This document shows, piece after piece, positions 1 through 64,000 of a stretch of 64,000 nucleotides of DNA (position 1 is its first letter; each line of letters starts with the position of its first letter). Origin of the DNA: Mycobacterium sp. 4858. Its GTDB lineage: Bacteria; Actinomycetota; Actinomycetes; Mycobacteriales; Mycobacteriaceae. Under the pieces are notes generated by a model. The model was not told the DNA's origin, did not search any database, and was given only the letters and a program-made list of their open reading frames with translations. Location of the stretch: NCBI RefSeq assembly GCF_900240975.1, contig NZ_LT968775.1:124001-188000 (forward strand). The letters are read 5' to 3'. The position numbers were made by a program, and so were the translations under genes.

Positions 1-1424
1 GGGCGCGTGACACCTGGCCAGGACGTCGACTCCTCGGCGATGGTGACGATGCCCGGCGCCGACTTGTGCACCGTGGCGTTCATCTCCTGCAGGAACTGCA
101 CGGCCTCCAGGTTCTCGCGACCGCCGTAGATGTTCGGCGTCCAGCCGCCCTCGGGGCGCGAGTAGTCCAGGTACAGCATGGAAGCGACCGCGTCCACCCG
201 TAGCCCATCGACGTGGAACTCCTCGAGCCAATACAACGCGTTGGCCACCAGGAAGTTACGCACCTCGTTTCGGCCGAAGTCGAAAACGTAAGTACCCCAG
301 TCGAGTTGTTCGCCACGCTTGGGGTCGGAGTGCTCGTAGAGCGGCGTTCCGTCGAACCGCCCCAGCGCCCAGGCGTCCTTCGGGAAGTGCGCCGGCACCC
401 AGTCCACGATGACGCCGATGCCGGCCTGGTGCAGGGCGTCCACCAGCAGGCGGAACTCGTCGGGTGTGCCGAATCGCGACGTCGGCGCGTAGTACGAGGT
501 CACCTGGTAGCCCCACGACCCGGCGAACGGGTGCTCGGCGACCGGCAGCAGCTCCACGTGGGTGAACCCGCGCTCGAGAACGTACGCGGTGAGCTGGTGG
601 GCCAGGTCGCGGTAGCTGAGGCCGGGGCGCCAGGAGCCCAGGTGTACCTCGTAGGTGCTCATCGGTTCGAACACGGGATTGCGTTGGGCGCGCTGTTGCA
701 TCCAGTCCGCGTCCCGCCAGGTGTACTCGCTACGCGTCACGCGGGACGCGGTGTGCGGCGGCACCTCGGTGGCGAAGGCCATCGGATCGGCGCGCTCGGT
801 CACCACCCCGTCGGCGCCGTGCACGCGGAACTTGTACAGGCCCTCCGCGGGGAAGTCGGGCCAGAACAGCTCCCAGACACCCGAAGAACCCAACGACCGC
901 ATCGGGGCATCGCTGCCCGTCCAGCCGTTGAACTCGCCGATCAGGTTGACGCCCTTGGCGTTGGGCGCCCACACCGCGAACGAAACCCCGTTGACGACAC
1001 CGTCTGCCGTGGTGAACGAGCGGGGATGCGCGCCGAGCACATCCCAGAGTCGTTCATGGCGCCCCTCGCCGAACAGGAAGAGGTCGACCTCGCCCAGGGT
1101 GGGCAGGAAGCGGTAGGCGTCGGCGACCGTGTACGGGTCGGATCCCTCGTACTTGACTTCCAGGCGGTAGTCGATCAGGTTGACGAATGGCAAAGCCACC
1201 GCGAACAGGCCAGACTCGACGTGCTCCAACGGGAACCGATCGTCTCCGACGAGCGCGGCGACCTCAACCGCGTGCGGGCGGAACGCCCGGATGACGGTGT
1301 GGTCGCTGTATTCGTGGGCGCCCAGGACCCCGTGCGGGTTGTGATGCGTGCCGGCCAGCAGGCGCGACAGGTCGGCGGGGTCGGGCGCCAGATGCGTCCT
1401 GGCGAGTTGATCGGCTTGGCTCAT
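1..1424 (-). CDS. glgB: 1,4-alpha-glucan branching enzyme GlgB (3' end beyond window)
   Basis: Makes alpha-1,6 branches in cytosolic alpha-glucan, a GH13 enzyme. The visible 474 codons begin [19 protein letters not shown] and contain the N-terminal beta-sandwich domains (DPHG-like [23 protein letters not shown]) and the start of the TIM barrel. By my count the catalytic nucleophile is Asp411 ([10 protein letters not shown]) and the acid/base is Glu464 (IAEEST), the usual mycobacterial positions. The C-terminal third lies outside the window. The ATG has a GGAGGG eight bases upstream and lies one base after the glgE stop, so the two genes are probably translationally coupled. Confidence 0.96.
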
Positions 1425-1425
1425 G

Positions 1426-3540
<2,115 letters not shown>

Positions 3541-3766
3541 CACAGCTCCGTTCCGAATTGTGTGCGGCCAAACCGCGGTGTGCTCGTCGCGGAATGCCTC
3601 TCGTCTGGCGAAACTTCCTGTCGTGGGGAACTGCCTCTGCGGGGAAGCACCGTTGCGGCCCCGATAACTACCCGATACCCACCCTAGTGTCCGGTCACAC
3701 CCTCGGCGGGAAAAGCGGGTCGCTGCCGCCGTGCGCGGGACGAAATCCTCAGTAAGGTAAGGACGC
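3541..3766. promoter_or_regulatory. Divergent glgE / glgP intergenic region
   Basis: This 226-base gap separates the leftward glgE-glgB pair from rightward glgP and must hold both promoters. I see no clear palindromic operator. A purine-rich AAGGTAAGGA just before the glgP GTG is its likely ribosome binding site. Confidence 0.5.
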
Positions 3767-6430
3767 GTGAAAGCCCTCCGCCGCTTTACCGTCCGTGCAC
3801 ACCTTCCCGAACGGCTGGCCGCGCTCGACCAGCTGTCGACCAACTTGCGATGGTCGTGGGACAGGCCGACCCAGGACCTGTTCGCGACCGTCGACGTGGA
3901 GCTGTGGGAGCGGTGCGGCTCTGACCCGGTGGCGTTGCTGGGCGCGGTGAATCCGGCACGCCTCGACGAGCTGGCGCTCGACGAGGCGTTCCTGGGCCGG
4001 CTCGATGCGCTGGCCGCCGACCTGAACGACTACCTGAGCCGTCCGCTGTGGTACCAGCAGCAGCAAGCCGAAGGCGTGGCGATGCCGGCGGCCGTCGCCT
4101 ATTTCTCGATGGAGTTCGGCGTGGCCGAGGTGTTGCCCAACTACTCCGGCGGCCTGGGCATCCTCGCCGGGGACCATCTGAAGTCGGCCTCCGATCTCGG
4201 GGTGCCGCTCGTGGCGGTGGGCCTGTACTACCGGTCCGGGTATTTCCGCCAGTCGCTCACCGCGGACGGCTGGCAGAACGAGACGTACCCGTCACTGGAC
4301 CCCCAGGGGCTGCCGTTGCGACTCCTCACCGACGCCGCCGGGGACCCCGTCCTGGTCGAGTTGACGCTTCCCGATTCCGCCCAACTGCACGCGCGGATCT
4401 GGGTCGCGCAGGTCGGTCGGGTCCCGCTGTTGCTGCTCGATTCCGACGTCCCCGAGAACGAGCACGAGCTGCGCGGCATCACCGACCGGCTCTACGGCGG
4501 TGACCAGGAGCACCGGATGCGCCAAGAGCTGCTGGCCGGCATCGGCGGGGTGCGGGCGATCCGCGCGTTCACCGTCATCGAAGGCCTGCCCGCACCCGAG
4601 GTGTTTCACATGAACGAGGGGCACGCCGGGTTCCTCGGGGCGGAACGCATCCGCGAATTGATGACCGACGCCGGGTTGGACTTCGACACCGCGCTGACCG
4701 TCGTGCGATCCAGCACGGTGTTCACCACCCACACCCCGGTGGCCGCCGGCATCGACCGGTTCCCGATCGACATGGTGCGGCTGTATTTCGACGGGCATGC
4801 CGGAGATGACCCCGGTAACGGAGACGACCCCGACAAGAAGCCCGAGAAGGTCGGTAGCAAGGATGCGCCCGCGTTGTTGCCGGGTGTGCCGACTGCCCGC
4901 ATCCTTGCGCTCGGCGCCGAGGACGATCCGACCAAGTTCAACATGGCGCACATGGGTTTGCGGCTGGCGCAGCGGGCCAACGGCGTCTCGCTGCTGCACG
5001 GCGAGGTGAGCCGCGCGATGTTCAACGAGCTGTGGCCGGGGTTCGACGCGGATGAGGTGCCGATCGGCTCGATCACCAACGGAGTTCACGCGCGCACCTG
5101 GGCGGCGCCCCAGTGGCTGCAGTTGGGGCGTGAGCTGGCCGGGTCGGATTCCTTCGGCGATCCCGGCGTGTGGCTGCGGCTGAAGCAGGTCGACGCGGGT
5201 CACCTCTGGTGGATCCGCTCGCAACTGCGCACGTTGCTGGTCGAGGACGTCAGGCGCCGGCTGCGCAAATCGTGGCTGGAACGCGGCGCGTCGGATGCCG
5301 AATTGGGTTGGATATCAACGGCATTCGATCCGAATGTGCTCACCATCGGTTTCGCCCGGCGGGTGCCCACCTATAAGCGCTTGACGCTGATGCTGCGCGA
5401 TCCCCAGCGGCTCGAACGCCTGCTGCTCGATGAGGACAGGCCGATTCAGTTGATCGTCGCGGGGAAGTCGCACCCGGCCGACGACGGGGGCAAGGCGCTG
5501 ATCCAGCAGGTCGTGCGCTTCGCCGACCGGCCCGAGGTGCGCCATCGCATCGCCTTCCTGCCCGACTACGACATGTCGATGGCGCGGCTGTTGTACTGGG
5601 GTTGCGACGTCTGGCTGAACAACCCGCTGCGGCCGCTGGAGGCCTGCGGCACCTCCGGGATGAAGAGCGCGCTCAACGGCGGCCTGAACCTGTCCATCCG
5701 CGATGGGTGGTGGGACGAATGGTACGACGGCGAAAACGGTTGGGAGATACCGTCTGCCGACGGCCTGAGTGACGAGGCGCGCCGCGACGACCTGGAGGCC
5801 AGCGCGCTCTATGACCTGCTGGAGCAGGCGGTGGCCCCGAAGTTCTACGAGCGTGACGAACACGGCGTGCCGCCCCGGTGGATCGAGATGGTGCGGCACA
5901 CACTGCAGACGCTCGGACCGAAGGTGCTCGCCTCGCGCATGGTGCGCGACTACGTCGAGCAGTACTACACCCACGCGGCGCAGTCGCTGCGCAGGACCGT
6001 GGGCCCCGCCGAAGACGGTGAGGACGCCGGCGAGTTCGGCGCCGCCCGCGAGCTGGCCGCGTACCGTCGGCGCGCCAAAGAGGCCTGGCCCAAGATCTCC
6101 ATCACCGATGTGGACAGCACGGGGCTGCCGGACACGCCGGTGCTCGGCTCCAAGCTGACGCTGACCGCCACCGTGGCGCTGGACGGGCTCGCGCCCGACG
6201 AGGTCAGGGTCCAAGGGCTGGTGGGCCGGGTGGATGCCAGCGACGCGCTCCTGGACCCGACCACCGTCGAGATGTCGTACACCGGCACCGCCGAAGGCGG
6301 CAACCAGGTGTTTTCGACGACGCTGTCGCTACCGCTGGCGGGGTCCGTCGGGTATACGGTGCGCGTGCTGCCCCATCACCCGATGCTCGCCGGCAGCGCC
6401 GAGCTCGGCCTGGTCACGCTGGCCCGCTGA
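3767..6430 (+). CDS. glgP: Alpha-glucan phosphorylase GlgP
   Basis: Releases glucose-1-phosphate from alpha-glucan; a PLP enzyme of the GT35 family. It is 887 residues with an N-terminal DUF3417 region ([20 protein letters not shown]), [35 protein letters not shown], and the PLP-lysine segment [23 protein letters not shown]. The GTG start matches the family N-terminus [17 protein letters not shown] and follows a purine-rich site. Compared with the M. tuberculosis protein (about 863 residues) there is an extra charged loop after the VRLYFDG segment, with [20 protein letters not shown]. It is transcribed away from glgE-glgB and ends two bases from the convergent dinG end. Confidence 0.95.
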
Positions 6431-6432
6431 CG

Positions 6433-8433
6433 TCAAGCGGGCAGACCCTCGGCCGCGGTGCGCAGCCGCTCCAGCGCGGCGCGAACCTGCGCCGGGTTGG
6501 TGGTCTGCCAGAACGGCGGCAGCGAGGCCCGCAGGTAGCCGCCGTAGCCTGCGGTGGCCATCCGCGAATCCAGCACCGCGACGACTCCCCGGTCGTTGAC
6601 GCGGCGCAACAGCCGGCCCGAGCCCTGCGCCAACAACAATGCGGCATGGCTGGCGGCGACCGCCATGAAGCCATTGCCGCCGTGCGCCGCGACCGCGCGT
6701 TGCCGCGCGCCCAGTAGCGGGTCGTCGGGGCGCGGGAACGGGATGCGGTCGATGAGCACCAGCGACAGTGATGGCCCGGGCACATCGACGCCCTGCCACA
6801 GCGACAAGGTGCCGAACAGGGACGTCGGCGCGTCGGCGCTGAACTGCTCGACCAGCGCGGAGGTGCTGTCGTCGCCTTGACACAGGACCGGCGTCGACAA
6901 CCGTTGGCGCATGGCCTCCGCGGCGGCCCGGGCCGCCCGCATCGACGAGAACAACCCCAGAGTTCGTCCGCCCGCCGCGGTGATGAGCTCGGCGATCTCG
7001 GTCAGCTGCTCGGCAGATCCGGTGGCGTCCCGGCCCGGTGGCGGCAGGTGAGCCGCGACGTAGAGGATTCCGGCCTTGGCGTGCTGGAACGGCGAGCCGA
7101 CGTCGACACCGCGCCAGCGGGTCGGCTCTGGCCCGGTGTCTTCGGCGGTCAGACCCCACGCCGCGGCCATCGCGTCGAAGGATCCGCCGATGGTCAGGGT
7201 CGCCGAGGTCAGCACCGTCGTGGAACGGGAGAACACCCGGCCGCGCAGCAGGCCCGCGACCGACAGGGGTGCCACCCGCAACACCGGCCGCATGGAGCCC
7301 CGGTTGTCCTCGTGATCGACCCACACCACCTCGGTGCGATCGGGAATCGCGGGGCCGAACGACGTGAGGGCCCGCGACGCGGTATCGGAGATCTCGCTCA
7401 GCGCCGCCACCGCTTCGGCGCGGGCCGCGGCCGCTTTCGCGTCGCTCGTGGTGTCGATCGCCGAGCGCGCGGCGCTCGCGGCGTCGCGCAGCGCGGTGAG
7501 GTAGGTCGCCAGCTCCTCGTCGAGGCGGTCGATGCGGCCCGGCGTGGCTTCGTGGATCGCCGCCGCGAAGTTGGCCGTCGCCGCTTCGAGCCGTTGTGTC
7601 AGTTCGGGATTCACCAACCGCGCGATCCGCCTTGCCGCGACGCCCAGGGTGGCCGGCGTCAGCTCCGCGGTGGCCACCGAGGTCACCCGGTCGACCAATT
7701 CGTGGGCCTCGTCCACGACCAGCAGCGCGTGTTCGGGCAGCACCGCAGAGTCGGCGACCGCGTCGATGGCCAGCAGCGCGTGGTTGGTGACGACGATGTC
7801 GGCTCCGCCGGCCCGGCTGCGCGCCCGTTCGGAGAAGCATTCCGAGCCGAACGGGCAGCGGGCCACGCCCAGGCACTCCCGCGCCGAAACGCTGACCTGG
7901 GACCACGATCGATCCGGCACACCGGGTTTCAGGTCGTCGCGGTCACCGGAATCGGTCGTCGACGCCCAGGCGGTGAGTCGCTGGACGTCGCGTCCCAGCG
8001 CGGTGGCTGCCATGGGGTCGAAGAGCTCCTCCTGCGGCCGGTCCCCCGCATCCTCCTCGGCTTCGGCGCCGCCGTTGTGAATTTTGTTCAGACACAGATA
8101 GTTTCGGCGGCCCTTGAGGAGCGCGAACTGCGGGCGGCGGGGGAGCGCGTCGACGATGGAATCGATCAGCCTGGGCAGATCGCGGTCGACGAGCTGCCGC
8201 TGCAGCGCGATGGTGGCGGTGGACACGACGACCGGTGAGTCGTCGTCGATGGCCCGGACGATCGCGGGCACCAGGTAGGCCAGCGACTTTCCGGTGCCCG
8301 TACCGGCCTGCACGACGAGATGCTCGCCGGTTTCGAACGCCCGTGCCACGGCGTTGGCCATCTCGAGTTGGCCGCTGCGTTCACTGCCGCCGAGGGCGGC
8401 CACGGCGACGGCCAGCAACTCGGGCACGGACAC
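6433..8433 (-). CDS. dinG: ATP-dependent helicase DinG (XPD-like)
   Basis: Superfamily 2 DNA helicase of the DinG/XPD type, involved in repair and unwinding of R-loops or G4 DNA. It shows Walker A AGTGTGKSLAY, the DEAH box VVDEAHELVD, four cysteines expected to bind a 4Fe-4S cluster (RRNYLC, ARECLGVARCPFGSEC), and motif VI-like GSGRLLRR. The start is uncertain: GTG at 8433 lies 11 bases after the pncB1 stop, but GTG at 8427 has a better spaced GAGG. From 8433 it is 666 residues. It lies downstream of pncB1 on the same strand, probably co-transcribed. Confidence 0.92.
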   Translation of the reverse strand: MSVPELLAVAVAALGGSERSGQLEMANAVARAFETGEHLVVQAGTGTGKSLAYLVPAIVRAIDDDSPVVVSTATIALQRQLVDRDLPRLIDSIVDALPRRPQFALLKGRRNYLCLNKIHNGGAEAEEDAGDRPQEELFDPMAATALGRDVQRLTAWASTTDSGDRDDLKPGVPDRSWSQVSVSARECLGVARCPFGSECFSERARSRAGGADIVVTNHALLAIDAVADSAVLPEHALLVVDEAHELVDRVTSVATAELTPATLGVAARRIARLVNPELTQRLEAATANFAAAIHEATPGRIDRLDEELATYLTALRDAASAARSAIDTTSDAKAAAARAEAVAALSEISDTASRALTSFGPAIPDRTEVVWVDHEDNRGSMRPVLRVAPLSVAGLLRGRVFSRSTTVLTSATLTIGGSFDAMAAAWGLTAEDTGPEPTRWRGVDVGSPFQHAKAGILYVAAHLPPPGRDATGSAEQLTEIAELITAAGGRTLGLFSSMRAARAAAEAMRQRLSTPVLCQGDDSTSALVEQFSADAPTSLFGTLSLWQGVDVPGPSLSLVLIDRIPFPRPDDPLLGARQRAVAAHGGNGFMAVAASHAALLLAQGSGRLLRRVNDRGVVAVLDSRMATAGYGGYLRASLPPFWQTTNPAQVRAALERLRTAAEGLPA

Positions 8434-8444
8434 CTCGGACGTGA

Positions 8445-9779
8445 TCAGCCTCTTTTGCTCTGCGGTGTTACCGAGCCGGCGGGGATCAGGGTCGTGGGGA
8501 TCGCGGGCTCCCCGCTCGACAGGTTCAGACCCTCCCACGGCAGACTGCGCAGTCCGGAAGCTACCAGCTCGCGCGCCGCGGCCACATTCGGTTCGGACAC
8601 CGCCTCGCCGCCGCGGACCAGCGGGACGGTTAACACCCGGTACGGCTCGGTCACCGGGGGCCGATGGCCCGCGGGATACACCAGCTCCTCGGTGACCGTG
8701 CCGGACGGGCGTGTCAGGCGCACCGCCTCTTTACGGCCGCCGCGGGATTCCTTGTGGCTGCTGCGCTTTTGCACCGGCATCCCGTCGACTTCGACGAGCT
8801 TGTAGACCATGTTCGCCGTCGGTGCGCCCGAGCCCGTCACCAGCGAGGTGCCGACGCCGTAACTGTCCACCGGTTCGGCACCCAGGGCGGCGATGGAGAA
8901 CTCGTCGAGGTCACTGGAGACCACGATGCGGGTCCGGTGGGCCCCCAACCGGTCGAGCTGCTCGCGGACCTGGCGCGCCAGGACACCCAGCTCGCCCGAG
9001 TCGATGCGGACTGCGCCGAGCGACTCCCCGGCGGCGGTCACCGCATTGGCCACACCGGTCGTCACGTCATATGTGTCCACCAGCAGCGTGGTGCCGACGC
9101 CCAGCGCCGCCACCTGGGCGCGGAAGGCGGCCAGCTCGGTCACCTCGGCGGGTTCCCCGCTCGCGTGCAGCATGGTGAACGCGTGCGCCGAGGTGCCCTC
9201 CGCGGGGATTCCGTATCGGCGCTGCGCCTCCAGATTGGAGGACGCGGCGAAGCCGGCGATATAGGCGGCCCGTGCCGCTGCGACCGCGGCGTGTTCGTGG
9301 GTTCTCCGCGATCCCATCTCAATCAACGGACGGTCCCTGGCCGCACTCACCATCCGTGCCGCCGCGGACGCGACCGCCGTGTCGTGGTTGAAGATCGACA
9401 ATGCCAGCGTCTCGAGCACGACACATTCGGCGAAAGTGCCGGTCACCGACAGCACGGGAGAGCCGGGGAAGTACAGCTCGCCTTCCGCGTAGCCGTCGAT
9501 GTCGCCGGTGAACCGGAATTCGCGCAAGTAACGCAACGTGTCCGCATCGAGGAACCGCGCCAGCATCTGACACGCCTCGTCGTCGAAGCCGAACCGCGGC
9601 AACGCTTCGAGCAACCGGCCGGTCCCGCAGACCACGCCGTACCGGCGGCCCTCGGGGAGTCGGCGGGCGAACAACTCGAAGGTCGTCGGGCGAGAGGCGG
9701 TGCCGTCGCGCAACGCCGCGTCCAGCATCGTCAACTCGTATTTGTCGGTAAGCAGCCCAGTTACGACCGGGTCGTTCAT
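8445..9779 (-). CDS. pncB1: Nicotinate phosphoribosyltransferase
   Basis: Converts nicotinate and PRPP to nicotinate mononucleotide in NAD salvage (Preiss-Handler pathway). It is 444 residues, starting MNDPVVTGLLTDKYELTML, the N-terminal family signature. EGTSAHAFTM holds the expected phosphorylated histidine (His199 by my count), and RIDSGELGVLARQVREQLD forms the phosphate-binding part of the barrel. It is the first gene of a leftward pair with dinG, divergent from clpS. The pncB1 name follows the neighbourhood (dinG, clpS) shared with M. tuberculosis; mycobacteria can carry a second copy. Confidence 0.93.
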   Translation of the reverse strand: MNDPVVTGLLTDKYELTMLDAALRDGTASRPTTFELFARRLPEGRRYGVVCGTGRLLEALPRFGFDDEACQMLARFLDADTLRYLREFRFTGDIDGYAEGELYFPGSPVLSVTGTFAECVVLETLALSIFNHDTAVASAAARMVSAARDRPLIEMGSRRTHEHAAVAAARAAYIAGFAASSNLEAQRRYGIPAEGTSAHAFTMLHASGEPAEVTELAAFRAQVAALGVGTTLLVDTYDVTTGVANAVTAAGESLGAVRIDSGELGVLARQVREQLDRLGAHRTRIVVSSDLDEFSIAALGAEPVDSYGVGTSLVTGSGAPTANMVYKLVEVDGMPVQKRSSHKESRGGRKEAVRLTRPSGTVTEELVYPAGHRPPVTEPYRVLTVPLVRGGEAVSEPNVAAARELVASGLRSLPWEGLNLSSGEPAIPTTLIPAGSVTPQSKRG

Positions 9780-9833
9780 TCCATAACGGTATCGGCTGGC
9801 GTCGGGGGCTCGGAAACGTCACCCGGCCCTCGG

Positions 9834-9839
9834 TATCGT
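9834..9839 (+). promoter_or_regulatory. Likely -10 box (TATCGT) of a leaderless clpS transcript
   Basis: TATCGT lies seven bases before the clpS ATG with no ribosome binding site between, the arrangement of leaderless mycobacterial transcripts that start at the ATG. Inferred from spacing only. Confidence 0.4.
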
Positions 9840-9846
9840 GTAAGCC

Positions 9847-10152
9847 ATGGTTGTAATGTCAGCGCCCGCTAAGCCGGGCACTACAGGACAACGCGAGTCC
9901 GCTCCGGTAGACGTCACGGCGAGCCCGTGGGTCACGATCGTGTGGGACGACCCGGTCAATCTGATGACCTACGTGACGTATGTGTTCCAGAAGTTGTTCG
10001 GCTATAGCGAGCCGCACGCCACCAAGCTGATGTTGCAGGTACACAACGAAGGCAGGGCGGTGGTGTCGGCCGGCAGCCGGGAGTCCATGGAAGTCGACGT
10101 GTCCAAGCTGCATGCCGCCGGGTTGTGGGCGACCATGCAGCAGGACCGCTGA
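9847..10152 (+). CDS. clpS: ATP-dependent Clp protease adaptor ClpS
   Basis: Binds proteins with N-degron residues and hands them to the Clp ATPase for degradation. At 101 residues it is the family's usual size, with a disordered N-terminus followed by [37 protein letters not shown] and the C-terminal [13 protein letters not shown]. The WDDPVN motif holds conserved residues of the N-degron pocket. A second ATG three codons later (MSAPAKPG) is possible. It opens the rightward run that continues through the P1 peptidase. Confidence 0.95.
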
Positions 10153-10177
10153 TCCTCGAGGGCTTCGGCGATTACCT

Positions 10178-10759
10178 GTGCGCAAGTGGAAGCGCGTCGA
10201 GACCGCGGACGGTCCCCGTTTTCGGTCCGCCCTGGCGTCTCATGAGGCGGCACTGCTGAGAAACCTGGCCACAGCCATGGTCGGGTTGCTCGACGAGCGT
10301 GAATCCTCCGCGCCCGCAGACGAACTCGAGGAGATCACCGGCATAAAGACCGGGAACAGCGATCCCCCGAAGGATCCGACTCTGCGCCGGCTGCTGCCCG
10401 ATTTCTTCCGTCAAGACGACGGTCACGCGCTGGGCCCCGACGATGCGGACAGCCTCAACGCCGCGCTGCGCAGCCTGCACGAGCCCGAGATCATCGACGC
10501 CAAACGCCTTGCGGCACAACGGTTGTTGGACACCGTTCCCAGTGGCGGCGGACGGTTCGACCTCACCGAGGAGGATGCGAACGCCTGGGTCGCGGCGGTC
10601 AACGACATCCGGCTGACGCTGGGAGTGATGCTCGAGGTCGGCCCGGAGGGACCCGAGCGCCTGCCCGCCGATCACCCGCTGGCCGTGCACTTCGACGTTT
10701 ACCAGTGGTTGACCGTGTTGCAGGAGTACCTCGTCCTGGTGCTGATGGGGAACAGATGA
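10178..10759 (+). CDS. DUF2017 family protein (Rv1332-like)
   Basis: Conserved actinobacterial protein of unknown function, 193 residues, starting at a GTG as MRKWKRVETADGPRFRSALASHEAALLRNL. It is mostly helical by composition, with a conserved YQWLTVLQEYLVLVL tail, and has no signal peptide or catalytic motif that I recognise. It lies 25 bases after clpS and 16 bases before the P1 peptidase. The pairing with clpS is conserved in mycobacteria, which suggests a link to proteolysis but does not prove one. Confidence 0.85.
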   Translation: MRKWKRVETADGPRFRSALASHEAALLRNLATAMVGLLDERESSAPADELEEITGIKTGNSDPPKDPTLRRLLPDFFRQDDGHALGPDDADSLNAALRSLHEPEIIDAKRLAAQRLLDTVPSGGGRFDLTEEDANAWVAAVNDIRLTLGVMLEVGPEGPERLPADHPLAVHFDVYQWLTVLQEYLVLVLMGNR

Positions 10760-10775
10760 CCCAGTTGGCTGCCGG

Positions 10776-11819
<1,044 letters not shown>

Positions 11820-11855
11820 GGGGTTCGCCACCGCCCGCGCCGGTAACCTGCAGCT

Positions 11856-12536
11856 ATGGGTAAGACCACCCCCAAGGGACGCCCCGGCGCACCGGCCAAG
11901 CAGCCGAAGCGGCCCGCGTGGGTGGTGGGCGGGACGACGATCCTCACCTTCGTCGCCCTGCTCTACCTGATCGAGCTCATCGACCAGCTGACCGGGCATT
12001 CCCTGGACGAGAACGGCATCCGGCCGCTCGAAGCCGACGGCCTGTGGGGAATCATCTTCGCGCCGGTCCTGCACGCCAACTGGCAGCATCTGATGGCCAA
12101 CACGATCCCGCTGTTGGTGCTGGGTTTCCTGATGGCGCTCGCCGGTCTCAGCCGGTTCATCTGGGCCACTGCGATCGTGTGGATCCTGGGCGGCTTCGGC
12201 ACCTGGCTCATCGGCAACGTGGGCAGCGCCTGCGGTCCGACCGACCACATCGGGGCCTCCGGCCTGATCTTCGGCTGGCTGGCCTTCCTGCTCGTGTTCG
12301 GGATCTTCGTGCGCAGGTTCGCCGACATCGCGATCGGGCTGGTGGTGTTGTTCGCCTACGGCGGCGTGCTGCTGGGCGCCATGCCGGTGCTCGGCAGATG
12401 CGGTGGGGTGTCGTGGCAGGGGCACCTGTGCGGTGCTCTCGCCGGCGTCGTCGCCGCCTACTGGTTGTCCGCACCGGAACGTAAGGCCCGCGCGAAGAGA
12501 AAAGCCGGCACCGCGTTGCCGCGTCCCAAGACATGA
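11856..12536 (+). CDS. Rhomboid family intramembrane serine protease (Rv1337-like)
   Basis: Six-helix rhomboid protease in the cytoplasmic membrane, 226 residues. The basic N-terminus ([20 protein letters not shown]) is cytosolic. Rhomboid motifs are [19 protein letters not shown], the serine motif [11 protein letters not shown] and the catalytic histidine segment [13 protein letters not shown]. Hydrophobic stretches fit six transmembrane helices. The gene overlaps murI by four bases (ATGA), so both are probably translated together. Substrates are unknown. Confidence 0.93.
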
Positions 12537-13348
12537 GCTCGCCGATGGCGCCCGTCGGGATCTTCGATTCCGGCGTCGGCGGGCTGACCGTCGCGCGGGC
12601 AATCATCGACCAATTGCCCGACGAGGACATCGTCTACGTCGGCGACACCGGCCACGGGCCATACGGTCCGCTCACCATCCCCGAGGTTCGCGCGCATGCG
12701 CTTGCCATCGGGGACGACCTCGTCGAGCGCGGGGTCAAGGCGTTGGTGATCGCGTGCAACACGGCGTCGGCGGCATGCCTGCGGGACGCGCGCGAACGCT
12801 ACGACGTACCGGTCGTCGAGGTGATCCTGCCGGCGGTGCGTCGCGCGGTCGCCACGACCCGCAACGGCCGCATCGGCGTCATCGGCACGCAGGCCACCAT
12901 CAACTCGCACGCGTACCAGGACGCGTTTGCCGCCGCCCGCGATACCGAGATCACCGCCGTGGCGTGTCCGCGCTTCGTCGATTTCGTGGAGCGGGGCGTG
13001 ACCAGCGGGCGCCAGGTGCTCGGGCTGGCCGAGGGCTACCTCGAACCGCTGCAGCGCGCGCAGGTCGACACGCTGGTGCTCGGGTGCACGCACTATCCGC
13101 TGCTGTCCGGGTTGATCCAGCTCGCGATGGGCGAGCACGTGACGCTGGTGTCGAGCGCCGAGGAAACCGCCAAGGAGGTGCTTCGGGTGCTCACCGAACG
13201 TGAGCTCCTGCGCCCTCATGACGCCCCGCCCGCGACACGGGTCTTCGAGGCGACCGGCGACCCCGAGGCGTTCACCGCGTTGGCGGCGCGGTTCCTGGGC
13301 CCCGCGGTCACCGGCGTGCAACCCGTTCACCACGTGAGAATTGAGTAG
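12533..13348 (+). CDS. murI: Glutamate racemase MurI
   Basis: Interconverts L- and D-glutamate, supplying D-Glu for peptidoglycan; cytosolic and cofactor independent. It is 271 residues with the phosphate-side loop [16 protein letters not shown], the first catalytic cysteine Cys75 in IACNTASAA and the second Cys185 in LGCTHYPLL. It overlaps the rhomboid gene by ATGA. The following phosphodiesterase frame could start inside its last codons. Confidence 0.96.
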
Positions 13349-13424
13349 TGCTGATGGCGGCGAGATTCTCATCACACGAATGCGGCGATGTTTTCGTCAC
13401 GGTCCTACCGGGCATGGCACAGTA

Positions 13425-14207
13425 GTGTCCGTGCGAATAACCGTGCTCGGCTGCTCGGGCAGCGTGGTGGGGCCGGATTCGCCCGCGTCGGGTTATCTGC
13501 TTCGGGCACCGGATACACCGCCGATGGTCATCGACTTCGGCGGCGGCGTGCTGGGCGCGCTCCAGCGCTACGCCGATCCCGCCTCAGTGCACGTGCTCTT
13601 GTCCCATCTGCACGCCGACCACTGCCTCGATCTGCCCGGCCTGTTCGTGTGGCGGCGCTACCACCCGTCGCGGCCGGACGGTAAGGCGCTGTTGTACGGC
13701 CCCGGCGACACCTGGTCGAGGTTGGGTGCGGCGTCGTCGCCGTACGGCGGCGAAATCGATGACTGCTCAGACATTTTCGACGTTCGGCACTGGGTCGACG
13801 GCGAACCGGTCACGCTCGGCTCGCTCACGGTGACGCCGCGGGTAGTGGCCCACCCGACCGAGTCGTACGGCCTGCGGATCACCGATTCGACCGGCGCCTC
13901 GCTGGTCTACAGCGGTGACACCGGAATGTGTGAGCAACTGGTCGAGCTGGCCCGGGACGCCGACGTCTTCCTGTGCGAAGCCTCCTGGACGCATTCGCCG
14001 GACCGTCCGCCCGCGCTCCATCTGTCGGGCACCGAGGCCGGCCGGGCGGCGGCGCAGGCCGGCGTTCGCGAACTGTTGCTGACGCACATCCCGCCGTGGA
14101 CCTCGCGGGAGGACGTGATCAGCGAGGCCAAGGCCGAGTTCGACGGCCCCGTGCATGCGGTGGTGTGCGGCGAGACGTTCGACATCCGCCGCTCCGAAAG
14201 GGTCTGA
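13425..14207 (+). CDS. Metallo-beta-lactamase-fold phosphodiesterase (Rv1339-like, class II cAMP PDE type)
   Basis: Binuclear metal hydrolase related to class II cyclic-nucleotide phosphodiesterases; the M. tuberculosis counterpart Rv1339 is described as a cAMP phosphodiesterase. The zinc motif is LLSHLHADHCLDL (HxHxDH), with further ligands in RVVAHPTESYGL, YSGDTGMCEQL and LLTHIPPW. I chose the GTG at 13425 (MSVRITVLGCSGSVVGPDSP) because conservation begins there. The frame is open to 13341 inside murI, and an ATG at 13380 gives a form resembling the annotated M. tuberculosis start. rphA follows 24 bases later. Confidence 0.88.
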   Translation: MSVRITVLGCSGSVVGPDSPASGYLLRAPDTPPMVIDFGGGVLGALQRYADPASVHVLLSHLHADHCLDLPGLFVWRRYHPSRPDGKALLYGPGDTWSRLGAASSPYGGEIDDCSDIFDVRHWVDGEPVTLGSLTVTPRVVAHPTESYGLRITDSTGASLVYSGDTGMCEQLVELARDADVFLCEASWTHSPDRPPALHLSGTEAGRAAAQAGVRELLLTHIPPWTSREDVISEAKAEFDGPVHAVVCGETFDIRRSERV

Positions 14208-14231
14208 GCACCCCGCGTTAGGGTTGGCGTC

Positions 14232-15011
14232 GTGACGAGACGAGAAGACGGTCGCCTTGACGACGAGCTTCGCCCCGTGGTCATCACCCGGGGATTCACC
14301 GAGCACCCAGCGGGGTCGGTGCTCATCGAGTTCGGGCACACCAAGGTCATGTGCACCGCCAGCGTCACCGACGGGGTGCCGCGCTGGCGCAAAGGATCGG
14401 GTCTCGGCTGGCTGACCGCCGAGTACGCGATGCTGCCGTCGGCCACCCACACGCGCTCCGACCGCGAATCCGTGAAGGGACGCTTGTCCGGCCGCACCCA
14501 GGAGATCAGCAGGCTGATCGGCCGGTCGCTGCGGGCCTGCATCGACCTGGCGGCGTTGGGGGAGAACACCATCGCCGTCGACTGCGACGTGCTGCAGGCC
14601 GACGGCGGCACCCGGACCGCCGCCATCACGGGTGCCTTCGTGGCGCTGGCCGACGCCGTGACGTACCTGGCCGCGGCGGGCAAGTTGTCCGATCCCCGGC
14701 CGTTGTCCTGCGCCATCGCGGCCGTCAGCGTCGGGGTGGTCGACGGCAGGATCCGGGTGGACCTGCCGTACGAGGAGGACGCGCGGGCCGAGGTCGACAT
14801 GAACGTCGTCGCCACCGACACCGGGACGCTCGTGGAGGTGCAGGGGACCGGCGAGGGCGCGACCTTCCCGCGCTCGACGCTGGACAAACTGCTCGACGTG
14901 GCGCTCGCCGCCTGCGACAAGTTGTTCGCCGCCCAGCGCGAGGCGCTGGCACTGCCTTATCCGGGTGAGTTGCCCGAGAGTGGCCCGGCGCCCAAGTCTT
15001 TCGGCAGCTGA
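14232..15011 (+). CDS. rphA: Ribonuclease PH
   Basis: Phosphorolytic 3'-5' exoribonuclease that trims tRNA 3' ends. It is 259 residues, with [64 protein letters not shown] and [21 protein letters not shown], all characteristic of the RNase PH fold and its phosphate site. GTG start. It ends the rightward housekeeping run; the next gene is convergent, 40 bases away. Confidence 0.95.
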
Positions 15012-15051
15012 CACCCCGCGTTGGCGACGGAGCGCCGAAGCGTCCGGTGGC

Positions 15052-16152
15052 TCAGCTCGCGCCCGCCGCGATCACCTGGTCCACCTCGAGGGCCCGGTCG
15101 GCCATCTCGGCGTGTGCCTTATCCAGAGCCTCGGCCTGGTCTTCGTCGGCCTTCATCAGCGCCTCGATGTCGACGCCCGCCATGTCGTGGACACCCATGT
15201 CCCGGAAGGCCTTCTGCACCTTCTCGCCCCACAGCCCGATGTCCTTGACGATCGGCACGATGCGGCTGAACAGGTGTGACCGGAACTGGATCATCAGCGG
15301 GGACGTGTCGACCCACTCGGCGCACGCTTGGACGTCCAGGCCGAGGGTCTCGAAGACCTCCTCGCCGCGGAACCGGTCGCGCATCAGGTAGCAGGCGTCC
15401 ACGACGAACTCTTCGCGCTCGTCCCACTCGGCCTCGGTCAGTGCGGAGTAGTAGTCCTTCAGTGAGATGCGGCCGAACGCGACGTGCCGGGCCTCGTCCT
15501 GCATGACGTAGGCGAGCACCCCCTTGGCCAGCGAGTCGGGCGCCGCCATGTCACGCAGCACCCCGAAGGCGGCGAGGGCAAGCCCCTCGATGAGCACCTG
15601 CATGCCGAGGTAGGGCATGTCCCAGCGGGAGTCGTGCAAGGTGTCGTCCAGCAGTGCGGTCAGGTGCTTGTTGATCGGGTAGACCACCCCGACCTTCTCC
15701 TGCAGGAACCGCGAGAACGCCTCGACGTGTCGGGCCTCATCCATGGTCTGGGTGGCCGCGTAGAACTTCGCGTCCAAGTCCGGGACGACCTCGACGATCT
15801 TGGCCGCGCACACCATCGCGCCCTGCTCGCCGTGCAGGAACTGCGAGAACTGCCAGGCCTGGAAGTGCTGGCGCATCTCGGCGCGACGTGCGTCGTCTGC
15901 GGCGTCCCACATCGGGCTGCCGAACAGCGGATGAAATTCGTCGGGCAGCCCAACCGGGTTCATCGGGTCGACGTCTTGCGCCCAGTCGATGCGCGACTGG
16001 GCATCCCACTGCTTGTCCTTTCCCTTTTGGTAGAGGGAAAGAAGTCGGGCGCGCCCTTCGTCGTACTCCCAGGTGAAGCGCGCGTTGCCGGTGCTGGGCA
16101 CCTCCCACGAGTACGGGGAGGGCACGTCGGTGTACTTGTCCCTCGTGGTCAT
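15052..16152 (-). CDS. Ferritin-like diiron protein
   Basis: A 366-residue protein with a complete four-helix diiron ligand set: Glu109 (HGEQGAM), Glu139 and His142 (DEARHVEAF), Glu189 (LIEGLA), Glu220 and His223 (DEARHVAFG), by my count. This is the R2/ferritin-like arrangement seen in diiron oxygenases and oxidases. The substrate is unknown. It is not part of the matching M. tuberculosis interval, so it is an insertion between rphA and rdgB. The ATG follows a GAGAGGGA site, and a perfect palindrome lies 22-38 bases upstream of the start, suggesting repression by a TetR-like protein not encoded next to it. Confidence 0.82.
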   Translation of the reverse strand: MTTRDKYTDVPSPYSWEVPSTGNARFTWEYDEGRARLLSLYQKGKDKQWDAQSRIDWAQDVDPMNPVGLPDEFHPLFGSPMWDAADDARRAEMRQHFQAWQFSQFLHGEQGAMVCAAKIVEVVPDLDAKFYAATQTMDEARHVEAFSRFLQEKVGVVYPINKHLTALLDDTLHDSRWDMPYLGMQVLIEGLALAAFGVLRDMAAPDSLAKGVLAYVMQDEARHVAFGRISLKDYYSALTEAEWDEREEFVVDACYLMRDRFRGEEVFETLGLDVQACAEWVDTSPLMIQFRSHLFSRIVPIVKDIGLWGEKVQKAFRDMGVHDMAGVDIEALMKADEDQAEALDKAHAEMADRALEVDQVIAAGAS

Positions 16153-16173
16153 GAGCTGTCCCTCTCTGCCTGG

Positions 16174-16190
16174 TATGACCAGTGGTCATA
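16174..16190. promoter_or_regulatory. Palindromic operator TATGACC-AGT-GGTCATA
   Basis: Perfect inverted repeat with 7-base arms and a 3-base centre, in the promoter region of the diiron gene, 22 bases before its ATG. Its size and symmetry fit a TetR- or MarR-family dimer site. The cognate regulator is not adjacent. Confidence 0.6.
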
Positions 16191-16359
16191 TGACGTGTAT
16201 CACAGTGCGCCGCGCTCGGCGGGGCTGTCAAGCCTTTCGACGTCGGAGGTCCTGGTCGGACCTAGGCCGGGCTGAAGGCGGCGCCGCCGATTCCGGCTAA
16301 TTTGTTGTCGTACGCGTGGGTGGCTCTTGGGGAGGCGACGGCATGGATCGGACCAACCG

Positions 16360-16959
16360 GTGACCGAGTTGCTGGTCGCCAGCCGCAATACCAAGAAGCT
16401 GGCCGAATTGCGCCGGGTGCTCGACGCGGCCGGCTTGACGGCGCTGAGGCTGGTGTCTCTTCGCGACGTCCCCTCCTTCGACGAAGCGCCCGAAGACGGC
16501 GCAACCTTCGAAGACAACGCGTTGGCCAAGGCGAGGGACGCCTTCGCCGCGACGGGCCTGGCTTCGGTGGCCGACGACTCCGGTCTGGAGGTGGCCGCGT
16601 TGAACGGCATGCCCGGGGTGCTGTCGGCGCGCTGGTCGGGCCGGCACGGCGACGACGCGGCGAACACCGCGCTGCTGCTGGCGCAGTTGCGTGACGTGCC
16701 CGACGAGCGGCGCGGTGCCGCCTTCGTGTCCGCCTGCGCCCTGGCCGGCCCGGCCGGCGAGGTCGTCGTACGCGGCGAGTGGACCGGCAGCATCGCACGA
16801 GAACCGCGGGGGGATGGCGGTTTCGGCTATGACCCGGTCTTCGTGCCGGACGGCTCCGACCGCACCGCGGCGGAGCTCAGCCCCGAGGAGAAGGACGCCG
16901 TCTCCCATCGCGGTCGCGCTCTCGCGCTGCTGGTACCGGCGCTGCGCGAGCTGGCATAG
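16360..16959 (+). CDS. rdgB: RdgB/HAM1 non-canonical purine NTP pyrophosphatase (Rv1341-like)
   Basis: Hydrolyses ITP, dITP and XTP to monophosphates and so keeps deaminated purines out of nucleic acid. It is 199 residues from the GTG, with LLVASRNTKKLAELR, FEDNALAKARDAF, ADDSGLEV, RGDGGFGYDPVFVP and EKDAVSHRGRAL, the full family signature. The upstream GTG at 16360 fits the family start; the frame is open a little further to a TTG at 16327. It is convergent with the DUF3817 gene 35 bases away. Confidence 0.93.
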   Translation: MTELLVASRNTKKLAELRRVLDAAGLTALRLVSLRDVPSFDEAPEDGATFEDNALAKARDAFAATGLASVADDSGLEVAALNGMPGVLSARWSGRHGDDAANTALLLAQLRDVPDERRGAAFVSACALAGPAGEVVVRGEWTGSIAREPRGDGGFGYDPVFVPDGSDRTAAELSPEEKDAVSHRGRALALLVPALRELA

Positions 16960-16994
16960 GGCGTTCGCAGCGTCGGGCCGGCAGCGTACGAGCC

Positions 16995-17345
16995 CTACAG
17001 CCCGAAGCGCGCCTTGACGTCCCTGGTCTGGAAGTGCTCGACGATGATCCCCAGCAGCGGGATGGTCCCGGCGAGCAGCACACCGATCGTCTTGGCAATC
17101 GGCCAGCGCACCTTGACCGCCAGATTGAACGCGGTCAGCACATAGATGAAGTACACCCAGCCGTGGACCACCTCGATCCAGCGGATCTCGTGGTGCAAGA
17201 CGAGGTGCGAGACGATCTCGTAGCACAGCGCGATCAGCCACAGACCCGTCGCCCACGCCATGACCCGGTAGCCGAGCAACGCGGTGCGGATCTTCTCGAC
17301 GGGGAATGCCGACGCCGACGCCTCGGGCGTCTCCGGTGTGGTCAT
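16995..17345 (-). CDS. DUF3817 integral membrane protein (Rv1342c-like)
   Basis: Small membrane protein of 116 residues with three hydrophobic stretches (YRVMAWATGLWLIALCYEIV, WVYFIYVLTAFNLAV, GVLLAGTIPLLGIIVEHF) and the conserved C-terminus QTRDVKARFGL. The conserved histidine in VVHGWVYF is typical of DUF3817. Function unknown. Its ATG overlaps the stop of the upstream lprD gene by four bases, so the two are co-translated. Confidence 0.85.
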   Translation of the reverse strand: MTTPETPEASASAFPVEKIRTALLGYRVMAWATGLWLIALCYEIVSHLVLHHEIRWIEVVHGWVYFIYVLTAFNLAVKVRWPIAKTIGVLLAGTIPLLGIIVEHFQTRDVKARFGL

Positions 17346-17722
17346 GCGGTGGTCCTGTTCTGTTTCTCGGTGTCCTGTTTGGCAAGCTCGGCCAGGTAGG
17401 CGTTGTACTCCGACAGCGCGGGATCGTCGGACGGTGGTTGCATCGGCCCGGGGCGCTCGGGCAGCAGGCCGGCGGGTATCTCGGTGAGCCCGGTGTCGCG
17501 GCGGGGTTCCGGCGGCATCTCTTCGTAGCGCACGTATTTGCGATACGCATATATGCAGAACCAGGCGAACAGCGGCCACTGCAGCGCGTAGCCGAGGTTC
17601 TGGAACGTGCCCGATACCGACTGGAACCGGGTCCACTGCCACCAGCCCAGCGCGAGGCAGCCGCAGGCCGCGACGATCACCAAGGCGATCAGCGCGGGCC
17701 TGCGACGACGGGTAGTGGACAC
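17342..17722 (-). CDS. lprD: LprD-like small membrane or lipoprotein (Rv1343c-like)
   Basis: A 126-residue protein starting at a GTG as MSTTRRRRPALIALVIVAACGC. The hydrophobic stretch ends in VAAC, a possible lipobox with Cys20, followed by a second hydrophobic segment (YALQWPLFAWFCIYAYRKYV), so a plain two-helix membrane protein is also possible. The C-terminal half is cytosolic and proline rich, with LPERPGPMQPPSDDPALSEYNAYLAELAKQD. The frame is open further upstream, but family alignment favours this start. It is followed with a 4-base overlap by the DUF3817 gene. Confidence 0.78.
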   Translation of the reverse strand: MSTTRRRRPALIALVIVAACGCLALGWWQWTRFQSVSGTFQNLGYALQWPLFAWFCIYAYRKYVRYEEMPPEPRRDTGLTEIPAGLLPERPGPMQPPSDDPALSEYNAYLAELAKQDTEKQNRTTA

Positions 17723-17819
17723 CCCTTGACGGTACCGCTCACGATTTGGGTCCGACGAATTCGTCGAGGCATACCACAACCGCGTCCGTCCGTGCCCTCA
17801 GCGGTACGATCGGCACGCT

Positions 17820-17903
17820 GCGGGCGTGGTGGAATTGGCAGACACCCCGGCTTTAGGTGCCGGTGCTCGAAAGAGCGTGGGGGTTCGAGTCCCTCCGCCC
17901 GCA
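17820..17903 (+). tRNA. tRNA-Leu (anticodon UAG)
   Basis: Acceptor stem GCGGGCG pairs with CGCCCGC, followed by discriminator A; the CCA end is not encoded. The anticodon stem CCGGC/GCCGG encloses TTTAGGT, giving anticodon UAG. A long variable arm and the GGTTCGAGTCC T-arm are present, as expected for a class II tRNA-Leu. A tRNA-Leu follows lprD in M. tuberculosis as well. Confidence 0.95.
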
Positions 17904-17977
17904 CTCCGATATCGCGATCGTCAGGCGTCAAACCGTCCGTGCGGGGTACATGCACTGCACGGACACGAGGAGACGCC

Positions 17978-18286
17978 ATGGCCACCGGAAACCAACCACT
18001 CGAGGAAGCCCTCACCGCGAAGGACGTAGAGCGCGCCGAAGGCAGGGCCGCGGCGGCCCGCGAACGCGCGGCCCAAGCCGGGCTGTCGGCCGCGCGCAGC
18101 TTCGAGGAATCGGCCCTCAGGCACGAAGAAGTCGCACGGGTGCAGGACGAGACGGTCGAACAAGGCGTGTCGCATGTCGACGTGCACCGCGAATCGGCGG
18201 CTCACCATCGCGAATTTGCCGCCGAGGACCGCAAGCTGGCCGAGTTGAAGCGTAAGGAGTCCGAGGCCGACCTCGCCGTGGACTAA
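17978..18286 (+). CDS. Small Ala/Glu/Arg-rich coiled-coil protein, unknown function
   Basis: A 102-residue protein (MATGNQPLEEALTAKDVERAEGRAAAARERAAQAG) with a strong GAGGAG site before the ATG. It is very rich in Ala, Glu, Arg, Lys and His, has no cysteine or long hydrophobic stretch, and should form long helices or a coiled coil. I do not recognise a family. It lies between tRNA-Leu and a convergent thiol oxidoreductase, overlapping that gene's end by four bases. The codon use and ribosome site support a real gene. Confidence 0.7.
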   Translation: MATGNQPLEEALTAKDVERAEGRAAAARERAAQAGLSAARSFEESALRHEEVARVQDETVEQGVSHVDVHRESAAHHREFAAEDRKLAELKRKESEADLAVD

Positions 18287-18711
18287 GCGTCCAGGAAGCG
18301 CGCGCGAACCTCCGGTGGCGGCAACGGACACGTGTCGTGTTTGCCGAAGATGCGATAGCGGACGCCGGCGAACTTGTCGTAGAGCCAGTCGCGCAGGGGA
18401 GTGGGGATGACGCGGGCCGCTCGGAGCAGCTTCCACGGCCCGCCGAGGTAATCGACCACCCGCATGGCGGCGGCGGACCGGACGGCCACGCGTTCAGTGG
18501 GCTGGCCGGGCTCGTCGACGAAAACCATCGAATCCACGTTCCCGATAGCCGGATGCCGATCGAAGACGGCCCGGGCGAAGTCGCTGTCGAGCGCCGCGAA
18601 GCGCAGCGTGCCGTTCGGGTCGAACCGGAGGATCGTCTGCACCGCCGAGTTGCAGACACCACAGACCCCGTCGTAGAGCAATACCGGCGACGCCGACGAC
18701 TCACCGCTCAC
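18283..18711 (-). CDS. DCC family thiol-disulfide oxidoreductase (DUF393)
   Basis: A 142-residue protein with the defining N-terminal motif LLYDGVCGVCNSAVQTILRFD, a CxxC in a thioredoxin-like fold. The rest (FVDEPGQPTERVAVRSAAAMRVVDYLGG, RDWLYDKFAGVRYRIFGK) matches the DUF393 pattern. These proteins are thought to act on thiols; substrates are not known. It is divergent from irtA across the iron box region, so some shared control is possible. Confidence 0.88.
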   Translation of the reverse strand: MSGESSASPVLLYDGVCGVCNSAVQTILRFDPNGTLRFAALDSDFARAVFDRHPAIGNVDSMVFVDEPGQPTERVAVRSAAAMRVVDYLGGPWKLLRAARVIPTPLRDWLYDKFAGVRYRIFGKHDTCPLPPPEVRARFLDA

Positions 18712-18754
18712 ACCACCAGGCTACTAGCCGCCCGCCGCCGACCCTGGTTTGACC

Positions 18755-18773
18755 TTTGGTAAGGCAACCCTTA
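18755..18773. promoter_or_regulatory. IdeR-type iron box upstream of irtA
   Basis: TTTGGTAAGGCAACCCTTA matches 14 of 19 positions of the mycobacterial IdeR consensus TTAGGTTAGGCTAACCTAA, including the GGT-AGGC-A-CCT core. It lies 92 bases before the irtA ATG and about 44 bases before the divergent DCC gene. IdeR repression of irtAB in iron-replete cells is established in M. tuberculosis. Confidence 0.82.
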
Positions 18774-18864
18774 GTTTTGCGGTAACTTATCCAGCGGAGG
18801 GTCCGCCGGGCCGTTCTCTCGGTGAAGTCGTCGCGGCCCTGCGTGCCGCGGGGAAGGACCGCTG

Positions 18865-21447
18865 ATGGCACGCGGGTTCCAGGGTGTGATGTTGCGGAGC
18901 TTCGGTGCTCGCGACCACACCGCAACGGTGCTCGAAACCGTCCCGATCGCACCACATTTCGTGCGGGTCCGGATGATGTCACCGACATTGTTCGAAGACG
19001 TGGATGCCGAACCCGCCGCGTGGCTGCGGTTCTGGTTCCCAGACCCGGACGGATCCAGCACCGAGTTCCAGCGCGCCTACACGATCTCGGAGGCGGACGT
19101 CCCCAGCGGCCGCTTCGCCGTCGACATCGTGCTGCACGAGCCCGCCGGCCCGGCGTCCAAGTGGGCGCGCACCGTCCAACCCGGCGCCACGATCGCCGTC
19201 ATGGCGCTGATGGGCTCGTCGCGTTTCGATGTGCCCGACGAGCAGCCGTCCGGCTATCTGCTGATCGGCGATTCGGCGTCGATCCCGGGCATGAACGGGA
19301 TCATCGGAGTCGTCCCCGACGACGTGCCGATCGAGATGTATCTCGAGCAGCACGACGAGAATGACGTCCTGATCCCGGTCGCGCGGCACCCGCGGCTGCG
19401 CGTGCACTGGGTGCCCCGGCGTGACGAGACATCGCTTGCGGCGGCGATCGAGAACCGGGACTGGTCCAACTGGTACGCCTGGGCCACGCCCGAGGCGACC
19501 GTCCTCAAGCACGTCCGGACGCGGCTGCGCGATGAATTCGGCTTTCCCAAGTCCGAGGTACACGCCCAGGCGTACTGGAGCGCCGGGCGTGCGATGGGCA
19601 CCCACCGCGGCGACGAGACGGGGCCCGCGGATGACCCTGTGCGCGAGCGGGTTTCGGCGCCAGAGCCAGTCGACCGTGCACCCGTCCCGGCGGCGCGCGG
19701 CAGGTGGCGTGCCCAGGGCGCCGGCCGATTGCTGGGGCCGCTGCGCTGGGCGTTGATCCTCTCCGGTGTGTTGCAGGCCGTCATCACGGTGGTGCAGCTG
19801 GCGCCGTTCGTGTTGCTGGTCGAGCTGGCCCGGCTGCTGGTGGCGGGGGCGCCCGCGGCACGCCTCTGGGACGTCGGGATCGCGGCCGTCGCCCTGCTGG
19901 GAACGGGCACCGTGCTCGGTGCGGGGCTCACGCTGTGGCTGCACGTCGTCGACGCGCGGTTCGCCGCGCACCTGCGTTCGCGGTTGCTGCGCAAGCTCTC
20001 TCGCCTGCCGCTGGGTTGGTTCACCGCGCGCGGATCGGGCTCGATCAAGCAGCTGCTGCAGGACGACACGCTGTCGCTGCACTATCTGGTCACGCACGCC
20101 ATCCCCGATGCCGTCGCGGCGATCATCGCGCCCGTGGCGGTGCTGATCTACCTGTTCGTCGTCGACTGGCGCGTCGCGCTCGTGCTGTTCCTGCCCGTCG
20201 TCGTGTACCTGGCGTTGACCTCGTCGCTCACGATCCAGTCGGGCCCGCGCATCGCGCAATCACAGCGCTGGGCCGAGAAGATGAGCGGGGAGGCCGGCGC
20301 CTACCTGGAGGGCCAGCCGGTGATCCGCGTCTTCGGTGGCGCGGCCGCATCCGGCTTCCGGCGCCTCCTGGACTCCTACGTCGAATTCCTGGTCTCGTGG
20401 CAACGCCCACTGGCCGGCAAGAAGACGCTCATGGACCTGGTCACCCGCCCCTCGACCTTCCTGTGGCTCATCGCCCTCACGGGCACGCTGCTCACCATCA
20501 CGGGGCGGATGAACCCGATGAACCTTCTGCCATTCCTGTTGCTGGGCACCACGTTCGGCGCGCGGCTGCTCGGCATCGCCTACGGGATGGGTGGCATCAG
20601 CGCGGGCATGCTGGCTGCCCGGCGCCTGCAGAACACGCTCGACGAGCCCGAGCTGGCGCTGCGTCAGCCGGACGGGTCCGCAGATCCGTCGGCGACGGTG
20701 GTGTTCGACGACGTCAGCTTCGGCTATCGACCGGGTGTCCCGGTGATACGGGGGGTCTCGCTGACGCTGCGCCCGGGCACGGTCACCGCACTCGTCGGGC
20801 CGTCCGGGTCCGGCAAGTCGACGCTGGCCGCCCTGCTCGCCCGCTTCCACGACGTCGAGAGCGGCGCCATACTCATTGGCGGACAGGACATCCGGTCGAT
20901 GACCGCTGATGAGCTCTACACGAAGTTGGGGTTCGTCCTGCAGGAAACCCAGCTGGTGCACGGCACCGTCGCGGACAACATCGCCCTGGCCGTCCCGGAC
21001 GCCACCGCGGCGCAAATCGAGGAGGCCGCGCGCCAGGCGCAGATCCACGACCGGATCATGCGATTGCCGGACGGCTACGACACCGTGCTCGGAGCGGGCA
21101 CCGGACTGTCGGGCGGTGAACGGCAGCGGCTCACCATCGCCCGCGCGATCCTGGCGGACACCCCGGTGCTGATCCTCGACGAGGCCACCGCGTTCGCCGA
21201 TCCGGAGTCGGAATACCTTGTCCAGCAAGCCCTCAACCGGCTAGCCCAGGACCGCACCGTGTTGGTGATCGCCCATCGATTGCACACCATCACCGGCGCC
21301 GACCAGATCGTCGTGCTCGACCACGGGCGGATCGCCGAACGAGGCACGCACGACGAGCTGCTGGCCGCCGACGGCCGCTACCGACGGCTGTGGGACGGCG
21401 GCCGGCGGGATCGGGTGGTCGCGACGGCCCGGGAGGGGGCGCGATGA
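18865..21447 (+). CDS. irtA: IrtA: carboxymycobactin importer subunit with siderophore-reductase domain
   Basis: Half of the IrtAB inner-membrane importer for Fe-carboxymycobactin, 860 residues. Residues about 1-265 form a FAD-binding siderophore-interaction domain ([41 protein letters not shown] end) that reduces the bound iron. A linker leads to the ABC transmembrane domain (about 290-590) and nucleotide-binding domain with Walker [11 protein letters not shown] near 644, signature [10 protein letters not shown] near 748 and Walker [10 protein letters not shown]. The ATG has GGGAAGGA upstream. It overlaps irtB by ATGA. Despite its exporter-type fold the family imports. Confidence 0.95.
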
Positions 21448-23180
21448 TCCGCACGTGGTTGGGCCTGGTTCCGGCGGATCGCCGCGCCCGGGTGATCGCC
21501 TACACCGCGCTCGCACTGGCCTCCGTGGCGGTACGCGCAACGGCGACCGTATTGCTGGTGCCACTGGTGGGCGCCCTGTTCGGCGACGCCCCGGAGCGCG
21601 CACTGGTGTGGTTGGGGTGGCTCACCGCCGCCACCGTGATCGGCTGGGTCATCGACACCGCGACAGCGCGCATCGGCTTCGAACTCGGTTTTGCCGTGCT
21701 CGATCACAGCCAGCACGACGTGGCGGACCGGTTGCCCCGGGTGCGGTTGGAGTGGTTCACCGCCGAGCGCACCGCGACCGCGCGGCAGGCGATCGCCGCC
21801 ACCGGGCCGGAACTGGTCGGTCTCGTCGTCAACCTGCTGACGCCGTTGACCTCCGCCATCCTGCTGCCCGCGGCCATCGGGCTGGCTTTGCTCCCGATCT
21901 CCTGGCAGCTCGGGCTGGCCGCGCTGGGCGGTGTACCGCTGCTGCTGGGTGCGCTGTGGGCGTCGGCGCGGCTGGCCAGGCGCGCGGATGCCGCGGCCGA
22001 CGAGGCCAACAGCGTGCTCACCGAACGGATCATCGAATTCGCCCGCACCCAGCAGGCGTTGCGGGCGGCGCGACGGGTCGAGCCGGCGCGCAGTCTGGTC
22101 GGCGACGCGCTGACCGCGCAGCACGGGGCGACCATGCGGTTGCTGTCCATGCAGGTTCCCGGCCAGCTGCTGTTCAGCCTCGCCAGCCAGCTGTCGCTGA
22201 TCCTGCTGGCCGGGGCGACCGCGGTGATGACCGTGGACAGGACCGTCACCGTCCCTGAAGCGATCGCCCTCATCGTGGTGATCGTGCGCTACCTGGAGCC
22301 GTTCACCGCGATCAGCGAGCTGGCACCGGCGTTGGAGAGCACCCGCGCGACGCTCGGCCGCATTCGCGCCGTCCTCACGTCGCCGCTGATGAACGCCGGG
22401 ACCGCCACGTTGCCCAGCGCCGCGGCGCCCCGCATCGAGTTCGACGACGTCAGGTTCAGCTATGACGGCGCGACCGCGCCGGTGCTCGACGGGGTGAGCT
22501 TCACCTTGGAGCCGGGCAGCACGACGGCGATCGTCGGGCCGTCGGGATCGGGCAAGAGCACCATCCTGGGCCTGATCGCCGGCCTGCACGAACCCGGTCG
22601 CGGCCGCGTCTTGATCGACGGCGTCGACGCGGTGTCGCTGGACGCCGACTCGCGGCGGGCGGCGAGCGCTGTCGTGTTTCAGCATCCGTACCTTTTTCAC
22701 GGGTCGATCCGTGACAACGTGTTGGCCGGCGATCCGGGCGCCGGCGAGGAGCAGTTCGCCCGGGCCGTGGCGCTGGCCCGCGTCGACGAACTCATTGCGC
22801 GACTGCCCGAGGGCGCTGCCACGGTGGTCGGCGAGGCCGGCTCGGCGCTGTCCGGCGGTGAACGCCAACGGGTCAGCATCGCGCGGGCGCTGCTCAAGCC
22901 GGCGCCGATATTGTTGGTCGACGAGGCGACCAGCGCGTTGGATACCGAAAACGAGGCCGCGGTGGTCGATGCGCTGACGCTCGACCCGCGGTCGCGCACC
23001 CAGGTGATCGTCGCGCACCGCTTGGCCAGTATCGGCCACGCCGACCGCGTCCTGTTCCTCGACGAGGGCCGGGTGATCGAGGATGGAACGGTGGCCGAAT
23101 TACTCGCGGCGGGTGGGCGTTTCGATGAGTTCTGGCGCCGGCAGCGCGAGGCCGCCGAATGGCGGATTCTCGCCGACTAG
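21444..23180 (+). CDS. irtB: IrtB: carboxymycobactin importer ABC subunit
   Basis: Second half of the heterodimeric IrtAB ABC transporter, 578 residues. The transmembrane domain occupies about 1-310, followed by the nucleotide-binding domain with [12 protein letters not shown], the Q-loop FQHPYLFHG, signature [17 protein letters not shown] and [11 protein letters not shown]. The ATG at 21444 sits in the ATGA overlap with irtA behind a GGGAGGGGG site. It has no reductase domain. Transcription is presumably from the iron-regulated irtA promoter. Confidence 0.95.
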
Positions 23181-23268
23181 CTCACCGTTGCCGACTGCGG
23201 CTCTTGCGGTATGCCTTACAGTTTGTCAGTCGGACGGGGCTGTCCGGGTACAGGAGGCGTGCTGTTTC

Positions 23269-24345
23269 ATGAGTGCTGTGGTGTCGATTCCGCGGTATCC
23301 CGGCGACGTGACACCGGAGTGGTTGTCGGCCGCGCTCAGTCAGCGGGGCACATCCGTGCAGGTTGCCGACGTCGACGTGGTCGCCATCGGCACCGGGCAG
23401 ACCGGCGCAACCTACCGGGTCTCCGCGCGATACGCGACGGATCCCGGCGACCTGCCGCACACGTTCGTCATCAAGCTGCCGGCGCAGGACGACACGGTGC
23501 GCGACCGGGTGGTCATCGGATATCGCAGCGAATGCGCGTTCTACTCGTCTGTCGCGGACCGGGTGCAGGTGCCGACGCCGCGCTGCTTCTACTCCGAGAT
23601 CACCGAGGATGCCATGGAATTCGCGTTGCTGCTCGCCGATCAGGCCCCCGCGGTCCAGGGCGATCAGCTCGCGGGGTGCGGGGAGCGAGAAGCGCGCCTC
23701 GCGGTCACCGCCCTGGCCGGCCTGCACGCGCCCAGCTGGTGCGATCCGGTCTGGCTGGATTTCGCGGGCGTCGCGTTCGGCAGGCCGGATGAAGCGGGCG
23801 CGGGCGGCATGGGCGAGGTAGCGAAGATGAGTGCTGACATCACGCTGGACAAGTTGGGCGATCGGATGAGCGCTCAAGATCGCGATACCTTCAGCACCGC
23901 AATGGGATTGATCACGCCGTGGCTGCTTTCCGAATACGACCGGTTCGCGCTGCTGCACGGCGACTATCGTTTGGACAACCTGCTGTTCGATCCGGACCTA
24001 ACCCGGGTCAGCGTGGTCGACTGGCAGACGCTCGGCGTCGGATTGCCGGCCAGGGACCTCGCCTACTTCACCGCGACCAGTCTCAGCCCCCAACTGCGCG
24101 CGAGCATCGAAGAACAGCTGGTCGCCGACTACCATCGCGCTCTGGCAGTGGGCGGTGTCACCGGTTACGACGCCGAAACGTGTTGGCGTGATTATCGACT
24201 CGGGGTACTGCAGGCACCGCTGATTTCGGCGCTGGGGTTCGCGTTCGCCGCCGCGACCGAGCGCGGCGACGACATGGTGCTGGCCATGCTCGGCCGCGGC
24301 TGTCAGGCGATCCGCGAGCTGGGGACGCTGGAGCTGATCGGCTGA
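23269..24345 (+). CDS. Aminoglycoside phosphotransferase-like (APH fold) protein
   Basis: A 358-residue protein kinase-like phosphotransferase. The catalytic loop is LLHGDYRLDNLLFD (Asp232 by my count) and the metal-binding segment VSVVDWQ (Asp251). The N-lobe has the ATP-loop region GTGQTGATYRVSARY and the lysine in FVIKLPAQ. The ATG follows a clear AGGAGG. The substrate is unknown; relatives of this type in actinobacteria are often near acyl-CoA dehydrogenases and are not resistance genes. It follows irtB by 88 bases and is convergent with the PPOx-like gene four bases on. It is not at this place in M. tuberculosis. Confidence 0.82.
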   Translation: MSAVVSIPRYPGDVTPEWLSAALSQRGTSVQVADVDVVAIGTGQTGATYRVSARYATDPGDLPHTFVIKLPAQDDTVRDRVVIGYRSECAFYSSVADRVQVPTPRCFYSEITEDAMEFALLLADQAPAVQGDQLAGCGEREARLAVTALAGLHAPSWCDPVWLDFAGVAFGRPDEAGAGGMGEVAKMSADITLDKLGDRMSAQDRDTFSTAMGLITPWLLSEYDRFALLHGDYRLDNLLFDPDLTRVSVVDWQTLGVGLPARDLAYFTATSLSPQLRASIEEQLVADYHRALAVGGVTGYDAETCWRDYRLGVLQAPLISALGFAFAAATERGDDMVLAMLGRGCQAIRELGTLELIG

Positions 24346-24349
24346 CGCC

Positions 24350-24778
24350 TCAGAGGTCGCCGGTGAAGTCCGCGCTCGTCCAGCGGTCCGGGCGGATGGT
24401 GTACATGACCTCTTCCACACCCTCCATGCTGCGGATGAACGCCCGCCCACCCTCCTCGCCGAGGTAGCGGATGGCGACGGCCTGCTGAACGTCGGCCGGT
24501 GCGGGCTTGGCGGTGTCGACAATGGTGCCCTCGACCACCACGTACTGGTACGGCACCTCCTCGCGCTGGACCACCAGCGTCACCTTGCCGGCCCGATCGA
24601 TCAGTCGGGCCTTGCGGCTGGCCGCCCCGGTCATGATCCGGATGTCCCCACCGGGGGTGTAGTCGTACCAGATGGGCACACTGGCCGGCGGCCGGCCGTC
24701 GGCGGCGTCGACGGACAGCACCGCCACGTGCGTGGCGGCCAAGAACTCCTGACGTTCGCTCTCGGTGAAGGCTTTCAT
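24350..24778 (-). CDS. Pyridoxamine 5'-phosphate oxidase-like (split barrel, FMN/F420) protein
   Basis: A 142-residue split-barrel protein (MKAFTESERQEFLAATHVAVLSVDAADGRPPASVPIWYDY) with the typical strand IRIMTGAASRKARLIDRAGKVTLVVQ. This fold binds FMN or deazaflavin F420; mycobacteria have many F420-dependent members, but I cannot tell the cofactor from sequence alone. The start is placed at the ATG of MKAF, where similarity begins. It lies downstream of the SDR gene on the same strand, 46 bases away. Confidence 0.75.
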   Translation of the reverse strand: MKAFTESERQEFLAATHVAVLSVDAADGRPPASVPIWYDYTPGGDIRIMTGAASRKARLIDRAGKVTLVVQREEVPYQYVVVEGTIVDTAKPAPADVQQAVAIRYLGEEGGRAFIRSMEGVEEVMYTIRPDRWTSADFTGDL

Positions 24779-24824
24779 GTGGCCTGCAAGCGCCGATGCC
24801 GCGAATCTATTCCCGAGCCGCCGA

Positions 24825-25646
24825 TCAGTACTGCGTCGACCCCTGGTCGACGGGGATCCTGGCCGCGGTGACCTTGCGGGATTCGTCGCTGGCCAGCCAG
24901 CACACGGTGTCGGCGATCTCCTCGGGCTCGGCAACCCAGTCCGGCAGGAACGGCGTGAGCACGTGCGACAGCTGCGGGTTGGTCTCCATCGTGTTGGCCA
25001 CGGCCGCGACCATGTCGCCCGTCCCCATCGGCGTGTTCACCGGGCCGGGGTGCACGCTGTTGACCCGGATCGAATGCTTGCCGAGCTCGGCCGCGAAAGC
25101 CCGCGCCATCCCGGTGACGGCGTGCTTGCTGGCGGTGTAGTGAATCATGAACGGCTGCATCTTCATGCCGGCCGCGGAGCTGATCAGGATGATGGATCCG
25201 CCCCGCCCGCCCTCGATGATCTTGTCCGCGCCGGCCATCACGGTGTTCCAGGTGCCGGTGACGTTGATGTCCATGACATCGCGGAAGTTCTCCGGCGTGA
25301 TGTCGTTCCAGGCCTGCGGAGCCGCGACGCCGGCGTTGGCGACGATGATGTCCAGCCGCCCGAACGCGGCGACGCCGTCCTCGACGGCCCGGCGAAGCGC
25401 GTCGAAGTCCCGCGTGTCCACCACCAAGGCGATGATCCGACGGTTCGTTTCCTCAACCAGGCGAACGGTCTCGGCCAGGTCGTCGGGAGTCGCCGGATCG
25501 TAGGGGACGCAGGACGGGAGCTTGCCGGCGATGTCGACGGCGATGATGTCGGCCCCCTCGCGCGCGAGGCGAACCGCGTGCGCCCGGCCCTGCCCGCGCG
25601 CCGCTCCGGTGATGAATGCGACTCTACCTGCAAGCTTTCCGCTCAT
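24825..25646 (-). CDS. Mycofactocin-type SDR family NAD-dependent oxidoreductase
   Basis: A 273-residue short-chain dehydrogenase. The Rossmann motif is VAFITGAARGQGRAHAVRLAREGADIIAVDI and the catalytic site is ISSAAG with YTASK. After the first beta-alpha units it has the extra loop (KLPSCVPYDPATPDDLAETVRLVE) typical of the subfamily whose NAD stays bound and which is thought to pass electrons to mycofactocin. The ATG follows AAAGGAG. The acyl-CoA dehydrogenase upstream ends 31 bases before, so they may be one transcript. Likely acts on an alcohol; the substrate is unknown. Confidence 0.85.
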   Translation of the reverse strand: MSGKLAGRVAFITGAARGQGRAHAVRLAREGADIIAVDIAGKLPSCVPYDPATPDDLAETVRLVEETNRRIIALVVDTRDFDALRRAVEDGVAAFGRLDIIVANAGVAAPQAWNDITPENFRDVMDINVTGTWNTVMAGADKIIEGGRGGSIILISSAAGMKMQPFMIHYTASKHAVTGMARAFAAELGKHSIRVNSVHPGPVNTPMGTGDMVAAVANTMETNPQLSHVLTPFLPDWVAEPEEIADTVCWLASDESRKVTAARIPVDQGSTQY

Positions 25647-25677
25647 AGCTGCTCCTTTACTGGGTTCGGCCACCCCG

Positions 25678-26850
25678 TCAACGCTGTGCCGCCTTGATGA
25701 GATTGGACCCGATGATCAATCGCTGAATCTCGCTGGTGCCCTCGTACAGCCGCAGCAGTCGCACGTCGCGGTAGATGCGCTCGACCGGGACGCCGTGCAT
25801 GTAGCCGCTGCCGCCGTGGATCTGCACCGCGAGATCGGCGACGTTGCCGGCCATTTCGGTGCAGAACAGTTTGGCCGCCGACGGCGCGACCCTGCGGTCT
25901 TCGCCCGAGACCCAGAGGCGGGCGGATTCGCGGACCAGCGCGCGGCCGGCCAGCACCCCCGTCTGCTGGTCGGCGATCATCGCCTGCACCAACTGAAAGT
26001 GCCCGATCGGCGTGCCGCCCTGCGTCGCGGTGGCGGCGTAGGAGACCGATTCGTCGAGCGCGCGCTGAGCGGCGCCCACCGCGAGGGCGGCGATGTGGAC
26101 CCGGCCGCGGGCCAGTGAGGTCATCGCCGCCCGATAGCCGATGTCCTCGCTTCCGCCGATGAGAGCGCCGCCCTCGACGCGGACATCGTTGAAGGTGACG
26201 TCCGCGGTCCACGCGCCCTCCTGACCCATCTTGGCGTCCTTGGCGCCGACTTCGACGCCCGGCGACACTGCCGGGACCAGGAACACCGCGATTCCGGGTC
26301 CCTGGTCATCCGCGGGCCGGGTGCGCGCGAACACCACGAACAGATCGGCGACGGGCGCATTGGTGATGAAGCGCTTCTGCCCGGAGATCACCCAATCATC
26401 CTCGTCGCGAACGGCTTTCGTTCGCAGGCCGGCCGGGTTGGAACCGGCGCCGGGTTCGGTCAAGGCGAAGGAGGCGACGACGTCGCCGGACGCCATCGAC
26501 TCCAGCCAGCGGGCCTTCTGCTCGTCGGTGCCGAAGCCGACCAGCACCTGCCCGGCGATGCCGTTGTTGGTGCCGAACATCGATCGCAGTGCCAGCGAGG
26601 TGTAGCCCAATTCCATGGCCAGCTCGACGTCTTGCATCAGGTTCAGCCCGAGGCCACCCCACTGCTGGGGGATCGCGTACCCGAACAGGCCCATCTTCTT
26701 GGCCTGGTCGCGCAGGTCGTCGGGCACCCGGTCCTCGGTCAGGATCTCCTGTTCGCGCGGGACGACCGCGGTGCGGACGAAGTGCCGGGTCTGGGCGAGG
26801 ATCTCCCGAAAGTCGTCGTCGGAGACCTCGGGTCGTTCTTCGGTGGTCAT
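25678..26850 (-). CDS. Acyl-CoA dehydrogenase
   Basis: FAD-dependent acyl-CoA dehydrogenase, 390 residues. It shows FALTEPGAGSNPAGLRTKAV (FAD and substrate loop), VISGQKRFITNAPVAD, and the C-terminal RLYEGTSEIQRLIIG, whose Glu before GT is the usual catalytic base. The start MTTEERPEVSDDDF has an upstream GGGAG. It heads the leftward group with the SDR and PPOx-like genes and is divergent from fabG2 across a 171-base region. The acyl chain cannot be inferred. Confidence 0.88.
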   Translation of the reverse strand: MTTEERPEVSDDDFREILAQTRHFVRTAVVPREQEILTEDRVPDDLRDQAKKMGLFGYAIPQQWGGLGLNLMQDVELAMELGYTSLALRSMFGTNNGIAGQVLVGFGTDEQKARWLESMASGDVVASFALTEPGAGSNPAGLRTKAVRDEDDWVISGQKRFITNAPVADLFVVFARTRPADDQGPGIAVFLVPAVSPGVEVGAKDAKMGQEGAWTADVTFNDVRVEGGALIGGSEDIGYRAAMTSLARGRVHIAALAVGAAQRALDESVSYAATATQGGTPIGHFQLVQAMIADQQTGVLAGRALVRESARLWVSGEDRRVAPSAAKLFCTEMAGNVADLAVQIHGGSGYMHGVPVERIYRDVRLLRLYEGTSEIQRLIIGSNLIKAAQR

Positions 26851-26962
26851 AGGCGGGTCGCTCCCTGTTCGACATCTCGTTGGTAGCGAGTCGCTCAGCC
26901 GCGGTCGGCCGGCCAGCTCAGCGGCCGGGTGTGAACCCGGCATCGGAGCAGATCCTATATGA

Positions 26963-26973
26963 AATATGATATT
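26963..26973. promoter_or_regulatory. Palindrome AATAT-G-ATATT between acyl-CoA dehydrogenase and fabG2
   Basis: Perfect 11-base palindrome in an AT-rich patch of otherwise GC-rich DNA, 49 bases before the fabG2 GTG. It includes -10-like sequence. It could be the site of the GntR regulator encoded at the end of the fabG2 operon; this is an inference. Confidence 0.45.
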
Positions 26974-27021
26974 CGACAGTCGGGGCGTCCCCGGCGGGAA
27001 GCACAGGGAGGCGGGAATCAG

Positions 27022-27762
27022 GTGTCGTTGCTGGACGGTCGGACCGCGGTCATCACGGGCGGTGCACAAGGCCTGGGTTTCGCCATTGCGCAGCGATTCG
27101 TTGCCGAGGGTGCCCGCGTCGTGCTCGGCGACCTGAACGTTGGGGCGACCGAAGCCGCCGCCGCGCAGCTGGGCGGCAGCGATGTCGCGTTGGCGAAACA
27201 GTGTGATGTCACCCGGGCCGCAGAGGTCGAAGCCCTCATCTCGACCGCGGTCGAGAGTTTCGGCGGCCTTGACATCATGGTCAACAACGCCGGGATCACC
27301 CGCGACGCGACCATGCGCAAGATGACCGAAGAGCAGTTCGATCAGGTCATCGACGTGCACCTGAAGGGCACGTGGAACGGAACCCGGCTGGCCGCGGCCG
27401 TCATGCGGGAAAACAAGCGCGGCGCCATCGTGAACATGTCGTCCGTCTCGGGCAAGGTCGGCATGGTGGGCCAGACCAATTACTCGGCGGCCAAAGCCGG
27501 GATCGTCGGCATGACCAAAGCCGCGGCCAAAGAGCTTGCCTACCTGGGAGTCCGGGTGAACGCGATCGCCCCCGGGTTGATCCGGTCGGCCATGACGGAG
27601 GCCATGCCACAACGCATCTGGGACCAGAAGGTGGCCGAGATCCCCATGGGCCGCGCCGGCGAACCCAGCGAGGTCGCCGGCGTCGCTCTGTTCCTGGCCT
27701 CCGATCTGTCCTCATACATGACCGGCACCGTGATGGAAGTCACGGGCGGCCGGCACATCTGA
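27022..27762 (+). CDS. fabG2: Beta-ketoacyl reductase-like SDR (FabG2, Rv1350-like)
   Basis: A 246-residue SDR closely resembling M. tuberculosis FabG2. It has [61 protein letters not shown] (catalytic Ser, Tyr, Lys) and the C-terminal [24 protein letters not shown] start behind GGGAGGCGGG. In M. tuberculosis it directly follows irtB; here about 3.8 kb of other genes separate them. It starts an operon with thiolase, CoA transferase, acyl-CoA dehydrogenase and GntR, which points to a role as a 3-hydroxyacyl-CoA dehydrogenase in beta-oxidation rather than in synthesis. Confidence 0.88.
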
Positions 27763-27769
27763 GCGAGGG

Positions 27770-28990
27770 ATGATGCGCGAGACGGTCATTTGTGAACCGG
27801 TACGGACCCCGATCGGCCGCTACGGTGGCATGTTCAAATCGCTGACCGCCGTCGACCTGGGCGTCACCGCCCTGAAGGGTCTGCTCGAACGAACCGGCAT
27901 CGCGCCCGAGGCGGTGCACGACGTCGTCCTCGGCCACTGCTATCCCAACAGCGAGGCGCCGGCGATCGGACGGGTGGTGGCCCTCGACGCCGGCCTGCCC
28001 GTGACGGTTCCCGGAATGCAGGTCGACCGCCGCTGCGGGTCGGGTCTGCAGGCGGTCATCCAGGCCTGCCTGCAGGTGGGCAACGGCGATCACGATCTCG
28101 TCGTCGCCGGCGGCTGCGAGAGCATGAGCAACGTCGCCTTCTATTCCACCGACATGCGTTGGGGCGGTGGGAGAACCGGTGTCCGCGTGTATGACGCGCT
28201 CGCGCGGGGGCGCACCACCGCCGGCGGGCGCCACCACCCCGTACCCGGCGGCATGCTGGAGACGGCCGAGAATTTGCGCCGCCAGTACGGCATCTCGCGT
28301 CTGGAGCAGGACGAGCTCGCCGTGCGGTCGCACCAGCGGGCGGTGGCCGCCCAGAAGGACGGCATCCTGGCGGAGGAGATCATCCCGGTGGCGGTGCGCA
28401 CCCGCCAGGGCGAGGAGCTGATCGACACCGACGAGCATCCGCGCGCCGACGCCTCGGTGGAGTCGCTGGGCAAACTCAAACCCGTTCTGCTGAACGAGGA
28501 TCCCGAGGCGACGGTCACCGCCGGCAACGCCAGCGGTCAGAATGACGCGGCGTCGATGTGCGTGGTGACCACGCCCGAGAAGGCGGACGAATACGGTCTG
28601 ACGCCGTTGGTGCGCCTGGTGTCATGGGGGCTGGCGGGGGTGGCGCCCCACGTCATGGGCATCGGGCCCGTGCCCGCGACCGAGGCGGCGCTCGGCAAGG
28701 CGGGCCTGCGGCTGTCCGACATCGACGTCATCGAACTCAACGAAGCCTTCGCCGCCCAAGCGCTCGCCGTGATGCGGGAATGGAATTTCGGCGCCGCCGA
28801 CCACGAGCGGACCAATGTGCACGGATCGGGCATCTCGCTGGGCCACCCGGTCGGCGCGACCGGCGGGCGGATGCTGGCCACCCTGGCCCGCGAGCTCACC
28901 CGGCGTGAGGCTCGCTACGGGTTGGAGACCATGTGCATCGGCGGCGGCCAGGGTCTGGCCGCGGTGTTCGAGCGGGTCGCCCCGAAGTGA
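27770..28990 (+). CDS. Acetyl-CoA acyltransferase (thiolase)
   Basis: Thiolase of 406 residues that cleaves 3-ketoacyl-CoA. The active residues are visible: nucleophile Cys89 in DRRCGSGLQAVIQA, NEAFAAQALAVM, the histidine in GHPVGATGGRMLATL and the second cysteine in CIGGGQGLAAVF. ATG start at a double ATG eight bases after fabG2. It overlaps the CoA-transferase start by GTGA. With fabG2 before it and an acyl-CoA dehydrogenase after it, the operon supplies three of the four beta-oxidation steps; no hydratase is in it. Confidence 0.92.
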   Translation: MMRETVICEPVRTPIGRYGGMFKSLTAVDLGVTALKGLLERTGIAPEAVHDVVLGHCYPNSEAPAIGRVVALDAGLPVTVPGMQVDRRCGSGLQAVIQACLQVGNGDHDLVVAGGCESMSNVAFYSTDMRWGGGRTGVRVYDALARGRTTAGGRHHPVPGGMLETAENLRRQYGISRLEQDELAVRSHQRAVAAQKDGILAEEIIPVAVRTRQGEELIDTDEHPRADASVESLGKLKPVLLNEDPEATVTAGNASGQNDAASMCVVTTPEKADEYGLTPLVRLVSWGLAGVAPHVMGIGPVPATEAALGKAGLRLSDIDVIELNEAFAAQALAVMREWNFGAADHERTNVHGSGISLGHPVGATGGRMLATLARELTRREARYGLETMCIGGGQGLAAVFERVAPK

Positions 28991-30180
28991 CCGGGCCCCT
29001 GAGTGGTCTCACCGTCGTCGAGGTGTCCAGCTTCGTCGCCGCCCCTCTGTGCGGCATGACGTTGAGTCAGCTTGGTGCCGAGGTGATTCGGATCGACCCG
29101 ATCGGTGGCGCTTCCGACGTGCAGCGGTGGCCGCTGGCGGAGGACGGTACGTCGATCTACTGGACGGGGCTGAACAAGGGAAAGCGCTCGGCCACCATCG
29201 ATTTGCGTTCCTCGGAAGGACAAGACCTGGTCCGGCGGCTCATCGTCGAGGGGGACGGTGTGGTGGTGACCAACGCCGCCGGCTTGCCGTGGCTCAGCTA
29301 CCAGGCCCTGGCAGACGGGCGCCCCGACGTCATCCACGTGCAGCTGCTCGGGCGTGGCGACGGGTCGACCGGGGTCGACTACACGGTCAACGCCGGCATC
29401 GGTTTCCCGCTCGTCACCGGCCCGGCCGATCATGCCGGCCCGATCAACCACGTGTTGCCGGCCTGGGATGTCTGCTGCGGCTTGTACGCGGCGCTGGCCG
29501 TCGTCACCGCACTCCGCCGCCGTGACGAGTCCGGTGCGGGCGCGCGGATCAGCCTGGCGCTCGAGGACGTCGCGCTGACCACCGCCGGAAACCTGGGATT
29601 GTTGACCGAGCCGCAGGTCACCGGCACCGAACGCGAGCGACTGGGCAACGCCATCTACGGCCAGTACGGCCAGGACTTCGCCAGCCGTGACGATGCCAGG
29701 TTCATGGTTGTCACCCTGACCCGCAGGCACTTTCGCGACCTGGTCGACGTGACGGGCACCGGCGCCGCGGTCGGTGCGCTCGCCGACGCGTTGGGGGTCG
29801 ACTTCGAATCCGAGGGTGACCGCTACCGCCATCGCGGCGTGCTGTCCGGGCTGTTCGCCACCTGGTTCGCCGACCACACCGCCGAGGAGATCATCGCCGC
29901 CCTGTCGGGAACCACGGTGTTGTTCGAGCGGTATCGCACCTTCGCCGAGGTCGCGGCGGGCCCGAAGGTGACCGGGAACCCGCTTTTCACCCGATTGCAT
30001 CAGGAGGGCCTGGGGGAGTACTTCGCCCCAGGCCTGCCGGTAGCGTTCGACGGCGCCCACCCCGCCGGCGCACCGGCGCCCGCCCTGGGCCAAGACACCG
30101 CCGAGGTCCTGCAGCGGCGCCTGGGCCTCACGGCCGGCGACATCGAACGCCTGACGGACGCGAAGACAATCGCTTGCTGA
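28987..30180 (+). CDS. CaiB/BaiF (family III) CoA transferase
   Basis: A 397-residue family III CoA transferase that moves CoA between carboxylic acids. It has the N-terminal LTVVEVSSFVAAPLCGMTLSQLGAEVIRIDP, NKGKRSATIDLRSSEG, and the catalytic aspartate in LPAWDVCCGLYAALAVVTAL. The GTG lies in the stop of the thiolase (GTGA overlap). In this operon it probably activates the substrate acid without ATP. The donor and acceptor are unknown. Confidence 0.88.
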   Translation: MTGPLSGLTVVEVSSFVAAPLCGMTLSQLGAEVIRIDPIGGASDVQRWPLAEDGTSIYWTGLNKGKRSATIDLRSSEGQDLVRRLIVEGDGVVVTNAAGLPWLSYQALADGRPDVIHVQLLGRGDGSTGVDYTVNAGIGFPLVTGPADHAGPINHVLPAWDVCCGLYAALAVVTALRRRDESGAGARISLALEDVALTTAGNLGLLTEPQVTGTERERLGNAIYGQYGQDFASRDDARFMVVTLTRRHFRDLVDVTGTGAAVGALADALGVDFESEGDRYRHRGVLSGLFATWFADHTAEEIIAALSGTTVLFERYRTFAEVAAGPKVTGNPLFTRLHQEGLGEYFAPGLPVAFDGAHPAGAPAPALGQDTAEVLQRRLGLTAGDIERLTDAKTIAC

Positions 30181-30205
30181 GCAAGCCGAAACGGAAAGAC
30201 GACGC

Positions 30206-31399
30206 ATGACCAAACTCGCCCAGACCCTCGGCCTGACCGAATTCCAGACCGAGATCATCGACACGGTAAGGCAATTCGTCGAGAAGGAAGTGATTCCCAA
30301 CGCCCCGGAGCTGGAGCGCGGCGACACCTATCCGCAGGACATCGTCGACCGGATGCGGGATATGGGCCTGTTCGGGCTGATGATTCCCGAGGAGTATGGC
30401 GGGCTGGGGGAGTCGCTGCTGACGTACGCGCTGTGTGTCGAGGAACTGGCGCGCGGCTGGATGAGCGTGTCGGGCGTGCTCAACACCCATTTCATGGTGG
30501 CCTACATGCTGGGCCAGCACGGCACCGATGCGCAGCAGCAGCGGTTCCTGCCGCGGATGGCGACCGGCGAGACGCGGGGCTCGTTCTCGATGTCGGAGCC
30601 CGAGCTGGGTTCCGACGTCGCCGCGATCCGGACGCGGGCCCGGCGGCAACCCGACGGCGACTACACCATCGACGGGCAGAAGATGTGGCTGACCAACGGG
30701 GGAAGCTCGACGCTGATCGCCGTGCTGGTCCGCACCGACGAAGGTGCCGACAAGCCGCACCGGAACCTGACGGCGTTCCTGGTCGAGAAGCCGACGGGTT
30801 TCGGCGAAGTCGTGCCAGGCCTGGTCATACCCGGCAAGATCGACAAGCTGGGTTACAAGGGGATCGACACCACCGAACTCATCTTCGACGGCTACCGGGC
30901 CGGCGCCGATGACGTTCTGGGCGGCACCCCCGGGCAGGGCTTCTTCCAGATGATGGACGGGATCGAAGTCGGCAGGGTCAACGTGTCGGCCCGGGCGTGT
31001 GGTGTGGCCATCCGCGCCTTCGAGCTCGCCGTCCGCTACGCCCAGCAGCGCCACACCTTCGGCAGGCCCATCGCCGAGCATCAGGCCATCGCATTTCAGC
31101 TGGCCGAGATGGCCGCCAAAGTCGAAGCGGCACACCTGATGATGGTCAACGCGGCGCGGCTAAAGGATTCGGGGGAGCGCAACGACGTCGCCGCCGGGAT
31201 GGCGAAGTACCTGGCCAGCGAGTACTGCGCCGAAGTCACCCAGCAGAGCTTCCGGATCCACGGCGGCTACGGCTATTCCAAGGAATACGAGATCGAGCGG
31301 CTGATGCGTGATGCGCCGTTCCTGCTCATCGGCGAGGGAACCAGCGAGATCCAGAAGTCCATCATCAGCAAGCGACTGCTCGCCGAGTATCGGGTGTAG
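30206..31399 (+). CDS. Acyl-CoA dehydrogenase
   Basis: A 397-residue FAD acyl-CoA dehydrogenase with GSFSMSEPELGSDVAAIRTRA, TIDGQKMWLTNGG, QQRHTFGRPIAEHQAIAFQLAEMA and the C-terminal LIGEGTSEIQKSIIS with the Glu before GT as expected base. The AAACGGAAAGAC stretch precedes its ATG, 26 bases after the CoA transferase. It is fourth in the fabG2 operon, ending two bases before the GntR gene. Confidence 0.9.
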   Translation: MTKLAQTLGLTEFQTEIIDTVRQFVEKEVIPNAPELERGDTYPQDIVDRMRDMGLFGLMIPEEYGGLGESLLTYALCVEELARGWMSVSGVLNTHFMVAYMLGQHGTDAQQQRFLPRMATGETRGSFSMSEPELGSDVAAIRTRARRQPDGDYTIDGQKMWLTNGGSSTLIAVLVRTDEGADKPHRNLTAFLVEKPTGFGEVVPGLVIPGKIDKLGYKGIDTTELIFDGYRAGADDVLGGTPGQGFFQMMDGIEVGRVNVSARACGVAIRAFELAVRYAQQRHTFGRPIAEHQAIAFQLAEMAAKVEAAHLMMVNAARLKDSGERNDVAAGMAKYLASEYCAEVTQQSFRIHGGYGYSKEYEIERLMRDAPFLLIGEGTSEIQKSIISKRLLAEYRV

Positions 31400-31401
31400 C
31401 G

Positions 31402-32094
31402 ATGACGGTTCCGGATTTCGCGGCGCGACCGCAGCTTTCCGACGACGTCGCGCGCTTGATCCGCCAGCGGATCTTCGATGGCACCTACGTCGCGGAGTCC
31501 TACGTCCGTTTGGACCAATTGGCCGCCGAGTTGGGAATCAGCGTCACACCGGTGCGGGAAGCGCTGTTTGCCCTACGCGCGGAGGGCTTGATCGACCAAC
31601 AGCCCCGGCGGGGTTTCATGGTGTTGCCGGTGACCGCTCGCGACGTCACCGACGTCGCGAACGTGCAGGCGCACGTCGGCGGTGAACTCGCGGCGCGGGC
31701 CGCGATCAACATCACCGACGACCAACTGCGCGAACTCAAACAGATCCAGGCGGAGCTCGAAGACGCCTACGCCGGTGACGACGACGAGCGCACGGTGCGC
31801 CTCAACCACCAATTCCACCGGGCCATCAACGTCGCCGCGGATTCGCCCAAGCTGGCCCAGCTGATGTCCCAGATCACCCGCTACGCACCGGAATCGGTGT
31901 TTCCCGCCATCCAAGGCTGGCCCGAACAGTCGATGAGGGACCACCGCCGCATCTTGTCCGCGCTGAAAAAGCGCGACGAGAACCTCGCACGCGCGGCGAT
32001 GGCGCAACACCTGGCCGCGGGCGCCGTTCCGTTGATCGAGCACCTGACCGCGCGCGGCGTCGTCGATGAGGGGAGCCGTCCGCCGTCGGGCTAA
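31402..32094 (+). CDS. GntR family regulator, FadR/FCD subfamily
   Basis: A 230-residue transcription factor. The N-terminal winged helix (about 12-75) includes YVRLDQLAAELGISVTPVREALFALRAEGLI. The C-terminal FCD helical domain has metal-ligand-like residues in LNHQFHRAINVAA and MRDHRRILSALKKRDENLARAAMAQHL. FCD regulators bind small acids or acyl-CoAs. It starts two bases after the acyl-CoA dehydrogenase and is probably the feedback regulator of the fabG2 operon; the palindrome at 26963-26973 is a candidate site. Confidence 0.9.
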   Translation: MTVPDFAARPQLSDDVARLIRQRIFDGTYVAESYVRLDQLAAELGISVTPVREALFALRAEGLIDQQPRRGFMVLPVTARDVTDVANVQAHVGGELAARAAINITDDQLRELKQIQAELEDAYAGDDDERTVRLNHQFHRAINVAADSPKLAQLMSQITRYAPESVFPAIQGWPEQSMRDHRRILSALKKRDENLARAAMAQHLAAGAVPLIEHLTARGVVDEGSRPPSG

Positions 32095-32166
32095 CCGTTG
32101 TCCTGCGCGCCTGCCTCGGCATAGGCTGCCATCTCAAGGGGGCCAAACGACACAGAGCGAGGACAA

Positions 32167-32529
32167 GTGCCCCGAACGATTCGCGCATCGGCCGTATTCG
32201 TGGCGACTGTGACAGCTATCGCCCTGGCGCCGCCGGCCGTCGCCGACATGCTCGACCCGATTCCCGGCAACGGTGTCTTCGTCGTGGGTGTCGACATCGC
32301 GCCGGGCCTCTACCACACGGGTGGGTCGGGATCGGTCTTCGGTGTCTGGATCAACAACGTGCCGACACAGGAGTCGATGTGCTCGTGGTTCACCTACAGC
32401 ACGCCCGATGCGAACAAGGACCATGTGCTACAGACGAATACCTCGATCGGTCCGATGTACGCGAACATCAACACCTCGGTCAAGGCGTTCGAGTCGCAGA
32501 ACTGTCAACCCTGGACCCGGGTCTCCTGA
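32167..32529 (+). CDS. Small secreted protein, unknown function
   Basis: A 120-residue protein with a classical signal peptide (MPRTIRASAVFVATVTAIALAPPAVA, cleavage after Ala26). The mature part contains GNGVFVVGVDIAPGLYHTGGSGSVFGVW and two cysteines that could form a disulphide. It resembles small beta-rich secreted proteins common in mycobacteria; I assign no function. GTG start after GAGGACAA. Its last 25 bases overlap the end of the convergent ligase gene. Confidence 0.72.
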   Translation: MPRTIRASAVFVATVTAIALAPPAVADMLDPIPGNGVFVVGVDIAPGLYHTGGSGSVFGVWINNVPTQESMCSWFTYSTPDANKDHVLQTNTSIGPMYANINTSVKAFESQNCQPWTRVS

Positions 32530-34049
32530 TCCCGATTCGCGTCGCTCAGCATCTCCCGCAGTCGAGGTAGGTCGACCTTGCCGGTGCCGCCGCGCGGGAC
32601 GTCGTCGTCGCATGTCAGCGGTAGCCACACCGTCGGTACCTTGAAGGCGCTCAGCAGGTTTCGCGCGTGCCGACTCAGCTGGTCGGCCGTCAGCGGTCCG
32701 TCGGACACCACGGCCGCACCGACCCGTTGGCCCGCCGTTGTGGGCACGTTGGTGACGAAGGCGCCACGGACGCCGTCGATGGTGCGCAGCGCCTGTTCGA
32801 CCTCACCGGGATAGACGGTGGCGCCGCTCACCTTGAACATGTCGTCGCAGCGTCCGTGGTAGAACAGGAACCCCTCCTCGTCGAGGCGGCCCAGGTCGCC
32901 GGTGGGGTAGAAGCCGTCGACGGTGAACACGTCCTCTCGGCCGCGGCCGCAGATGCCGCGCAGTGTGTGCGGTCCCCGAATCTGGATCATGCCGACCGTT
33001 CCGCCCGGGACGGGATCGCCGCTGTCGGGGTCGACGATGCGAACTTCCATGCCGGGGAATGGTTTTCCGCAGCTGCCCCACGCAGTCGCCGGCATATCGG
33101 TGTCGGCGGGATAGCCGCAGTACGGACCGAACGCCTCGGTCATGCCGAACAGCGTGGCGCGGGCGCCGGGTTGGGCCCGCTGTTCGGGCGGGAGCACGGC
33201 CTGCAGGCTTCCGGGTCGCAGGGCCGATAGGTCGGCGCCGGCGGTGGCGGCGTGGCGGGCGAGCGTCTCGGCTTGGTCGGGCCAGCCGCGGAACAACGTC
33301 ACCCGCTCGGCTTCCAGCAGTCGCAGTGTCGTCTCGGGCCGGGGTATCTCCTCGGTCACCAGGGTGGCGCCGGCTAGCAGCGCGGCCAGGATTCCGCTGC
33401 CGAAGCCACCCACCCAGAAGAATGGCATCGGGAGATACAGACGGGTGTCGGGGGTGATGCATCGCGCGCCCAGGCTCGACCGGGTCGCGCCGAGCGCGCT
33501 GCCGTGAGAGTGCATGACTCCCTTGGGCGGCCCACTGCTGCCGGAGGTGAACATGATGACCAACGGGTCGGCGGCGTTGACCCTTTCCGTCAGGGCGTCG
33601 ACCAGTCGGCGGGCTCGAAGGCCGGCGGTCGCGTCGGCGAGCCGGTCGGCCGTCCAGACCTGACGCAGGGCGGGAAGTTGGGTCCGCGGCGCGAGGTCGT
33701 CCAGATAGCGGTGCCCGCGGAATTCCTCGACGCCGACCAGCAGTTGCACCGCGGCGGCCCGCAGTTGGGCGGCCAGCTCCCGCGCCGTCAGCAGGGTGCT
33801 CAGCGGAACCAGCACGGCCCCGACGCGGGTCAAGGCGACAGCGACCTGCACCCAGCGGGTGCTGTTGGGCATGATCAATCCCACCCGCGTGCCTTTGCCC
33901 ACACCGGCTTCGACGAACACCGCGGCCAATTCTCGTGTAGTGGAGTCGAGTTCGCGATAACTGACCCGCGACGTGGGGTCGATCACCATCGGCTTGTCGC
34001 CGTCGTGGTCGGAGCGCAGCCGTACCAGTCGGTCGAGGGTGTCAGGCAC
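32505..34049 (-). CDS. Adenylate-forming acyl-CoA ligase (first of three tandem)
   Basis: An ANL-superfamily ligase of 514 residues. The P-loop is VIMFTSGSSGPPKGVMHSHG, followed by ATLFGMTEAFGPYC (A5), FYPTGDLGRLDEEGFLFYHGRCDDMFKVSGATVYPGEVEQAL (A7-A8) and the adenylation lysine in GTGKVDLPRL. It makes an acyl-CoA from a carboxylic acid through an acyl-adenylate; the acid is unknown. It is last in a leftward operon of three ligases and three crotonases, overlapping the upstream ligase by eight bases. Confidence 0.88.
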   Translation of the reverse strand: MPDTLDRLVRLRSDHDGDKPMVIDPTSRVSYRELDSTTRELAAVFVEAGVGKGTRVGLIMPNSTRWVQVAVALTRVGAVLVPLSTLLTARELAAQLRAAAVQLLVGVEEFRGHRYLDDLAPRTQLPALRQVWTADRLADATAGLRARRLVDALTERVNAADPLVIMFTSGSSGPPKGVMHSHGSALGATRSSLGARCITPDTRLYLPMPFFWVGGFGSGILAALLAGATLVTEEIPRPETTLRLLEAERVTLFRGWPDQAETLARHAATAGADLSALRPGSLQAVLPPEQRAQPGARATLFGMTEAFGPYCGYPADTDMPATAWGSCGKPFPGMEVRIVDPDSGDPVPGGTVGMIQIRGPHTLRGICGRGREDVFTVDGFYPTGDLGRLDEEGFLFYHGRCDDMFKVSGATVYPGEVEQALRTIDGVRGAFVTNVPTTAGQRVGAAVVSDGPLTADQLSRHARNLLSAFKVPTVWLPLTCDDDVPRGGTGKVDLPRLREMLSDANRDQETRVQG

Positions 34050-35646
34050 CGAAGAGCTCCCTCAGTCCTCGGGTGTCGACCTTGCCACTGGAGAGCAACG
34101 GAAGCTCCGAGCGTGAGACGGCCACAAAGCGCCGGGGGATCTTGTATGCCGACAGCTCCGCCTTGAGCCGGTCGCGCAACGCCGCCGGGTCGAAGGCAGC
34201 ACCGTCCGGCACCACCACGACCGCCGCGACCAGCTGGCCCCGCCGGGCATCGGGAACGCCTATGACGTGCGCTGCCAGCCCGCCGGTGACGCTGGCGATA
34301 GCCCGTTCGACCTCGACCGCCGAGACATTGGCTCCCGCCGTCTTGATCATCGTGCCGAGCCGGCCGAGGTAGTAGAAGAATCCGTCCGCGTCCACCCGCA
34401 CCAGATCGCCGCTGTGGAACCAGCCGTCGGCATCGAAGCACTCCTCGCGACTGCGTCCGTAATAGCGTTGCATCACATACGGTCCGCGGATGCACAGTTC
34501 GCCGGCGTCGCCTGCGGTCACCGGTTCTCCCGTTTCGGCGCCGATGATCCTGGTGTCGAAACCGGGTGCCGGCTTGCCGAACGACCCGCGTCGGTTCTCC
34601 GGTTGATCGGTTTCGTCGTCGCCGATCAGCACGACGCTGCCGGCTTCGGTCATGCCCAGCATGTTGTGCCGCAGTTCGGGGTCGGCCGGTCGAACGTCGG
34701 GCGCCATGATCGGATAGAGGTTGCCCCGACGCATCGATGACAAGTCCCGGCCCGGAAAGCTCGGATGTTCGGTCAGGTGAGCGATCCCGGCGCTGAAACC
34801 GTTGGTCACGGTCGGTCGTTCGGCCTCCAGCAGGTCAAGTGTCCTTCCGGGGTCGGCGGCGTTGGAGCACACCAGCGTCGACCCGGCGACCAACGTGGCC
34901 AGCAGCCCGAACGCGAAGCCGCCGATCCAGAAGAAGGGCGAATTGCAGAACAGCCTGTCGTCCGCCGTCAAACCGCGAATCTTGTTGAGGTTTTGCTGAT
35001 GTCCGAGCAGGCCGCCATGCGTGTGCACGACGCCCTTGGGGGAGCTGGTGGAGCCCGACGTGTAGACGATGGCCAAAGGGTCGCAGCCGTTGACGTCGTC
35101 CTGGGTCGCCGCCAGCAGCTCGGGGTCCACGGTATCGGCGAGCCGGTAGAACCGAACGATGTCCCGGCGGCGCCGCGCCGCGCCCGGGCGGTAGGCGATG
35201 CCGACCTGCCGCAGTTGTGGCGCGGCCGGCGAGAACAAATGGCGGTCGGAGTTGAAGTCGCGATCCGACAGCACCTGCTCGAGCCGTTGCACGTAGTCAT
35301 GGACGCGGAAAGTCGCTGCGCTCAAGAGTATTTCGACATCGCTGTCGAGCAGCTGCTGGCGCAGTTCGCGGGTGGTGACGAACGTGGAGAAGGGGACCAC
35401 CACGGCGCCGATCCGCGCCGCGGCCAGCATCGCGACCACGAACTCCGGGCCGTTGGGGTAGAGCAGGCCCACATGGGTACCCTTGCCTGCGCCGGCTGCG
35501 ATCAGCCCGCGGGCCAGCTTGGCCGAGCGGGCCTCGGCTTCCCCATAACTGATCCGGTCGTCGTCGCAGACGAGCAGGGCGTGGTCGGCCCGCGAGCGGG
35601 CCTGGCGCGTGAGGACCCCGGCGACGGTCGCGATGTCACCGCGCAT
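34042..35646 (-). CDS. Adenylate-forming acyl-CoA ligase (second of three tandem)
   Basis: A 534-residue ANL ligase with AIVYTSGSTSSPKGVVHTHGGLLGHQQN, NMLGMTEAGSVVL, WFHSGDLVRVDADGFFYYLGRLGTMIKTAGANVSAVEVE and the C-terminal SSGKVDTRGL lysine. I placed the start at ATG 35646 (MRGDIATVAGVL), because residues in front do not resemble the family; it overlaps the third ligase by 11 bases. It is more like the first ligase than the third (shared FFWIGGF-type segment). Product and acid unknown. Confidence 0.88.
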   Translation of the reverse strand: MRGDIATVAGVLTRQARSRADHALLVCDDDRISYGEAEARSAKLARGLIAAGAGKGTHVGLLYPNGPEFVVAMLAAARIGAVVVPFSTFVTTRELRQQLLDSDVEILLSAATFRVHDYVQRLEQVLSDRDFNSDRHLFSPAAPQLRQVGIAYRPGAARRRRDIVRFYRLADTVDPELLAATQDDVNGCDPLAIVYTSGSTSSPKGVVHTHGGLLGHQQNLNKIRGLTADDRLFCNSPFFWIGGFAFGLLATLVAGSTLVCSNAADPGRTLDLLEAERPTVTNGFSAGIAHLTEHPSFPGRDLSSMRRGNLYPIMAPDVRPADPELRHNMLGMTEAGSVVLIGDDETDQPENRRGSFGKPAPGFDTRIIGAETGEPVTAGDAGELCIRGPYVMQRYYGRSREECFDADGWFHSGDLVRVDADGFFYYLGRLGTMIKTAGANVSAVEVERAIASVTGGLAAHVIGVPDARRGQLVAAVVVVPDGAAFDPAALRDRLKAELSAYKIPRRFVAVSRSELPLLSSGKVDTRGLRELFGA

Positions 35647-37114
35647 GATCGCCGTGGGGTGCGCTGAAGAAGCGCTGGATCGCGCCCAGATCGGCTTTGC
35701 CCGACGGTGTCCGGGGGATCGCGTCGACGATCGCGATCTCGGTGGGAATCTCATAGCGCGCCAGCCGTGTTCGCAGATATTCCACGATCGCGTCGGGTCC
35801 GGTGGAGCCGGGCTCGCGCAATTCCACCATGGCGACGGGCGTCGCGCCGAGGCGCCTATCGGAGCGCCCGACCACCGCGGCACCGGCCACCGCCCGGTGG
35901 CTTTCCAGGGCGGTGCGGACGTCGTCGGGCATCACCTTGAACCCGCCGCGGATGATCGCCTGGTCGGCCCGCCCGACGATCCAGACGAACCCGTCCGCGT
36001 CGATACGCGCCATATCCGTGGTCCGCATCCACCGGGCCGAGGGCCCCAGCTGGCTCGGCTTCACTTCGAGCAGACCAACCTGGTCAGGTCCGAGCGGCGC
36101 GCCGTCGTCAGTCACCACCCGCAATTGGGCGCCGGGGTTGGCGCGACCGACGCTGCCCCGTTTGGCCGCCCAGTATCGCCGGTAGTCGGGCAGGGTCCAG
36201 CCCGCCACGCCGCCACCGAACTCCGTTGCCGCATAGGAGGTCAGCACCGGAATGCCGTACTTCTCGGTGAAGGTGTCGGCGTCGTCGGCCGACAGCGGGG
36301 CGGTGCCGCAGGTGACCGCGCGGATGCTAGCCAGGTCGGCTCGCGGCACGTCGGAGTGCAACACCGTGCGCAGAGCGGCGGGCACCAGCGATACCGTGCG
36401 CGGCCGGTGCCTGCGCACCGCGTCGGCCCACGCATTCAGCTCGAATCGCTCGAGCAGCGCGAACGGCCTCGCCTCGGCGATGCATTGCAACACGCGGAAC
36501 ACGCCGCCGATGTGCACCAGCGGCGAGTTGACGATCGCGACTCCACGCCGCAGCTCCGTAGGCGCCGGGGCGCGATCGGCTTCGGCGCCCATCACGCTGC
36601 GCGCCAGCGTGTCGTAGTCGAGGTCGATTCGTTTGGGCGGTCCCGTGGTGCCGCTGGTGAGCATGCGCACCGCGACGCCCGGCCGCGGACCGGTCTGCGC
36701 CGCGGGTGAAGTGGTCACGCAGTCAGCTGGGGGATCGTCTAGCCGACCGGAGATCGGCACGGCCGTCGTCGCGGTCGTCGGGGGCACCAGCGCCGTCAGT
36801 TCGTCGTGCTCCCCGATGATCAGCGGGGTCTGCAGTGCGGCGATGTCCGACCGCGTGCGCACCTCACCGCGGCCGGGGTTGATGACGACCACGGTGCCGC
36901 CCCCCAGCAACACCCCGAGGAAGGCGGCCACCTGACCCGGCCGGTTGCGCAGCAGCATCCCGGCTTCGGCGCCGGCCGTCAGGGCGGCGATGCGCCGTGC
37001 CGATGCGCCGAGGCGAGCCCAGGAGATCCATTGCCCCTCATACTCGATGGCGTCGGCCTCGGGCTGCAGGTCGAGGACGTCGGCAATGCGTTGGCTGAGG
37101 GGGTGCGGGGGCAT
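35636..37114 (-). CDS. Adenylate-forming acyl-CoA ligase (third of three tandem, compact)
   Basis: A 492-residue ANL enzyme with RMLTSGTTGPPKRIDLDYDTL, TSYAATEFGGGVAGW, DMARIDADGFVWIVGRADQAIIRGGFKVMPDDVRTALESH and IPRTPSGKADLGAI. It has a short N-terminal domain. The usual lysine-glycine of the P-loop is PPKRID here, with Arg in place of Gly. ATG at 37114 shares one base with the stop of the upstream crotonase. Three adjacent ligases suggest parallel substrates or one pathway with several free-acid entry points. Confidence 0.85.
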   Translation of the reverse strand: MPPHPLSQRIADVLDLQPEADAIEYEGQWISWARLGASARRIAALTAGAEAGMLLRNRPGQVAAFLGVLLGGGTVVVINPGRGEVRTRSDIAALQTPLIIGEHDELTALVPPTTATTAVPISGRLDDPPADCVTTSPAAQTGPRPGVAVRMLTSGTTGPPKRIDLDYDTLARSVMGAEADRAPAPTELRRGVAIVNSPLVHIGGVFRVLQCIAEARPFALLERFELNAWADAVRRHRPRTVSLVPAALRTVLHSDVPRADLASIRAVTCGTAPLSADDADTFTEKYGIPVLTSYAATEFGGGVAGWTLPDYRRYWAAKRGSVGRANPGAQLRVVTDDGAPLGPDQVGLLEVKPSQLGPSARWMRTTDMARIDADGFVWIVGRADQAIIRGGFKVMPDDVRTALESHRAVAGAAVVGRSDRRLGATPVAMVELREPGSTGPDAIVEYLRTRLARYEIPTEIAIVDAIPRTPSGKADLGAIQRFFSAPHGDHAR

Positions 37115-37908
37115 CAGCGGGTCTTCGGATTGCGCGCGGCGCCTTCGTCGCCGGAACTCGGTCGGGCGGCAAGTTCGGCCGTTCCGAGCGGGTTGCCCAG
37201 GCGGGTGTAGATCAGTCCTTGTTCCATGGCCGCCCGATAGGGTTTGTCGAGCGATTCCCAAATCGCCTTCACCGTGCCCTGGGTCGCGGTCGGGGGCTTC
37301 GCGGCGATGGTGGCGGCGATGTCGTGCGCGCGGTCCCAGAGCTGCTCGGCGGGGACGACCTCCGACACCAAGCCGATCCGTAGCGCGGTGTCGGCGCTGA
37401 CCCGCTCGTCGTTGCCCATCAGCGCGATGCGCAGCGTCTCGCCGAGGCCGATGCGCCTCATCAGGCCGATCGGCTCCAACGCGCAGACCAGGCCGGCGGA
37501 TACGTGCGAGTCGAAAAACGTCGCGTCCTCCGAGCAGATGACGACATCGGATTCGTTGACGAAGTAGAACGCACCCGCGGTGCACATGCCCCGAACGGCG
37601 CACACGACCGGCTTCCACATCTTCTGCCATTTGGGGCTGAGTGCCTCGCCGGGATCCTCGTGGTTCCAGATGTTTTCGGGCTGACCGTAGGGCGTCTTGA
37701 TGTCCAGACCGGCGCTGAACGCCCGGTCGCCCGCCGCCCGCAGTACCACCGCGTTGACCGCATCATCGAGCTTGACCATGCGCCAGGCGCGGGCCACCTC
37801 CTCACACATGGTGCGGTTGAACGCGTTCAGCTGTCCGGGCCGGTTCAGCGTGATGGTCGCGACCCGGTCACTCTCGTCGACCTCGAGCCTGATGGTTTCG
37901 AACGTCAT
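37114..37908 (-). CDS. Crotonase-fold protein (enoyl-CoA hydratase/isomerase family), altered active site
   Basis: A 264-residue crotonase with ATITLNRPGQLNAFNRTM and the oxyanion-hole segment DRAFSAGLDIKT. Where enoyl-CoA hydratase has its two catalytic glutamates it has TAGAFYFVNESDVV and FFDSHVSAGLV, so neither is obvious; the second position carries His in DxHVSxG, shared with the next gene. The reaction is probably not simple hydration. It overlaps its neighbours on both sides (one base and ATGA). Confidence 0.82.
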   Translation of the reverse strand: MTFETIRLEVDESDRVATITLNRPGQLNAFNRTMCEEVARAWRMVKLDDAVNAVVLRAAGDRAFSAGLDIKTPYGQPENIWNHEDPGEALSPKWQKMWKPVVCAVRGMCTAGAFYFVNESDVVICSEDATFFDSHVSAGLVCALEPIGLMRRIGLGETLRIALMGNDERVSADTALRIGLVSEVVPAEQLWDRAHDIAATIAAKPPTATQGTVKAIWESLDKPYRAAMEQGLIYTRLGNPLGTAELAARPSSGDEGAARNPKTR

Positions 37909-38717
37909 CGGCACTGCCAATCGGGCTTGCGCTTCTCCACGAAGGCCTTGGGCCCTTCGGCCGCATCCTCGGTGCGCAACACGCGCTCGCGGAACGTTTC
38001 GGCCATGATCTCGGCTTCGTGCAGCGGCACGTTGAGCCCCTTGAGGATGGCGAGACGAGTGCCCCGTACCGCCAGCGGCGCATTGGAGTTGACGATGCCG
38101 GCGATCTCGTGGGCCCGCTCGAGAAGCGTTTCGTGCTCGACGATTTCGCTGATCAATCCCAATTCGTAGGCGCGCCCCGCGCTCATCCGCTCGTGCTTGC
38201 CCATCAAGGCCATCCGCAGGGCAATGGAGCGGGGCAGCACGCGCGAGACCCGCACCATCTCGCGGCCGGCTACCAGGCCGATGCTGACGTGCGGATCGAA
38301 GAAAGTCGCTTGTTCCGAGGCGATCACGATGTCGGATGTGGTGACCCAGTCCATGCCGGCGCCGCAGCACAACCCGTTGACCGCGGCGAGCACGGGCTTG
38401 GCGGCCGTGCGGAACGGAGGGGTGCCCTCCTGCGGCGCCTCCCATTGGTCATAGGTCGACAGGTACGGGCGCTCGTAGACGACCTTGCCGTCTTCGGGAA
38501 TGGCCGTGACGTCGGCACCGGTGCAGAACGCGCGACCGGTGCCGGTCACGATGGTCAGCCAGACTTGGTCGTCGTTTTCGGCCTCGTCGTAGGCGGCTCG
38601 CAATTCGGTGATCATGTGCGGGCTGAGCGCGTTGAGGGCGTCCGGGCGGTTCAGGGTGATGGTGGCGGTATGCCCGTCGACGTCGTAGTTGATGGTGTCG
38701 AACGAGTCAGTAGGCAT
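37905..38717 (-). CDS. Crotonase-fold protein, altered active site
   Basis: A 270-residue crotonase with ATITLNRPDALNALSPHMI, GRAFCTGADVTAI and CCGAGMDWVTTSDIVIASEQATFFDPHVSIGLV. The position of the first hydratase glutamate is Asp in GAGMDW, and the second is His in DPHVS. The close likeness to the next gene downstream suggests a paralogous pair, which may form one complex or act on successive intermediates. ATG start ten bases after the upstream crotonase ends. Confidence 0.82.
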   Translation of the reverse strand: MPTDSFDTINYDVDGHTATITLNRPDALNALSPHMITELRAAYDEAENDDQVWLTIVTGTGRAFCTGADVTAIPEDGKVVYERPYLSTYDQWEAPQEGTPPFRTAAKPVLAAVNGLCCGAGMDWVTTSDIVIASEQATFFDPHVSIGLVAGREMVRVSRVLPRSIALRMALMGKHERMSAGRAYELGLISEIVEHETLLERAHEIAGIVNSNAPLAVRGTRLAILKGLNVPLHEAEIMAETFRERVLRTEDAAEGPKAFVEKRKPDWQCR

Positions 38718-38726
38718 CCTGCTCCC

Positions 38727-39539
38727 TCACCGGCCCTGGAATTTCGGGCCGCGTCGTTGCCGGAAGGCGTCCAGACCTTCTTTGAAATCTGCTGTCCGGC
38801 AGGACAACTCCAGGTTGTACAGCTCCTGGGCCATGGATTGGCTCAACGTCGTGTCCTGGCCGAAGCCCAGTGCCTGCTTGGTAAGCCCGATCGCCACCGT
38901 CGGCCCGGAGGCCAGCCGCTCGAGTAATTCCTCGGCCGCGTCGTCGAGCTCGGGCGGGCTTACGGCCCGGTGGATCAATCCCCAATCGGCCGCATCCCGC
39001 GCGCTGACTTTCTCGCCCAACAACAGCATTCGCCTGGCCCGTGCCAGCCCCACCAGCCGGGGCAGCAGCCAGGTCGCGCCCGAATCCGGGCTGAAGCCCC
39101 GGTCAACGAAGGGCTCCCAGAACACCGCGTCGGTGGCGGCGACGGTGAAGTCGGCTGCCAGCGCGAGGTTGCAGCCGAACCCGGCGGCCCATCCCCGCAC
39201 ACTGCAGAGCACTGGCAACTGGATGCCGGCGACCAGCTCGATCACGCGATGAGCGGCATGGGGGATCCGCCGCACCAGGTCGCCGGCGCGGGGGCGCCGG
39301 CGGTCGTTGGTGGCCAGCCAGTCCACCCCGGCGCAGAAATCCTCGCCGCCCCGGATGTGCACGGCGCGCAACGAATCATCGGCGGCGGCGTCGGTGAGGG
39401 CCTCGACCAAGGCGCTGATCATGTTCTGGCTCAACGAGTTTCGCTGGGATGGGCGATCGAGCGTTATCCGCAACACCCCGCCGTCCCGGCACACTGTCAC
39501 CGCACCGTCGGCGCCGGCCGTGTTGGCCTCCTGACTCAC
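38727..39539 (-). CDS. Crotonase-fold protein, altered active site
   Basis: A 270-residue crotonase with LRITLDRPSQRNSLSQNMI, GEDFCAGVDWLAT and WAAGFGCNLALAADFTVAATDAVFWEPFVDRGFSPDSGATWLLPRLVG. The first hydratase Glu is Asn (GFGCNLAL) and the second is not present; the Asp of SPDSG may serve instead, as in some isomerases. GTG start with AGAAAGG 12 bases upstream. It heads the leftward crotonase-ligase operon and faces the TACAGTA/ACGCTGTAT region. Confidence 0.82.
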   Translation of the reverse strand: MSQEANTAGADGAVTVCRDGGVLRITLDRPSQRNSLSQNMISALVEALTDAAADDSLRAVHIRGGEDFCAGVDWLATNDRRRPRAGDLVRRIPHAAHRVIELVAGIQLPVLCSVRGWAAGFGCNLALAADFTVAATDAVFWEPFVDRGFSPDSGATWLLPRLVGLARARRMLLLGEKVSARDAADWGLIHRAVSPPELDDAAEELLERLASGPTVAIGLTKQALGFGQDTTLSQSMAQELYNLELSCRTADFKEGLDAFRQRRGPKFQGR

Positions 39540-39574
39540 CGTCGAATCCGGCCTTTCTGCCGTTACGGTTACCC

Positions 39575-39606
39575 ATACAGTAGGCAATACGATTGATACG
39601 CTGTAT
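39575..39606. promoter_or_regulatory. Putative TetR operator: ATACAG-N20-CTGTAT
   Basis: ATACAG at 39575-39580 and CTGTAT at 39601-39606 are inverted and frame an AT-rich stretch between the divergent crotonase and thioesterase genes. The left side contains TACAGTA, the heptamer also found at 42220, 44713 and 61028. The right side, ACGCTGTAT, recurs in front of tetR at 42106. Confidence 0.55.
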
Positions 39607-39673
39607 AAGTTAGCAGGGTACGCCGCCGCCGGAAATAGCCGGGCCGGAACCCGAGCGAAGAAAAGGGGGACGC

Positions 39674-40381
39674 ATGGCCTTGCAGGAGGGGCGAGCGGGG
39701 GGCTGCGCCGAACCCGAGTCAACGCGATCGGGTGACGCCCGATTCGGCGAGCGGCCACTCTCCCAGACCGTGGCGGCCGCCGGCGCCATGCGGCGCCTGA
39801 GCTCACTGCTGCTGGCCCTCGAACATCCCCATCCCACCGTCGACACCATGGTGGAGAAGTTCGCCGAATGGGAGAGCGAACTCTCTGCCGCTGCGCCGGT
39901 GGACAACGCGCCGCGAATCGGCGACGTCCCCGATGATCCCCGGCGCGTCTATCTCGACCATGCGACCGACATCGGCGCCTACAATCCGTGCTTCCCGGAG
40001 TATCGGTTCGATCACCTCGATGCCGACGAGGCAACGGGGCGAGTCAACTTCCCGCTCGTCTACGAGGGCCCGCCGGGATGCGTGCACGGTGGCTTTCTGG
40101 GCGTCTTCTTCGACTGCGTCATCCAGCACCACAATTGCGTCACGGGCCTGTCCGGCAAGACGCGATCACTGGTCGTGACGTTCCGACGACCGACACCGGT
40201 GTTGACCGCGCTACGGTTCGACATCGTCCGATCGCAGGTCGAACGCGGCATCGCATCGACGGCACGGCTGCTACTCCACGGCGAAGTGCTCTGCACCGGC
40301 CAGGTGAACACCTTGGCGTCACCGCCTGAGAGGCTGGCCGGGTTCAAATTCGGCAGGCGGCGAAAGGAATCCGACACATGA
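39674..40381 (+). CDS. Hotdog-fold acyl-CoA thioesterase
   Basis: A 235-residue protein with a 90-residue N-terminal extension before a 4HBT hotdog core: GRVNFPLVYEGPPGCVHGGFLGVFFDCVIQHHN holds the conserved HGG and helix. It follows with SLVVTFRRPTPV. It likely hydrolyses an acyl-CoA to release CoA, perhaps to relieve a dead-end intermediate. ATG after AAAAGGGGGACGC. It overlaps the next crotonase by ATGA. Its promoter region is shared with the leftward operon. Confidence 0.82.
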   Translation: MALQEGRAGGCAEPESTRSGDARFGERPLSQTVAAAGAMRRLSSLLLALEHPHPTVDTMVEKFAEWESELSAAAPVDNAPRIGDVPDDPRRVYLDHATDIGAYNPCFPEYRFDHLDADEATGRVNFPLVYEGPPGCVHGGFLGVFFDCVIQHHNCVTGLSGKTRSLVVTFRRPTPVLTALRFDIVRSQVERGIASTARLLLHGEVLCTGQVNTLASPPERLAGFKFGRRRKESDT

Positions 40382-41271
40382 CGCCCCGGAGCGCATCGGA
40401 CGATCGCGTGCTGTTCGAGATGGACCCCGACCGCCGCATCGCCACGATCACGCTGAACAATCCGGCGCACCGCAACTCCTACGACGCCGTCATGCGCGAC
40501 GCCATCGCCCGCTGTCTGGATCGGGTGGCCGACGACGACGACCTGACGGTGGTGCTGTTGCGCGGCGCGGGCGGCGTCTTCTCCACCGGGGCCGACATGA
40601 ACAACGCCTATGGCTGGTATGGCGAAACGACCACGCCCGGCGACGCGTCGGGCAAGCGCCGTCCCAGTCAACGTCGGCGACTTACCGTGGACCGTAAGTC
40701 TTTTGGCTTCTACCACAACTTCATGGGCTTTCCCAAGGTGACGGTGGGCGAGATCACCGGATATGCGCTGGGCGGCGGTTTCGAGATGGCGCTGATGACC
40801 GACATCTCCGTGATAGCGCGCGACACGAAGGTCGGCATGCCGGCCACCCGCTTCCTCGGCCCCGCGCTCGGCAGCCTGCACATGTTCTTCCACCGGTTGG
40901 GTCCGGTGCTGGCCCGGCGCCTGCTGCTGACCGGCGACATCATCGAGGCCGGCGAGCTCGAACATCTCGGGATCTTCACCGACACCTGCGATTCCGCCGC
41001 CGTCCCGGCGCGGGCGCGGTACTGGGCCGAGAAGGCGGCGAAGATGCCCGCCGACGGGGTGGTCATCGCCAAGGAGGCTTTCCGCCTCGTCGAGCAGAGC
41101 CAGGCATACCAGGGTGAGGAAGTCGCGAGCTATCTCTTCCACGCCTTCGGCACCAACCTGCAATTCGGGCCAGGAGAGTTCAACTTCGTCAAGGCCCGCG
41201 CACAGCATGGGACCAAGGAAGCGTTCCGGCTCCGTGACGAACACTTCGACGTGCCGGAACCCGAAGTGTAG
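40378..41271 (+). CDS. Crotonase-fold protein (enoyl-CoA hydratase family)
   Basis: A 297-residue crotonase. It keeps the first hydratase glutamate in ALGGGFEMALMTDISV but has MPATRFLGPALG where the second is expected. The oxyanion segment is GVFSTGADMNNAYGW, followed by an insertion rich in Arg and Lys (TPGDASGKRRPSQRRRLTVDRK) before the next core strand. The one-Glu arrangement occurs in crotonases that are not classic hydratases. Co-translated with the thioesterase and convergent with tetR, 20 bases away. Confidence 0.82.
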   Translation: MTPRSASDDRVLFEMDPDRRIATITLNNPAHRNSYDAVMRDAIARCLDRVADDDDLTVVLLRGAGGVFSTGADMNNAYGWYGETTTPGDASGKRRPSQRRRLTVDRKSFGFYHNFMGFPKVTVGEITGYALGGGFEMALMTDISVIARDTKVGMPATRFLGPALGSLHMFFHRLGPVLARRLLLTGDIIEAGELEHLGIFTDTCDSAAVPARARYWAEKAAKMPADGVVIAKEAFRLVEQSQAYQGEEVASYLFHAFGTNLQFGPGEFNFVKARAQHGTKEAFRLRDEHFDVPEPEV

Positions 41272-41291
41272 TAACCCTATTCGGTATCCGG

Positions 41292-42089
41292 CTAGCGCGC
41301 GGCCGGGGCCTTGGTGCGTGCGCGTGACGCGGGCGACTTGGCCGCCTTGCGTGGCCGTGACGGCGCGGCCTTGCCGCCTTTCGGCCCCTTGCCTTCTTCG
41401 ATCAACCGGCCGGCGTGATCCAGGATGCAGCCGAGTCCGTACTCGAAGTTGGTTTCGTCGGGTGCGCCGATCCGGTGCCCGATGCGGCTGACTTGGGCCA
41501 GCAGGGGAGTCTTCTCGGGGTCGATGGCGACGGCGTCCTCGATGGCACGCGCACCCTCATGGGAGGATTGGTTCTTCTCGTAAAGCCGCTGCAGCACCAC
41601 CGAGCCGCGGACGTGCACCGAAACCGCCGAGTAGGTGTCGAAGGCGTCCTCCGGCGACAGCCCGGCTTCGACCAGGTTGGCGATGGCCTTCTCCATCTCC
41701 TCGGCACCCAGCCGTGCCGCCTTCGGGCTGAGCGCGGCGCGGATCAGAATCAGGTCGCACAGAATTGGGTTACCCATGAACGTTTTACGCATCAGGCGCG
41801 CGTGGTTGGCCAATGTCTCGCGCCAGTCGCTGGCCTCGACGTAGGGGGTGGCGAACCGATACTTGCTCAATGCGCGGTCGGTCATCGCGTTGAGCAGGTC
41901 ATCCTTCTTACGGAAGTACCAGTAGATGCTCGTGACGCCGACGCCCAGATGTTTGCCAAGCAGCGGCATGCTCAAGTTGTCGATCGATACCTGCTCCGCG
42001 AGTTCGAATGCGCCACTGATGATGTCATCGGGATTGATGGATCCGCGTTCGCGGCGTTGACGCCTATCGGCGGTAGCCTGCTTTGCCAC
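41292..42089 (-). CDS. TetR family regulator of the CoA catabolic cluster
   Basis: A 265-residue TetR repressor. The helix-turn-helix lies in about 20-65 with LSMPLLGKHLGVGVTSIYWYFRKKDDLLNAM. The C-terminal ligand domain is longer than usual and ends in a 30-residue tail rich in Lys, Arg, Ala and Pro (GKAAPSRPRKAAKSPASRA), which may add DNA contacts. I chose GTG 42089 because GGAGG lies eight bases upstream; ATG 42104 is an alternative. It sits in the middle of the cluster and its own upstream region has the repeated operator elements, so it is the likely local regulator. Confidence 0.88.
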   Translation of the reverse strand: MAKQATADRRQRRERGSINPDDIISGAFELAEQVSIDNLSMPLLGKHLGVGVTSIYWYFRKKDDLLNAMTDRALSKYRFATPYVEASDWRETLANHARLMRKTFMGNPILCDLILIRAALSPKAARLGAEEMEKAIANLVEAGLSPEDAFDTYSAVSVHVRGSVVLQRLYEKNQSSHEGARAIEDAVAIDPEKTPLLAQVSRIGHRIGAPDETNFEYGLGCILDHAGRLIEEGKGPKGGKAAPSRPRKAAKSPASRARTKAPAAR

Positions 42090-42105
42090 TACGGGCACCT
42101 CCATC

Positions 42106-42114
42106 ACGCTGTAT
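42106..42114. promoter_or_regulatory. ACGCTGTAT element in the tetR promoter
   Basis: Nine bases identical to the right arm of the operator at 39598-39606, on the same strand, 17 bases upstream of the chosen tetR start. It may allow autoregulation. The match is short and could be chance on its own. Confidence 0.35.
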
Positions 42115-42219
42115 CCTGTGCATGCGGTCCAAGAGCCGTACCGACTCACCTGCGCAAGCTTAGCCGTGTCGCCGCTCGACGATGTCCGTCAACCCGGCTT
42201 TCGTGCACTTTTCATCTGC

Positions 42220-42258
42220 TACTGTAATACCTATCGTAGGCGTTTTGGTAACGATAGG
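42220..42258. promoter_or_regulatory. Putative TetR operator TACTGTAATACCTATCG and inverted CGATAGG
   Basis: TACTGTAATACCTATCG (42220-42236) repeats, with one base inserted, the reverse complement of the element at 44713-44728. CCTATCG at 42230-42236 is mirrored by CGATAGG at 42252-42258, giving 7-base arms with a 15-base spacer. It lies between divergent tetR and the SDR gene, 68 bases before the SDR start. Confidence 0.65.
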
Positions 42259-42325
42259 CCGGGCGGGCGAACATGACCGGGCGCAAGCCATTCACCCAGT
42301 CATCCGATGAGCCACGGGAATTGCC

Positions 42326-43123
42326 ATGGATTTAGGGCTGGCGGATGCCGCAACGGTGGTAGTCGGCGGTAGCCGCGGCATGGGTTTGGCCACGGCCCGC
42401 TGCCTCGCCGACGAAGGTGCCCGGGTCGCGGTGATCGGCCGCAGTCGTGACGCGCTCGACTGCGCCGCGGCGGAGTTGACGGGGCGCGGTAGCCCCGACG
42501 CCGTCGGGCTCGTCGCGGACATTGCCGATCCCGGTCAGGTCGACGAGGCGTTCGCCGAACTCGGCCGGCGATGGGGCGGAGAACTCAATGCCCTTGTCAA
42601 TACGGTCGGGCCGGGAGCGGCGGGCACGTTCGACGATTTGGCCGACGAGCAATGGCGCCAGGCCGTCGAAGACGGGGTGATGGGCATGGTGCGCTGTGTC
42701 CGCGCGGCACTTCCGCTGCTGCGCAAGGCGCAATGGGCGCGGATCGTCAACTTCTCGGCCCACTCGACCCAGCGGCAGAGCGTCATGCTGCCCGCCTACA
42801 CGGCGGCCAAGTCGATGCTGACCAGCGTGTCCAAGAATCTGTCTCTGTTCTTGGCCAAGGACGAGATCTTGGTCAACGTGGTGTCGCCCGGCAGCATCGC
42901 GTCCGAGTCGCTCGTCGGTTGGGCGAAATCGGTGGGCGTCGACGGCGGCGATCTTTACGCGTTGATGGACGCCATCGACAAGCACTTCGGCCATCCGGCC
43001 CACATGCCACGGGCGGGGCTGCCGGAGGAAATCGGGCCGGTGGCCGCATTCCTCGCGTCGCGGCGCAACTCCTACATGACGGGGGCCAACATCAACGTCG
43101 ACGGTGGTTCGGACTTCACCTGA
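42326..43123 (+). CDS. SDR family oxidoreductase
   Basis: A 265-residue classical SDR with TVVVGGSRGMGLATARCLADEGARVAVIGRS, VNTVGPGAAGTFDD (in the place of NNAG), NFSAHSTQRQSVMLPAYTAAKSM with Ser-Tyr-Lys, and a C-terminal YMTGANINVDGGSDFT. It probably oxidises or reduces a hydroxy- or keto-acyl intermediate. ATG after GGGAA. Divergent from tetR and 41 bases before the DapA-like gene, probably co-transcribed with it. Confidence 0.88.
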   Translation: MDLGLADAATVVVGGSRGMGLATARCLADEGARVAVIGRSRDALDCAAAELTGRGSPDAVGLVADIADPGQVDEAFAELGRRWGGELNALVNTVGPGAAGTFDDLADEQWRQAVEDGVMGMVRCVRAALPLLRKAQWARIVNFSAHSTQRQSVMLPAYTAAKSMLTSVSKNLSLFLAKDEILVNVVSPGSIASESLVGWAKSVGVDGGDLYALMDAIDKHFGHPAHMPRAGLPEEIGPVAAFLASRRNSYMTGANINVDGGSDFT

Positions 43124-43164
43124 CCGCCCGGAACGAAAAGCTCGGCCGAAAGAAGGAGTCGAAA

Positions 43165-44172
43165 GTGGCGACGGCAAGCGAGGCCCGCGCCTGGGCGCGC
43201 GGCGCATTGCGCGGAATCGGTGACTCGCTCTACACCCCGTTCTGCGGGCCGGACGGCGACGACATCGACTGGGAGGCCTATCGGACGCTGGTCCGTTACT
43301 GCGTCGGCGACCTCGGGCACCCGATGTTGTGGTGCACCAGCGGTCTCTCGGAGTTCTGGTCGCTGACCATCGATGAGCGAAAACGCTTGTTAGAGGTAGC
43401 GATTGAGGAAGGGCGTGCCGTCAATCCCGACGTCGTCGTGCAAGCCTGCACGGCCGCCATCGCCGCGAAGGACTGTCTGGAGTTGACGTTGCACGCCCAG
43501 GAAGCCGGCGCCGACATCGTCTACATCCAAACGCCGATGATGGAAGTGCATGGCGGCGAGGGCGTTCTGCGATTCTTCAAATACATCGCCTCGCGCACCG
43601 ACATCGCCTTGGGCATGTTCAACTCGCCGTCGTCCGGCTACGTGCTGACCGCCGCCGAAAGCGCGCGGATCTACGATGAGGTGCCCGCCGTGTGCGCGAC
43701 CAAGGAGGGCGCCTTCAGGCCGGCCAGCAGCCGGATGCTCCACCAGCTGGCGCCCGGCCTGGTGCTCTGGGAGTGTGACAAGACGGTGTATCGCGCCGGT
43801 TGGCTGCGCGACGGGATCGTCTGTCCGGCGCAACTGGGCACCGCGGGCTATCTGTTCGAGACGCCGCGGCGGCGATTGTTCTCGGAATACTGGGATTTGG
43901 TACAAAGCGACAAGCTGCTCGAGGCGATGGACTTCGGCCGCGAGTCGGGCCTGGACCAATTCGACCTCGACGTCGGATCCTGGTGGACGTGCTATCCGGG
44001 ACGGGCCGATTACTTCACTCACTGGGGTGGCGCGTTCAAGTACGCCGCCTCGCTTCTCGGCTTGCCGATAGGCGCGTATCCGCATTCCCGGCCACCGCAG
44101 GCGGAGTTGCCGACGGAGGCCAAGTCGCAGATCGAGAACGCATACCGCCGGCTTGGGCTCATCGAGGCCTAA
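43165..44172 (+). CDS. DapA (dihydrodipicolinate synthase) family lyase or aldolase
   Basis: A 335-residue TIM-barrel protein of the DapA/N-acetylneuraminate lyase family, longer than the usual 290-300. The Schiff-base lysine is in AVCATKEGAFRP. The YNxP motif that gives the proton-relay Tyr in DapA is here FNSPSSGY, so the Tyr is Phe. The GxxGE motif is replaced by WCTSGLSEFW. It is therefore not a lysine-pathway DapA and may be an aldolase or hydratase-aldolase acting on a keto acid made from the cluster's substrate. GTG start after AAGGAG. It follows the SDR gene. Confidence 0.75.
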   Translation: MATASEARAWARGALRGIGDSLYTPFCGPDGDDIDWEAYRTLVRYCVGDLGHPMLWCTSGLSEFWSLTIDERKRLLEVAIEEGRAVNPDVVVQACTAAIAAKDCLELTLHAQEAGADIVYIQTPMMEVHGGEGVLRFFKYIASRTDIALGMFNSPSSGYVLTAAESARIYDEVPAVCATKEGAFRPASSRMLHQLAPGLVLWECDKTVYRAGWLRDGIVCPAQLGTAGYLFETPRRRLFSEYWDLVQSDKLLEAMDFGRESGLDQFDLDVGSWWTCYPGRADYFTHWGGAFKYAASLLGLPIGAYPHSRPPQAELPTEAKSQIENAYRRLGLIEA

Positions 44173-44214
44173 TCGGCGGCCAAAACCGCTGCGCCACATC
44201 GGGATACATAGCAG

Positions 44215-44239
44215 AGCCCGGCCACCGAGGTGACCGGGC
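44215..44239. terminator. Hairpin between DapA-like gene and csbD-like gene
   Basis: GCCCGG (44216-44221) pairs with CCGGGC (44234-44239), and an inner CAC/GTG adds to the stem after one C-A mismatch. No U-tract follows, which is usual for mycobacterial terminators. It lies between two convergent genes and may serve both. Confidence 0.5.
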
Positions 44240-44253
44240 CTGTGCCTAACCGT

Positions 44254-44490
44254 CTACTGTTCGGCCTGCTCGCGCGCCTCCGCGGCCTTGGCCTTGCCGC
44301 GGGCCTTCTCGGCCGCGGCTTCCTTCTTCGCCGCGCTGCGCTGCGCGTCGGCCTTGTCCTGCTGCGCCTGGCCCTCGTTGACCAGATCGTTGCGGCCGAT
44401 GATCGTGCCCACGATTTCCTTGGCCTTGCCGAAGACGGCTTCGACGATGCCCTGGATCAGCTCGACCGGACCGCTCTTGATGTCAACCAT
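44254..44490 (-). CDS. CsbD-like small stress protein
   Basis: A 78-residue protein starting MVDIKSGPVELIQGIVEAVFGKAKEIVGTIIGRNDLVNEGQAQQDKADAQR, which fits the CsbD pattern of short general-stress proteins, followed by an Ala/Lys/Glu-rich helical tail. Its molecular role is unknown. Convergent with the DapA-like gene across the hairpin. It does not look related to the catabolic genes on either side. Confidence 0.72.
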   Translation of the reverse strand: MVDIKSGPVELIQGIVEAVFGKAKEIVGTIIGRNDLVNEGQAQQDKADAQRSAAKKEAAAEKARGKAKAAEAREQAEQ

Positions 44491-44782
44491 TGCGTTTCCC
44501 CTCCCGGTAGTGGGTATCTGTGTTGGCTTTCCCTTTTCGCCGCCAGGAGGAAACGCGATCGGCGCGTGGTGCTCGCCACACCCGGGATATCCGTGCCACT
44601 CCTGGTCATGAGTAGCCCCGTCGACGGCGGTCAGGGGTGAGGTTCAGCAAGCCGAAATCCCCTGTTCGGCCGGGGTTCGTGGGCACCCGAAGGCGGTTGT
44701 GGAAAACGGTACCGATAGGTATACAGTATGCGTACAAATCGTCGCGGGATCGGGTAGCGGTCGTGAGGAGGTGGCGGGGGAG
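44491..44782. other. 292-base intergenic region with hairpin and operator
   Basis: This gap between divergent csbD-like and crotonase genes holds an inverted repeat, GCCGAA at 44651-44656 with TTCGGC at 44665-44670 around ATCCCCTG, and the operator-like element at 44713-44728. The first part up to about 44640 shows no feature I can support. Confidence 0.5.
44713..44728. promoter_or_regulatory. Putative TetR operator CGATAGGTATACAGTA
   Basis: Its reverse complement, TACTGTATACCTATCG, equals the element at 42220-42236 apart from one missing A. It lies 55 bases before the start of the crotonase that heads the rightward operon of 44.8-51.7 kb, within an AT-rich probable promoter. Confidence 0.65.
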
Positions 44783-45625
44783 ATGTCCGGCGGGGACGAC
44801 GCTTCCGAGGCCGCAGTGCTCTACGAGTCCACCGGCAGCGGCGTGGCGATTCTGACCTTCAACCGTCCTGAACGCCTGAACGCCTGGGGGCCGGACATTG
44901 CCGCCGGCTTTTACTCGGCGATCGACCGCGCCGAACAGGACCCGGCCATCCGGGTGGTCGTGCTGACCGGCCGGGGCAAAGGATTCTGCGCCGGCGCGTA
45001 TCTGGGCACGCCGAATTCCGCACCGAGTTACGGCGACACGATGGAGAAGGCGAGTCAGACCAACCTCGCCGAGTTGGTCGGGGAACGGCCGCCGCATTTC
45101 GTGACCACGCTGCGCAAGCCCGTCGTGGCCGCCATCAACGGCGCCTGCGTCGGCATCGGCCTGACCCAGGCGCTCATGTGTGACGTGCGGTTCGCGGCCG
45201 CCGGGGCCAAGTTCGCCGCGGTCTTCGCCCGCCGCGGACTGATCGCCGAGTTCGGCATCTCCTGGATACTGCCGCGACTGACAACCTGGGGCGTCGCCCT
45301 GGATCTGCTGTTGAGCGGCCGCACCTTCCTCGCCGAGGAGGCGGCCGACCTCGGCCTCGTCAAGGACGTGGTCGCGCCCGAGGATCTGATGAACCGCGCG
45401 CTGGAATACGCGGAGGACATCGCACGCAACTGCTCGCCGGCGTCCATGGAAGTGATCAAGCGGCAGGTATACGGTGACGCCACTCGCGATGTCGTGGACG
45501 CCACGGCGCGTGCCGAGGTGCTGCTGCACGAGGCGATGCCGCGGCCGGACGTCATCGAAGGCATCACCAGCTTTCTGGAGAAGCGGCCCCCCCGATTCCC
45601 TTCGCTCGACCCGACCGACGCTTAG
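44783..45625 (+). CDS. Crotonase-fold protein, altered active site
   Basis: A 280-residue crotonase with VAILTFNRPERLNAWGPDI, GKGFCAGAYLGT and NGACVGIGLTQALMCDVRFAAAGAKFAAVFARRGLIAEFGISWILPRL. The first hydratase Glu is Thr (GIGLTQAL); no Glu is at the second position, although the RGLIAEFG loop has one nearby, as in many mycobacterial EchA paralogues. ATG behind a GGAGG...GGGGGAG stretch. It leads an operon with amidohydrolase, ligase, amidohydrolase and two acyl-CoA dehydrogenase subunits. Confidence 0.85.
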   Translation: MSGGDDASEAAVLYESTGSGVAILTFNRPERLNAWGPDIAAGFYSAIDRAEQDPAIRVVVLTGRGKGFCAGAYLGTPNSAPSYGDTMEKASQTNLAELVGERPPHFVTTLRKPVVAAINGACVGIGLTQALMCDVRFAAAGAKFAAVFARRGLIAEFGISWILPRLTTWGVALDLLLSGRTFLAEEAADLGLVKDVVAPEDLMNRALEYAEDIARNCSPASMEVIKRQVYGDATRDVVDATARAEVLLHEAMPRPDVIEGITSFLEKRPPRFPSLDPTDA

Positions 45626-45655
45626 TGTTCGCCGGTGATGCCGGAAAGGATGATC

Positions 45656-46858
45656 ATGACCAGCTTGGGTTATAAGGCGATTGACGTCGACAACCACTAC
45701 TACGAACCACTGGACGCCTTCACCCGCCACCTGGACAAGAAGTTCAAGCGGCGAGGCGTGCAGATGCTCAACGACGGCAAGCGCACCTGGGCCGTGATCG
45801 GGGATCGGGTCAACCACTTCATCCCCAACCCGACCTTTGACCCGATCATCGTGCCGGGCTGCCTGGACCTGTTGTTCCGCGGCGAAATCCCCGACGGCGT
45901 CGACCCCGCCTCGCTGATGAAGGTCGAGCGGCTGGCCAGCCACCCCGAGTACCAGAACCGCGACGCGCGGGTCGCGGTGATGGAGACCCAGGACGTCGAA
46001 ACGGTGTTCATGCTGCCGACTTTCGCGTGCGGCGTCGAGGAGGCGCTCAAGGGAGACATCGAGGCCACGATGGCCTCGCTGCACGCGTTCAACCTGTGGC
46101 TCGACGAAGATTGGGGCTTCGACCGGCCCGATCACCGCATCATCGCCGCGCCCATCATTTCGCTGGCAGACCCGGCCAAGGCGCTCGAAGAGGTCGAGTT
46201 CGTGCTGGCGCGCGGCGCCAAGCTGGTGCTGGTGCGGCCCGCGCCGGTGCCCGGTGTGGTGAAGCCGAGATCGCTGGGCGATCCCAGCCACGACCCGGTG
46301 TGGGCCCGGCTCGCCGAGGCGGGGGTGCCGGTCGGCTTCCACCTCAGCGACAGCGGCTATCTGCACATCGCCGCGCAGTGGGGCGGCAAGGCGACCTTCG
46401 AGGGGTTCGGGGAAAAGGACCCACTGGATCAGGTTCTCCTGGACGACCGCGCCATCCACGACACGATGGCCTCGATGATCGTGCACGGTGTGTTCACCCG
46501 CCACCCCGGGCTCAGGGCGGTCAGCATCGAAAACGGCTCCTATTTCGTGCATCGGCTGATCAAGCGGCTGAAGAAGGTCGCCAACAACTACCCGCGGCAT
46601 TTCCCCGAGGACCCGGTGGAGCAATTGCGCAACAATGTGTGGATCGCCCCCTACTACGAGGACGATTTGCAAGAGCTGGCCAACGTCATCGGCATCGACA
46701 AGATCCTGTTCGGGTCCGACTGGCCGCACGGCGAAGGCCTCGAGACGCCGGTGTCGTTCGCCGGGGAACTCAACGGCTTCGGCGAAGCCGATGCCCGAAA
46801 AGTGATGCGCGACAATGCTCTCGACCTGCTCGGCGTTCCGGTCCCGTCGGCCGTTTAG
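45656..46858 (+). CDS. Amidohydrolase family 2 protein (ACMSD-like metal hydrolase/decarboxylase)
   Basis: A 400-residue TIM-barrel amidohydrolase-2 protein. It has IDVDNHYYEPLDAF in the first strand (the usual DxHxH has Asn between, DNHYYEP), VGFHLSDSGYL with a histidine ligand, MIVHGVFTRHPGLRAVSIENG and ILFGSDWPHGEGL with the conserved Asp. Such proteins decarboxylate or hydrolyse cyclic and aromatic acids with a metal ion. Start at ATG 45656 behind GGAAAGG; upstream in-frame starts at 45635 and 45638 are less likely. Substrate unknown. Confidence 0.82.
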   Translation: MTSLGYKAIDVDNHYYEPLDAFTRHLDKKFKRRGVQMLNDGKRTWAVIGDRVNHFIPNPTFDPIIVPGCLDLLFRGEIPDGVDPASLMKVERLASHPEYQNRDARVAVMETQDVETVFMLPTFACGVEEALKGDIEATMASLHAFNLWLDEDWGFDRPDHRIIAAPIISLADPAKALEEVEFVLARGAKLVLVRPAPVPGVVKPRSLGDPSHDPVWARLAEAGVPVGFHLSDSGYLHIAAQWGGKATFEGFGEKDPLDQVLLDDRAIHDTMASMIVHGVFTRHPGLRAVSIENGSYFVHRLIKRLKKVANNYPRHFPEDPVEQLRNNVWIAPYYEDDLQELANVIGIDKILFGSDWPHGEGLETPVSFAGELNGFGEADARKVMRDNALDLLGVPVPSAV

Positions 46859-46867
46859 CGCCCCACC

Positions 46868-48523
46868 ATGAGTGAATGGACTGTGGGCGCGGTTCTGGAC
46901 GCCATCGCCGACGCCGTGCCGGACCGGCTGATGACCGTCTGCGGCGACCGCAAGAGCACCTTCGCCGACTCCGCGGTCCGCACCAACCGGTTGGCGAACT
47001 ACCTCGAAGGCAGGGGTTTCGGCGTCTACGCGACCCGTGACGCGCTGCAGCGCTGGGAATGTGGACAGGACCGCATCGCGTTGCTGATGTACAACGACCT
47101 GTACCCGGACATGGTCGTCGGCTGCCTGAAGGCGCGCACCGTCCCGGTCAACGTGAACCACCACTACTCGCCCCGGGAAATCCGCGACCTGCTCGACTAC
47201 GTCCGCCCACGGGGGATCATCTACCACCGCTCCCTCGGCGCCCGGTTCGCCGACGTCCTGCCGCCGATCGGTACCGAGTTGCTGATCTCCATCGAGGACG
47301 GCAGTACGGTTCCACAACTGCCGAAGGCGATCTCGCTCGACGACGCCCTGGCGTCCGTCGGCCCCGATCGCGAGGAGACCGGATCTCCGGACGATCTCAT
47401 CATGATGTGCACCGGCGGGACGACGGGGCGTCCGAAGGGCGTGCTGTGGCGACAGAGCGACATGTACGTGTCGTCGATGGTCGGGGCCGATCATGCCAGC
47501 GTCACGGAGATTCACGACAAGGTCGCCGCGGGCGGCCAGCCGTGGTTCGCCGTCTCCCCGCTCATGCACGCCGCCGGCATGTGGACCGCGTTCTCCGCGC
47601 TCTGCGCCGGCCTGCCCGTAGTGCTTTACGACGACAGCAACAGGCTGGACGTCCGGTCGGTGTGGGAAACCGCGGAGCGCGAGAAGGTGGGCATGATGAC
47701 CATGGTGGGCGACGCGTACGCCGGCCCGCTGATCGCCGAGCTGCGCGCGCGTTCCTATGACCTGTCCTCGCTGCGTGCGATCGGCACCGGAGGCGCCGCG
47801 ACGAACGCGAAACACAAACGCGCACTGATGGAATGCCTGCCACACATCACCATCATCGAGGGCTATGGGTCGTCGGAGAGCGGCAACATGGCGTTCGGGC
47901 ACAGCCGCGGGGGGACCGCCAGCGAAACCTTCCAACCCAGGGAGGGGGCCAGCGTGGTGTCGGCCGACCGCAGCCGATTTCTGCGGCCCGGTGAGCGGGA
48001 AGTCGGCTGGGCCGCCAGGACAGGCCGCATCCCGCTCGGGTATTTCGGTGACGCCGAGGCCACGCAACGGACCTTCCCCGAGATCGACGGCCGGCGGGTG
48101 GTGATACCCGGCGACCGGGCATCGCTGGAGAGGGACGGCACCATCCGCCTGCTGGGCCGCGACTCGCTGGTCGTGAACACCGGTGGCGAAAAGGTTTTCG
48201 TCGAAGAGGTCGAAGAGGTACTGCGCGCTCAGCCGGGCGTCGCCGATGCCCTGGTCGTCGGCCGACCAAGCGAGCGGTGGGGTCAAGAGGTCGTCGCGCT
48301 CATCGCCATGCAACCCGGCGCCCGGCTCACCCCGGACGGCCTCTACCACGCGTGCACGGCACAACTGGCGCATTTCAAGGCGCCGAAGGCCGTCATCTTC
48401 GTCGAGCAGATCGAACGCCTCGGCAACGGCAAGCCCAACTACCGATGGGCCAGAGAACAAGCCACTCAACACCCTCCGGTGAGCGCGCTGGTAGGGTCCG
48501 ACGCCGAAGGAAGTCATGAATGA
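46868..48523 (+). CDS. Long-chain acyl-CoA synthetase-type ligase (FadD19/17-like architecture)
   Basis: A 551-residue FadD protein. The P-loop is IMMCTGGTTGRPKGVLWRQSD, with the GGTTG form typical of steroid-side-chain-like FadDs. Further motifs are SPLMHAAGMWTAF, IIEGYGSSESGNMAF, YAIPGD-like RRVVIPGDRASLERDGTIRLLGRDSLVVNTGGEKVFVEEVEEVL, and the C-terminal LGNGKPNYRWAREQA lysine. It resembles the ligase at 61072-62724. It lies ten bases after the amidohydrolase and overlaps the second amidohydrolase by eight. Substrate unknown. Confidence 0.87.
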   Translation: MSEWTVGAVLDAIADAVPDRLMTVCGDRKSTFADSAVRTNRLANYLEGRGFGVYATRDALQRWECGQDRIALLMYNDLYPDMVVGCLKARTVPVNVNHHYSPREIRDLLDYVRPRGIIYHRSLGARFADVLPPIGTELLISIEDGSTVPQLPKAISLDDALASVGPDREETGSPDDLIMMCTGGTTGRPKGVLWRQSDMYVSSMVGADHASVTEIHDKVAAGGQPWFAVSPLMHAAGMWTAFSALCAGLPVVLYDDSNRLDVRSVWETAEREKVGMMTMVGDAYAGPLIAELRARSYDLSSLRAIGTGGAATNAKHKRALMECLPHITIIEGYGSSESGNMAFGHSRGGTASETFQPREGASVVSADRSRFLRPGEREVGWAARTGRIPLGYFGDAEATQRTFPEIDGRRVVIPGDRASLERDGTIRLLGRDSLVVNTGGEKVFVEEVEEVLRAQPGVADALVVGRPSERWGQEVVALIAMQPGARLTPDGLYHACTAQLAHFKAPKAVIFVEQIERLGNGKPNYRWAREQATQHPPVSALVGSDAEGSHE

Positions 48524-49346
48524 CAAAGTGATTGACTGCCTGGTGAACGTCCACTTCGGCGAAGCCGAATCTCAGCCGACGTGGATGCTCAAGGTCAGGG
48601 ACGACTACTTCAAGGGCCCCGAGTCGATGTTCGCCCCGGTCGATCTCTCCGAATTGCTCGCCGAGATGGACGAACAAGGTGTGCACAAGGCGATCCTGAT
48701 GGACTCGCTCACCAACCCGTCCACCACCGCGCGCAAATTCGCCGAAGCCAAACCGGATCGATTCGCCTTGGCCGAGGGCGGGGTCAACCTGCTGCGCCCG
48801 GTGCCGTCGCTGCGCAAGCTCGCCGAGATCGCGGGCGACCTGCCCGTCGCGTATGCCGTAGTGGGGCCGAGCTTTTGGGGCGACGGCCAATACCCGCCCA
48901 GCGACGCCGTGTACTACCCGCTCTATGCCAAATGTGCGGAACTGGACCTTCCGCTGTGCATCAACACCGGCATCCCGGGGCCGCCCATACCCGGCGAGGT
49001 CCAGCACCCCATGCACCTGGATCGCGTGTGCGTACGATTCCCCGAACTGCGGCTGTGCATGATTCACGGCGCCGACCCGTGGTGGGACGTCGCGATCCGC
49101 TTGCTGCTGAAGTACCCGAACCTGCGCCTCATGACGTCGGCGTGGTCGCCCAAGCGGCTGCCGGAGAGCCTGCTGCACTACATGCGCACGCGCGGTCGCA
49201 ACAAGGTGATCTACGCGTCCGACTGGCCGGTGTTGCCCATGCGGCGGGTCATCCCCGAGGCCCGTGCCCTTGATCTGCCGGCCGACGTGCTGGATAACTA
49301 CCTTTACAACAACGCGCAGGATTTTTTCTTCGGCGACCGCGCCTGA
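48516..49346 (+). CDS. Amidohydrolase family 2 protein (second)
   Basis: A 276-residue amidohydrolase-2 protein. It starts MNDKVIDCLVNVHFGEAES, where the usual first-strand DxHxH metal motif is reduced to DCLVNVHFGE. Further core segments are LCINTGIPGPP, LRLCMIHGADPWW (histidine) and NKVIYASDWPVLPM (Asp). The C-terminus ends LDNYLYNNAQDFFFG, the family signature. The weaker metal motif may mean a different metal use. It could form a complex with the first amidohydrolase. Overlaps the ligase by eight bases. Confidence 0.8.
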   Translation: MNDKVIDCLVNVHFGEAESQPTWMLKVRDDYFKGPESMFAPVDLSELLAEMDEQGVHKAILMDSLTNPSTTARKFAEAKPDRFALAEGGVNLLRPVPSLRKLAEIAGDLPVAYAVVGPSFWGDGQYPPSDAVYYPLYAKCAELDLPLCINTGIPGPPIPGEVQHPMHLDRVCVRFPELRLCMIHGADPWWDVAIRLLLKYPNLRLMTSAWSPKRLPESLLHYMRTRGRNKVIYASDWPVLPMRRVIPEARALDLPADVLDNYLYNNAQDFFFGDRA

Positions 49347-49367
49347 CCGAGAACGGGAGCACTGACG

Positions 49368-50426
49368 ATGGACCGCTTCGAACTACGCCGACTGGACTAC
49401 AGCCTGTCCGACGATCATGTGGCCCTGCGGGACGCCTATAAGCAGTTCTTCAAGACGCACTGCTCCATCGAAACCGTCCGTGCCGCAGAGCCGTCGGGTT
49501 TCGACAAGAACCTGTGGGAGAGGTTGTGTGGGATGGGCGCGACCACGATGGCGTTGCCGGAGTCCTGCGGCGGTGACGGCGCGACCCTGGTCGACCTCAC
49601 CCTGGTGGCCGAGGAGGTCGGCCGGACGCTGGCACCGGTTCCGTGGATCGACCACGTCTGCACCGCACGGCTGCTGGGGCGGCTCGGCGCGCTGGGCGAG
49701 GCTGCCGCCGGGATCGCGGACGGGGAACAGCTTGCCGCGCTGGACCCGCGCATCGACGCCGGGCGCGGCCCGCGGTTGATTCCGTCGGGGTCGATCGCTG
49801 ACCACGTCGTCGTCCGCGAAGGCGAGGAAGTCGTGCGCCTGACCTTCGCCACCCGCCCGGCGAAGGTCGACAATATCGGCCGCCTGCCCATGGCCTGGGT
49901 GGACCCCGCGGTGGCCGACACGCGCGAGGTCATCGCCGAGGGGCCCGATGCACTGGCGAGTTACCTTTTGGCGCTGGACGAATGGCGGCTGCTGACCGCG
50001 GCGGCGCTCGTCGGGCTGGTGGAGGAGACCATGACCATCGCCGCTGAGTTCGCCAAGACCCGATACACGCTGGGTGTGCCCATCTCCACGCTGCAGGCCA
50101 TCTCCCACCCGCTGGCAAATATGGCCATCACCGTCCAGGGTGGCCGCAACCTGGCTCGCCGCGCCGCCTGGTTCCTGGACAATGAACCCGGCGAGCGGCC
50201 CGAATTGGCGCCTTCCGCTTTTGTTTTCATGGCCGAGGAGGCGGCGAGGGCGGCGACCATGGCGGTCCATATTCAAGGCGGCCTCGGGGTTTCGGCCGAG
50301 GCCGCGGCGACGGCGTATCTGGTGCGCGCCCGCGGGTGGCCACTGGCTGGCGGCGATCCGGCGGCTACGTCCCAACGGGTGGCCGAGATCGTGGCCGCCC
50401 GCGAGAGCGCGGCGCAGCCGGCGTAG
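49368..50426 (+). CDS. Acyl-CoA dehydrogenase-like subunit without catalytic Glu motif
   Basis: A 352-residue acyl-CoA dehydrogenase paralogue, shorter than the usual 380-400. It lacks the catalytic-base motif: where EGTSEI is expected it has WPLAGGDPAATS. It also lacks the EPGSGSD FAD loop (AALDPRIDAGRGPRL), but keeps the helical ends (LERLCGMGATTMALPESCGGDGATLVDLTLVAEEVG and HIQGGLGVSAEA). Such proteins form hetero-oligomers with a full partner, as in the ChsE/FadE28-29 type. The partner is probably the next gene, 14 bases downstream. Confidence 0.85.
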   Translation: MDRFELRRLDYSLSDDHVALRDAYKQFFKTHCSIETVRAAEPSGFDKNLWERLCGMGATTMALPESCGGDGATLVDLTLVAEEVGRTLAPVPWIDHVCTARLLGRLGALGEAAAGIADGEQLAALDPRIDAGRGPRLIPSGSIADHVVVREGEEVVRLTFATRPAKVDNIGRLPMAWVDPAVADTREVIAEGPDALASYLLALDEWRLLTAAALVGLVEETMTIAAEFAKTRYTLGVPISTLQAISHPLANMAITVQGGRNLARRAAWFLDNEPGERPELAPSAFVFMAEEAARAATMAVHIQGGLGVSAEAAATAYLVRARGWPLAGGDPAATSQRVAEIVAARESAAQPA

Positions 50427-50440
50427 GAAGGGGCAACACG

Positions 50441-51658
50441 ATGGATTTCTCCCGCGTCGAGCTGTCCGAAGCCGACGAGGCATTCCGCGACGAAGCGCGC
50501 AGCTTTCTGGCCACGCACATGACCGAAGAGGTCAGGCGCCGCGACAGGGAAACCGGCGACAACTTCGACGAGGGCCTGCACCTGAAGTTCGGCGCCGCAG
50601 GCTATTTGGCGGCGGAATGGAAACCGGAGTCCGACGGTGGTCTCAGCCGGGTGCGGCGGCGCATCTGGGAGTTGGAGAAGCGGCGGGCACATGTGCCGTG
50701 GGTGACGTGGGGGACAACCGCGATGGTGGCCCGCTCGGTGGACAAGTTCGGGTCACCGCAACTGCGTGAGGAGGTGCTCCCGAAAGTCTTCAGCGGCGAG
50801 GTTCGGTTGTGCCTCGGCTACACCGAGCCCGAAGGCGGCTCCGATGTCGCCACCTGTAAGACCCGCGCGGTACGGGAGGCGGTTGGATCGAGCTGGGTCA
50901 TCAATGGCTCCAAGATGTTCACCACCGGCGCCCATAACTGCCAATACGTCTTCCTGATCACCAATACCGACCCGGACGCGCCGAAACACAAGAGCCTGAC
51001 CATGTTCCTGGTGCCGCTGGATTCGCCCGGCATCGAAATCCAGGGTATCCGCACGGTGGATGGCGATCGGACCAACATCGTCTATTACAGCGACGTCCGC
51101 GTGGACGACAAATACCGGCTGGGCGAGGTGAACGGGGGCTGGACGGTGCTGCGCGAACCGCTCAACGTCGAGCACGGCGCCGTCGCCGCCGCCCCGGACG
51201 GTCTGCAGGATACGTCAATCATGATGCACCAGGCCAGTTTTCTGTCCGAGGCGGTGGACAAGGCGGCGGCCTGCGTGGCGCGCACGGACGGCGAGGGCCG
51301 CCGACTCATCGAAGACAAGTCGGTCGCGTATCGACTGGGCCGCAGCGTTGCCCGACTGGAGGTGGCGCTGGCCACCCCGAGCGTTTTCGGCCGGGTGGCC
51401 ATCGCACAAACGATGCGCGACATCTCCCCGGAACTGATGGACATCCTCGGCGCCGCGTCCGCGTTGCCGTACGGAGCCGAGGCGGCCGCCGACGACGGCA
51501 GCGCCGAATACGCCTACCGGTTCGCCCCACTGGTGGGCATCTATGGCGGAACACTGGAGGTCTTCCGCAACATGATCGCCCAGTACACCCTCGGGCTGGG
51601 CAAGCCCGCGTACGCGCCGCCGGTCAAGAAGGTGTCTTCGATCAGCGCGAACGGGTAA
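50441..51658 (+). CDS. Acyl-CoA dehydrogenase, full partner subunit
   Basis: A 405-residue acyl-CoA dehydrogenase. It has the FAD loop CLGYTEPEGGSDVATCKTRA, the middle segment WVINGSKMFTTGAHNCQYVFL, RVDDKYRLGEVNGGW and the C-terminal VGIYGGTLEVFRNMIAQYTLGLGKPAY. The base before GT is Gly here, so another Glu may act, as in steroid-type FadEs. ATG after AGGAAGGGGC. With the preceding subunit it should make an alpha2beta2 enzyme. It ends the operon. Confidence 0.87.
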   Translation: MDFSRVELSEADEAFRDEARSFLATHMTEEVRRRDRETGDNFDEGLHLKFGAAGYLAAEWKPESDGGLSRVRRRIWELEKRRAHVPWVTWGTTAMVARSVDKFGSPQLREEVLPKVFSGEVRLCLGYTEPEGGSDVATCKTRAVREAVGSSWVINGSKMFTTGAHNCQYVFLITNTDPDAPKHKSLTMFLVPLDSPGIEIQGIRTVDGDRTNIVYYSDVRVDDKYRLGEVNGGWTVLREPLNVEHGAVAAAPDGLQDTSIMMHQASFLSEAVDKAAACVARTDGEGRRLIEDKSVAYRLGRSVARLEVALATPSVFGRVAIAQTMRDISPELMDILGAASALPYGAEAAADDGSAEYAYRFAPLVGIYGGTLEVFRNMIAQYTLGLGKPAYAPPVKKVSSISANG

Positions 51659-51744
51659 TCCTCGCGAGGACGTCGGCGTGTGCAGCTACACCGAGCACTC
51701 GCAGCCCCGAAATGGGAACCCGATACGTGCTAGGGAAAACCCTG

Positions 51745-52077
51745 ATGTTGACGATCGCCGGCATCGGTAGCGTGGTGCCGATGGCGAATATCGAGGAGCA
51801 CACACAGGGGTTCCTCGTCGAGTGGTACGGGCCGCAGGCACCCGCCCACTCGATCGGCGACGTCGTTGATCGTCTCAACACCAGTGCCGCATCCGTGTCG
51901 ACTGATGGCAAGCAGGTCCGGCTGCTGACGGCGATGGGCGTGCCGGCGGACGATTACGCGTTCGGTGTCTTTGCTGCCGAGTCGGCCGCGCTCGTTGCCC
52001 AGGTTTGCCAGGATGCCGGCGACCCAGCGCAACGGATCAGTTCGGCTGTCGGATGGGTGCGATTCCGGGACCGCTGA
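51745..52077 (+). CDS. Small DUF4242-like protein
   Basis: A 110-residue protein with the DUF4242-like pattern QGFLVEWYGPQAPAHSIGDVV, MGVPADDYAFGVFAAESAALVAQVCQDAG and PAQRISSAVG. Some DUF4242 members bind nickel; nothing more is known. I chose ATG 51745 since AGGGA lies eight bases upstream; an ATG at 51712 has no ribosome site. It may be transcribed with the preceding dehydrogenase, 86 bases away, or alone. Confidence 0.6.
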   Translation: MLTIAGIGSVVPMANIEEHTQGFLVEWYGPQAPAHSIGDVVDRLNTSAASVSTDGKQVRLLTAMGVPADDYAFGVFAAESAALVAQVCQDAGDPAQRISSAVGWVRFRDR

Positions 52078-52141
52078 CCCGCCCGGCCGTACGCTCCCCG
52101 CGACCCGCGTCCGTGCCATTCGACCCGACCGCATCGCAGCG

Positions 52142-52158
52142 ATAGGGAAATCCCCTAT
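52142..52158. promoter_or_regulatory. Palindrome ATAGGG-AAATC-CCCTAT
   Basis: Perfect inverted repeat with 6-base arms and a 5-base centre, 120 bases before the two-domain secreted protein. Its core TAGGG-N5-CCCTA recurs with one change at 53719-53733 before a gene of the same family. Confidence 0.5.
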
Positions 52159-52277
52159 TTCTCCCGAACGCCCGCTGAGACCACAGTCCTAGTAACGCTG
52201 GGCGCACAACGAACCGTCGCAGGGATGGCCCGGGCGCCGGCGCGGCGGCGCGTCTAACACTGATGAAGGAAACCGTC

Positions 52278-53042
52278 ATGACGAGAACAGCACAATCAGC
52301 ACCGCTTGGGGTCGCGACCGCCATTACCGGCCTTGTCGTGTTCGTGGGCGCAATACCGAGCGGCATCGCCCACGCCGATCAACAGCAAACGCGCGACTAC
52401 GTCAACAATGTTCGCGGCACCACGACGTGCCCAGGACTGACGGCGCGTAGCGACCTCGACAGCATCGCCCAGCAGTACGCGACCACCGAAAAGCCGCCGC
52501 AGGCCGGCGGATATCCCGGGACGGTGGTCGGCTTTCTCGGTTCGGGTGATCCCTTCGCCAAGGCTGATGACAGCGCGATGGCCAAGGCGAAAAGTGCACT
52601 GGCGAACTGCAACTACACCGACTTCGGGGTGGGCTTCATCCGGCACGATGACCGCAGTGTCGACGTCGTCACGATCGTGCTGGGCCAGTCGACCAAACCG
52701 TCAGTCGCGCCGCCGCAAAACCAGCAGCCTGGTCCCGGACTTGGTGTGGCGGCGGATTCTGTCATCCAGGCGCGCAGCCAATCCCATTGTCCAGCATTGA
52801 CGTATCGGACCAGCCTTGAAAACGAGGCCCAGCAATACGCGCGAACCGAGAACGCCGCACTGAGGGCAGGCGAAGTGGGCTTCCTGGGTTCCGGTGACCC
52901 GATTATCAAGGCCATCCAAAGCGCCACATCAAAAGCGAATCCCGCCATTGCCGACTGCAGTAACACGACCTTCGGTGTGGGCTTCGTCCGACACGATGAC
53001 CGCAGCGTCGACGTCGTTACCGTAGTGCTGGCCAAGCAATAG
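52278..53042 (+). CDS. Secreted protein with two copies of an extracellular domain
   Basis: A 254-residue exported protein: signal peptide MTRTAQSAPLGVATAITGLVVFVGAIPSGIAHA, then two tandem domains at about 36-137 and 158-254. They share CPxL, a central helix with AQQYAxTE, VGFLGSGDP, a second cysteine (Cys51-Cys111, Cys171-Cys227) and FGVGFxRHDDRSVDVVTxVL. A Pro/Gln-rich linker joins them. The domain looks like a degenerate CAP/SCP-type fold, which is an inference. ATG 52278 has AAGGAA seven bases upstream. A third copy is in the gene at 53840-54754. Confidence 0.78.
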   Translation: MTRTAQSAPLGVATAITGLVVFVGAIPSGIAHADQQQTRDYVNNVRGTTTCPGLTARSDLDSIAQQYATTEKPPQAGGYPGTVVGFLGSGDPFAKADDSAMAKAKSALANCNYTDFGVGFIRHDDRSVDVVTIVLGQSTKPSVAPPQNQQPGPGLGVAADSVIQARSQSHCPALTYRTSLENEAQQYARTENAALRAGEVGFLGSGDPIIKAIQSATSKANPAIADCSNTTFGVGFVRHDDRSVDVVTVVLAKQ

Positions 53043-53099
53043 GTGCGTCCGAACGAAAATCCCTGCAGTGAACCAGATTCGAGTAGAAAAGAGACGCCT

Positions 53100-53690
53100 G
53101 TGCGACAACAAGCGGGCACGGCCATCGACAGGACACGGTATTGGCTCCGGACGACCGGTGGTGAGGTCCACCGAACGAAAGCACTGGCCATCGTCGCCGC
53201 GCTGTCCTGTGTGATGGCCGGATGCGGGTCGAGCGGGCCGGGGAACGCTGCGGGCCGATCAGGGCCGTCGCAGTCGGCGGCCAACGCCACGCCGCGCTCA
53301 GGAACCCGCATCGACGCGTGCTCCATGATTGCGCCACAGGAGATTACGTCGTTGCTGGGCGCTCCGGCGACAGGGGTGTCGACAGGAAAGGATCCCGATC
53401 AGGGGGACTGCATGTGGACGAACACGGCGACCGACGAATCGGTCTCATTGACCATCAGCAATCCGGGGACCGCCCTGAACGACAAGCTCCCTCCGCCGGC
53501 GGCCGGCTTCCCCGACCCCAGCACGCCGGGGCCGGACGGCATGCGGTACATGGGTGGCGGCGGGGTCGAGTTCGCCGCGGGGAATCGCGTCAACACCGTG
53601 CAGGTGGCCGTGTTGAGGCTCTCCGCGGAGCAGGCCAACGCCGCCGCCGTGAAACTTGCTCACGAAATTGCCCCGCAGGTACCCAAATAA
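53100..53690 (+). CDS. DUF3558-like lipoprotein
   Basis: A 196-residue lipoprotein. The hydrophobic stretch KALAIVAALSCVMAGCGSS ends in a lipobox VMAGC with Cys42, so lipid anchoring on the cell envelope is likely. The mature part has the DUF3558 pattern IDACSMIAPQEITSLLGAPATGV and GDCMWTNTATDESVSLTIS, with paired cysteines. The GTG start gives a long 40-residue leader; no shorter in-frame start was found. It lies between two members of the repeated-domain family. Confidence 0.72.
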   Translation: MRQQAGTAIDRTRYWLRTTGGEVHRTKALAIVAALSCVMAGCGSSGPGNAAGRSGPSQSAANATPRSGTRIDACSMIAPQEITSLLGAPATGVSTGKDPDQGDCMWTNTATDESVSLTISNPGTALNDKLPPPAAGFPDPSTPGPDGMRYMGGGGVEFAAGNRVNTVQVAVLRLSAEQANAAAVKLAHEIAPQVPK

Positions 53691-53718
53691 CCCCGACAGG
53701 TCAATGAACGCACAAGAG

Positions 53719-53733
53719 TAGGGATTCTCCTTA
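53719..53733. promoter_or_regulatory. Near-palindrome TAGGG-ATTCT-CCTTA
   Basis: Same layout as the palindrome at 52142-52158 (TAGGG, five bases, CCYTA), 107 bases before the start of the second repeated-domain gene. Two genes of one family share the element, so a common regulator is possible. Confidence 0.4.
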
Positions 53734-53839
53734 TTACCGCATCTGACCATTCCACTTAGCGTCGTGCATGTCGGACGGACACCGACACGCCGGCCTGCCG
53801 CATCCGGCGTGCGCGGGTGGCGACGAAAAGGAGATCACC

Positions 53840-54754
53840 ATGACCAGAACCCGGGCAGCAGTTGCAGTTGCGTTCGCGGCGCTGACGGGTTCGGCGCTCG
53901 CGTTGACGATGGCGCCGATCGCGTCCGCCGATCCACTCGCTGCCATCCGGCAGGGGGTTAACAACGCGCGAGCAGGATCGACTTGTCCCCCTTTGAACTA
54001 CAGCATCCCCCTGGAGGGGGAGGCGCAGCATGCCATCGGCAACAACCTGCCGGGGGTGCCCCCGACCGGACAGTACAAGGGCACCTTCGCCGTCACGACG
54101 GCCTTTCCCTTCGGCAGCGCGAACAACGCGGAGGGGGCTACCCGCATCGCCGTTGGCGAGGCGGCTCCTGCCATCAACGACTGCAGCAACAAGGACTTCG
54201 GCGTGGGTTTCTTCCGCAAGGGAGATGACGATGCCGTCGCCGTCGTGCTCGGTAAGCCGGCCGCCGCGCCCCAAGCGCCGCCGGCGGCCGTCCAGTGTCC
54301 GGCGGGTTCGGAGACTCCGACCGTTCCGGCTGGGCAGACTTGTAAGGCAGCAGCGATCCCGAACAACCTTCCGGTGCGGTGTACCGGTAACTACGAGCTG
54401 CCTGCCGGCTCGGATTGCTCCAAGACGCCGAATCCGTCGCCTCCTGCGCCGAAGCCGCCGAAGAACGCGGTCGCGGTCAATGTCGAGCAGTCACCGACGT
54501 CAGTGGCGGTGAACGTCAAGAACACCTCGACATTGCCTGGCAAGTGCACGTATGACGCCGCGCCGAAGAACGGGCTCTTGATGCCGGCGGTGCACCGTGA
54601 CTTCAACGTCAACCCGAATGATGCCACCAGACTTGACTTCCTGGCGCCACCGCTGGGCGTCAAGTATCACTTGGTGGTCTCATGCCACGGCACGTTCAAT
54701 GGCCAAGACGACGAGTTCGGCCACGTCGAACAAGACGTCACCGGCGGCCTGTGA
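53840..54754 (+). CDS. Secreted protein with one extracellular domain and Pro-rich linker
   Basis: A 304-residue exported protein. Signal peptide MTRTRAAVAVAFAALTGSALALTMAPIASA, then one copy (about 31-139) of the domain in the 52278 gene: STCPPLNYS, GEAQHAIGN, INDCSNKDFGVGFFRKGDDDAVAVVLGK. A Pro- and Cys-containing linker follows (CPAGSETPTVPAGQTC, NPSPPAPKPPKN), then a beta-rich C-terminal domain from about 235 (AVNVEQSPTSVAVNVKNTS) resembling secreted mycobacterial modules. ATG after AAAAGGAGATCACC. Confidence 0.78.
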   Translation: MTRTRAAVAVAFAALTGSALALTMAPIASADPLAAIRQGVNNARAGSTCPPLNYSIPLEGEAQHAIGNNLPGVPPTGQYKGTFAVTTAFPFGSANNAEGATRIAVGEAAPAINDCSNKDFGVGFFRKGDDDAVAVVLGKPAAAPQAPPAAVQCPAGSETPTVPAGQTCKAAAIPNNLPVRCTGNYELPAGSDCSKTPNPSPPAPKPPKNAVAVNVEQSPTSVAVNVKNTSTLPGKCTYDAAPKNGLLMPAVHRDFNVNPNDATRLDFLAPPLGVKYHLVVSCHGTFNGQDDEFGHVEQDVTGGL

Positions 54755-54879
54755 GTTCTGACGCGCAAATTCGCGCCAAACCGCTGCCCCATCATATTCG
54801 TTGGGGAACAACGTATTTCTCTGTCCGCCGTGCCCGCCATCGCGTCGGAAGCAGCCGGGACCCTCTAGGAGGCCTTCGC

Positions 54880-55602
54880 ATGTCTAGTCACTTCGCATCG
54901 CAGCCCACGCCCGTGGCCAAGCTCATTCGCGGCACGTGGCAATCACCCATGTTGCCGGTCTGTGCGGCTGCCCTCACCGTCGCTGGAGCTGTCGTCGCGT
55001 CACCGCCCGCTTCGGCCAACGGCGGATGCATTCCCGGCGACATCGCCGGCCAGGTTCCGCGGCTGACGCGACCCGGCGACAACGTTTGTGTGCCGCCGGG
55101 CATCGCTCAAGAGGTTCAGAATGAGAATGCCGCCGCCGCCCGAGGCGACGGCTATGCAGGCGGTGGCCCTTATGGGCCTAAGACGTGTGTTTCGGGCCTG
55201 GTATGGCGCGAAGGATACGACGGCGACGCGGTGTGCGTCACCCCACAGCGACGGCAAGAAACGTGGCAGGAGAACGCCAACGCGGGCGTCGGCGCCACCG
55301 GCGGGCTGCAGCCGCAAAACAACGCACCCGGGCCGGGCAAACACACCATTACCTATCAGGTCTTGGGCGGCGGTGACGTTTTCTCGGTCATCCCCGACCC
55401 AGGCACGCCGGTGTATCCGCCCAGCACGACCAAGTGGGTTTCGACGCCGTGGTCGCAGACGGTGGAGGTGACCGGAAGCAAACTTCTGGCGTTGAACTAC
55501 ACCGACCACAACGGTACCCATGACTGTGCGATTCGGGTCGATGGCCAACCCGTCCCGCTCACCGAGCACAAGCCCGGCAGGTGCGCCTACCAAATGCCTT
55601 GA
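54880..55602 (+). CDS. Secreted protein with repeated VCVPP modules and MmpS-like C-terminal domain
   Basis: A 240-residue exported protein with a signal peptide ending SPPASA. The N-terminal half has two short modules, RPGDNVCVPPGIAQEVQNENAAA and YDGDAVCVTPQRRQETWQENANA, each with one invariant cysteine. The C-terminal half (HTITYQVLGGGDVFSVIPDPG, HDCAIRVDGQPVP) resembles the extracellular domain of MmpS. ATG after AGGAGGCC. Function unknown; it probably sits in the envelope or medium. Confidence 0.72.
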   Translation: MSSHFASQPTPVAKLIRGTWQSPMLPVCAAALTVAGAVVASPPASANGGCIPGDIAGQVPRLTRPGDNVCVPPGIAQEVQNENAAAARGDGYAGGGPYGPKTCVSGLVWREGYDGDAVCVTPQRRQETWQENANAGVGATGGLQPQNNAPGPGKHTITYQVLGGGDVFSVIPDPGTPVYPPSTTKWVSTPWSQTVEVTGSKLLALNYTDHNGTHDCAIRVDGQPVPLTEHKPGRCAYQMP

Positions 55603-55669
55603 ACGCGAAATAGCAAGCGCACCATGGCACGGCGAACTCCAGTTCGTCGACGCACACCTGGGCGGCCCG

Positions 55670-55843
55670 TCAGCCGTGCCCGTAGATGATCCGCAGCATC
55701 TTGAGATTGATACGGATGAACCGCCCGAATTGCACGAAGATGTTCTGCCGCGTCCGGAGTGTTGCCGGAGTGGGCAGCGGTGCATCGGCGATGCGCTCGG
55801 CCGTCAGCGCGTTCACGTCCGAATAGGTGTTTTCGTCGTCCAT
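55670..55843 (-). CDS. 57-residue protein downstream of the SQR-like gene
   Basis: A short protein, MDDENTYSDVNALTAERIADAPLPTPATLRTRQN, ending FVQFGRFIRINLKMLRIIYGHG, with a basic amphipathic C-terminal helix that could lie on the membrane. ATG with AAAGGC six bases upstream, 11 bases after the flavoprotein stop, so the two are co-transcribed. An in-frame ATG 15 bases earlier is possible. I know no function; a small partner of the membrane flavoprotein is plausible. Confidence 0.6.
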   Translation of the reverse strand: MDDENTYSDVNALTAERIADAPLPTPATLRTRQNIFVQFGRFIRINLKMLRIIYGHG

Positions 55844-55854
55844 CGAAGTGCCTT

Positions 55855-57312
55855 TCATTCGGGGATCAGCCACCAGAATGGGCGGGCTTTCGCCTTGTAA
55901 ATGAAGAGATGATGCAGCAGCAGCTTGATCCAGTGGCCGGCCAACCCGAGCTCACCGGAGGTGCCGGCGATGTCACGACCCGTTTGCGGGTACTTCACCG
56001 GATCGGGTACCACCGGGAACATCGTCATGGCGGCGGCCGAGCCTTCGCGCAAACCGGTACCTGCGGAGGCGACGCATGCGGCGCCCATGCTCGACATCGA
56101 GGCGCGGTGCGCAACCGCGGCCGTTCCCTTGGTGATTCGATCGCGGATGGTTTCAGCGACCGTCTTGGCCATAACGCCCGACGGCATGCCGGTGCGCGGC
56201 GGACTGGGCGTGATCACGGTCCCGTTGGGACTCGTGCGCGGCCGGGAGATGGGGTGCGGGGGCGCGAACGCGATGCCCGGGGCGAAGATGTTCGGGTAGG
56301 CGGGGGACTCGTAGGTGTGTGGCCAATCCTCGGCGGACCATTCGTCATAGGGTTTGCCCGAGTAGTCCGCGTCGACCTTCATGAAGCCTGACGGCGCGAA
56401 CAGGACGGAGCTGATGTCGTTGCCGTCCTTGTCGTATGCCGCCAGTTCTGCTCCCTTGAACGGCGGTAGGAGCATGGCGAAGTCGAAGTCCAGCTCGTGC
56501 TCTCTGCCGTCCAGTTGTTCGTAGCGCAGCTTGCCGTCCATCACCTCGTGGACGGCCGCCTGCGTGATGGCTTTGACGCCGCGCTCACGGAACAGCGACT
56601 CGGTCCACAGCCGGCTGGACTGCACGAAGCCCTTTTCGACGAAACTCATGCCACCGACGCCGAAGTCGCCCAGCTCGTACTCGTTGGTGAGGTAGACGAC
56701 GTCGGCCAGGTCCCGCACACCGGCGGCCCGCAACGTGTGCTCGACGTTGAAGGCGTATTCGAAGGCCGCGCCCTCGCAGGTGCAGGTGCCGTGCCCGACG
56801 CCGATGACCAGGCGCTGCTTCTCGCCGGCCTTCAGCCTGGCGATGACCCGGTCGAGCGCCTCGGCCGCCTCGACGGCGTGAGCCGCGGTGCACACCGAGT
56901 ATGAGTGGCCGGCGGGGCCGAGTCCGGGGGTCGCCGCGAAGTTCAGGCGCGGCCCGGTGGCATTGATGAGGTAGTCATACGTGATGGTGCCGCTCTGGCC
57001 GTTGTGTTCCTCATCGGTGTAGGCGAAGTCCACCGACGGCGCCGACTGATCTTTGGTGCCCTCCGGATGGATCAGGGTGGCAAGCGCTTGATGAAACACG
57101 ATGCCCTTGCGGCGGTAGATGGGTTCGAGCGGAATGAGAACCTTGGCGGGATCCATGCGGCCGACCCCGACCCAGATGTTGGACGGAATCCAGTTCCAGT
57201 CGGCATTGGGAGAAATCACGACGACTTCGTGACTGCGGCCCAGCCACCGGCGAAGGTGTAGCGCGGCGGTATGCCCGGCGATACCGGCGCCGAGGACGAC
57301 GACTCGTGCCAT
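55855..57312 (-). CDS. Sulfide:quinone reductase-like FAD oxidoreductase
   Basis: A 485-residue flavoprotein of the NDH-2/SQR class: VVVLGAGIAGHTAALHLRRWL (FAD), LINATGPRLN, VIGVGHGTCTCEGAAFEY and NIFAPGIAFAPP. Cys141, Cys177/179 and Cys413 (GAACVASAG), by my count, sit where SQRs have their redox cysteines. The C-terminus GHWIKLLLHHLFIYKAKARPFWWL is a membrane-binding helix. It likely oxidises sulfide or a thiol-type donor and reduces menaquinone. ATG after AAGGAGCAAC. Divergent from the AhpD-like gene across the operator. Confidence 0.82.
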   Translation of the reverse strand: MARVVVLGAGIAGHTAALHLRRWLGRSHEVVVISPNADWNWIPSNIWVGVGRMDPAKVLIPLEPIYRRKGIVFHQALATLIHPEGTKDQSAPSVDFAYTDEEHNGQSGTITYDYLINATGPRLNFAATPGLGPAGHSYSVCTAAHAVEAAEALDRVIARLKAGEKQRLVIGVGHGTCTCEGAAFEYAFNVEHTLRAAGVRDLADVVYLTNEYELGDFGVGGMSFVEKGFVQSSRLWTESLFRERGVKAITQAAVHEVMDGKLRYEQLDGREHELDFDFAMLLPPFKGAELAAYDKDGNDISSVLFAPSGFMKVDADYSGKPYDEWSAEDWPHTYESPAYPNIFAPGIAFAPPHPISRPRTSPNGTVITPSPPRTGMPSGVMAKTVAETIRDRITKGTAAVAHRASMSSMGAACVASAGTGLREGSAAAMTMFPVVPDPVKYPQTGRDIAGTSGELGLAGHWIKLLLHHLFIYKAKARPFWWLIPE

Positions 57313-57481
57313 TGTTGCTCCTTATCCCGTGCGCCGGCATCGCCGCACGACATGGTTGCCGCGTGGGAACGCCGGGCGCTCCGAGGCCAGATTGCGCCCC
57401 GCGGTGACGCGTTCCTAGGGCCGATGGACTCTATGGCCGGGGCATATGCGCACCGAAGAAAAAATCGGGCGCATATCGCGG

Positions 57482-57505
57482 AATACCCCTACCCGTATAG
57501 GTATT
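57482..57505. promoter_or_regulatory. Inverted repeat AATACC-N12-GGTATT in the redox-island promoter
   Basis: Six-base arms (57482-57487 and 57500-57505) around CCTACCCGTATA. It overlaps the -10 region (TATAGG/TATTGT) of the AhpD-like gene, ten bases before its ATG. The ATACCC-type arms resemble sites of CsoR/CstR-family sulfur or metal sensors. No such regulator is encoded in the window. Confidence 0.55.
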
Positions 57506-57514
57506 GTACATGGC

Positions 57515-57895
57515 ATGACGGAACACAACCACTACCAACAGGTGCTGGACGACCTCAACCCCCAGCACCGCGCCCTGCGCAAGATGATCCCGGACGTGTA
57601 CCGGGGTTTTGCCGAAATGAGCAACGGCGCACTGACCTCGGGCGCCTTGGACAAGAAGTTCAAGGAGCTGATCGCGATGGCGATCGGGGTCGTTGCCGGA
57701 TGCGACGGCTGCATCGCCTCCCACGCTCAGGGGGCGGCCCGTGCCGGAGCATCCAAGGAAGAGGCCGCCGAGGCCATCGGCGTCAGCATTCTCATGCATG
57801 GTGGCCCGGCGACGATCTACGGGGCACGCGCCTACAGCGCATTTTGCGAATTCGCCGACAAGATCGCGGACGACGCCGCCGGGCCGGCCCAATGA
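57515..57895 (+). CDS. AhpD-like (carboxymuconolactone decarboxylase family) redox protein
   Basis: A 126-residue all-helical protein with the AhpD catalytic signature AGCDGCIASHAQGAARAG, Cys63-x2-Cys66 and His70. Family members reduce peroxides or shuttle thiol electrons. The ATG of MTEHNHYQQVL is only ten bases from the palindrome, so the leader is very short. It is followed by thioredoxin 52 bases on. Its association with the SQR-like gene suggests handling of persulfide or peroxide. Confidence 0.85.
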   Translation: MTEHNHYQQVLDDLNPQHRALRKMIPDVYRGFAEMSNGALTSGALDKKFKELIAMAIGVVAGCDGCIASHAQGAARAGASKEEAAEAIGVSILMHGGPATIYGARAYSAFCEFADKIADDAAGPAQ

Positions 57896-57947
57896 GCGGC
57901 GACCGCCGCCTCGGCCCGATCCTCACCATCATCCGAAAGGAGCAACC

Positions 57948-58322
57948 ATGACCGTCAAGACGCTGACCGCCGCCGATTTCGAGTCGACCGTAGTCGCAAA
58001 CCCGATTGTGCTCGTTGACTTCTGGGCCCCTTGGTGTGGGCCATGCCGGGCTTTCGCGCCGGTCTTCGACCGGTCCTCGCAGAACCACCCGGAGATCGTG
58101 CACGCCAAGGTGGACACCGACACCGAGCGCGATCTGGCCGCGACGGTAGGCATCCGCTCGGTGCCGACGATCATGGCGTTCCGCGACGGCATCCTCATTT
58201 ACAGTCAGCCGGGCGCGATGTCACCAGCCGTGCTCGACGACTTGATCGATCAGGTCAAGGGTCTTGACATGGAAAAGGTCCACGCCAAGATCGCCGAGCG
58301 TAAAGCTGCTGTGAGGGCGTAG
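57948..58322 (+). CDS. Thioredoxin
   Basis: A 124-residue thioredoxin with WAPWCGPCRAFAP (Cys30, Cys33), VDTDTERDLAATVGIRSVPTIMAFRDG and the cis-Pro in SVPT. A 17-residue C-terminal extension (KVHAKIAERKAAV) exceeds the usual length of about 108. ATG after AAAGGAGCAACC. It reduces disulfides, perhaps of the AhpD-like or flavoprotein partners. It is followed by the zinc-ribbon gene, 38 bases on. Confidence 0.9.
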   Translation: MTVKTLTAADFESTVVANPIVLVDFWAPWCGPCRAFAPVFDRSSQNHPEIVHAKVDTDTERDLAATVGIRSVPTIMAFRDGILIYSQPGAMSPAVLDDLIDQVKGLDMEKVHAKIAERKAAVRA

Positions 58323-58360
58323 TGGCGCACTCGCTTCGCCCTGGACGATAGGAAGCAACC

Positions 58361-58492
58361 ATGTGTTACCCCGTTCGCTGCCGGCGCTGCGGAAAGATCA
58401 CCTGGGCGGGGTGTGGCGCGCACGCCGAGAGCGTGATGAAGCAGGTGCCGATCGATCAACGATGCACCTGCGGCCAGAGCATCGCTAGGTAA
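58361..58492 (+). CDS. 43-residue zinc-ribbon protein
   Basis: A very short protein, MCYPVRCRRCGKITWAGCG, continuing HAESVMKQVPIDQRCTCGQS. Six cysteines (2, 7, 10, 18, 35, 37) and His21 fit one or two zinc or thiolate sites. The AGGAAGCAACC before the ATG repeats the spacing of the thioredoxin site. I recall similar short proteins in actinobacteria (W-A-G-C-G-x-H core), without a known function. It probably shares the redox-island transcript. Confidence 0.72.
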   Translation: MCYPVRCRRCGKITWAGCGAHAESVMKQVPIDQRCTCGQSIAR

Positions 58493-58532
58493 TGCCGCCG
58501 ATGATCGCCACGTCAGTCATGGCATGGCGCAT

Positions 58533-59762
58533 TCACGCAATGGCTCCCGAGTCCTTCAGTTCCTCGATGCGGTCCCAATCCATGCCCAGTTCCATCAGCA
58601 CGAGCTCGGTGTGCTCGGAGGCCTGGGGCGCACGCGTGGTCACCAGGGGTTCGTGGTTGAACTGCACCGGACCGCGCACGACGCGGAAAGGCTTTCCGCC
58701 GCTGGCGAGCTCGACCTCGCTGACCATGTCGTTGGCCAGGGCCTGCTCGTCGTCGACCAGGTCGAGCAAGCTCTGGAACGGCGCCCACTGGCCCTTCATC
58801 GTCTTCAGGTGTTGCCGCCAATAGTCGAAGGACTTGCCGGCGAAGGCCTTTGCGATCAGTTCGGCGGCCGCGTTGGCATTCTGTATCAGCGGGAGCACGT
58901 CGGAAAAGCGGGGATCATCAGCCGCCTCGGGAATGCCGAGATGCTCGAAAGTGTCGCGGATCAATCCGGTCGGGCTGATGATGCACAGGTTGATGGTGCC
59001 GCCGTCGGAGGTTTCGTAGTTGCCCATGAAGGGGTTCACCGACATCGCGGTGGCGGAGCCCGGCATGGGAGTGCGCATCACCTGTCCGGTCTCCATGCCC
59101 TGCGTCACGCTCGCTCCCGCGGCCCACCAGGCCGTGCTCAACAACGACACGTCGAGCTCGAGGGCTTCGCCGGTGCGCTCGCGATGCAGCAACGCGGCCG
59201 AGATGCCGCCGGCGATGAACATGCCGCCGATGGAGTCGCCGAATGCCGGAATGCCTTGCCCCAGTGCGCCACCCAGCTCCTCGGGCGTCAGCGCGTATCC
59301 GATGCCACTGCGCGTCCAGAATGCCGTCCCGTCATAGCCGCCCGTGTCACGTTCGGCGCCCTTGTCGCCGTAGGCCGATCCGCGCGCGTACACGATGTTC
59401 GGGTTCACCGCGCGGATGTGCTCCACGTCGAACTTGTGCTTCTGGCGCTGCGCCGGCATGTAGTTGGTGAGGAACACGTCGGCGGTCTTGGCCAGTTCGT
59501 AGATCACCTCCTGGCCACCCGGCGTGGAGACGTCGATTCCGACACTGCGCTTGCCCCGGTTGGGATGCTCCATCAGCGGATGCCGCTCCGGATCGATCTG
59601 GATGCCGCCCATGTTGAGGAAGCCGCGTTGGGTATCACCGCGCAGCGGGTGTTCGACCTTGATGACGTCGGCGCCCCAATCGGCCAGGATGGCGCCCGCC
59701 GCCGGGACGAACGTGAATTGCGCAAGTTCCAGGACCCGGAAGCCCGACATCACTTTGACCAT
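58533..59762 (-). CDS. CaiB/BaiF (family III) CoA transferase
   Basis: A 409-residue family III CoA transferase with FRVLELAQFTFVPAAGAILADWGADVIKVEHPLRGD, NRGKRSVGIDVSTPGGQEV, and LGQGIPAFGDSIGGMFIAGGISAALLHRERTG containing the catalytic aspartate. It lies ten bases after the P450 on the same strand. Together the pair may load CoA onto an oxidised acid and act in the TACTGTA regulon. ATG 59762; a second ATG at codon 5 is possible. Confidence 0.88.
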   Translation of the reverse strand: MVKVMSGFRVLELAQFTFVPAAGAILADWGADVIKVEHPLRGDTQRGFLNMGGIQIDPERHPLMEHPNRGKRSVGIDVSTPGGQEVIYELAKTADVFLTNYMPAQRQKHKFDVEHIRAVNPNIVYARGSAYGDKGAERDTGGYDGTAFWTRSGIGYALTPEELGGALGQGIPAFGDSIGGMFIAGGISAALLHRERTGEALELDVSLLSTAWWAAGASVTQGMETGQVMRTPMPGSATAMSVNPFMGNYETSDGGTINLCIISPTGLIRDTFEHLGIPEAADDPRFSDVLPLIQNANAAAELIAKAFAGKSFDYWRQHLKTMKGQWAPFQSLLDLVDDEQALANDMVSEVELASGGKPFRVVRGPVQFNHEPLVTTRAPQASEHTELVLMELGMDWDRIEELKDSGAIA

Positions 59763-59771
59763 TTTCGGACC

Positions 59772-60974
59772 CTACTTCGCGTCGAACGTCACGGGAAGCG
59801 CCGTCGGAGAACGGAAGGGCTGGCCGTGGATGTGGGGGTCGTCGTCGGTGAGCAACCGGACATTGGTCACCCGATCCAGCAGGCATTCGACCGCGACGCG
59901 GGTCTCCAGCCGCGCCAGGTGCAGGCCCAGACACGTGTGCTCGCCGGCGGCGAAGGAGATGTGCGGCAGGTGCGTGCGGAAGATGTCGAATTCCTCGGCG
60001 TCCTGCCAGCGCCGCTCGTCGCGGTTCGCGGAGCCGATGCACACCCCGACCACCGAACGCGCCGGGATCTCGACGCCTTCGAGATCGGTGTCCTCGGTGG
60101 TGAATCGCTGGACCGTCGTCAGCGGCGTCTCGAAGCGCACGCCCTCCTCGATGGCCTGCGGCAAGAGCGCGCGGTCGGCCTGTACCGCGGCGAACTGGTC
60201 CGGGTGGGTGAGCAGCAGGTACAGCAGGTTGCCCGATGACCGGTACGTGGTCTCCAGCCCGGCCGGCAACAGCAGCCGCAGGAAGGAGTAAATCGCTTCC
60301 TCGCTTAGCCTTTCACCGTCGATCTCCGCCGTGACCAGGTCGCCGATGATGTCCTCGGTGGGGCGGGACTTGCGCAGTGCGATCTGCTCCAGGAAGTAGT
60401 CCTTGAGCGCCGCCGAGGCCTCGAAGGCATGCTCGTAGTCGACGTGGTAGCTGATCAGCTGCACGGCGCGCTTACGGAACGTCGGCAGGTCGTCGGCGGG
60501 CAAGCCCAGCAGCCGGGCGATGACACGGGTGGGGAATTCGAAGGTGAATTGCCGGACCAGGTCGGCTTCGCCGGTGCCGGCGAACTCGTCGATCAGGGCG
60601 TTGCAGATCGGCCGCACGATGGTGTTCTCCCACCGGGCCAGCGCCTTGGACTTGAATGCGGCGGACACCAGGTTGCGGTGGTCGCGATGCTTCTTTCCCT
60701 CCATCGCCAGGATGGTCGGCCCCATGAACAGGCCGATCGTCTTGTCGTATGGCGCGGAGCTGAACACCCGGCCGTCCCGAAAGACCTTGTTCACCGCATC
60801 GAACGAAACCGCGGAGAACTCGCGCTTGGGGATCAACGACTCGGGCGTCTTGGAGTAGTCCATGACCGTCCCGCGGAACACCCCGGATTCGCGGCGCTTT
60901 CGCGCGAAGAACGGGTAGGGGTCGCGCAGGCTGACGGTCTGGCCATTGGCTGCCGCATGCACGTCGGTGGTCAC
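59772..60974 (-). CDS. Cytochrome P450
   Basis: A 400-residue bacterial P450. The heme loop is SFAAGEHTCLGLHLAR with ligand Cys348, the I-helix is LLPAGLETTYRSSGN, and the EGVRFETPL segment carries ExxR. It needs ferredoxin partners, and none is next to it. I cannot name the CYP family; the context suggests hydroxylation of a lipid, terpenoid or steroid-like substrate. The palindrome TACTGTAA-TTC-TTACAGTA lies 54-72 bases before its ATG. Confidence 0.93.
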   Translation of the reverse strand: MTTDVHAAANGQTVSLRDPYPFFARKRRESGVFRGTVMDYSKTPESLIPKREFSAVSFDAVNKVFRDGRVFSSAPYDKTIGLFMGPTILAMEGKKHRDHRNLVSAAFKSKALARWENTIVRPICNALIDEFAGTGEADLVRQFTFEFPTRVIARLLGLPADDLPTFRKRAVQLISYHVDYEHAFEASAALKDYFLEQIALRKSRPTEDIIGDLVTAEIDGERLSEEAIYSFLRLLLPAGLETTYRSSGNLLYLLLTHPDQFAAVQADRALLPQAIEEGVRFETPLTTVQRFTTEDTDLEGVEIPARSVVGVCIGSANRDERRWQDAEEFDIFRTHLPHISFAAGEHTCLGLHLARLETRVAVECLLDRVTNVRLLTDDDPHIHGQPFRSPTALPVTFDAK

Positions 60975-61027
60975 CCTAGATCTCCAGCATCGTCAGCGGG
61001 AACGGCAAGGCGCCTTGCGCAAGATCA

Positions 61028-61046
61028 TACTGTAATTCTTACAGTA
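61028..61046. promoter_or_regulatory. Perfect palindrome TACTGTAATTCTTACAGTA
   Basis: Inverted repeat with 8-base arms and a 3-base centre in the P450 promoter, the full-length form of the TACTGTA element found at 39.6, 42.2 and 44.7 kb. It fits a TetR dimer site. It lies downstream of the 61072-62724 ligase end, so it most likely acts on the P450-CoA transferase pair. Confidence 0.68.
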
Positions 61047-61071
61047 GACAATATGGGCGTTCACGCGGCCG

Positions 61072-62724
61072 TCAGCCGTTCACTGCCTGCTCGCGCGCCC
61101 ACCGGTAGTCGGCCTTGCCCGACGGGCTGCGTTCGATCGCCGCGCGGAACACGACCGCTTTGGGAAGTTTGTAGCGGGCCAGCGATTGCCCGGCGTGGGC
61201 GACCAACTCCTCGGCGTCCGCGCGGGCGCCTTCGGCCAGCGCGACGACGGCCACGACCTCCTGACCCCATCGCTCGCTGGGACGGCCGGCGACCACCACG
61301 TCGGCCACCGCCGGGTGCGACGCGATGGCGGTCTCGACCTCCTCGACGAAGATCTTCTCGCCGCCTGAGTTGATCGTCACCGAATCGCGGCCCAGCAGTT
61401 CGACGGTGCCGTCGGCGCGGTGGCGGGCCCGGTCGCCCGGGATCGCATAGCGAACCCCGTCGATGACGGGAAATGTCTTGGCGGTCTTGGCGGCATCGCC
61501 CTTGTAGCCCAGCGGGACGTAGCCGCGCTGCGCCAACCAGCCCATCCCGTCGTGGCCCGGTTCCAGGATGGTGCCGAAATCCTCGTCGGCCACGAACGTG
61601 TCCGGCCCCGCGTTGAAGGTGCCGGTGGACACCGCCCCCGAGGTGGACATGTGGTGCATCTGCGCGCCGGTCTCCGAGGATCCGACGCCGTCGACCACCA
61701 CGGCGTTCGGTAGGACTTCGATCAATCGTTGCTTGACGAACGGGGTGAGCAACGCGCCCCCGTTGGCGACCACGGCCAACGACGACACGTCCGCGATCCC
61801 CTTCTCGATGGAGGCCACCAACGGGCGGGCCATCGCGTCACCGACCACCGTCACCACGGCCACCCGTTCGCGCTCGATGGTGCGGACGACCTCGTCGGCG
61901 TCCAGACGATCGACGACCGAAGGGAAGACGACGGACTGCCCGGTCGTGATCGCCGTCATCACGCTCCACTGGGCCGCGCCGTGCATCAGCGGCGGCAGGA
62001 TCATCAACTTGGTGCCGGGGCCCGCGACCACTCCCGCCGCGATCTCCTCGACGGACCCGAACGGCTCGCCGGTCATCAGGTTGCGCCCGCCGAAGGACGT
62101 CATGAAGATGTCGTGCTGGCGCCACAGCACACCTTTCGGCATGCCCGTCGTGCCGCCCGTGTACAGGACGTACAGGTCGTCGGGCGAAGGCCGCACCGGG
62201 GGTGGCTCCGGCGTGGAGGACGCGATGATGGTCTCGTAATCCACTGCACCGTAAATCAATTCGTTGCCGGAGTCGTCGGCGATCTGGATCAGGACCCGCA
62301 GCTGCGGGAGATCCGGCAGGATTTCGGCCACCCGTGGCGCGAATGCGGCGTGGTAGATCAGCGCGGTCGCCCCCGAATCTGCCAACAGATACTGCAGCTC
62401 GCTCTTGACGTAGCGGAAGTTGACGTTGAACGGGGCGACTCGGGCTTGAAACGCGCCCAGCAGTGCCTCGACGAATTCGTTCCCGTTGTAGGCGTAGATG
62501 CCGAGCAGGTCCTGACCGGCCTCGTGGCCGGGGATCCCGGAGCGTTCGGTGTGGCAGCCCAGCCCGCGGGAGTGCAGGTACGCGGCGAGGCGGTGCGACC
62601 GTTCGAGCACCTGTGCGTATGTGTACCGCCGTTCACCCTGGATCAGCAGCTCCCGGTCGGGAATCGCGGCCGCCACGGCCTTCGCGACAGCGGCCACCGT
62701 GAATTGTGTTGCTGTGTCGGACAT
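61072..62724 (-). CDS. Long-chain acyl-CoA synthetase-type ligase (FadD19/17-like)
   Basis: A 550-residue FadD: FNVNFRYVKSELQYLLADSG, LYVLYTGGTTGMPKGVLWRQHDIFMTSFGG, DGVGSSETGAQMHHMS, RYAIPGDRARHRADGTVELLGRDSVTINSGGEKIFVEEVETAI and SPSGKADYRWAREQA. It shares the GGTTG P-loop and YRWAREQ end of the ligase at 46868-48523, so the two are paralogues. ATG 62724 follows GAGAGG, eight bases after the thioesterase stop. Natural substrates of this type are side-chain acids of steroid-like lipids; this one is untested. Confidence 0.9.
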   Translation of the reverse strand: MSDTATQFTVAAVAKAVAAAIPDRELLIQGERRYTYAQVLERSHRLAAYLHSRGLGCHTERSGIPGHEAGQDLLGIYAYNGNEFVEALLGAFQARVAPFNVNFRYVKSELQYLLADSGATALIYHAAFAPRVAEILPDLPQLRVLIQIADDSGNELIYGAVDYETIIASSTPEPPPVRPSPDDLYVLYTGGTTGMPKGVLWRQHDIFMTSFGGRNLMTGEPFGSVEEIAAGVVAGPGTKLMILPPLMHGAAQWSVMTAITTGQSVVFPSVVDRLDADEVVRTIERERVAVVTVVGDAMARPLVASIEKGIADVSSLAVVANGGALLTPFVKQRLIEVLPNAVVVDGVGSSETGAQMHHMSTSGAVSTGTFNAGPDTFVADEDFGTILEPGHDGMGWLAQRGYVPLGYKGDAAKTAKTFPVIDGVRYAIPGDRARHRADGTVELLGRDSVTINSGGEKIFVEEVETAIASHPAVADVVVAGRPSERWGQEVVAVVALAEGARADAEELVAHAGQSLARYKLPKAVVFRAAIERSPSGKADYRWAREQAVNG

Positions 62725-62732
62725 CTGGCCTC

Positions 62733-63353
62733 TCACGGCTGGTGGGGTAGCAGGCGGACCATCAGGCCGTTGGCTTCGCTGAGCAAGGTTCCATCGGCGG
62801 CTGTCATAGTAGCGTCAATGAAAACCTTCCGGCCGTCGATACCGGAGATTCGTCCCTGAGCGGTCAGCGGCTCGTCGATCGGGGTGATCTTGCGATAGTC
62901 GACGTGCAGATAGGCCGTGCGGGTCGGCCGGATGTCCGCGGTGGACACGACCATGCCGAGCAGCCAGTCGTAGAACAGCGGGATCATGCCGCCGTGCACG
63001 GCGTTGTTTCCGCCGATGTGTGCTGTGGTGAAGTGGCCGGCCATGGTTACGCGGTCGGGGCCTGACTCGGTCACCATCCAGGGCGGCATCAAGGGGTGGG
63101 CCAACCCGGGCAGGCTCAGCACTCGGCCGGCGACCGACTCGGTCTCCGGGACCTGGTGGCCGTCCAGCAGCGCGCAAGCGCTCTCCAGGTGCATGGTCGC
63201 GGCGGCCCAAAGCGCGGGGTCGGGCTTGGTGGACACGGTCAGGTCCTGCAGGCGGCGCAGCGCGGCGACGAATGGACCCAGTTCCTCGGGCGCGTCCTCG
63301 ACGGGTTTGACGTCGGGGAATCCGCCACGAACACCGGGTGCGGTGTCGGTCAT
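62733..63353 (-). CDS. Hotdog-fold thioesterase (PaaI-like)
   Basis: A 206-residue protein. The hotdog core has FTTAHIGGNNAVHGGMIPLFYDWLLGMVVS and RTAYLHVDYRKITPIDEPL, with the HGG motif; an N-terminal helical region of about 80 residues precedes it. ATG 63353 overlaps the isochorismatase-like gene by ATGA. It likely releases CoA from an acyl- or aromatic-CoA in this operon. Confidence 0.85.
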   Translation of the reverse strand: MTDTAPGVRGGFPDVKPVEDAPEELGPFVAALRRLQDLTVSTKPDPALWAAATMHLESACALLDGHQVPETESVAGRVLSLPGLAHPLMPPWMVTESGPDRVTMAGHFTTAHIGGNNAVHGGMIPLFYDWLLGMVVSTADIRPTRTAYLHVDYRKITPIDEPLTAQGRISGIDGRKVFIDATMTAADGTLLSEANGLMVRLLPHQP

Positions 63354-63970
63354 GGCCGCGTCCACACGTCGAGTAATTCGTCGGTGGTGGTGATGGTCGC
63401 GAGCAGCGACAGGGTGTTGGCGATGATGGCCTCTCCGTATTCGGTGGGTATGCCGGCGACCGCATCGCGGGGCATGACGACGCGGTAGGCGGCGTTGACG
63501 GCGTCCATGACGACGTTGGGGATGGCGATGTTCAGCGACACCCCGACGACGACGATGGTGGACACCCCGAGGTTGCGCAGTATGGCGTCCAGGTCGGTGC
63601 CGCCCATAGGCCCGACGCCGTGCCAGCGGCTGAGCACCAGATCGCTTGGCTCCGGTCCCAATTCGGGCAGTACGGCCGCCCCGGGGGTGCCCGGGGTGAT
63701 GTCGACCTGACCGTGCCCCATGGCGAAGATCTTGGCGTTGTGGTTGGAGCCGAGCCCGTCGGGCCGCCGCTGCACCAAGCAGTGCACGACGCGGACACCG
63801 GCCGCCCGGGCCGCCGGCAACAGCCGGACGATATTCGGCAGGGCGACTCGGCGCGCCTCGGTGGCCAGCATCCCCAGGCCGGCGTTCGGGCCGATCACCG
63901 CCCCCTGGCACTCCTGCGTGACGATCGCGGTGCGCTCGGGTGCCGCGATCTCGGAGAGTTTCGGTGTCAT
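63350..63970 (-). CDS. Isochorismatase-fold protein, catalytic triad altered
   Basis: A 206-residue cysteine-hydrolase-fold protein (MTPKLSEIAAPERTAIVTQECQGAVIG, LSRWHGVGPMGGTDLDAILRNLG, VVVGVSLNIAIPNVVMDAVNAAY). By eye the usual Asp-Lys-Cys triad is replaced: Asp by Glu in TQECQ, Lys by Trp or Arg in SRWHG, and Cys by Ala in SLNIAIP. It may be inactive, or use another mechanism. ATG 63970 overlaps a gene ending beyond the window by ATGA. Co-translated with the thioesterase. Confidence 0.78.
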   Translation of the reverse strand: MTPKLSEIAAPERTAIVTQECQGAVIGPNAGLGMLATEARRVALPNIVRLLPAARAAGVRVVHCLVQRRPDGLGSNHNAKIFAMGHGQVDITPGTPGAAVLPELGPEPSDLVLSRWHGVGPMGGTDLDAILRNLGVSTIVVVGVSLNIAIPNVVMDAVNAAYRVVMPRDAVAGIPTEYGEAIIANTLSLLATITTTDELLDVWTRP

Positions 63971-64000
63971 GCCGGTACTTCGTAGAACTGTTTGGCCCAC
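63967..64000 (-). CDS. 3' end of an upstream gene (partial)
   Basis: Reading this strand in the frame that overlaps the next ATG by ATGA gives WAKQFYEVPA followed by TGA. Only ten residues are visible. Tight overlaps are the rule in this operon, so a co-translated upstream gene is likely. The product cannot be named. Confidence 0.5.
   Translation of the reverse strand, partial: WAKQFYEVPA

Follow-up and report, generated by a model that had tools for sequence, protein, structure and literature searches.

The TetR-family protein encoded at 41292–42104 very probably binds a 19-bp palindrome, TACTGTA-N5-TACAGTA, and would repress its own gene and at least six neighbouring gene groups until released by a pathway metabolite. 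The first-pass annotation of the window (the whole 64-kb stretch of DNA that was analysed) had proposed that a TetR protein governs the adjacent CoA-linked operons as one regulon, a proposal that the sequence evidence supports. Its placement of TACTGTA or the complement TACAGTA at 39576, 42220, 44722 and 61028–61046 was exact at every position.

TACTGTA or its complement occurs five times in the window (39576 −, 42220 +, 44722 −, 61028 + and 61040 −) against 0.33 expected, and none of 100 shuffles reached five or more. The whole genome holds 23 copies in 5.61 Mb, seven of them inside 30 kb of contig C7, from C7:163576 (window position 39576) to C7:193320. Given the density elsewhere in the genome, the Poisson probability of this seven-copy cluster is ∼6e-12. 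Every copy in the window forms one half of the 19-bp palindrome; the two matches at 61028–61046 are a single 14/14 operator. Counting 19-mers with at least 11 of the 14 half-site letters, a scan over the joined 92 kb returned 10 places, whereas 20 shuffles gave 0.2 on average and never more than 1. Nine of these (two overlapping) lie in the cluster, with 23205 the sole one outside it. The operators are as follows.

Operator A: 39564–39582, + strand, 12/14, in the divergent gap between a crotonase gene and the ORF at 39674
Operator B: 42220–42238, + strand, 12/14, in the divergent gap between tetR and an SDR gene
Operator C: 44710–44728, − strand, 11/14, upstream of a crotonase-amidohydrolase-FadD-amidohydrolase-FadE-FadE operon
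Operator D: 61028–61046, − strand, perfect palindrome, 14/14, upstream of P450-D
Operator E: C7:188982–189000 with the overlapping C7:188994–189012, just past the window, at the KshA-like operon
Further sites past the window: C7:193302–193320 and C7:202649–202667, and a weaker one at C7:206372–206390

Gene groups with an operator upstream are tetR, crotonase, SDR, P450-CoA transferase, KshA-like oxygenase, luciferase-family/P450 and Rieske/amidohydrolase, with the sites ∼12–128 bp before likely start codons. By rough gene calls, nine of the 10 places are intergenic. The tenth, at 44710, is inside the mechanical ORF 44699–45625, where homology starts at residue 35 and the first ATG is at 44783, so this site is likely upstream of its gene as well. 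Equal frequency in coding DNA had been named as a result that would count against the regulon; in the 92 kb over which this comparison was run, the palindrome was found in promoter gaps. The TetR gene does belong to the array, near the left end of its extended form and not in the middle as first described. The palindrome itself, its single perfect copy, the continuation past the window and a second TetR gene had been missed, as had the KshA-like oxygenase, more P450s and the amidohydrolase-type oxygenases.

Sites A, E and F each show a third half-site at a distance of 12 bp from the operator. At operator A it spans 39588–39594, and the overlapping site 39576–39594 scores 10/14. Over 81 non-redundant sites, the third half-site averages 2.69 on one side and 1.63 on the other (background 1.40), an excess that by eye comes mostly from the tetR/SDR site family; we keep it as an observation, outside the proposed mechanism. 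Two candidates elsewhere in the genome were rejected: C7:635315–635345, considered as a second copy of the 31-bp layout of operator A, is inside a predicted gene, and C8:3639050, considered as a site upstream of a TetR gene, lies 15 bp past the end of that gene. C8:268163, C8:3115327 and C7:618631 are kept as distal candidate sites.

The genes around the sites in the window, assigned by Pfam unless stated otherwise, are listed below.

34042–35883, − strand: AMP-binding CoA ligase, 5′ end approximate
35636–37630, − strand: AMP-binding CoA ligase, 5′ end approximate
37905–38717, − strand: second crotonase (ECH_1)
38727–39539, − strand: crotonase (ECH_1), first gene left of operator A, GTG start at 39539 estimated
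39674–40381, + strand: ORF right of operator A, no Pfam match
40378–41271, + strand: crotonase (ECH_1)
41292–42104, − strand: tetR, 270 aa, TetR_N and TetR_C_1 domains, predicted regulator
42326–43123, + strand: SDR oxidoreductase, right of operator B
43120–44172, + strand: DHDPS (DapA-like) family protein, also by PDB relatives, start estimated inside ORF 42571–44172
44783–45625, + strand: enoyl-CoA hydratase, above the cut-off of NCBIfam PRK06210.1
45635–46858, + strand: amidohydrolase-family protein, PDB 4dzi at 831 bits, next PtmU3 at 56 bits
46868–48523, + strand: acyl-CoA synthetase, above the cut-off of PRK07798.1
48516–49346, + strand: amidohydrolase-family protein
49368–50426, + strand: acyl-CoA dehydrogenase
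50441–51658, + strand: acyl-CoA dehydrogenase, start estimated
58533–59762, − strand: CoA-transferase family III
59772–60974, − strand: cytochrome P450 (P450-D), also by PDB, downstream of operator D
61072–62736, − strand: AMP-binding CoA ligase, probably the final gene of the KshA-like operon (operator E)

The entry 4dzi is presumably MAP2389c of M. avium paratuberculosis. MAP2389c is listed as an amidohydrolase (PMC7192006).

The tetR reading frame is open to 42149; most listed homologues are ∼250–270 aa long, which fits the ATG at 42104 as the start. The protein belongs to the TetR/AcrR family (PF00440, 45.7 bits against a cut-off of 24), and its recognition-helix stretch V55–K67, in the helix-turn-helix, is identical in all 25 aligned relatives, down to 41% identity.

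The operators are conserved in relatives, with the caveat that counts over related genomes are non-independent: of 80 named loci, 78 retain the site at tetR (B), 69 carry at least 11/14 at the place of site A and 69 retain site C in position. A looser 14-of-19 template, allowed anywhere in the locus, gave 71 (A), 78 (B) and 72 (C). In M. lepraemurium (L021), the tetR gene lacks the site. Among diverged tetR upstream regions, 24 of 28 have at least 11/14 (null 0.003), and the four without the motif (L121, L123, L125 and L126) are all outside the genus, where it is present in only 6 of 10 regions, two of them (L128 and L129) just reaching 11. De novo palindromic expectation-maximisation on 65 non-redundant of 106 tetR upstream regions returned TACTGTAnnnnnTACAGTA, with a log-likelihood of 770 against 21–27 in three shuffled sets. 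Counting our own genome in each case, P450-D promoters have a perfect 14/14 site in 17 of 20 loci and KshA-like promoters a site in 20 of 20 (null 0.006); P450-G promoters have one in only 8 of 20, so P450-G membership is lineage-specific. Across 16 P450-D sites, the half-sites carry 2.00 bits, the spacer 1.23 and the flank 0.57. For A, B and C, in the named, closer relatives, the half-sites carry 1.90–1.99, the spacer 1.76–1.88 and the flanks 0.61–1.00 bits, a spacer conservation exceeding the needs of a plain dimer site.

Regulator, sites and enzymes also occur together. Of the 60 Mycobacterium genomes sampled, 47 carry tetR, with two of these matches (G050 and G055) only 42–43% identical. 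A strict palindrome pattern was present in 25 of the 60 (reversed control 0/60), namely in 25 of 47 with tetR and 0 of 13 without; it requires a match at more letters than the looser score does; 22 of the 47 lack it. Either P450 paralogue accompanies tetR in 43 of 47 genomes and the KshA-like protein in 36 of 47, with neither in the 13 that lack tetR. A −10 box has the shape TAnnnT, which TACTGT fits, and the position of the sites shortly before likely starts would suit a shared core promoter element with no repressor site. We rejected this explanation as extremely improbable: a −10 box has no need of an inverted second half 12 bp away, both halves at P450-D are invariant while the spacer varies, a general element would hardly have 7 of the genome's 23 copies crowded into 30 kb, and it would not be absent where tetR is absent.

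Binding by another regulator, with tetR 41292–42104 serving other targets, was also considered. A second TetR is encoded in the same cluster (C7:195835–196569, past the window), and a sister TetR (51–57% identity) is found in the cluster of several genomes, adjoining P450-D in seven, where it may share the operator. The second TetR is present in only 9 of 60 genomes, our own included, and is rejected as the regulator on this rarity, the site at the tetR promoter being so widely kept; no sister copy was detected in our own genome at E 1e-8. We therefore regard another regulator as very unlikely and retain the product of tetR 41292–42104 as the likely binding protein. Two features expected of an autoregulated regulon were found, namely a conserved palindrome in its own promoter and the same operator before other operons, conserved in relatives. 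In the proposed mechanism, a TetR dimer would bind the palindrome and repress by covering the promoter, with autoregulation through operator B upstream of tetR and each site controlling a predicted operon; binding of a ligand to the C-terminal domain would then release it, the ligand possibly being the pathway substrate or an acyl-CoA intermediate. Some TetR-family proteins activate (FasR is so named in its NCBIfam title), and the operator might serve activation instead of repression. We consider this very unlikely: TetR proteins are often repressors (PMC4482099), and the short distance from the sites to the likely start codons resembles that of KstR, which has a site overlapping a putative −10 (PMC1995591).

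With one palindrome before tetR and before the surrounding oxygenase and CoA-enzyme operons, the repressor likely switches a whole degradation pathway together. The enzymes under the sites comprise P450s, a KshA-like Rieske oxygenase, luciferase-family enzymes and a predicted amidohydrolase-related dinuclear oxygenase, together with CoA ligases, crotonases, acyl-CoA dehydrogenases, a CoA transferase and a carboxyltransferase. From this set we predict a pathway that depends on oxygen and uses CoA-linked steps to break down a bulky alicyclic compound resembling a terpenoid or steroid.

The predicted dinuclear oxygenase is in the operator-G group past the window, which, like AibH1H2, SfbO and PtmU3, combines a small Rieske protein with two tandem amidohydrolase genes. 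The dinuclear metal ligands of AibH2 are D25, H27, H211, E265, D337 and H340 (PMC7782822). All six align in the C7:204089–205240 protein, and a 119-aa Rieske protein is encoded two genes upstream, which suggests an AibH2-type dinuclear oxygenase. It differs from AibH2 in having Ser in place of the second-sphere Asp342, and the group differs from the three known systems in a partner subunit lacking most ligands and in its predicted TetR control within a CoA pathway. In 2023, 555 counted members of this class were called uncharacterized (PMC10401708); here a predicted member falls within a cluster of CoA-linked catabolic genes.

By 2015, operator motifs had been defined for only a few regulators of mycobacteria, and well-characterised TetR proteins were scarce (PMC4482099). 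In the present case, sequence evidence from across the genus connects the regulator with its operator and target operons. This brings a single binding assay and a ligand screen within direct reach, which would indicate what is degraded by a large pathway whose tetR is carried by 47 of the 60 genomes. More tentatively, and with somewhat less than even confidence, we suggest that mycobacteria possess, in addition to KstR and KstR2, an undescribed third large regulon for ring degradation. In it, one TetR would command two paralogous P450s and a P450terp-like P450, the KshA-like Rieske oxygenase, luciferase-family enzymes and the AibH2-type dinuclear metal oxygenase, which together would degrade a terpenoid- or steroid-like compound completely through CoA-linked steps. 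If so, the TetR ligand would name the degraded compound.

Among the papers that could be searched, none combined TACTGTA with a TetR in Mycobacterium, and no listed title described the gene cluster; an earlier prediction of the motif may exist, as the logos in Table 2 of PMC4482099 are outside text search. The tetracycline repressor (PRK13756) is the nearest named model, includes the nearest PDB relatives by sequence and shares the TetR_C_1 domain, but our protein scores 77.3 bits, far below the cut-off of 265, and its neighbours are SDR and crotonase genes. KstR and KstR2 are likewise TetR proteins that have a palindromic operator in their own promoter and control multiple operons for the CoA-linked catabolism of lipids or rings. 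Their 14-bp operators, TnnAACnnGTTnnA for KstR (PMC1995591) and AnCAAGnnCTTGnT for KstR2 (PMC3068626), are both absent from the window, in line with the earlier remark that no match to either was known, and the KstR family model did not hit the protein at E 0.001; operator and gene set both differ. The operator of BkaR, GTTA(N)T(N4)A(N)TAAC (PMC3920632), is absent from the window with up to one mismatch allowed, and the target genes of the branched-chain keto-acid regulon are other ones. BkaR is nevertheless of the same type, a mycobacterial autoregulated TetR repressor with its palindrome in its own and neighbouring promoters and two motifs in one gap; autoregulated TetR regulons as such are an established type of system.

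The recurrence of TACTGTA proposed in the first-pass annotation is borne out: the window (C7:124001-188000 of a 5.61-Mb genome) holds five copies against 0.33 expected, and five were reached by none of 100 shuffles. The whole genome has 23 copies, seven of which lie inside a single 30-kb stretch. Alignment of the copies revealed an inverted second half, TACTGTA-N5-TACAGTA, with a perfect palindrome at 61028-61046 and matches to 11-12 of the 14 half-site letters at the remaining sites. In the joined 92 kb, 19-mers matching at least 11/14 letters occur at 10 places (shuffle mean 0.2, maximum 1, 20 shuffles), nine of them in the cluster; the tenth, at 23205-23223, is a solitary 11/14 operator-like 19-mer in a gap far to the left. 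Loose forms of the motif are uninformative alone, because a genome search allowing one mismatch returned 60 places and its reversed control 86; the informative evidence is the strict forms and the clustering. Likely start codons are about 12-128 bp away from the sites, and we infer the extents of the operons beneath the sites from spacing and strand.

Putative operators and the genes beside them (C7, contig; sites E-H lie past the window)
Site A, 39564: gap with a crotonase gene running leftward on one side and an ORF plus crotonase running rightward on the other
Site B, 42220: gap between tetR (41292..42104, minus strand; predicted TetR-family regulator) and SDR/DapA-like genes
Site C, 44710: ahead of crotonase-amidohydrolase-FadD-amidohydrolase-FadE-FadE
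Site D, 61028: ahead of the pair P450 (P450-D) and CoA transferase
Site E, C7:188982/188994: gap between a KshA-like Rieske oxygenase group (also isochorismatase-type protein, thioesterase, CoA ligase) and an esterase, SnoaL-like, luciferase-family group
Site F, C7:193302: gap with a carboxyltransferase on one side and, on the other, a luciferase-family protein and a P450 closest to P450terp
Site G, C7:202649: gap separating a P450 (P450-G) from a group with one small Rieske protein, two members of the amidohydrolase family and one alpha/beta hydrolase
Site H, C7:206372: weaker, candidate target only
Gene group by site G, C7:202702-206346 (L131:2702-6346): Rieske small protein, degenerate amidohydrolase, AibH2-like amidohydrolase, alpha/beta hydrolase

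At 39564-39594, C7:188982-189012 and C7:193302-193332, an extra half-site 12 bp further on gives two overlapping putative operators with one half in common, a layout present also in loci L037, L074, L091, L102 and L129. Distal operator-like sites lie ahead of a crotonase with a provisional start codon (L084, C8:268163-268181), 20 bp ahead of a P450 (L087, C8:3115327-3115345) and 46 bp ahead of a 4HBT_3 thioesterase (L086, C7:618631-618649); these are possible outlying members of the regulon.

The closest named relatives of tetR, among those listed, are from Mycobacterium scrofulaceum, M. europaeum and M. parascrofulaceum (95-96% identity), and no second copy was found in its own genome at E 1e-8. 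Among named Mycobacterium loci (the best 80 of 286 tetR relatives), a site of at least 11/14 lies within 300 bp upstream of tetR in 78, the exceptions being L021, without a site, and L026, which contains no upstream DNA. Places A and C each carry a site in 69/80, several misses being incomplete loci. L021, from Mycobacterium lepraemurium, lacks the tetR site yet retains sites A and C. In these close relatives the spacer is conserved almost like the half-sites, and more distant loci were therefore examined. A prior-free palindromic motif search of 65 non-redundant sequences from 106 tetR upstream regions returned TACTGTAnnnnnTACAGTA. Diverged tetR upstream regions carried a site of at least 11/14 in 24/28 cases (null 0.003), comprising 18/18 within the genus and 6/10 outside it; none was found in L121, L123, L125 or L126. 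Using the best loci from 20 genomes among 60, own genome counted, we found a perfect 14/14 site with varying spacers at 17/20 P450-D promoters, and a site of at least 11/14 at 20/20 KshA-like promoters and only 8/20 P450-G promoters. Information at the P450-D site was 2.00 bits for half-sites, 1.23 for spacer and 0.57 for flanks, which is what would be left by a dimer touching two half-sites.

The strict pattern TACTGTAWNNNNWANCGTA occurs in 25/60 genus genomes (reversed control 0/60), all 25 of which have tetR, and in 0/13 genomes without it (Fisher 3e-4, counting genomes as independent despite kinship). At E 1e-40, tetR was detected in 47/60, two of these being just 42-43% identical. P450-D or its 58% paralogue P450-G is present in 43/47 genomes with tetR and 0/13 without, and the KshA-like gene in 36/47 and 0/13, respectively. 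The VGVTSIYWYFRKK stretch of TetR is unchanged in 25/25 aligned relatives with overall identity down to 41%, as expected if the operator were unchanged. The cluster's second TetR (C7:195835-196569; L001:9835-10572), which precedes an ABC-2 transporter gene and an SDR, is rare, occurring in 9/60 genus genomes. In seven other genomes (G011, G020, G021, G034, G039, G040, G049) a sister TetR, 51-57% identical, is the immediate neighbour of P450-D at a distance of 17-22 kb from tetR; the P450-D promoter may have come under its control there.

Relatives of solved structure are only suggestive of enzyme function. The Rieske oxygenase is related to KshA, one P450 to P450terp, and P450-D to various P450s; one luciferase-family protein has F420-dependent enzymes as relatives, and the 45635 amidohydrolase has a structural-genomics TIM-barrel protein and, weakly, PtmU3 and DitZ. 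Taken as a whole, the gene set points to a predicted route in which a bulky alicyclic compound is first attacked with oxygen and CoA-linked steps follow.

The site-G gene group is predicted to encode an amidohydrolase-related dinuclear oxygenase under putative operator G. Its C7:204089-205240 amidohydrolase is nearest to AibH2 and the dinuclear monooxygenases of PMC10811679, and retains all six metal ligands listed for AibH2 in PMC7782822; its tandem partner has lost most. The same group encodes a 119-aa Rieske protein, and a Rieske-neighbour arrangement was, according to PMC10811679, the route by which the monooxygenase family was discovered. AibH2 has Asp342, alteration of which reduced activity (PMC10401708), whereas the C7:204089-205240 protein has Ser at the equivalent place. 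The 45635-46858 amidohydrolase by site C has the letters of six ligands (DNH at 19-21, then H, E, D, H), the first two aligning in neither of two methods, and may be a second dinuclear oxygenase instead of a hydrolase.

Operators of KstR, KstR2 and BkaR, in their published forms, were not found within the 64-kb window, in agreement with the earlier claim of no KstR or KstR2 match. Because of this, and because the TetR protein passes the cut-off of no named NCBIfam regulator model, it is none of these three. The sequence evidence gives good support to a large predicted TetR regulon, alike in working manner to those of KstR, KstR2 and BkaR and distinct from each.
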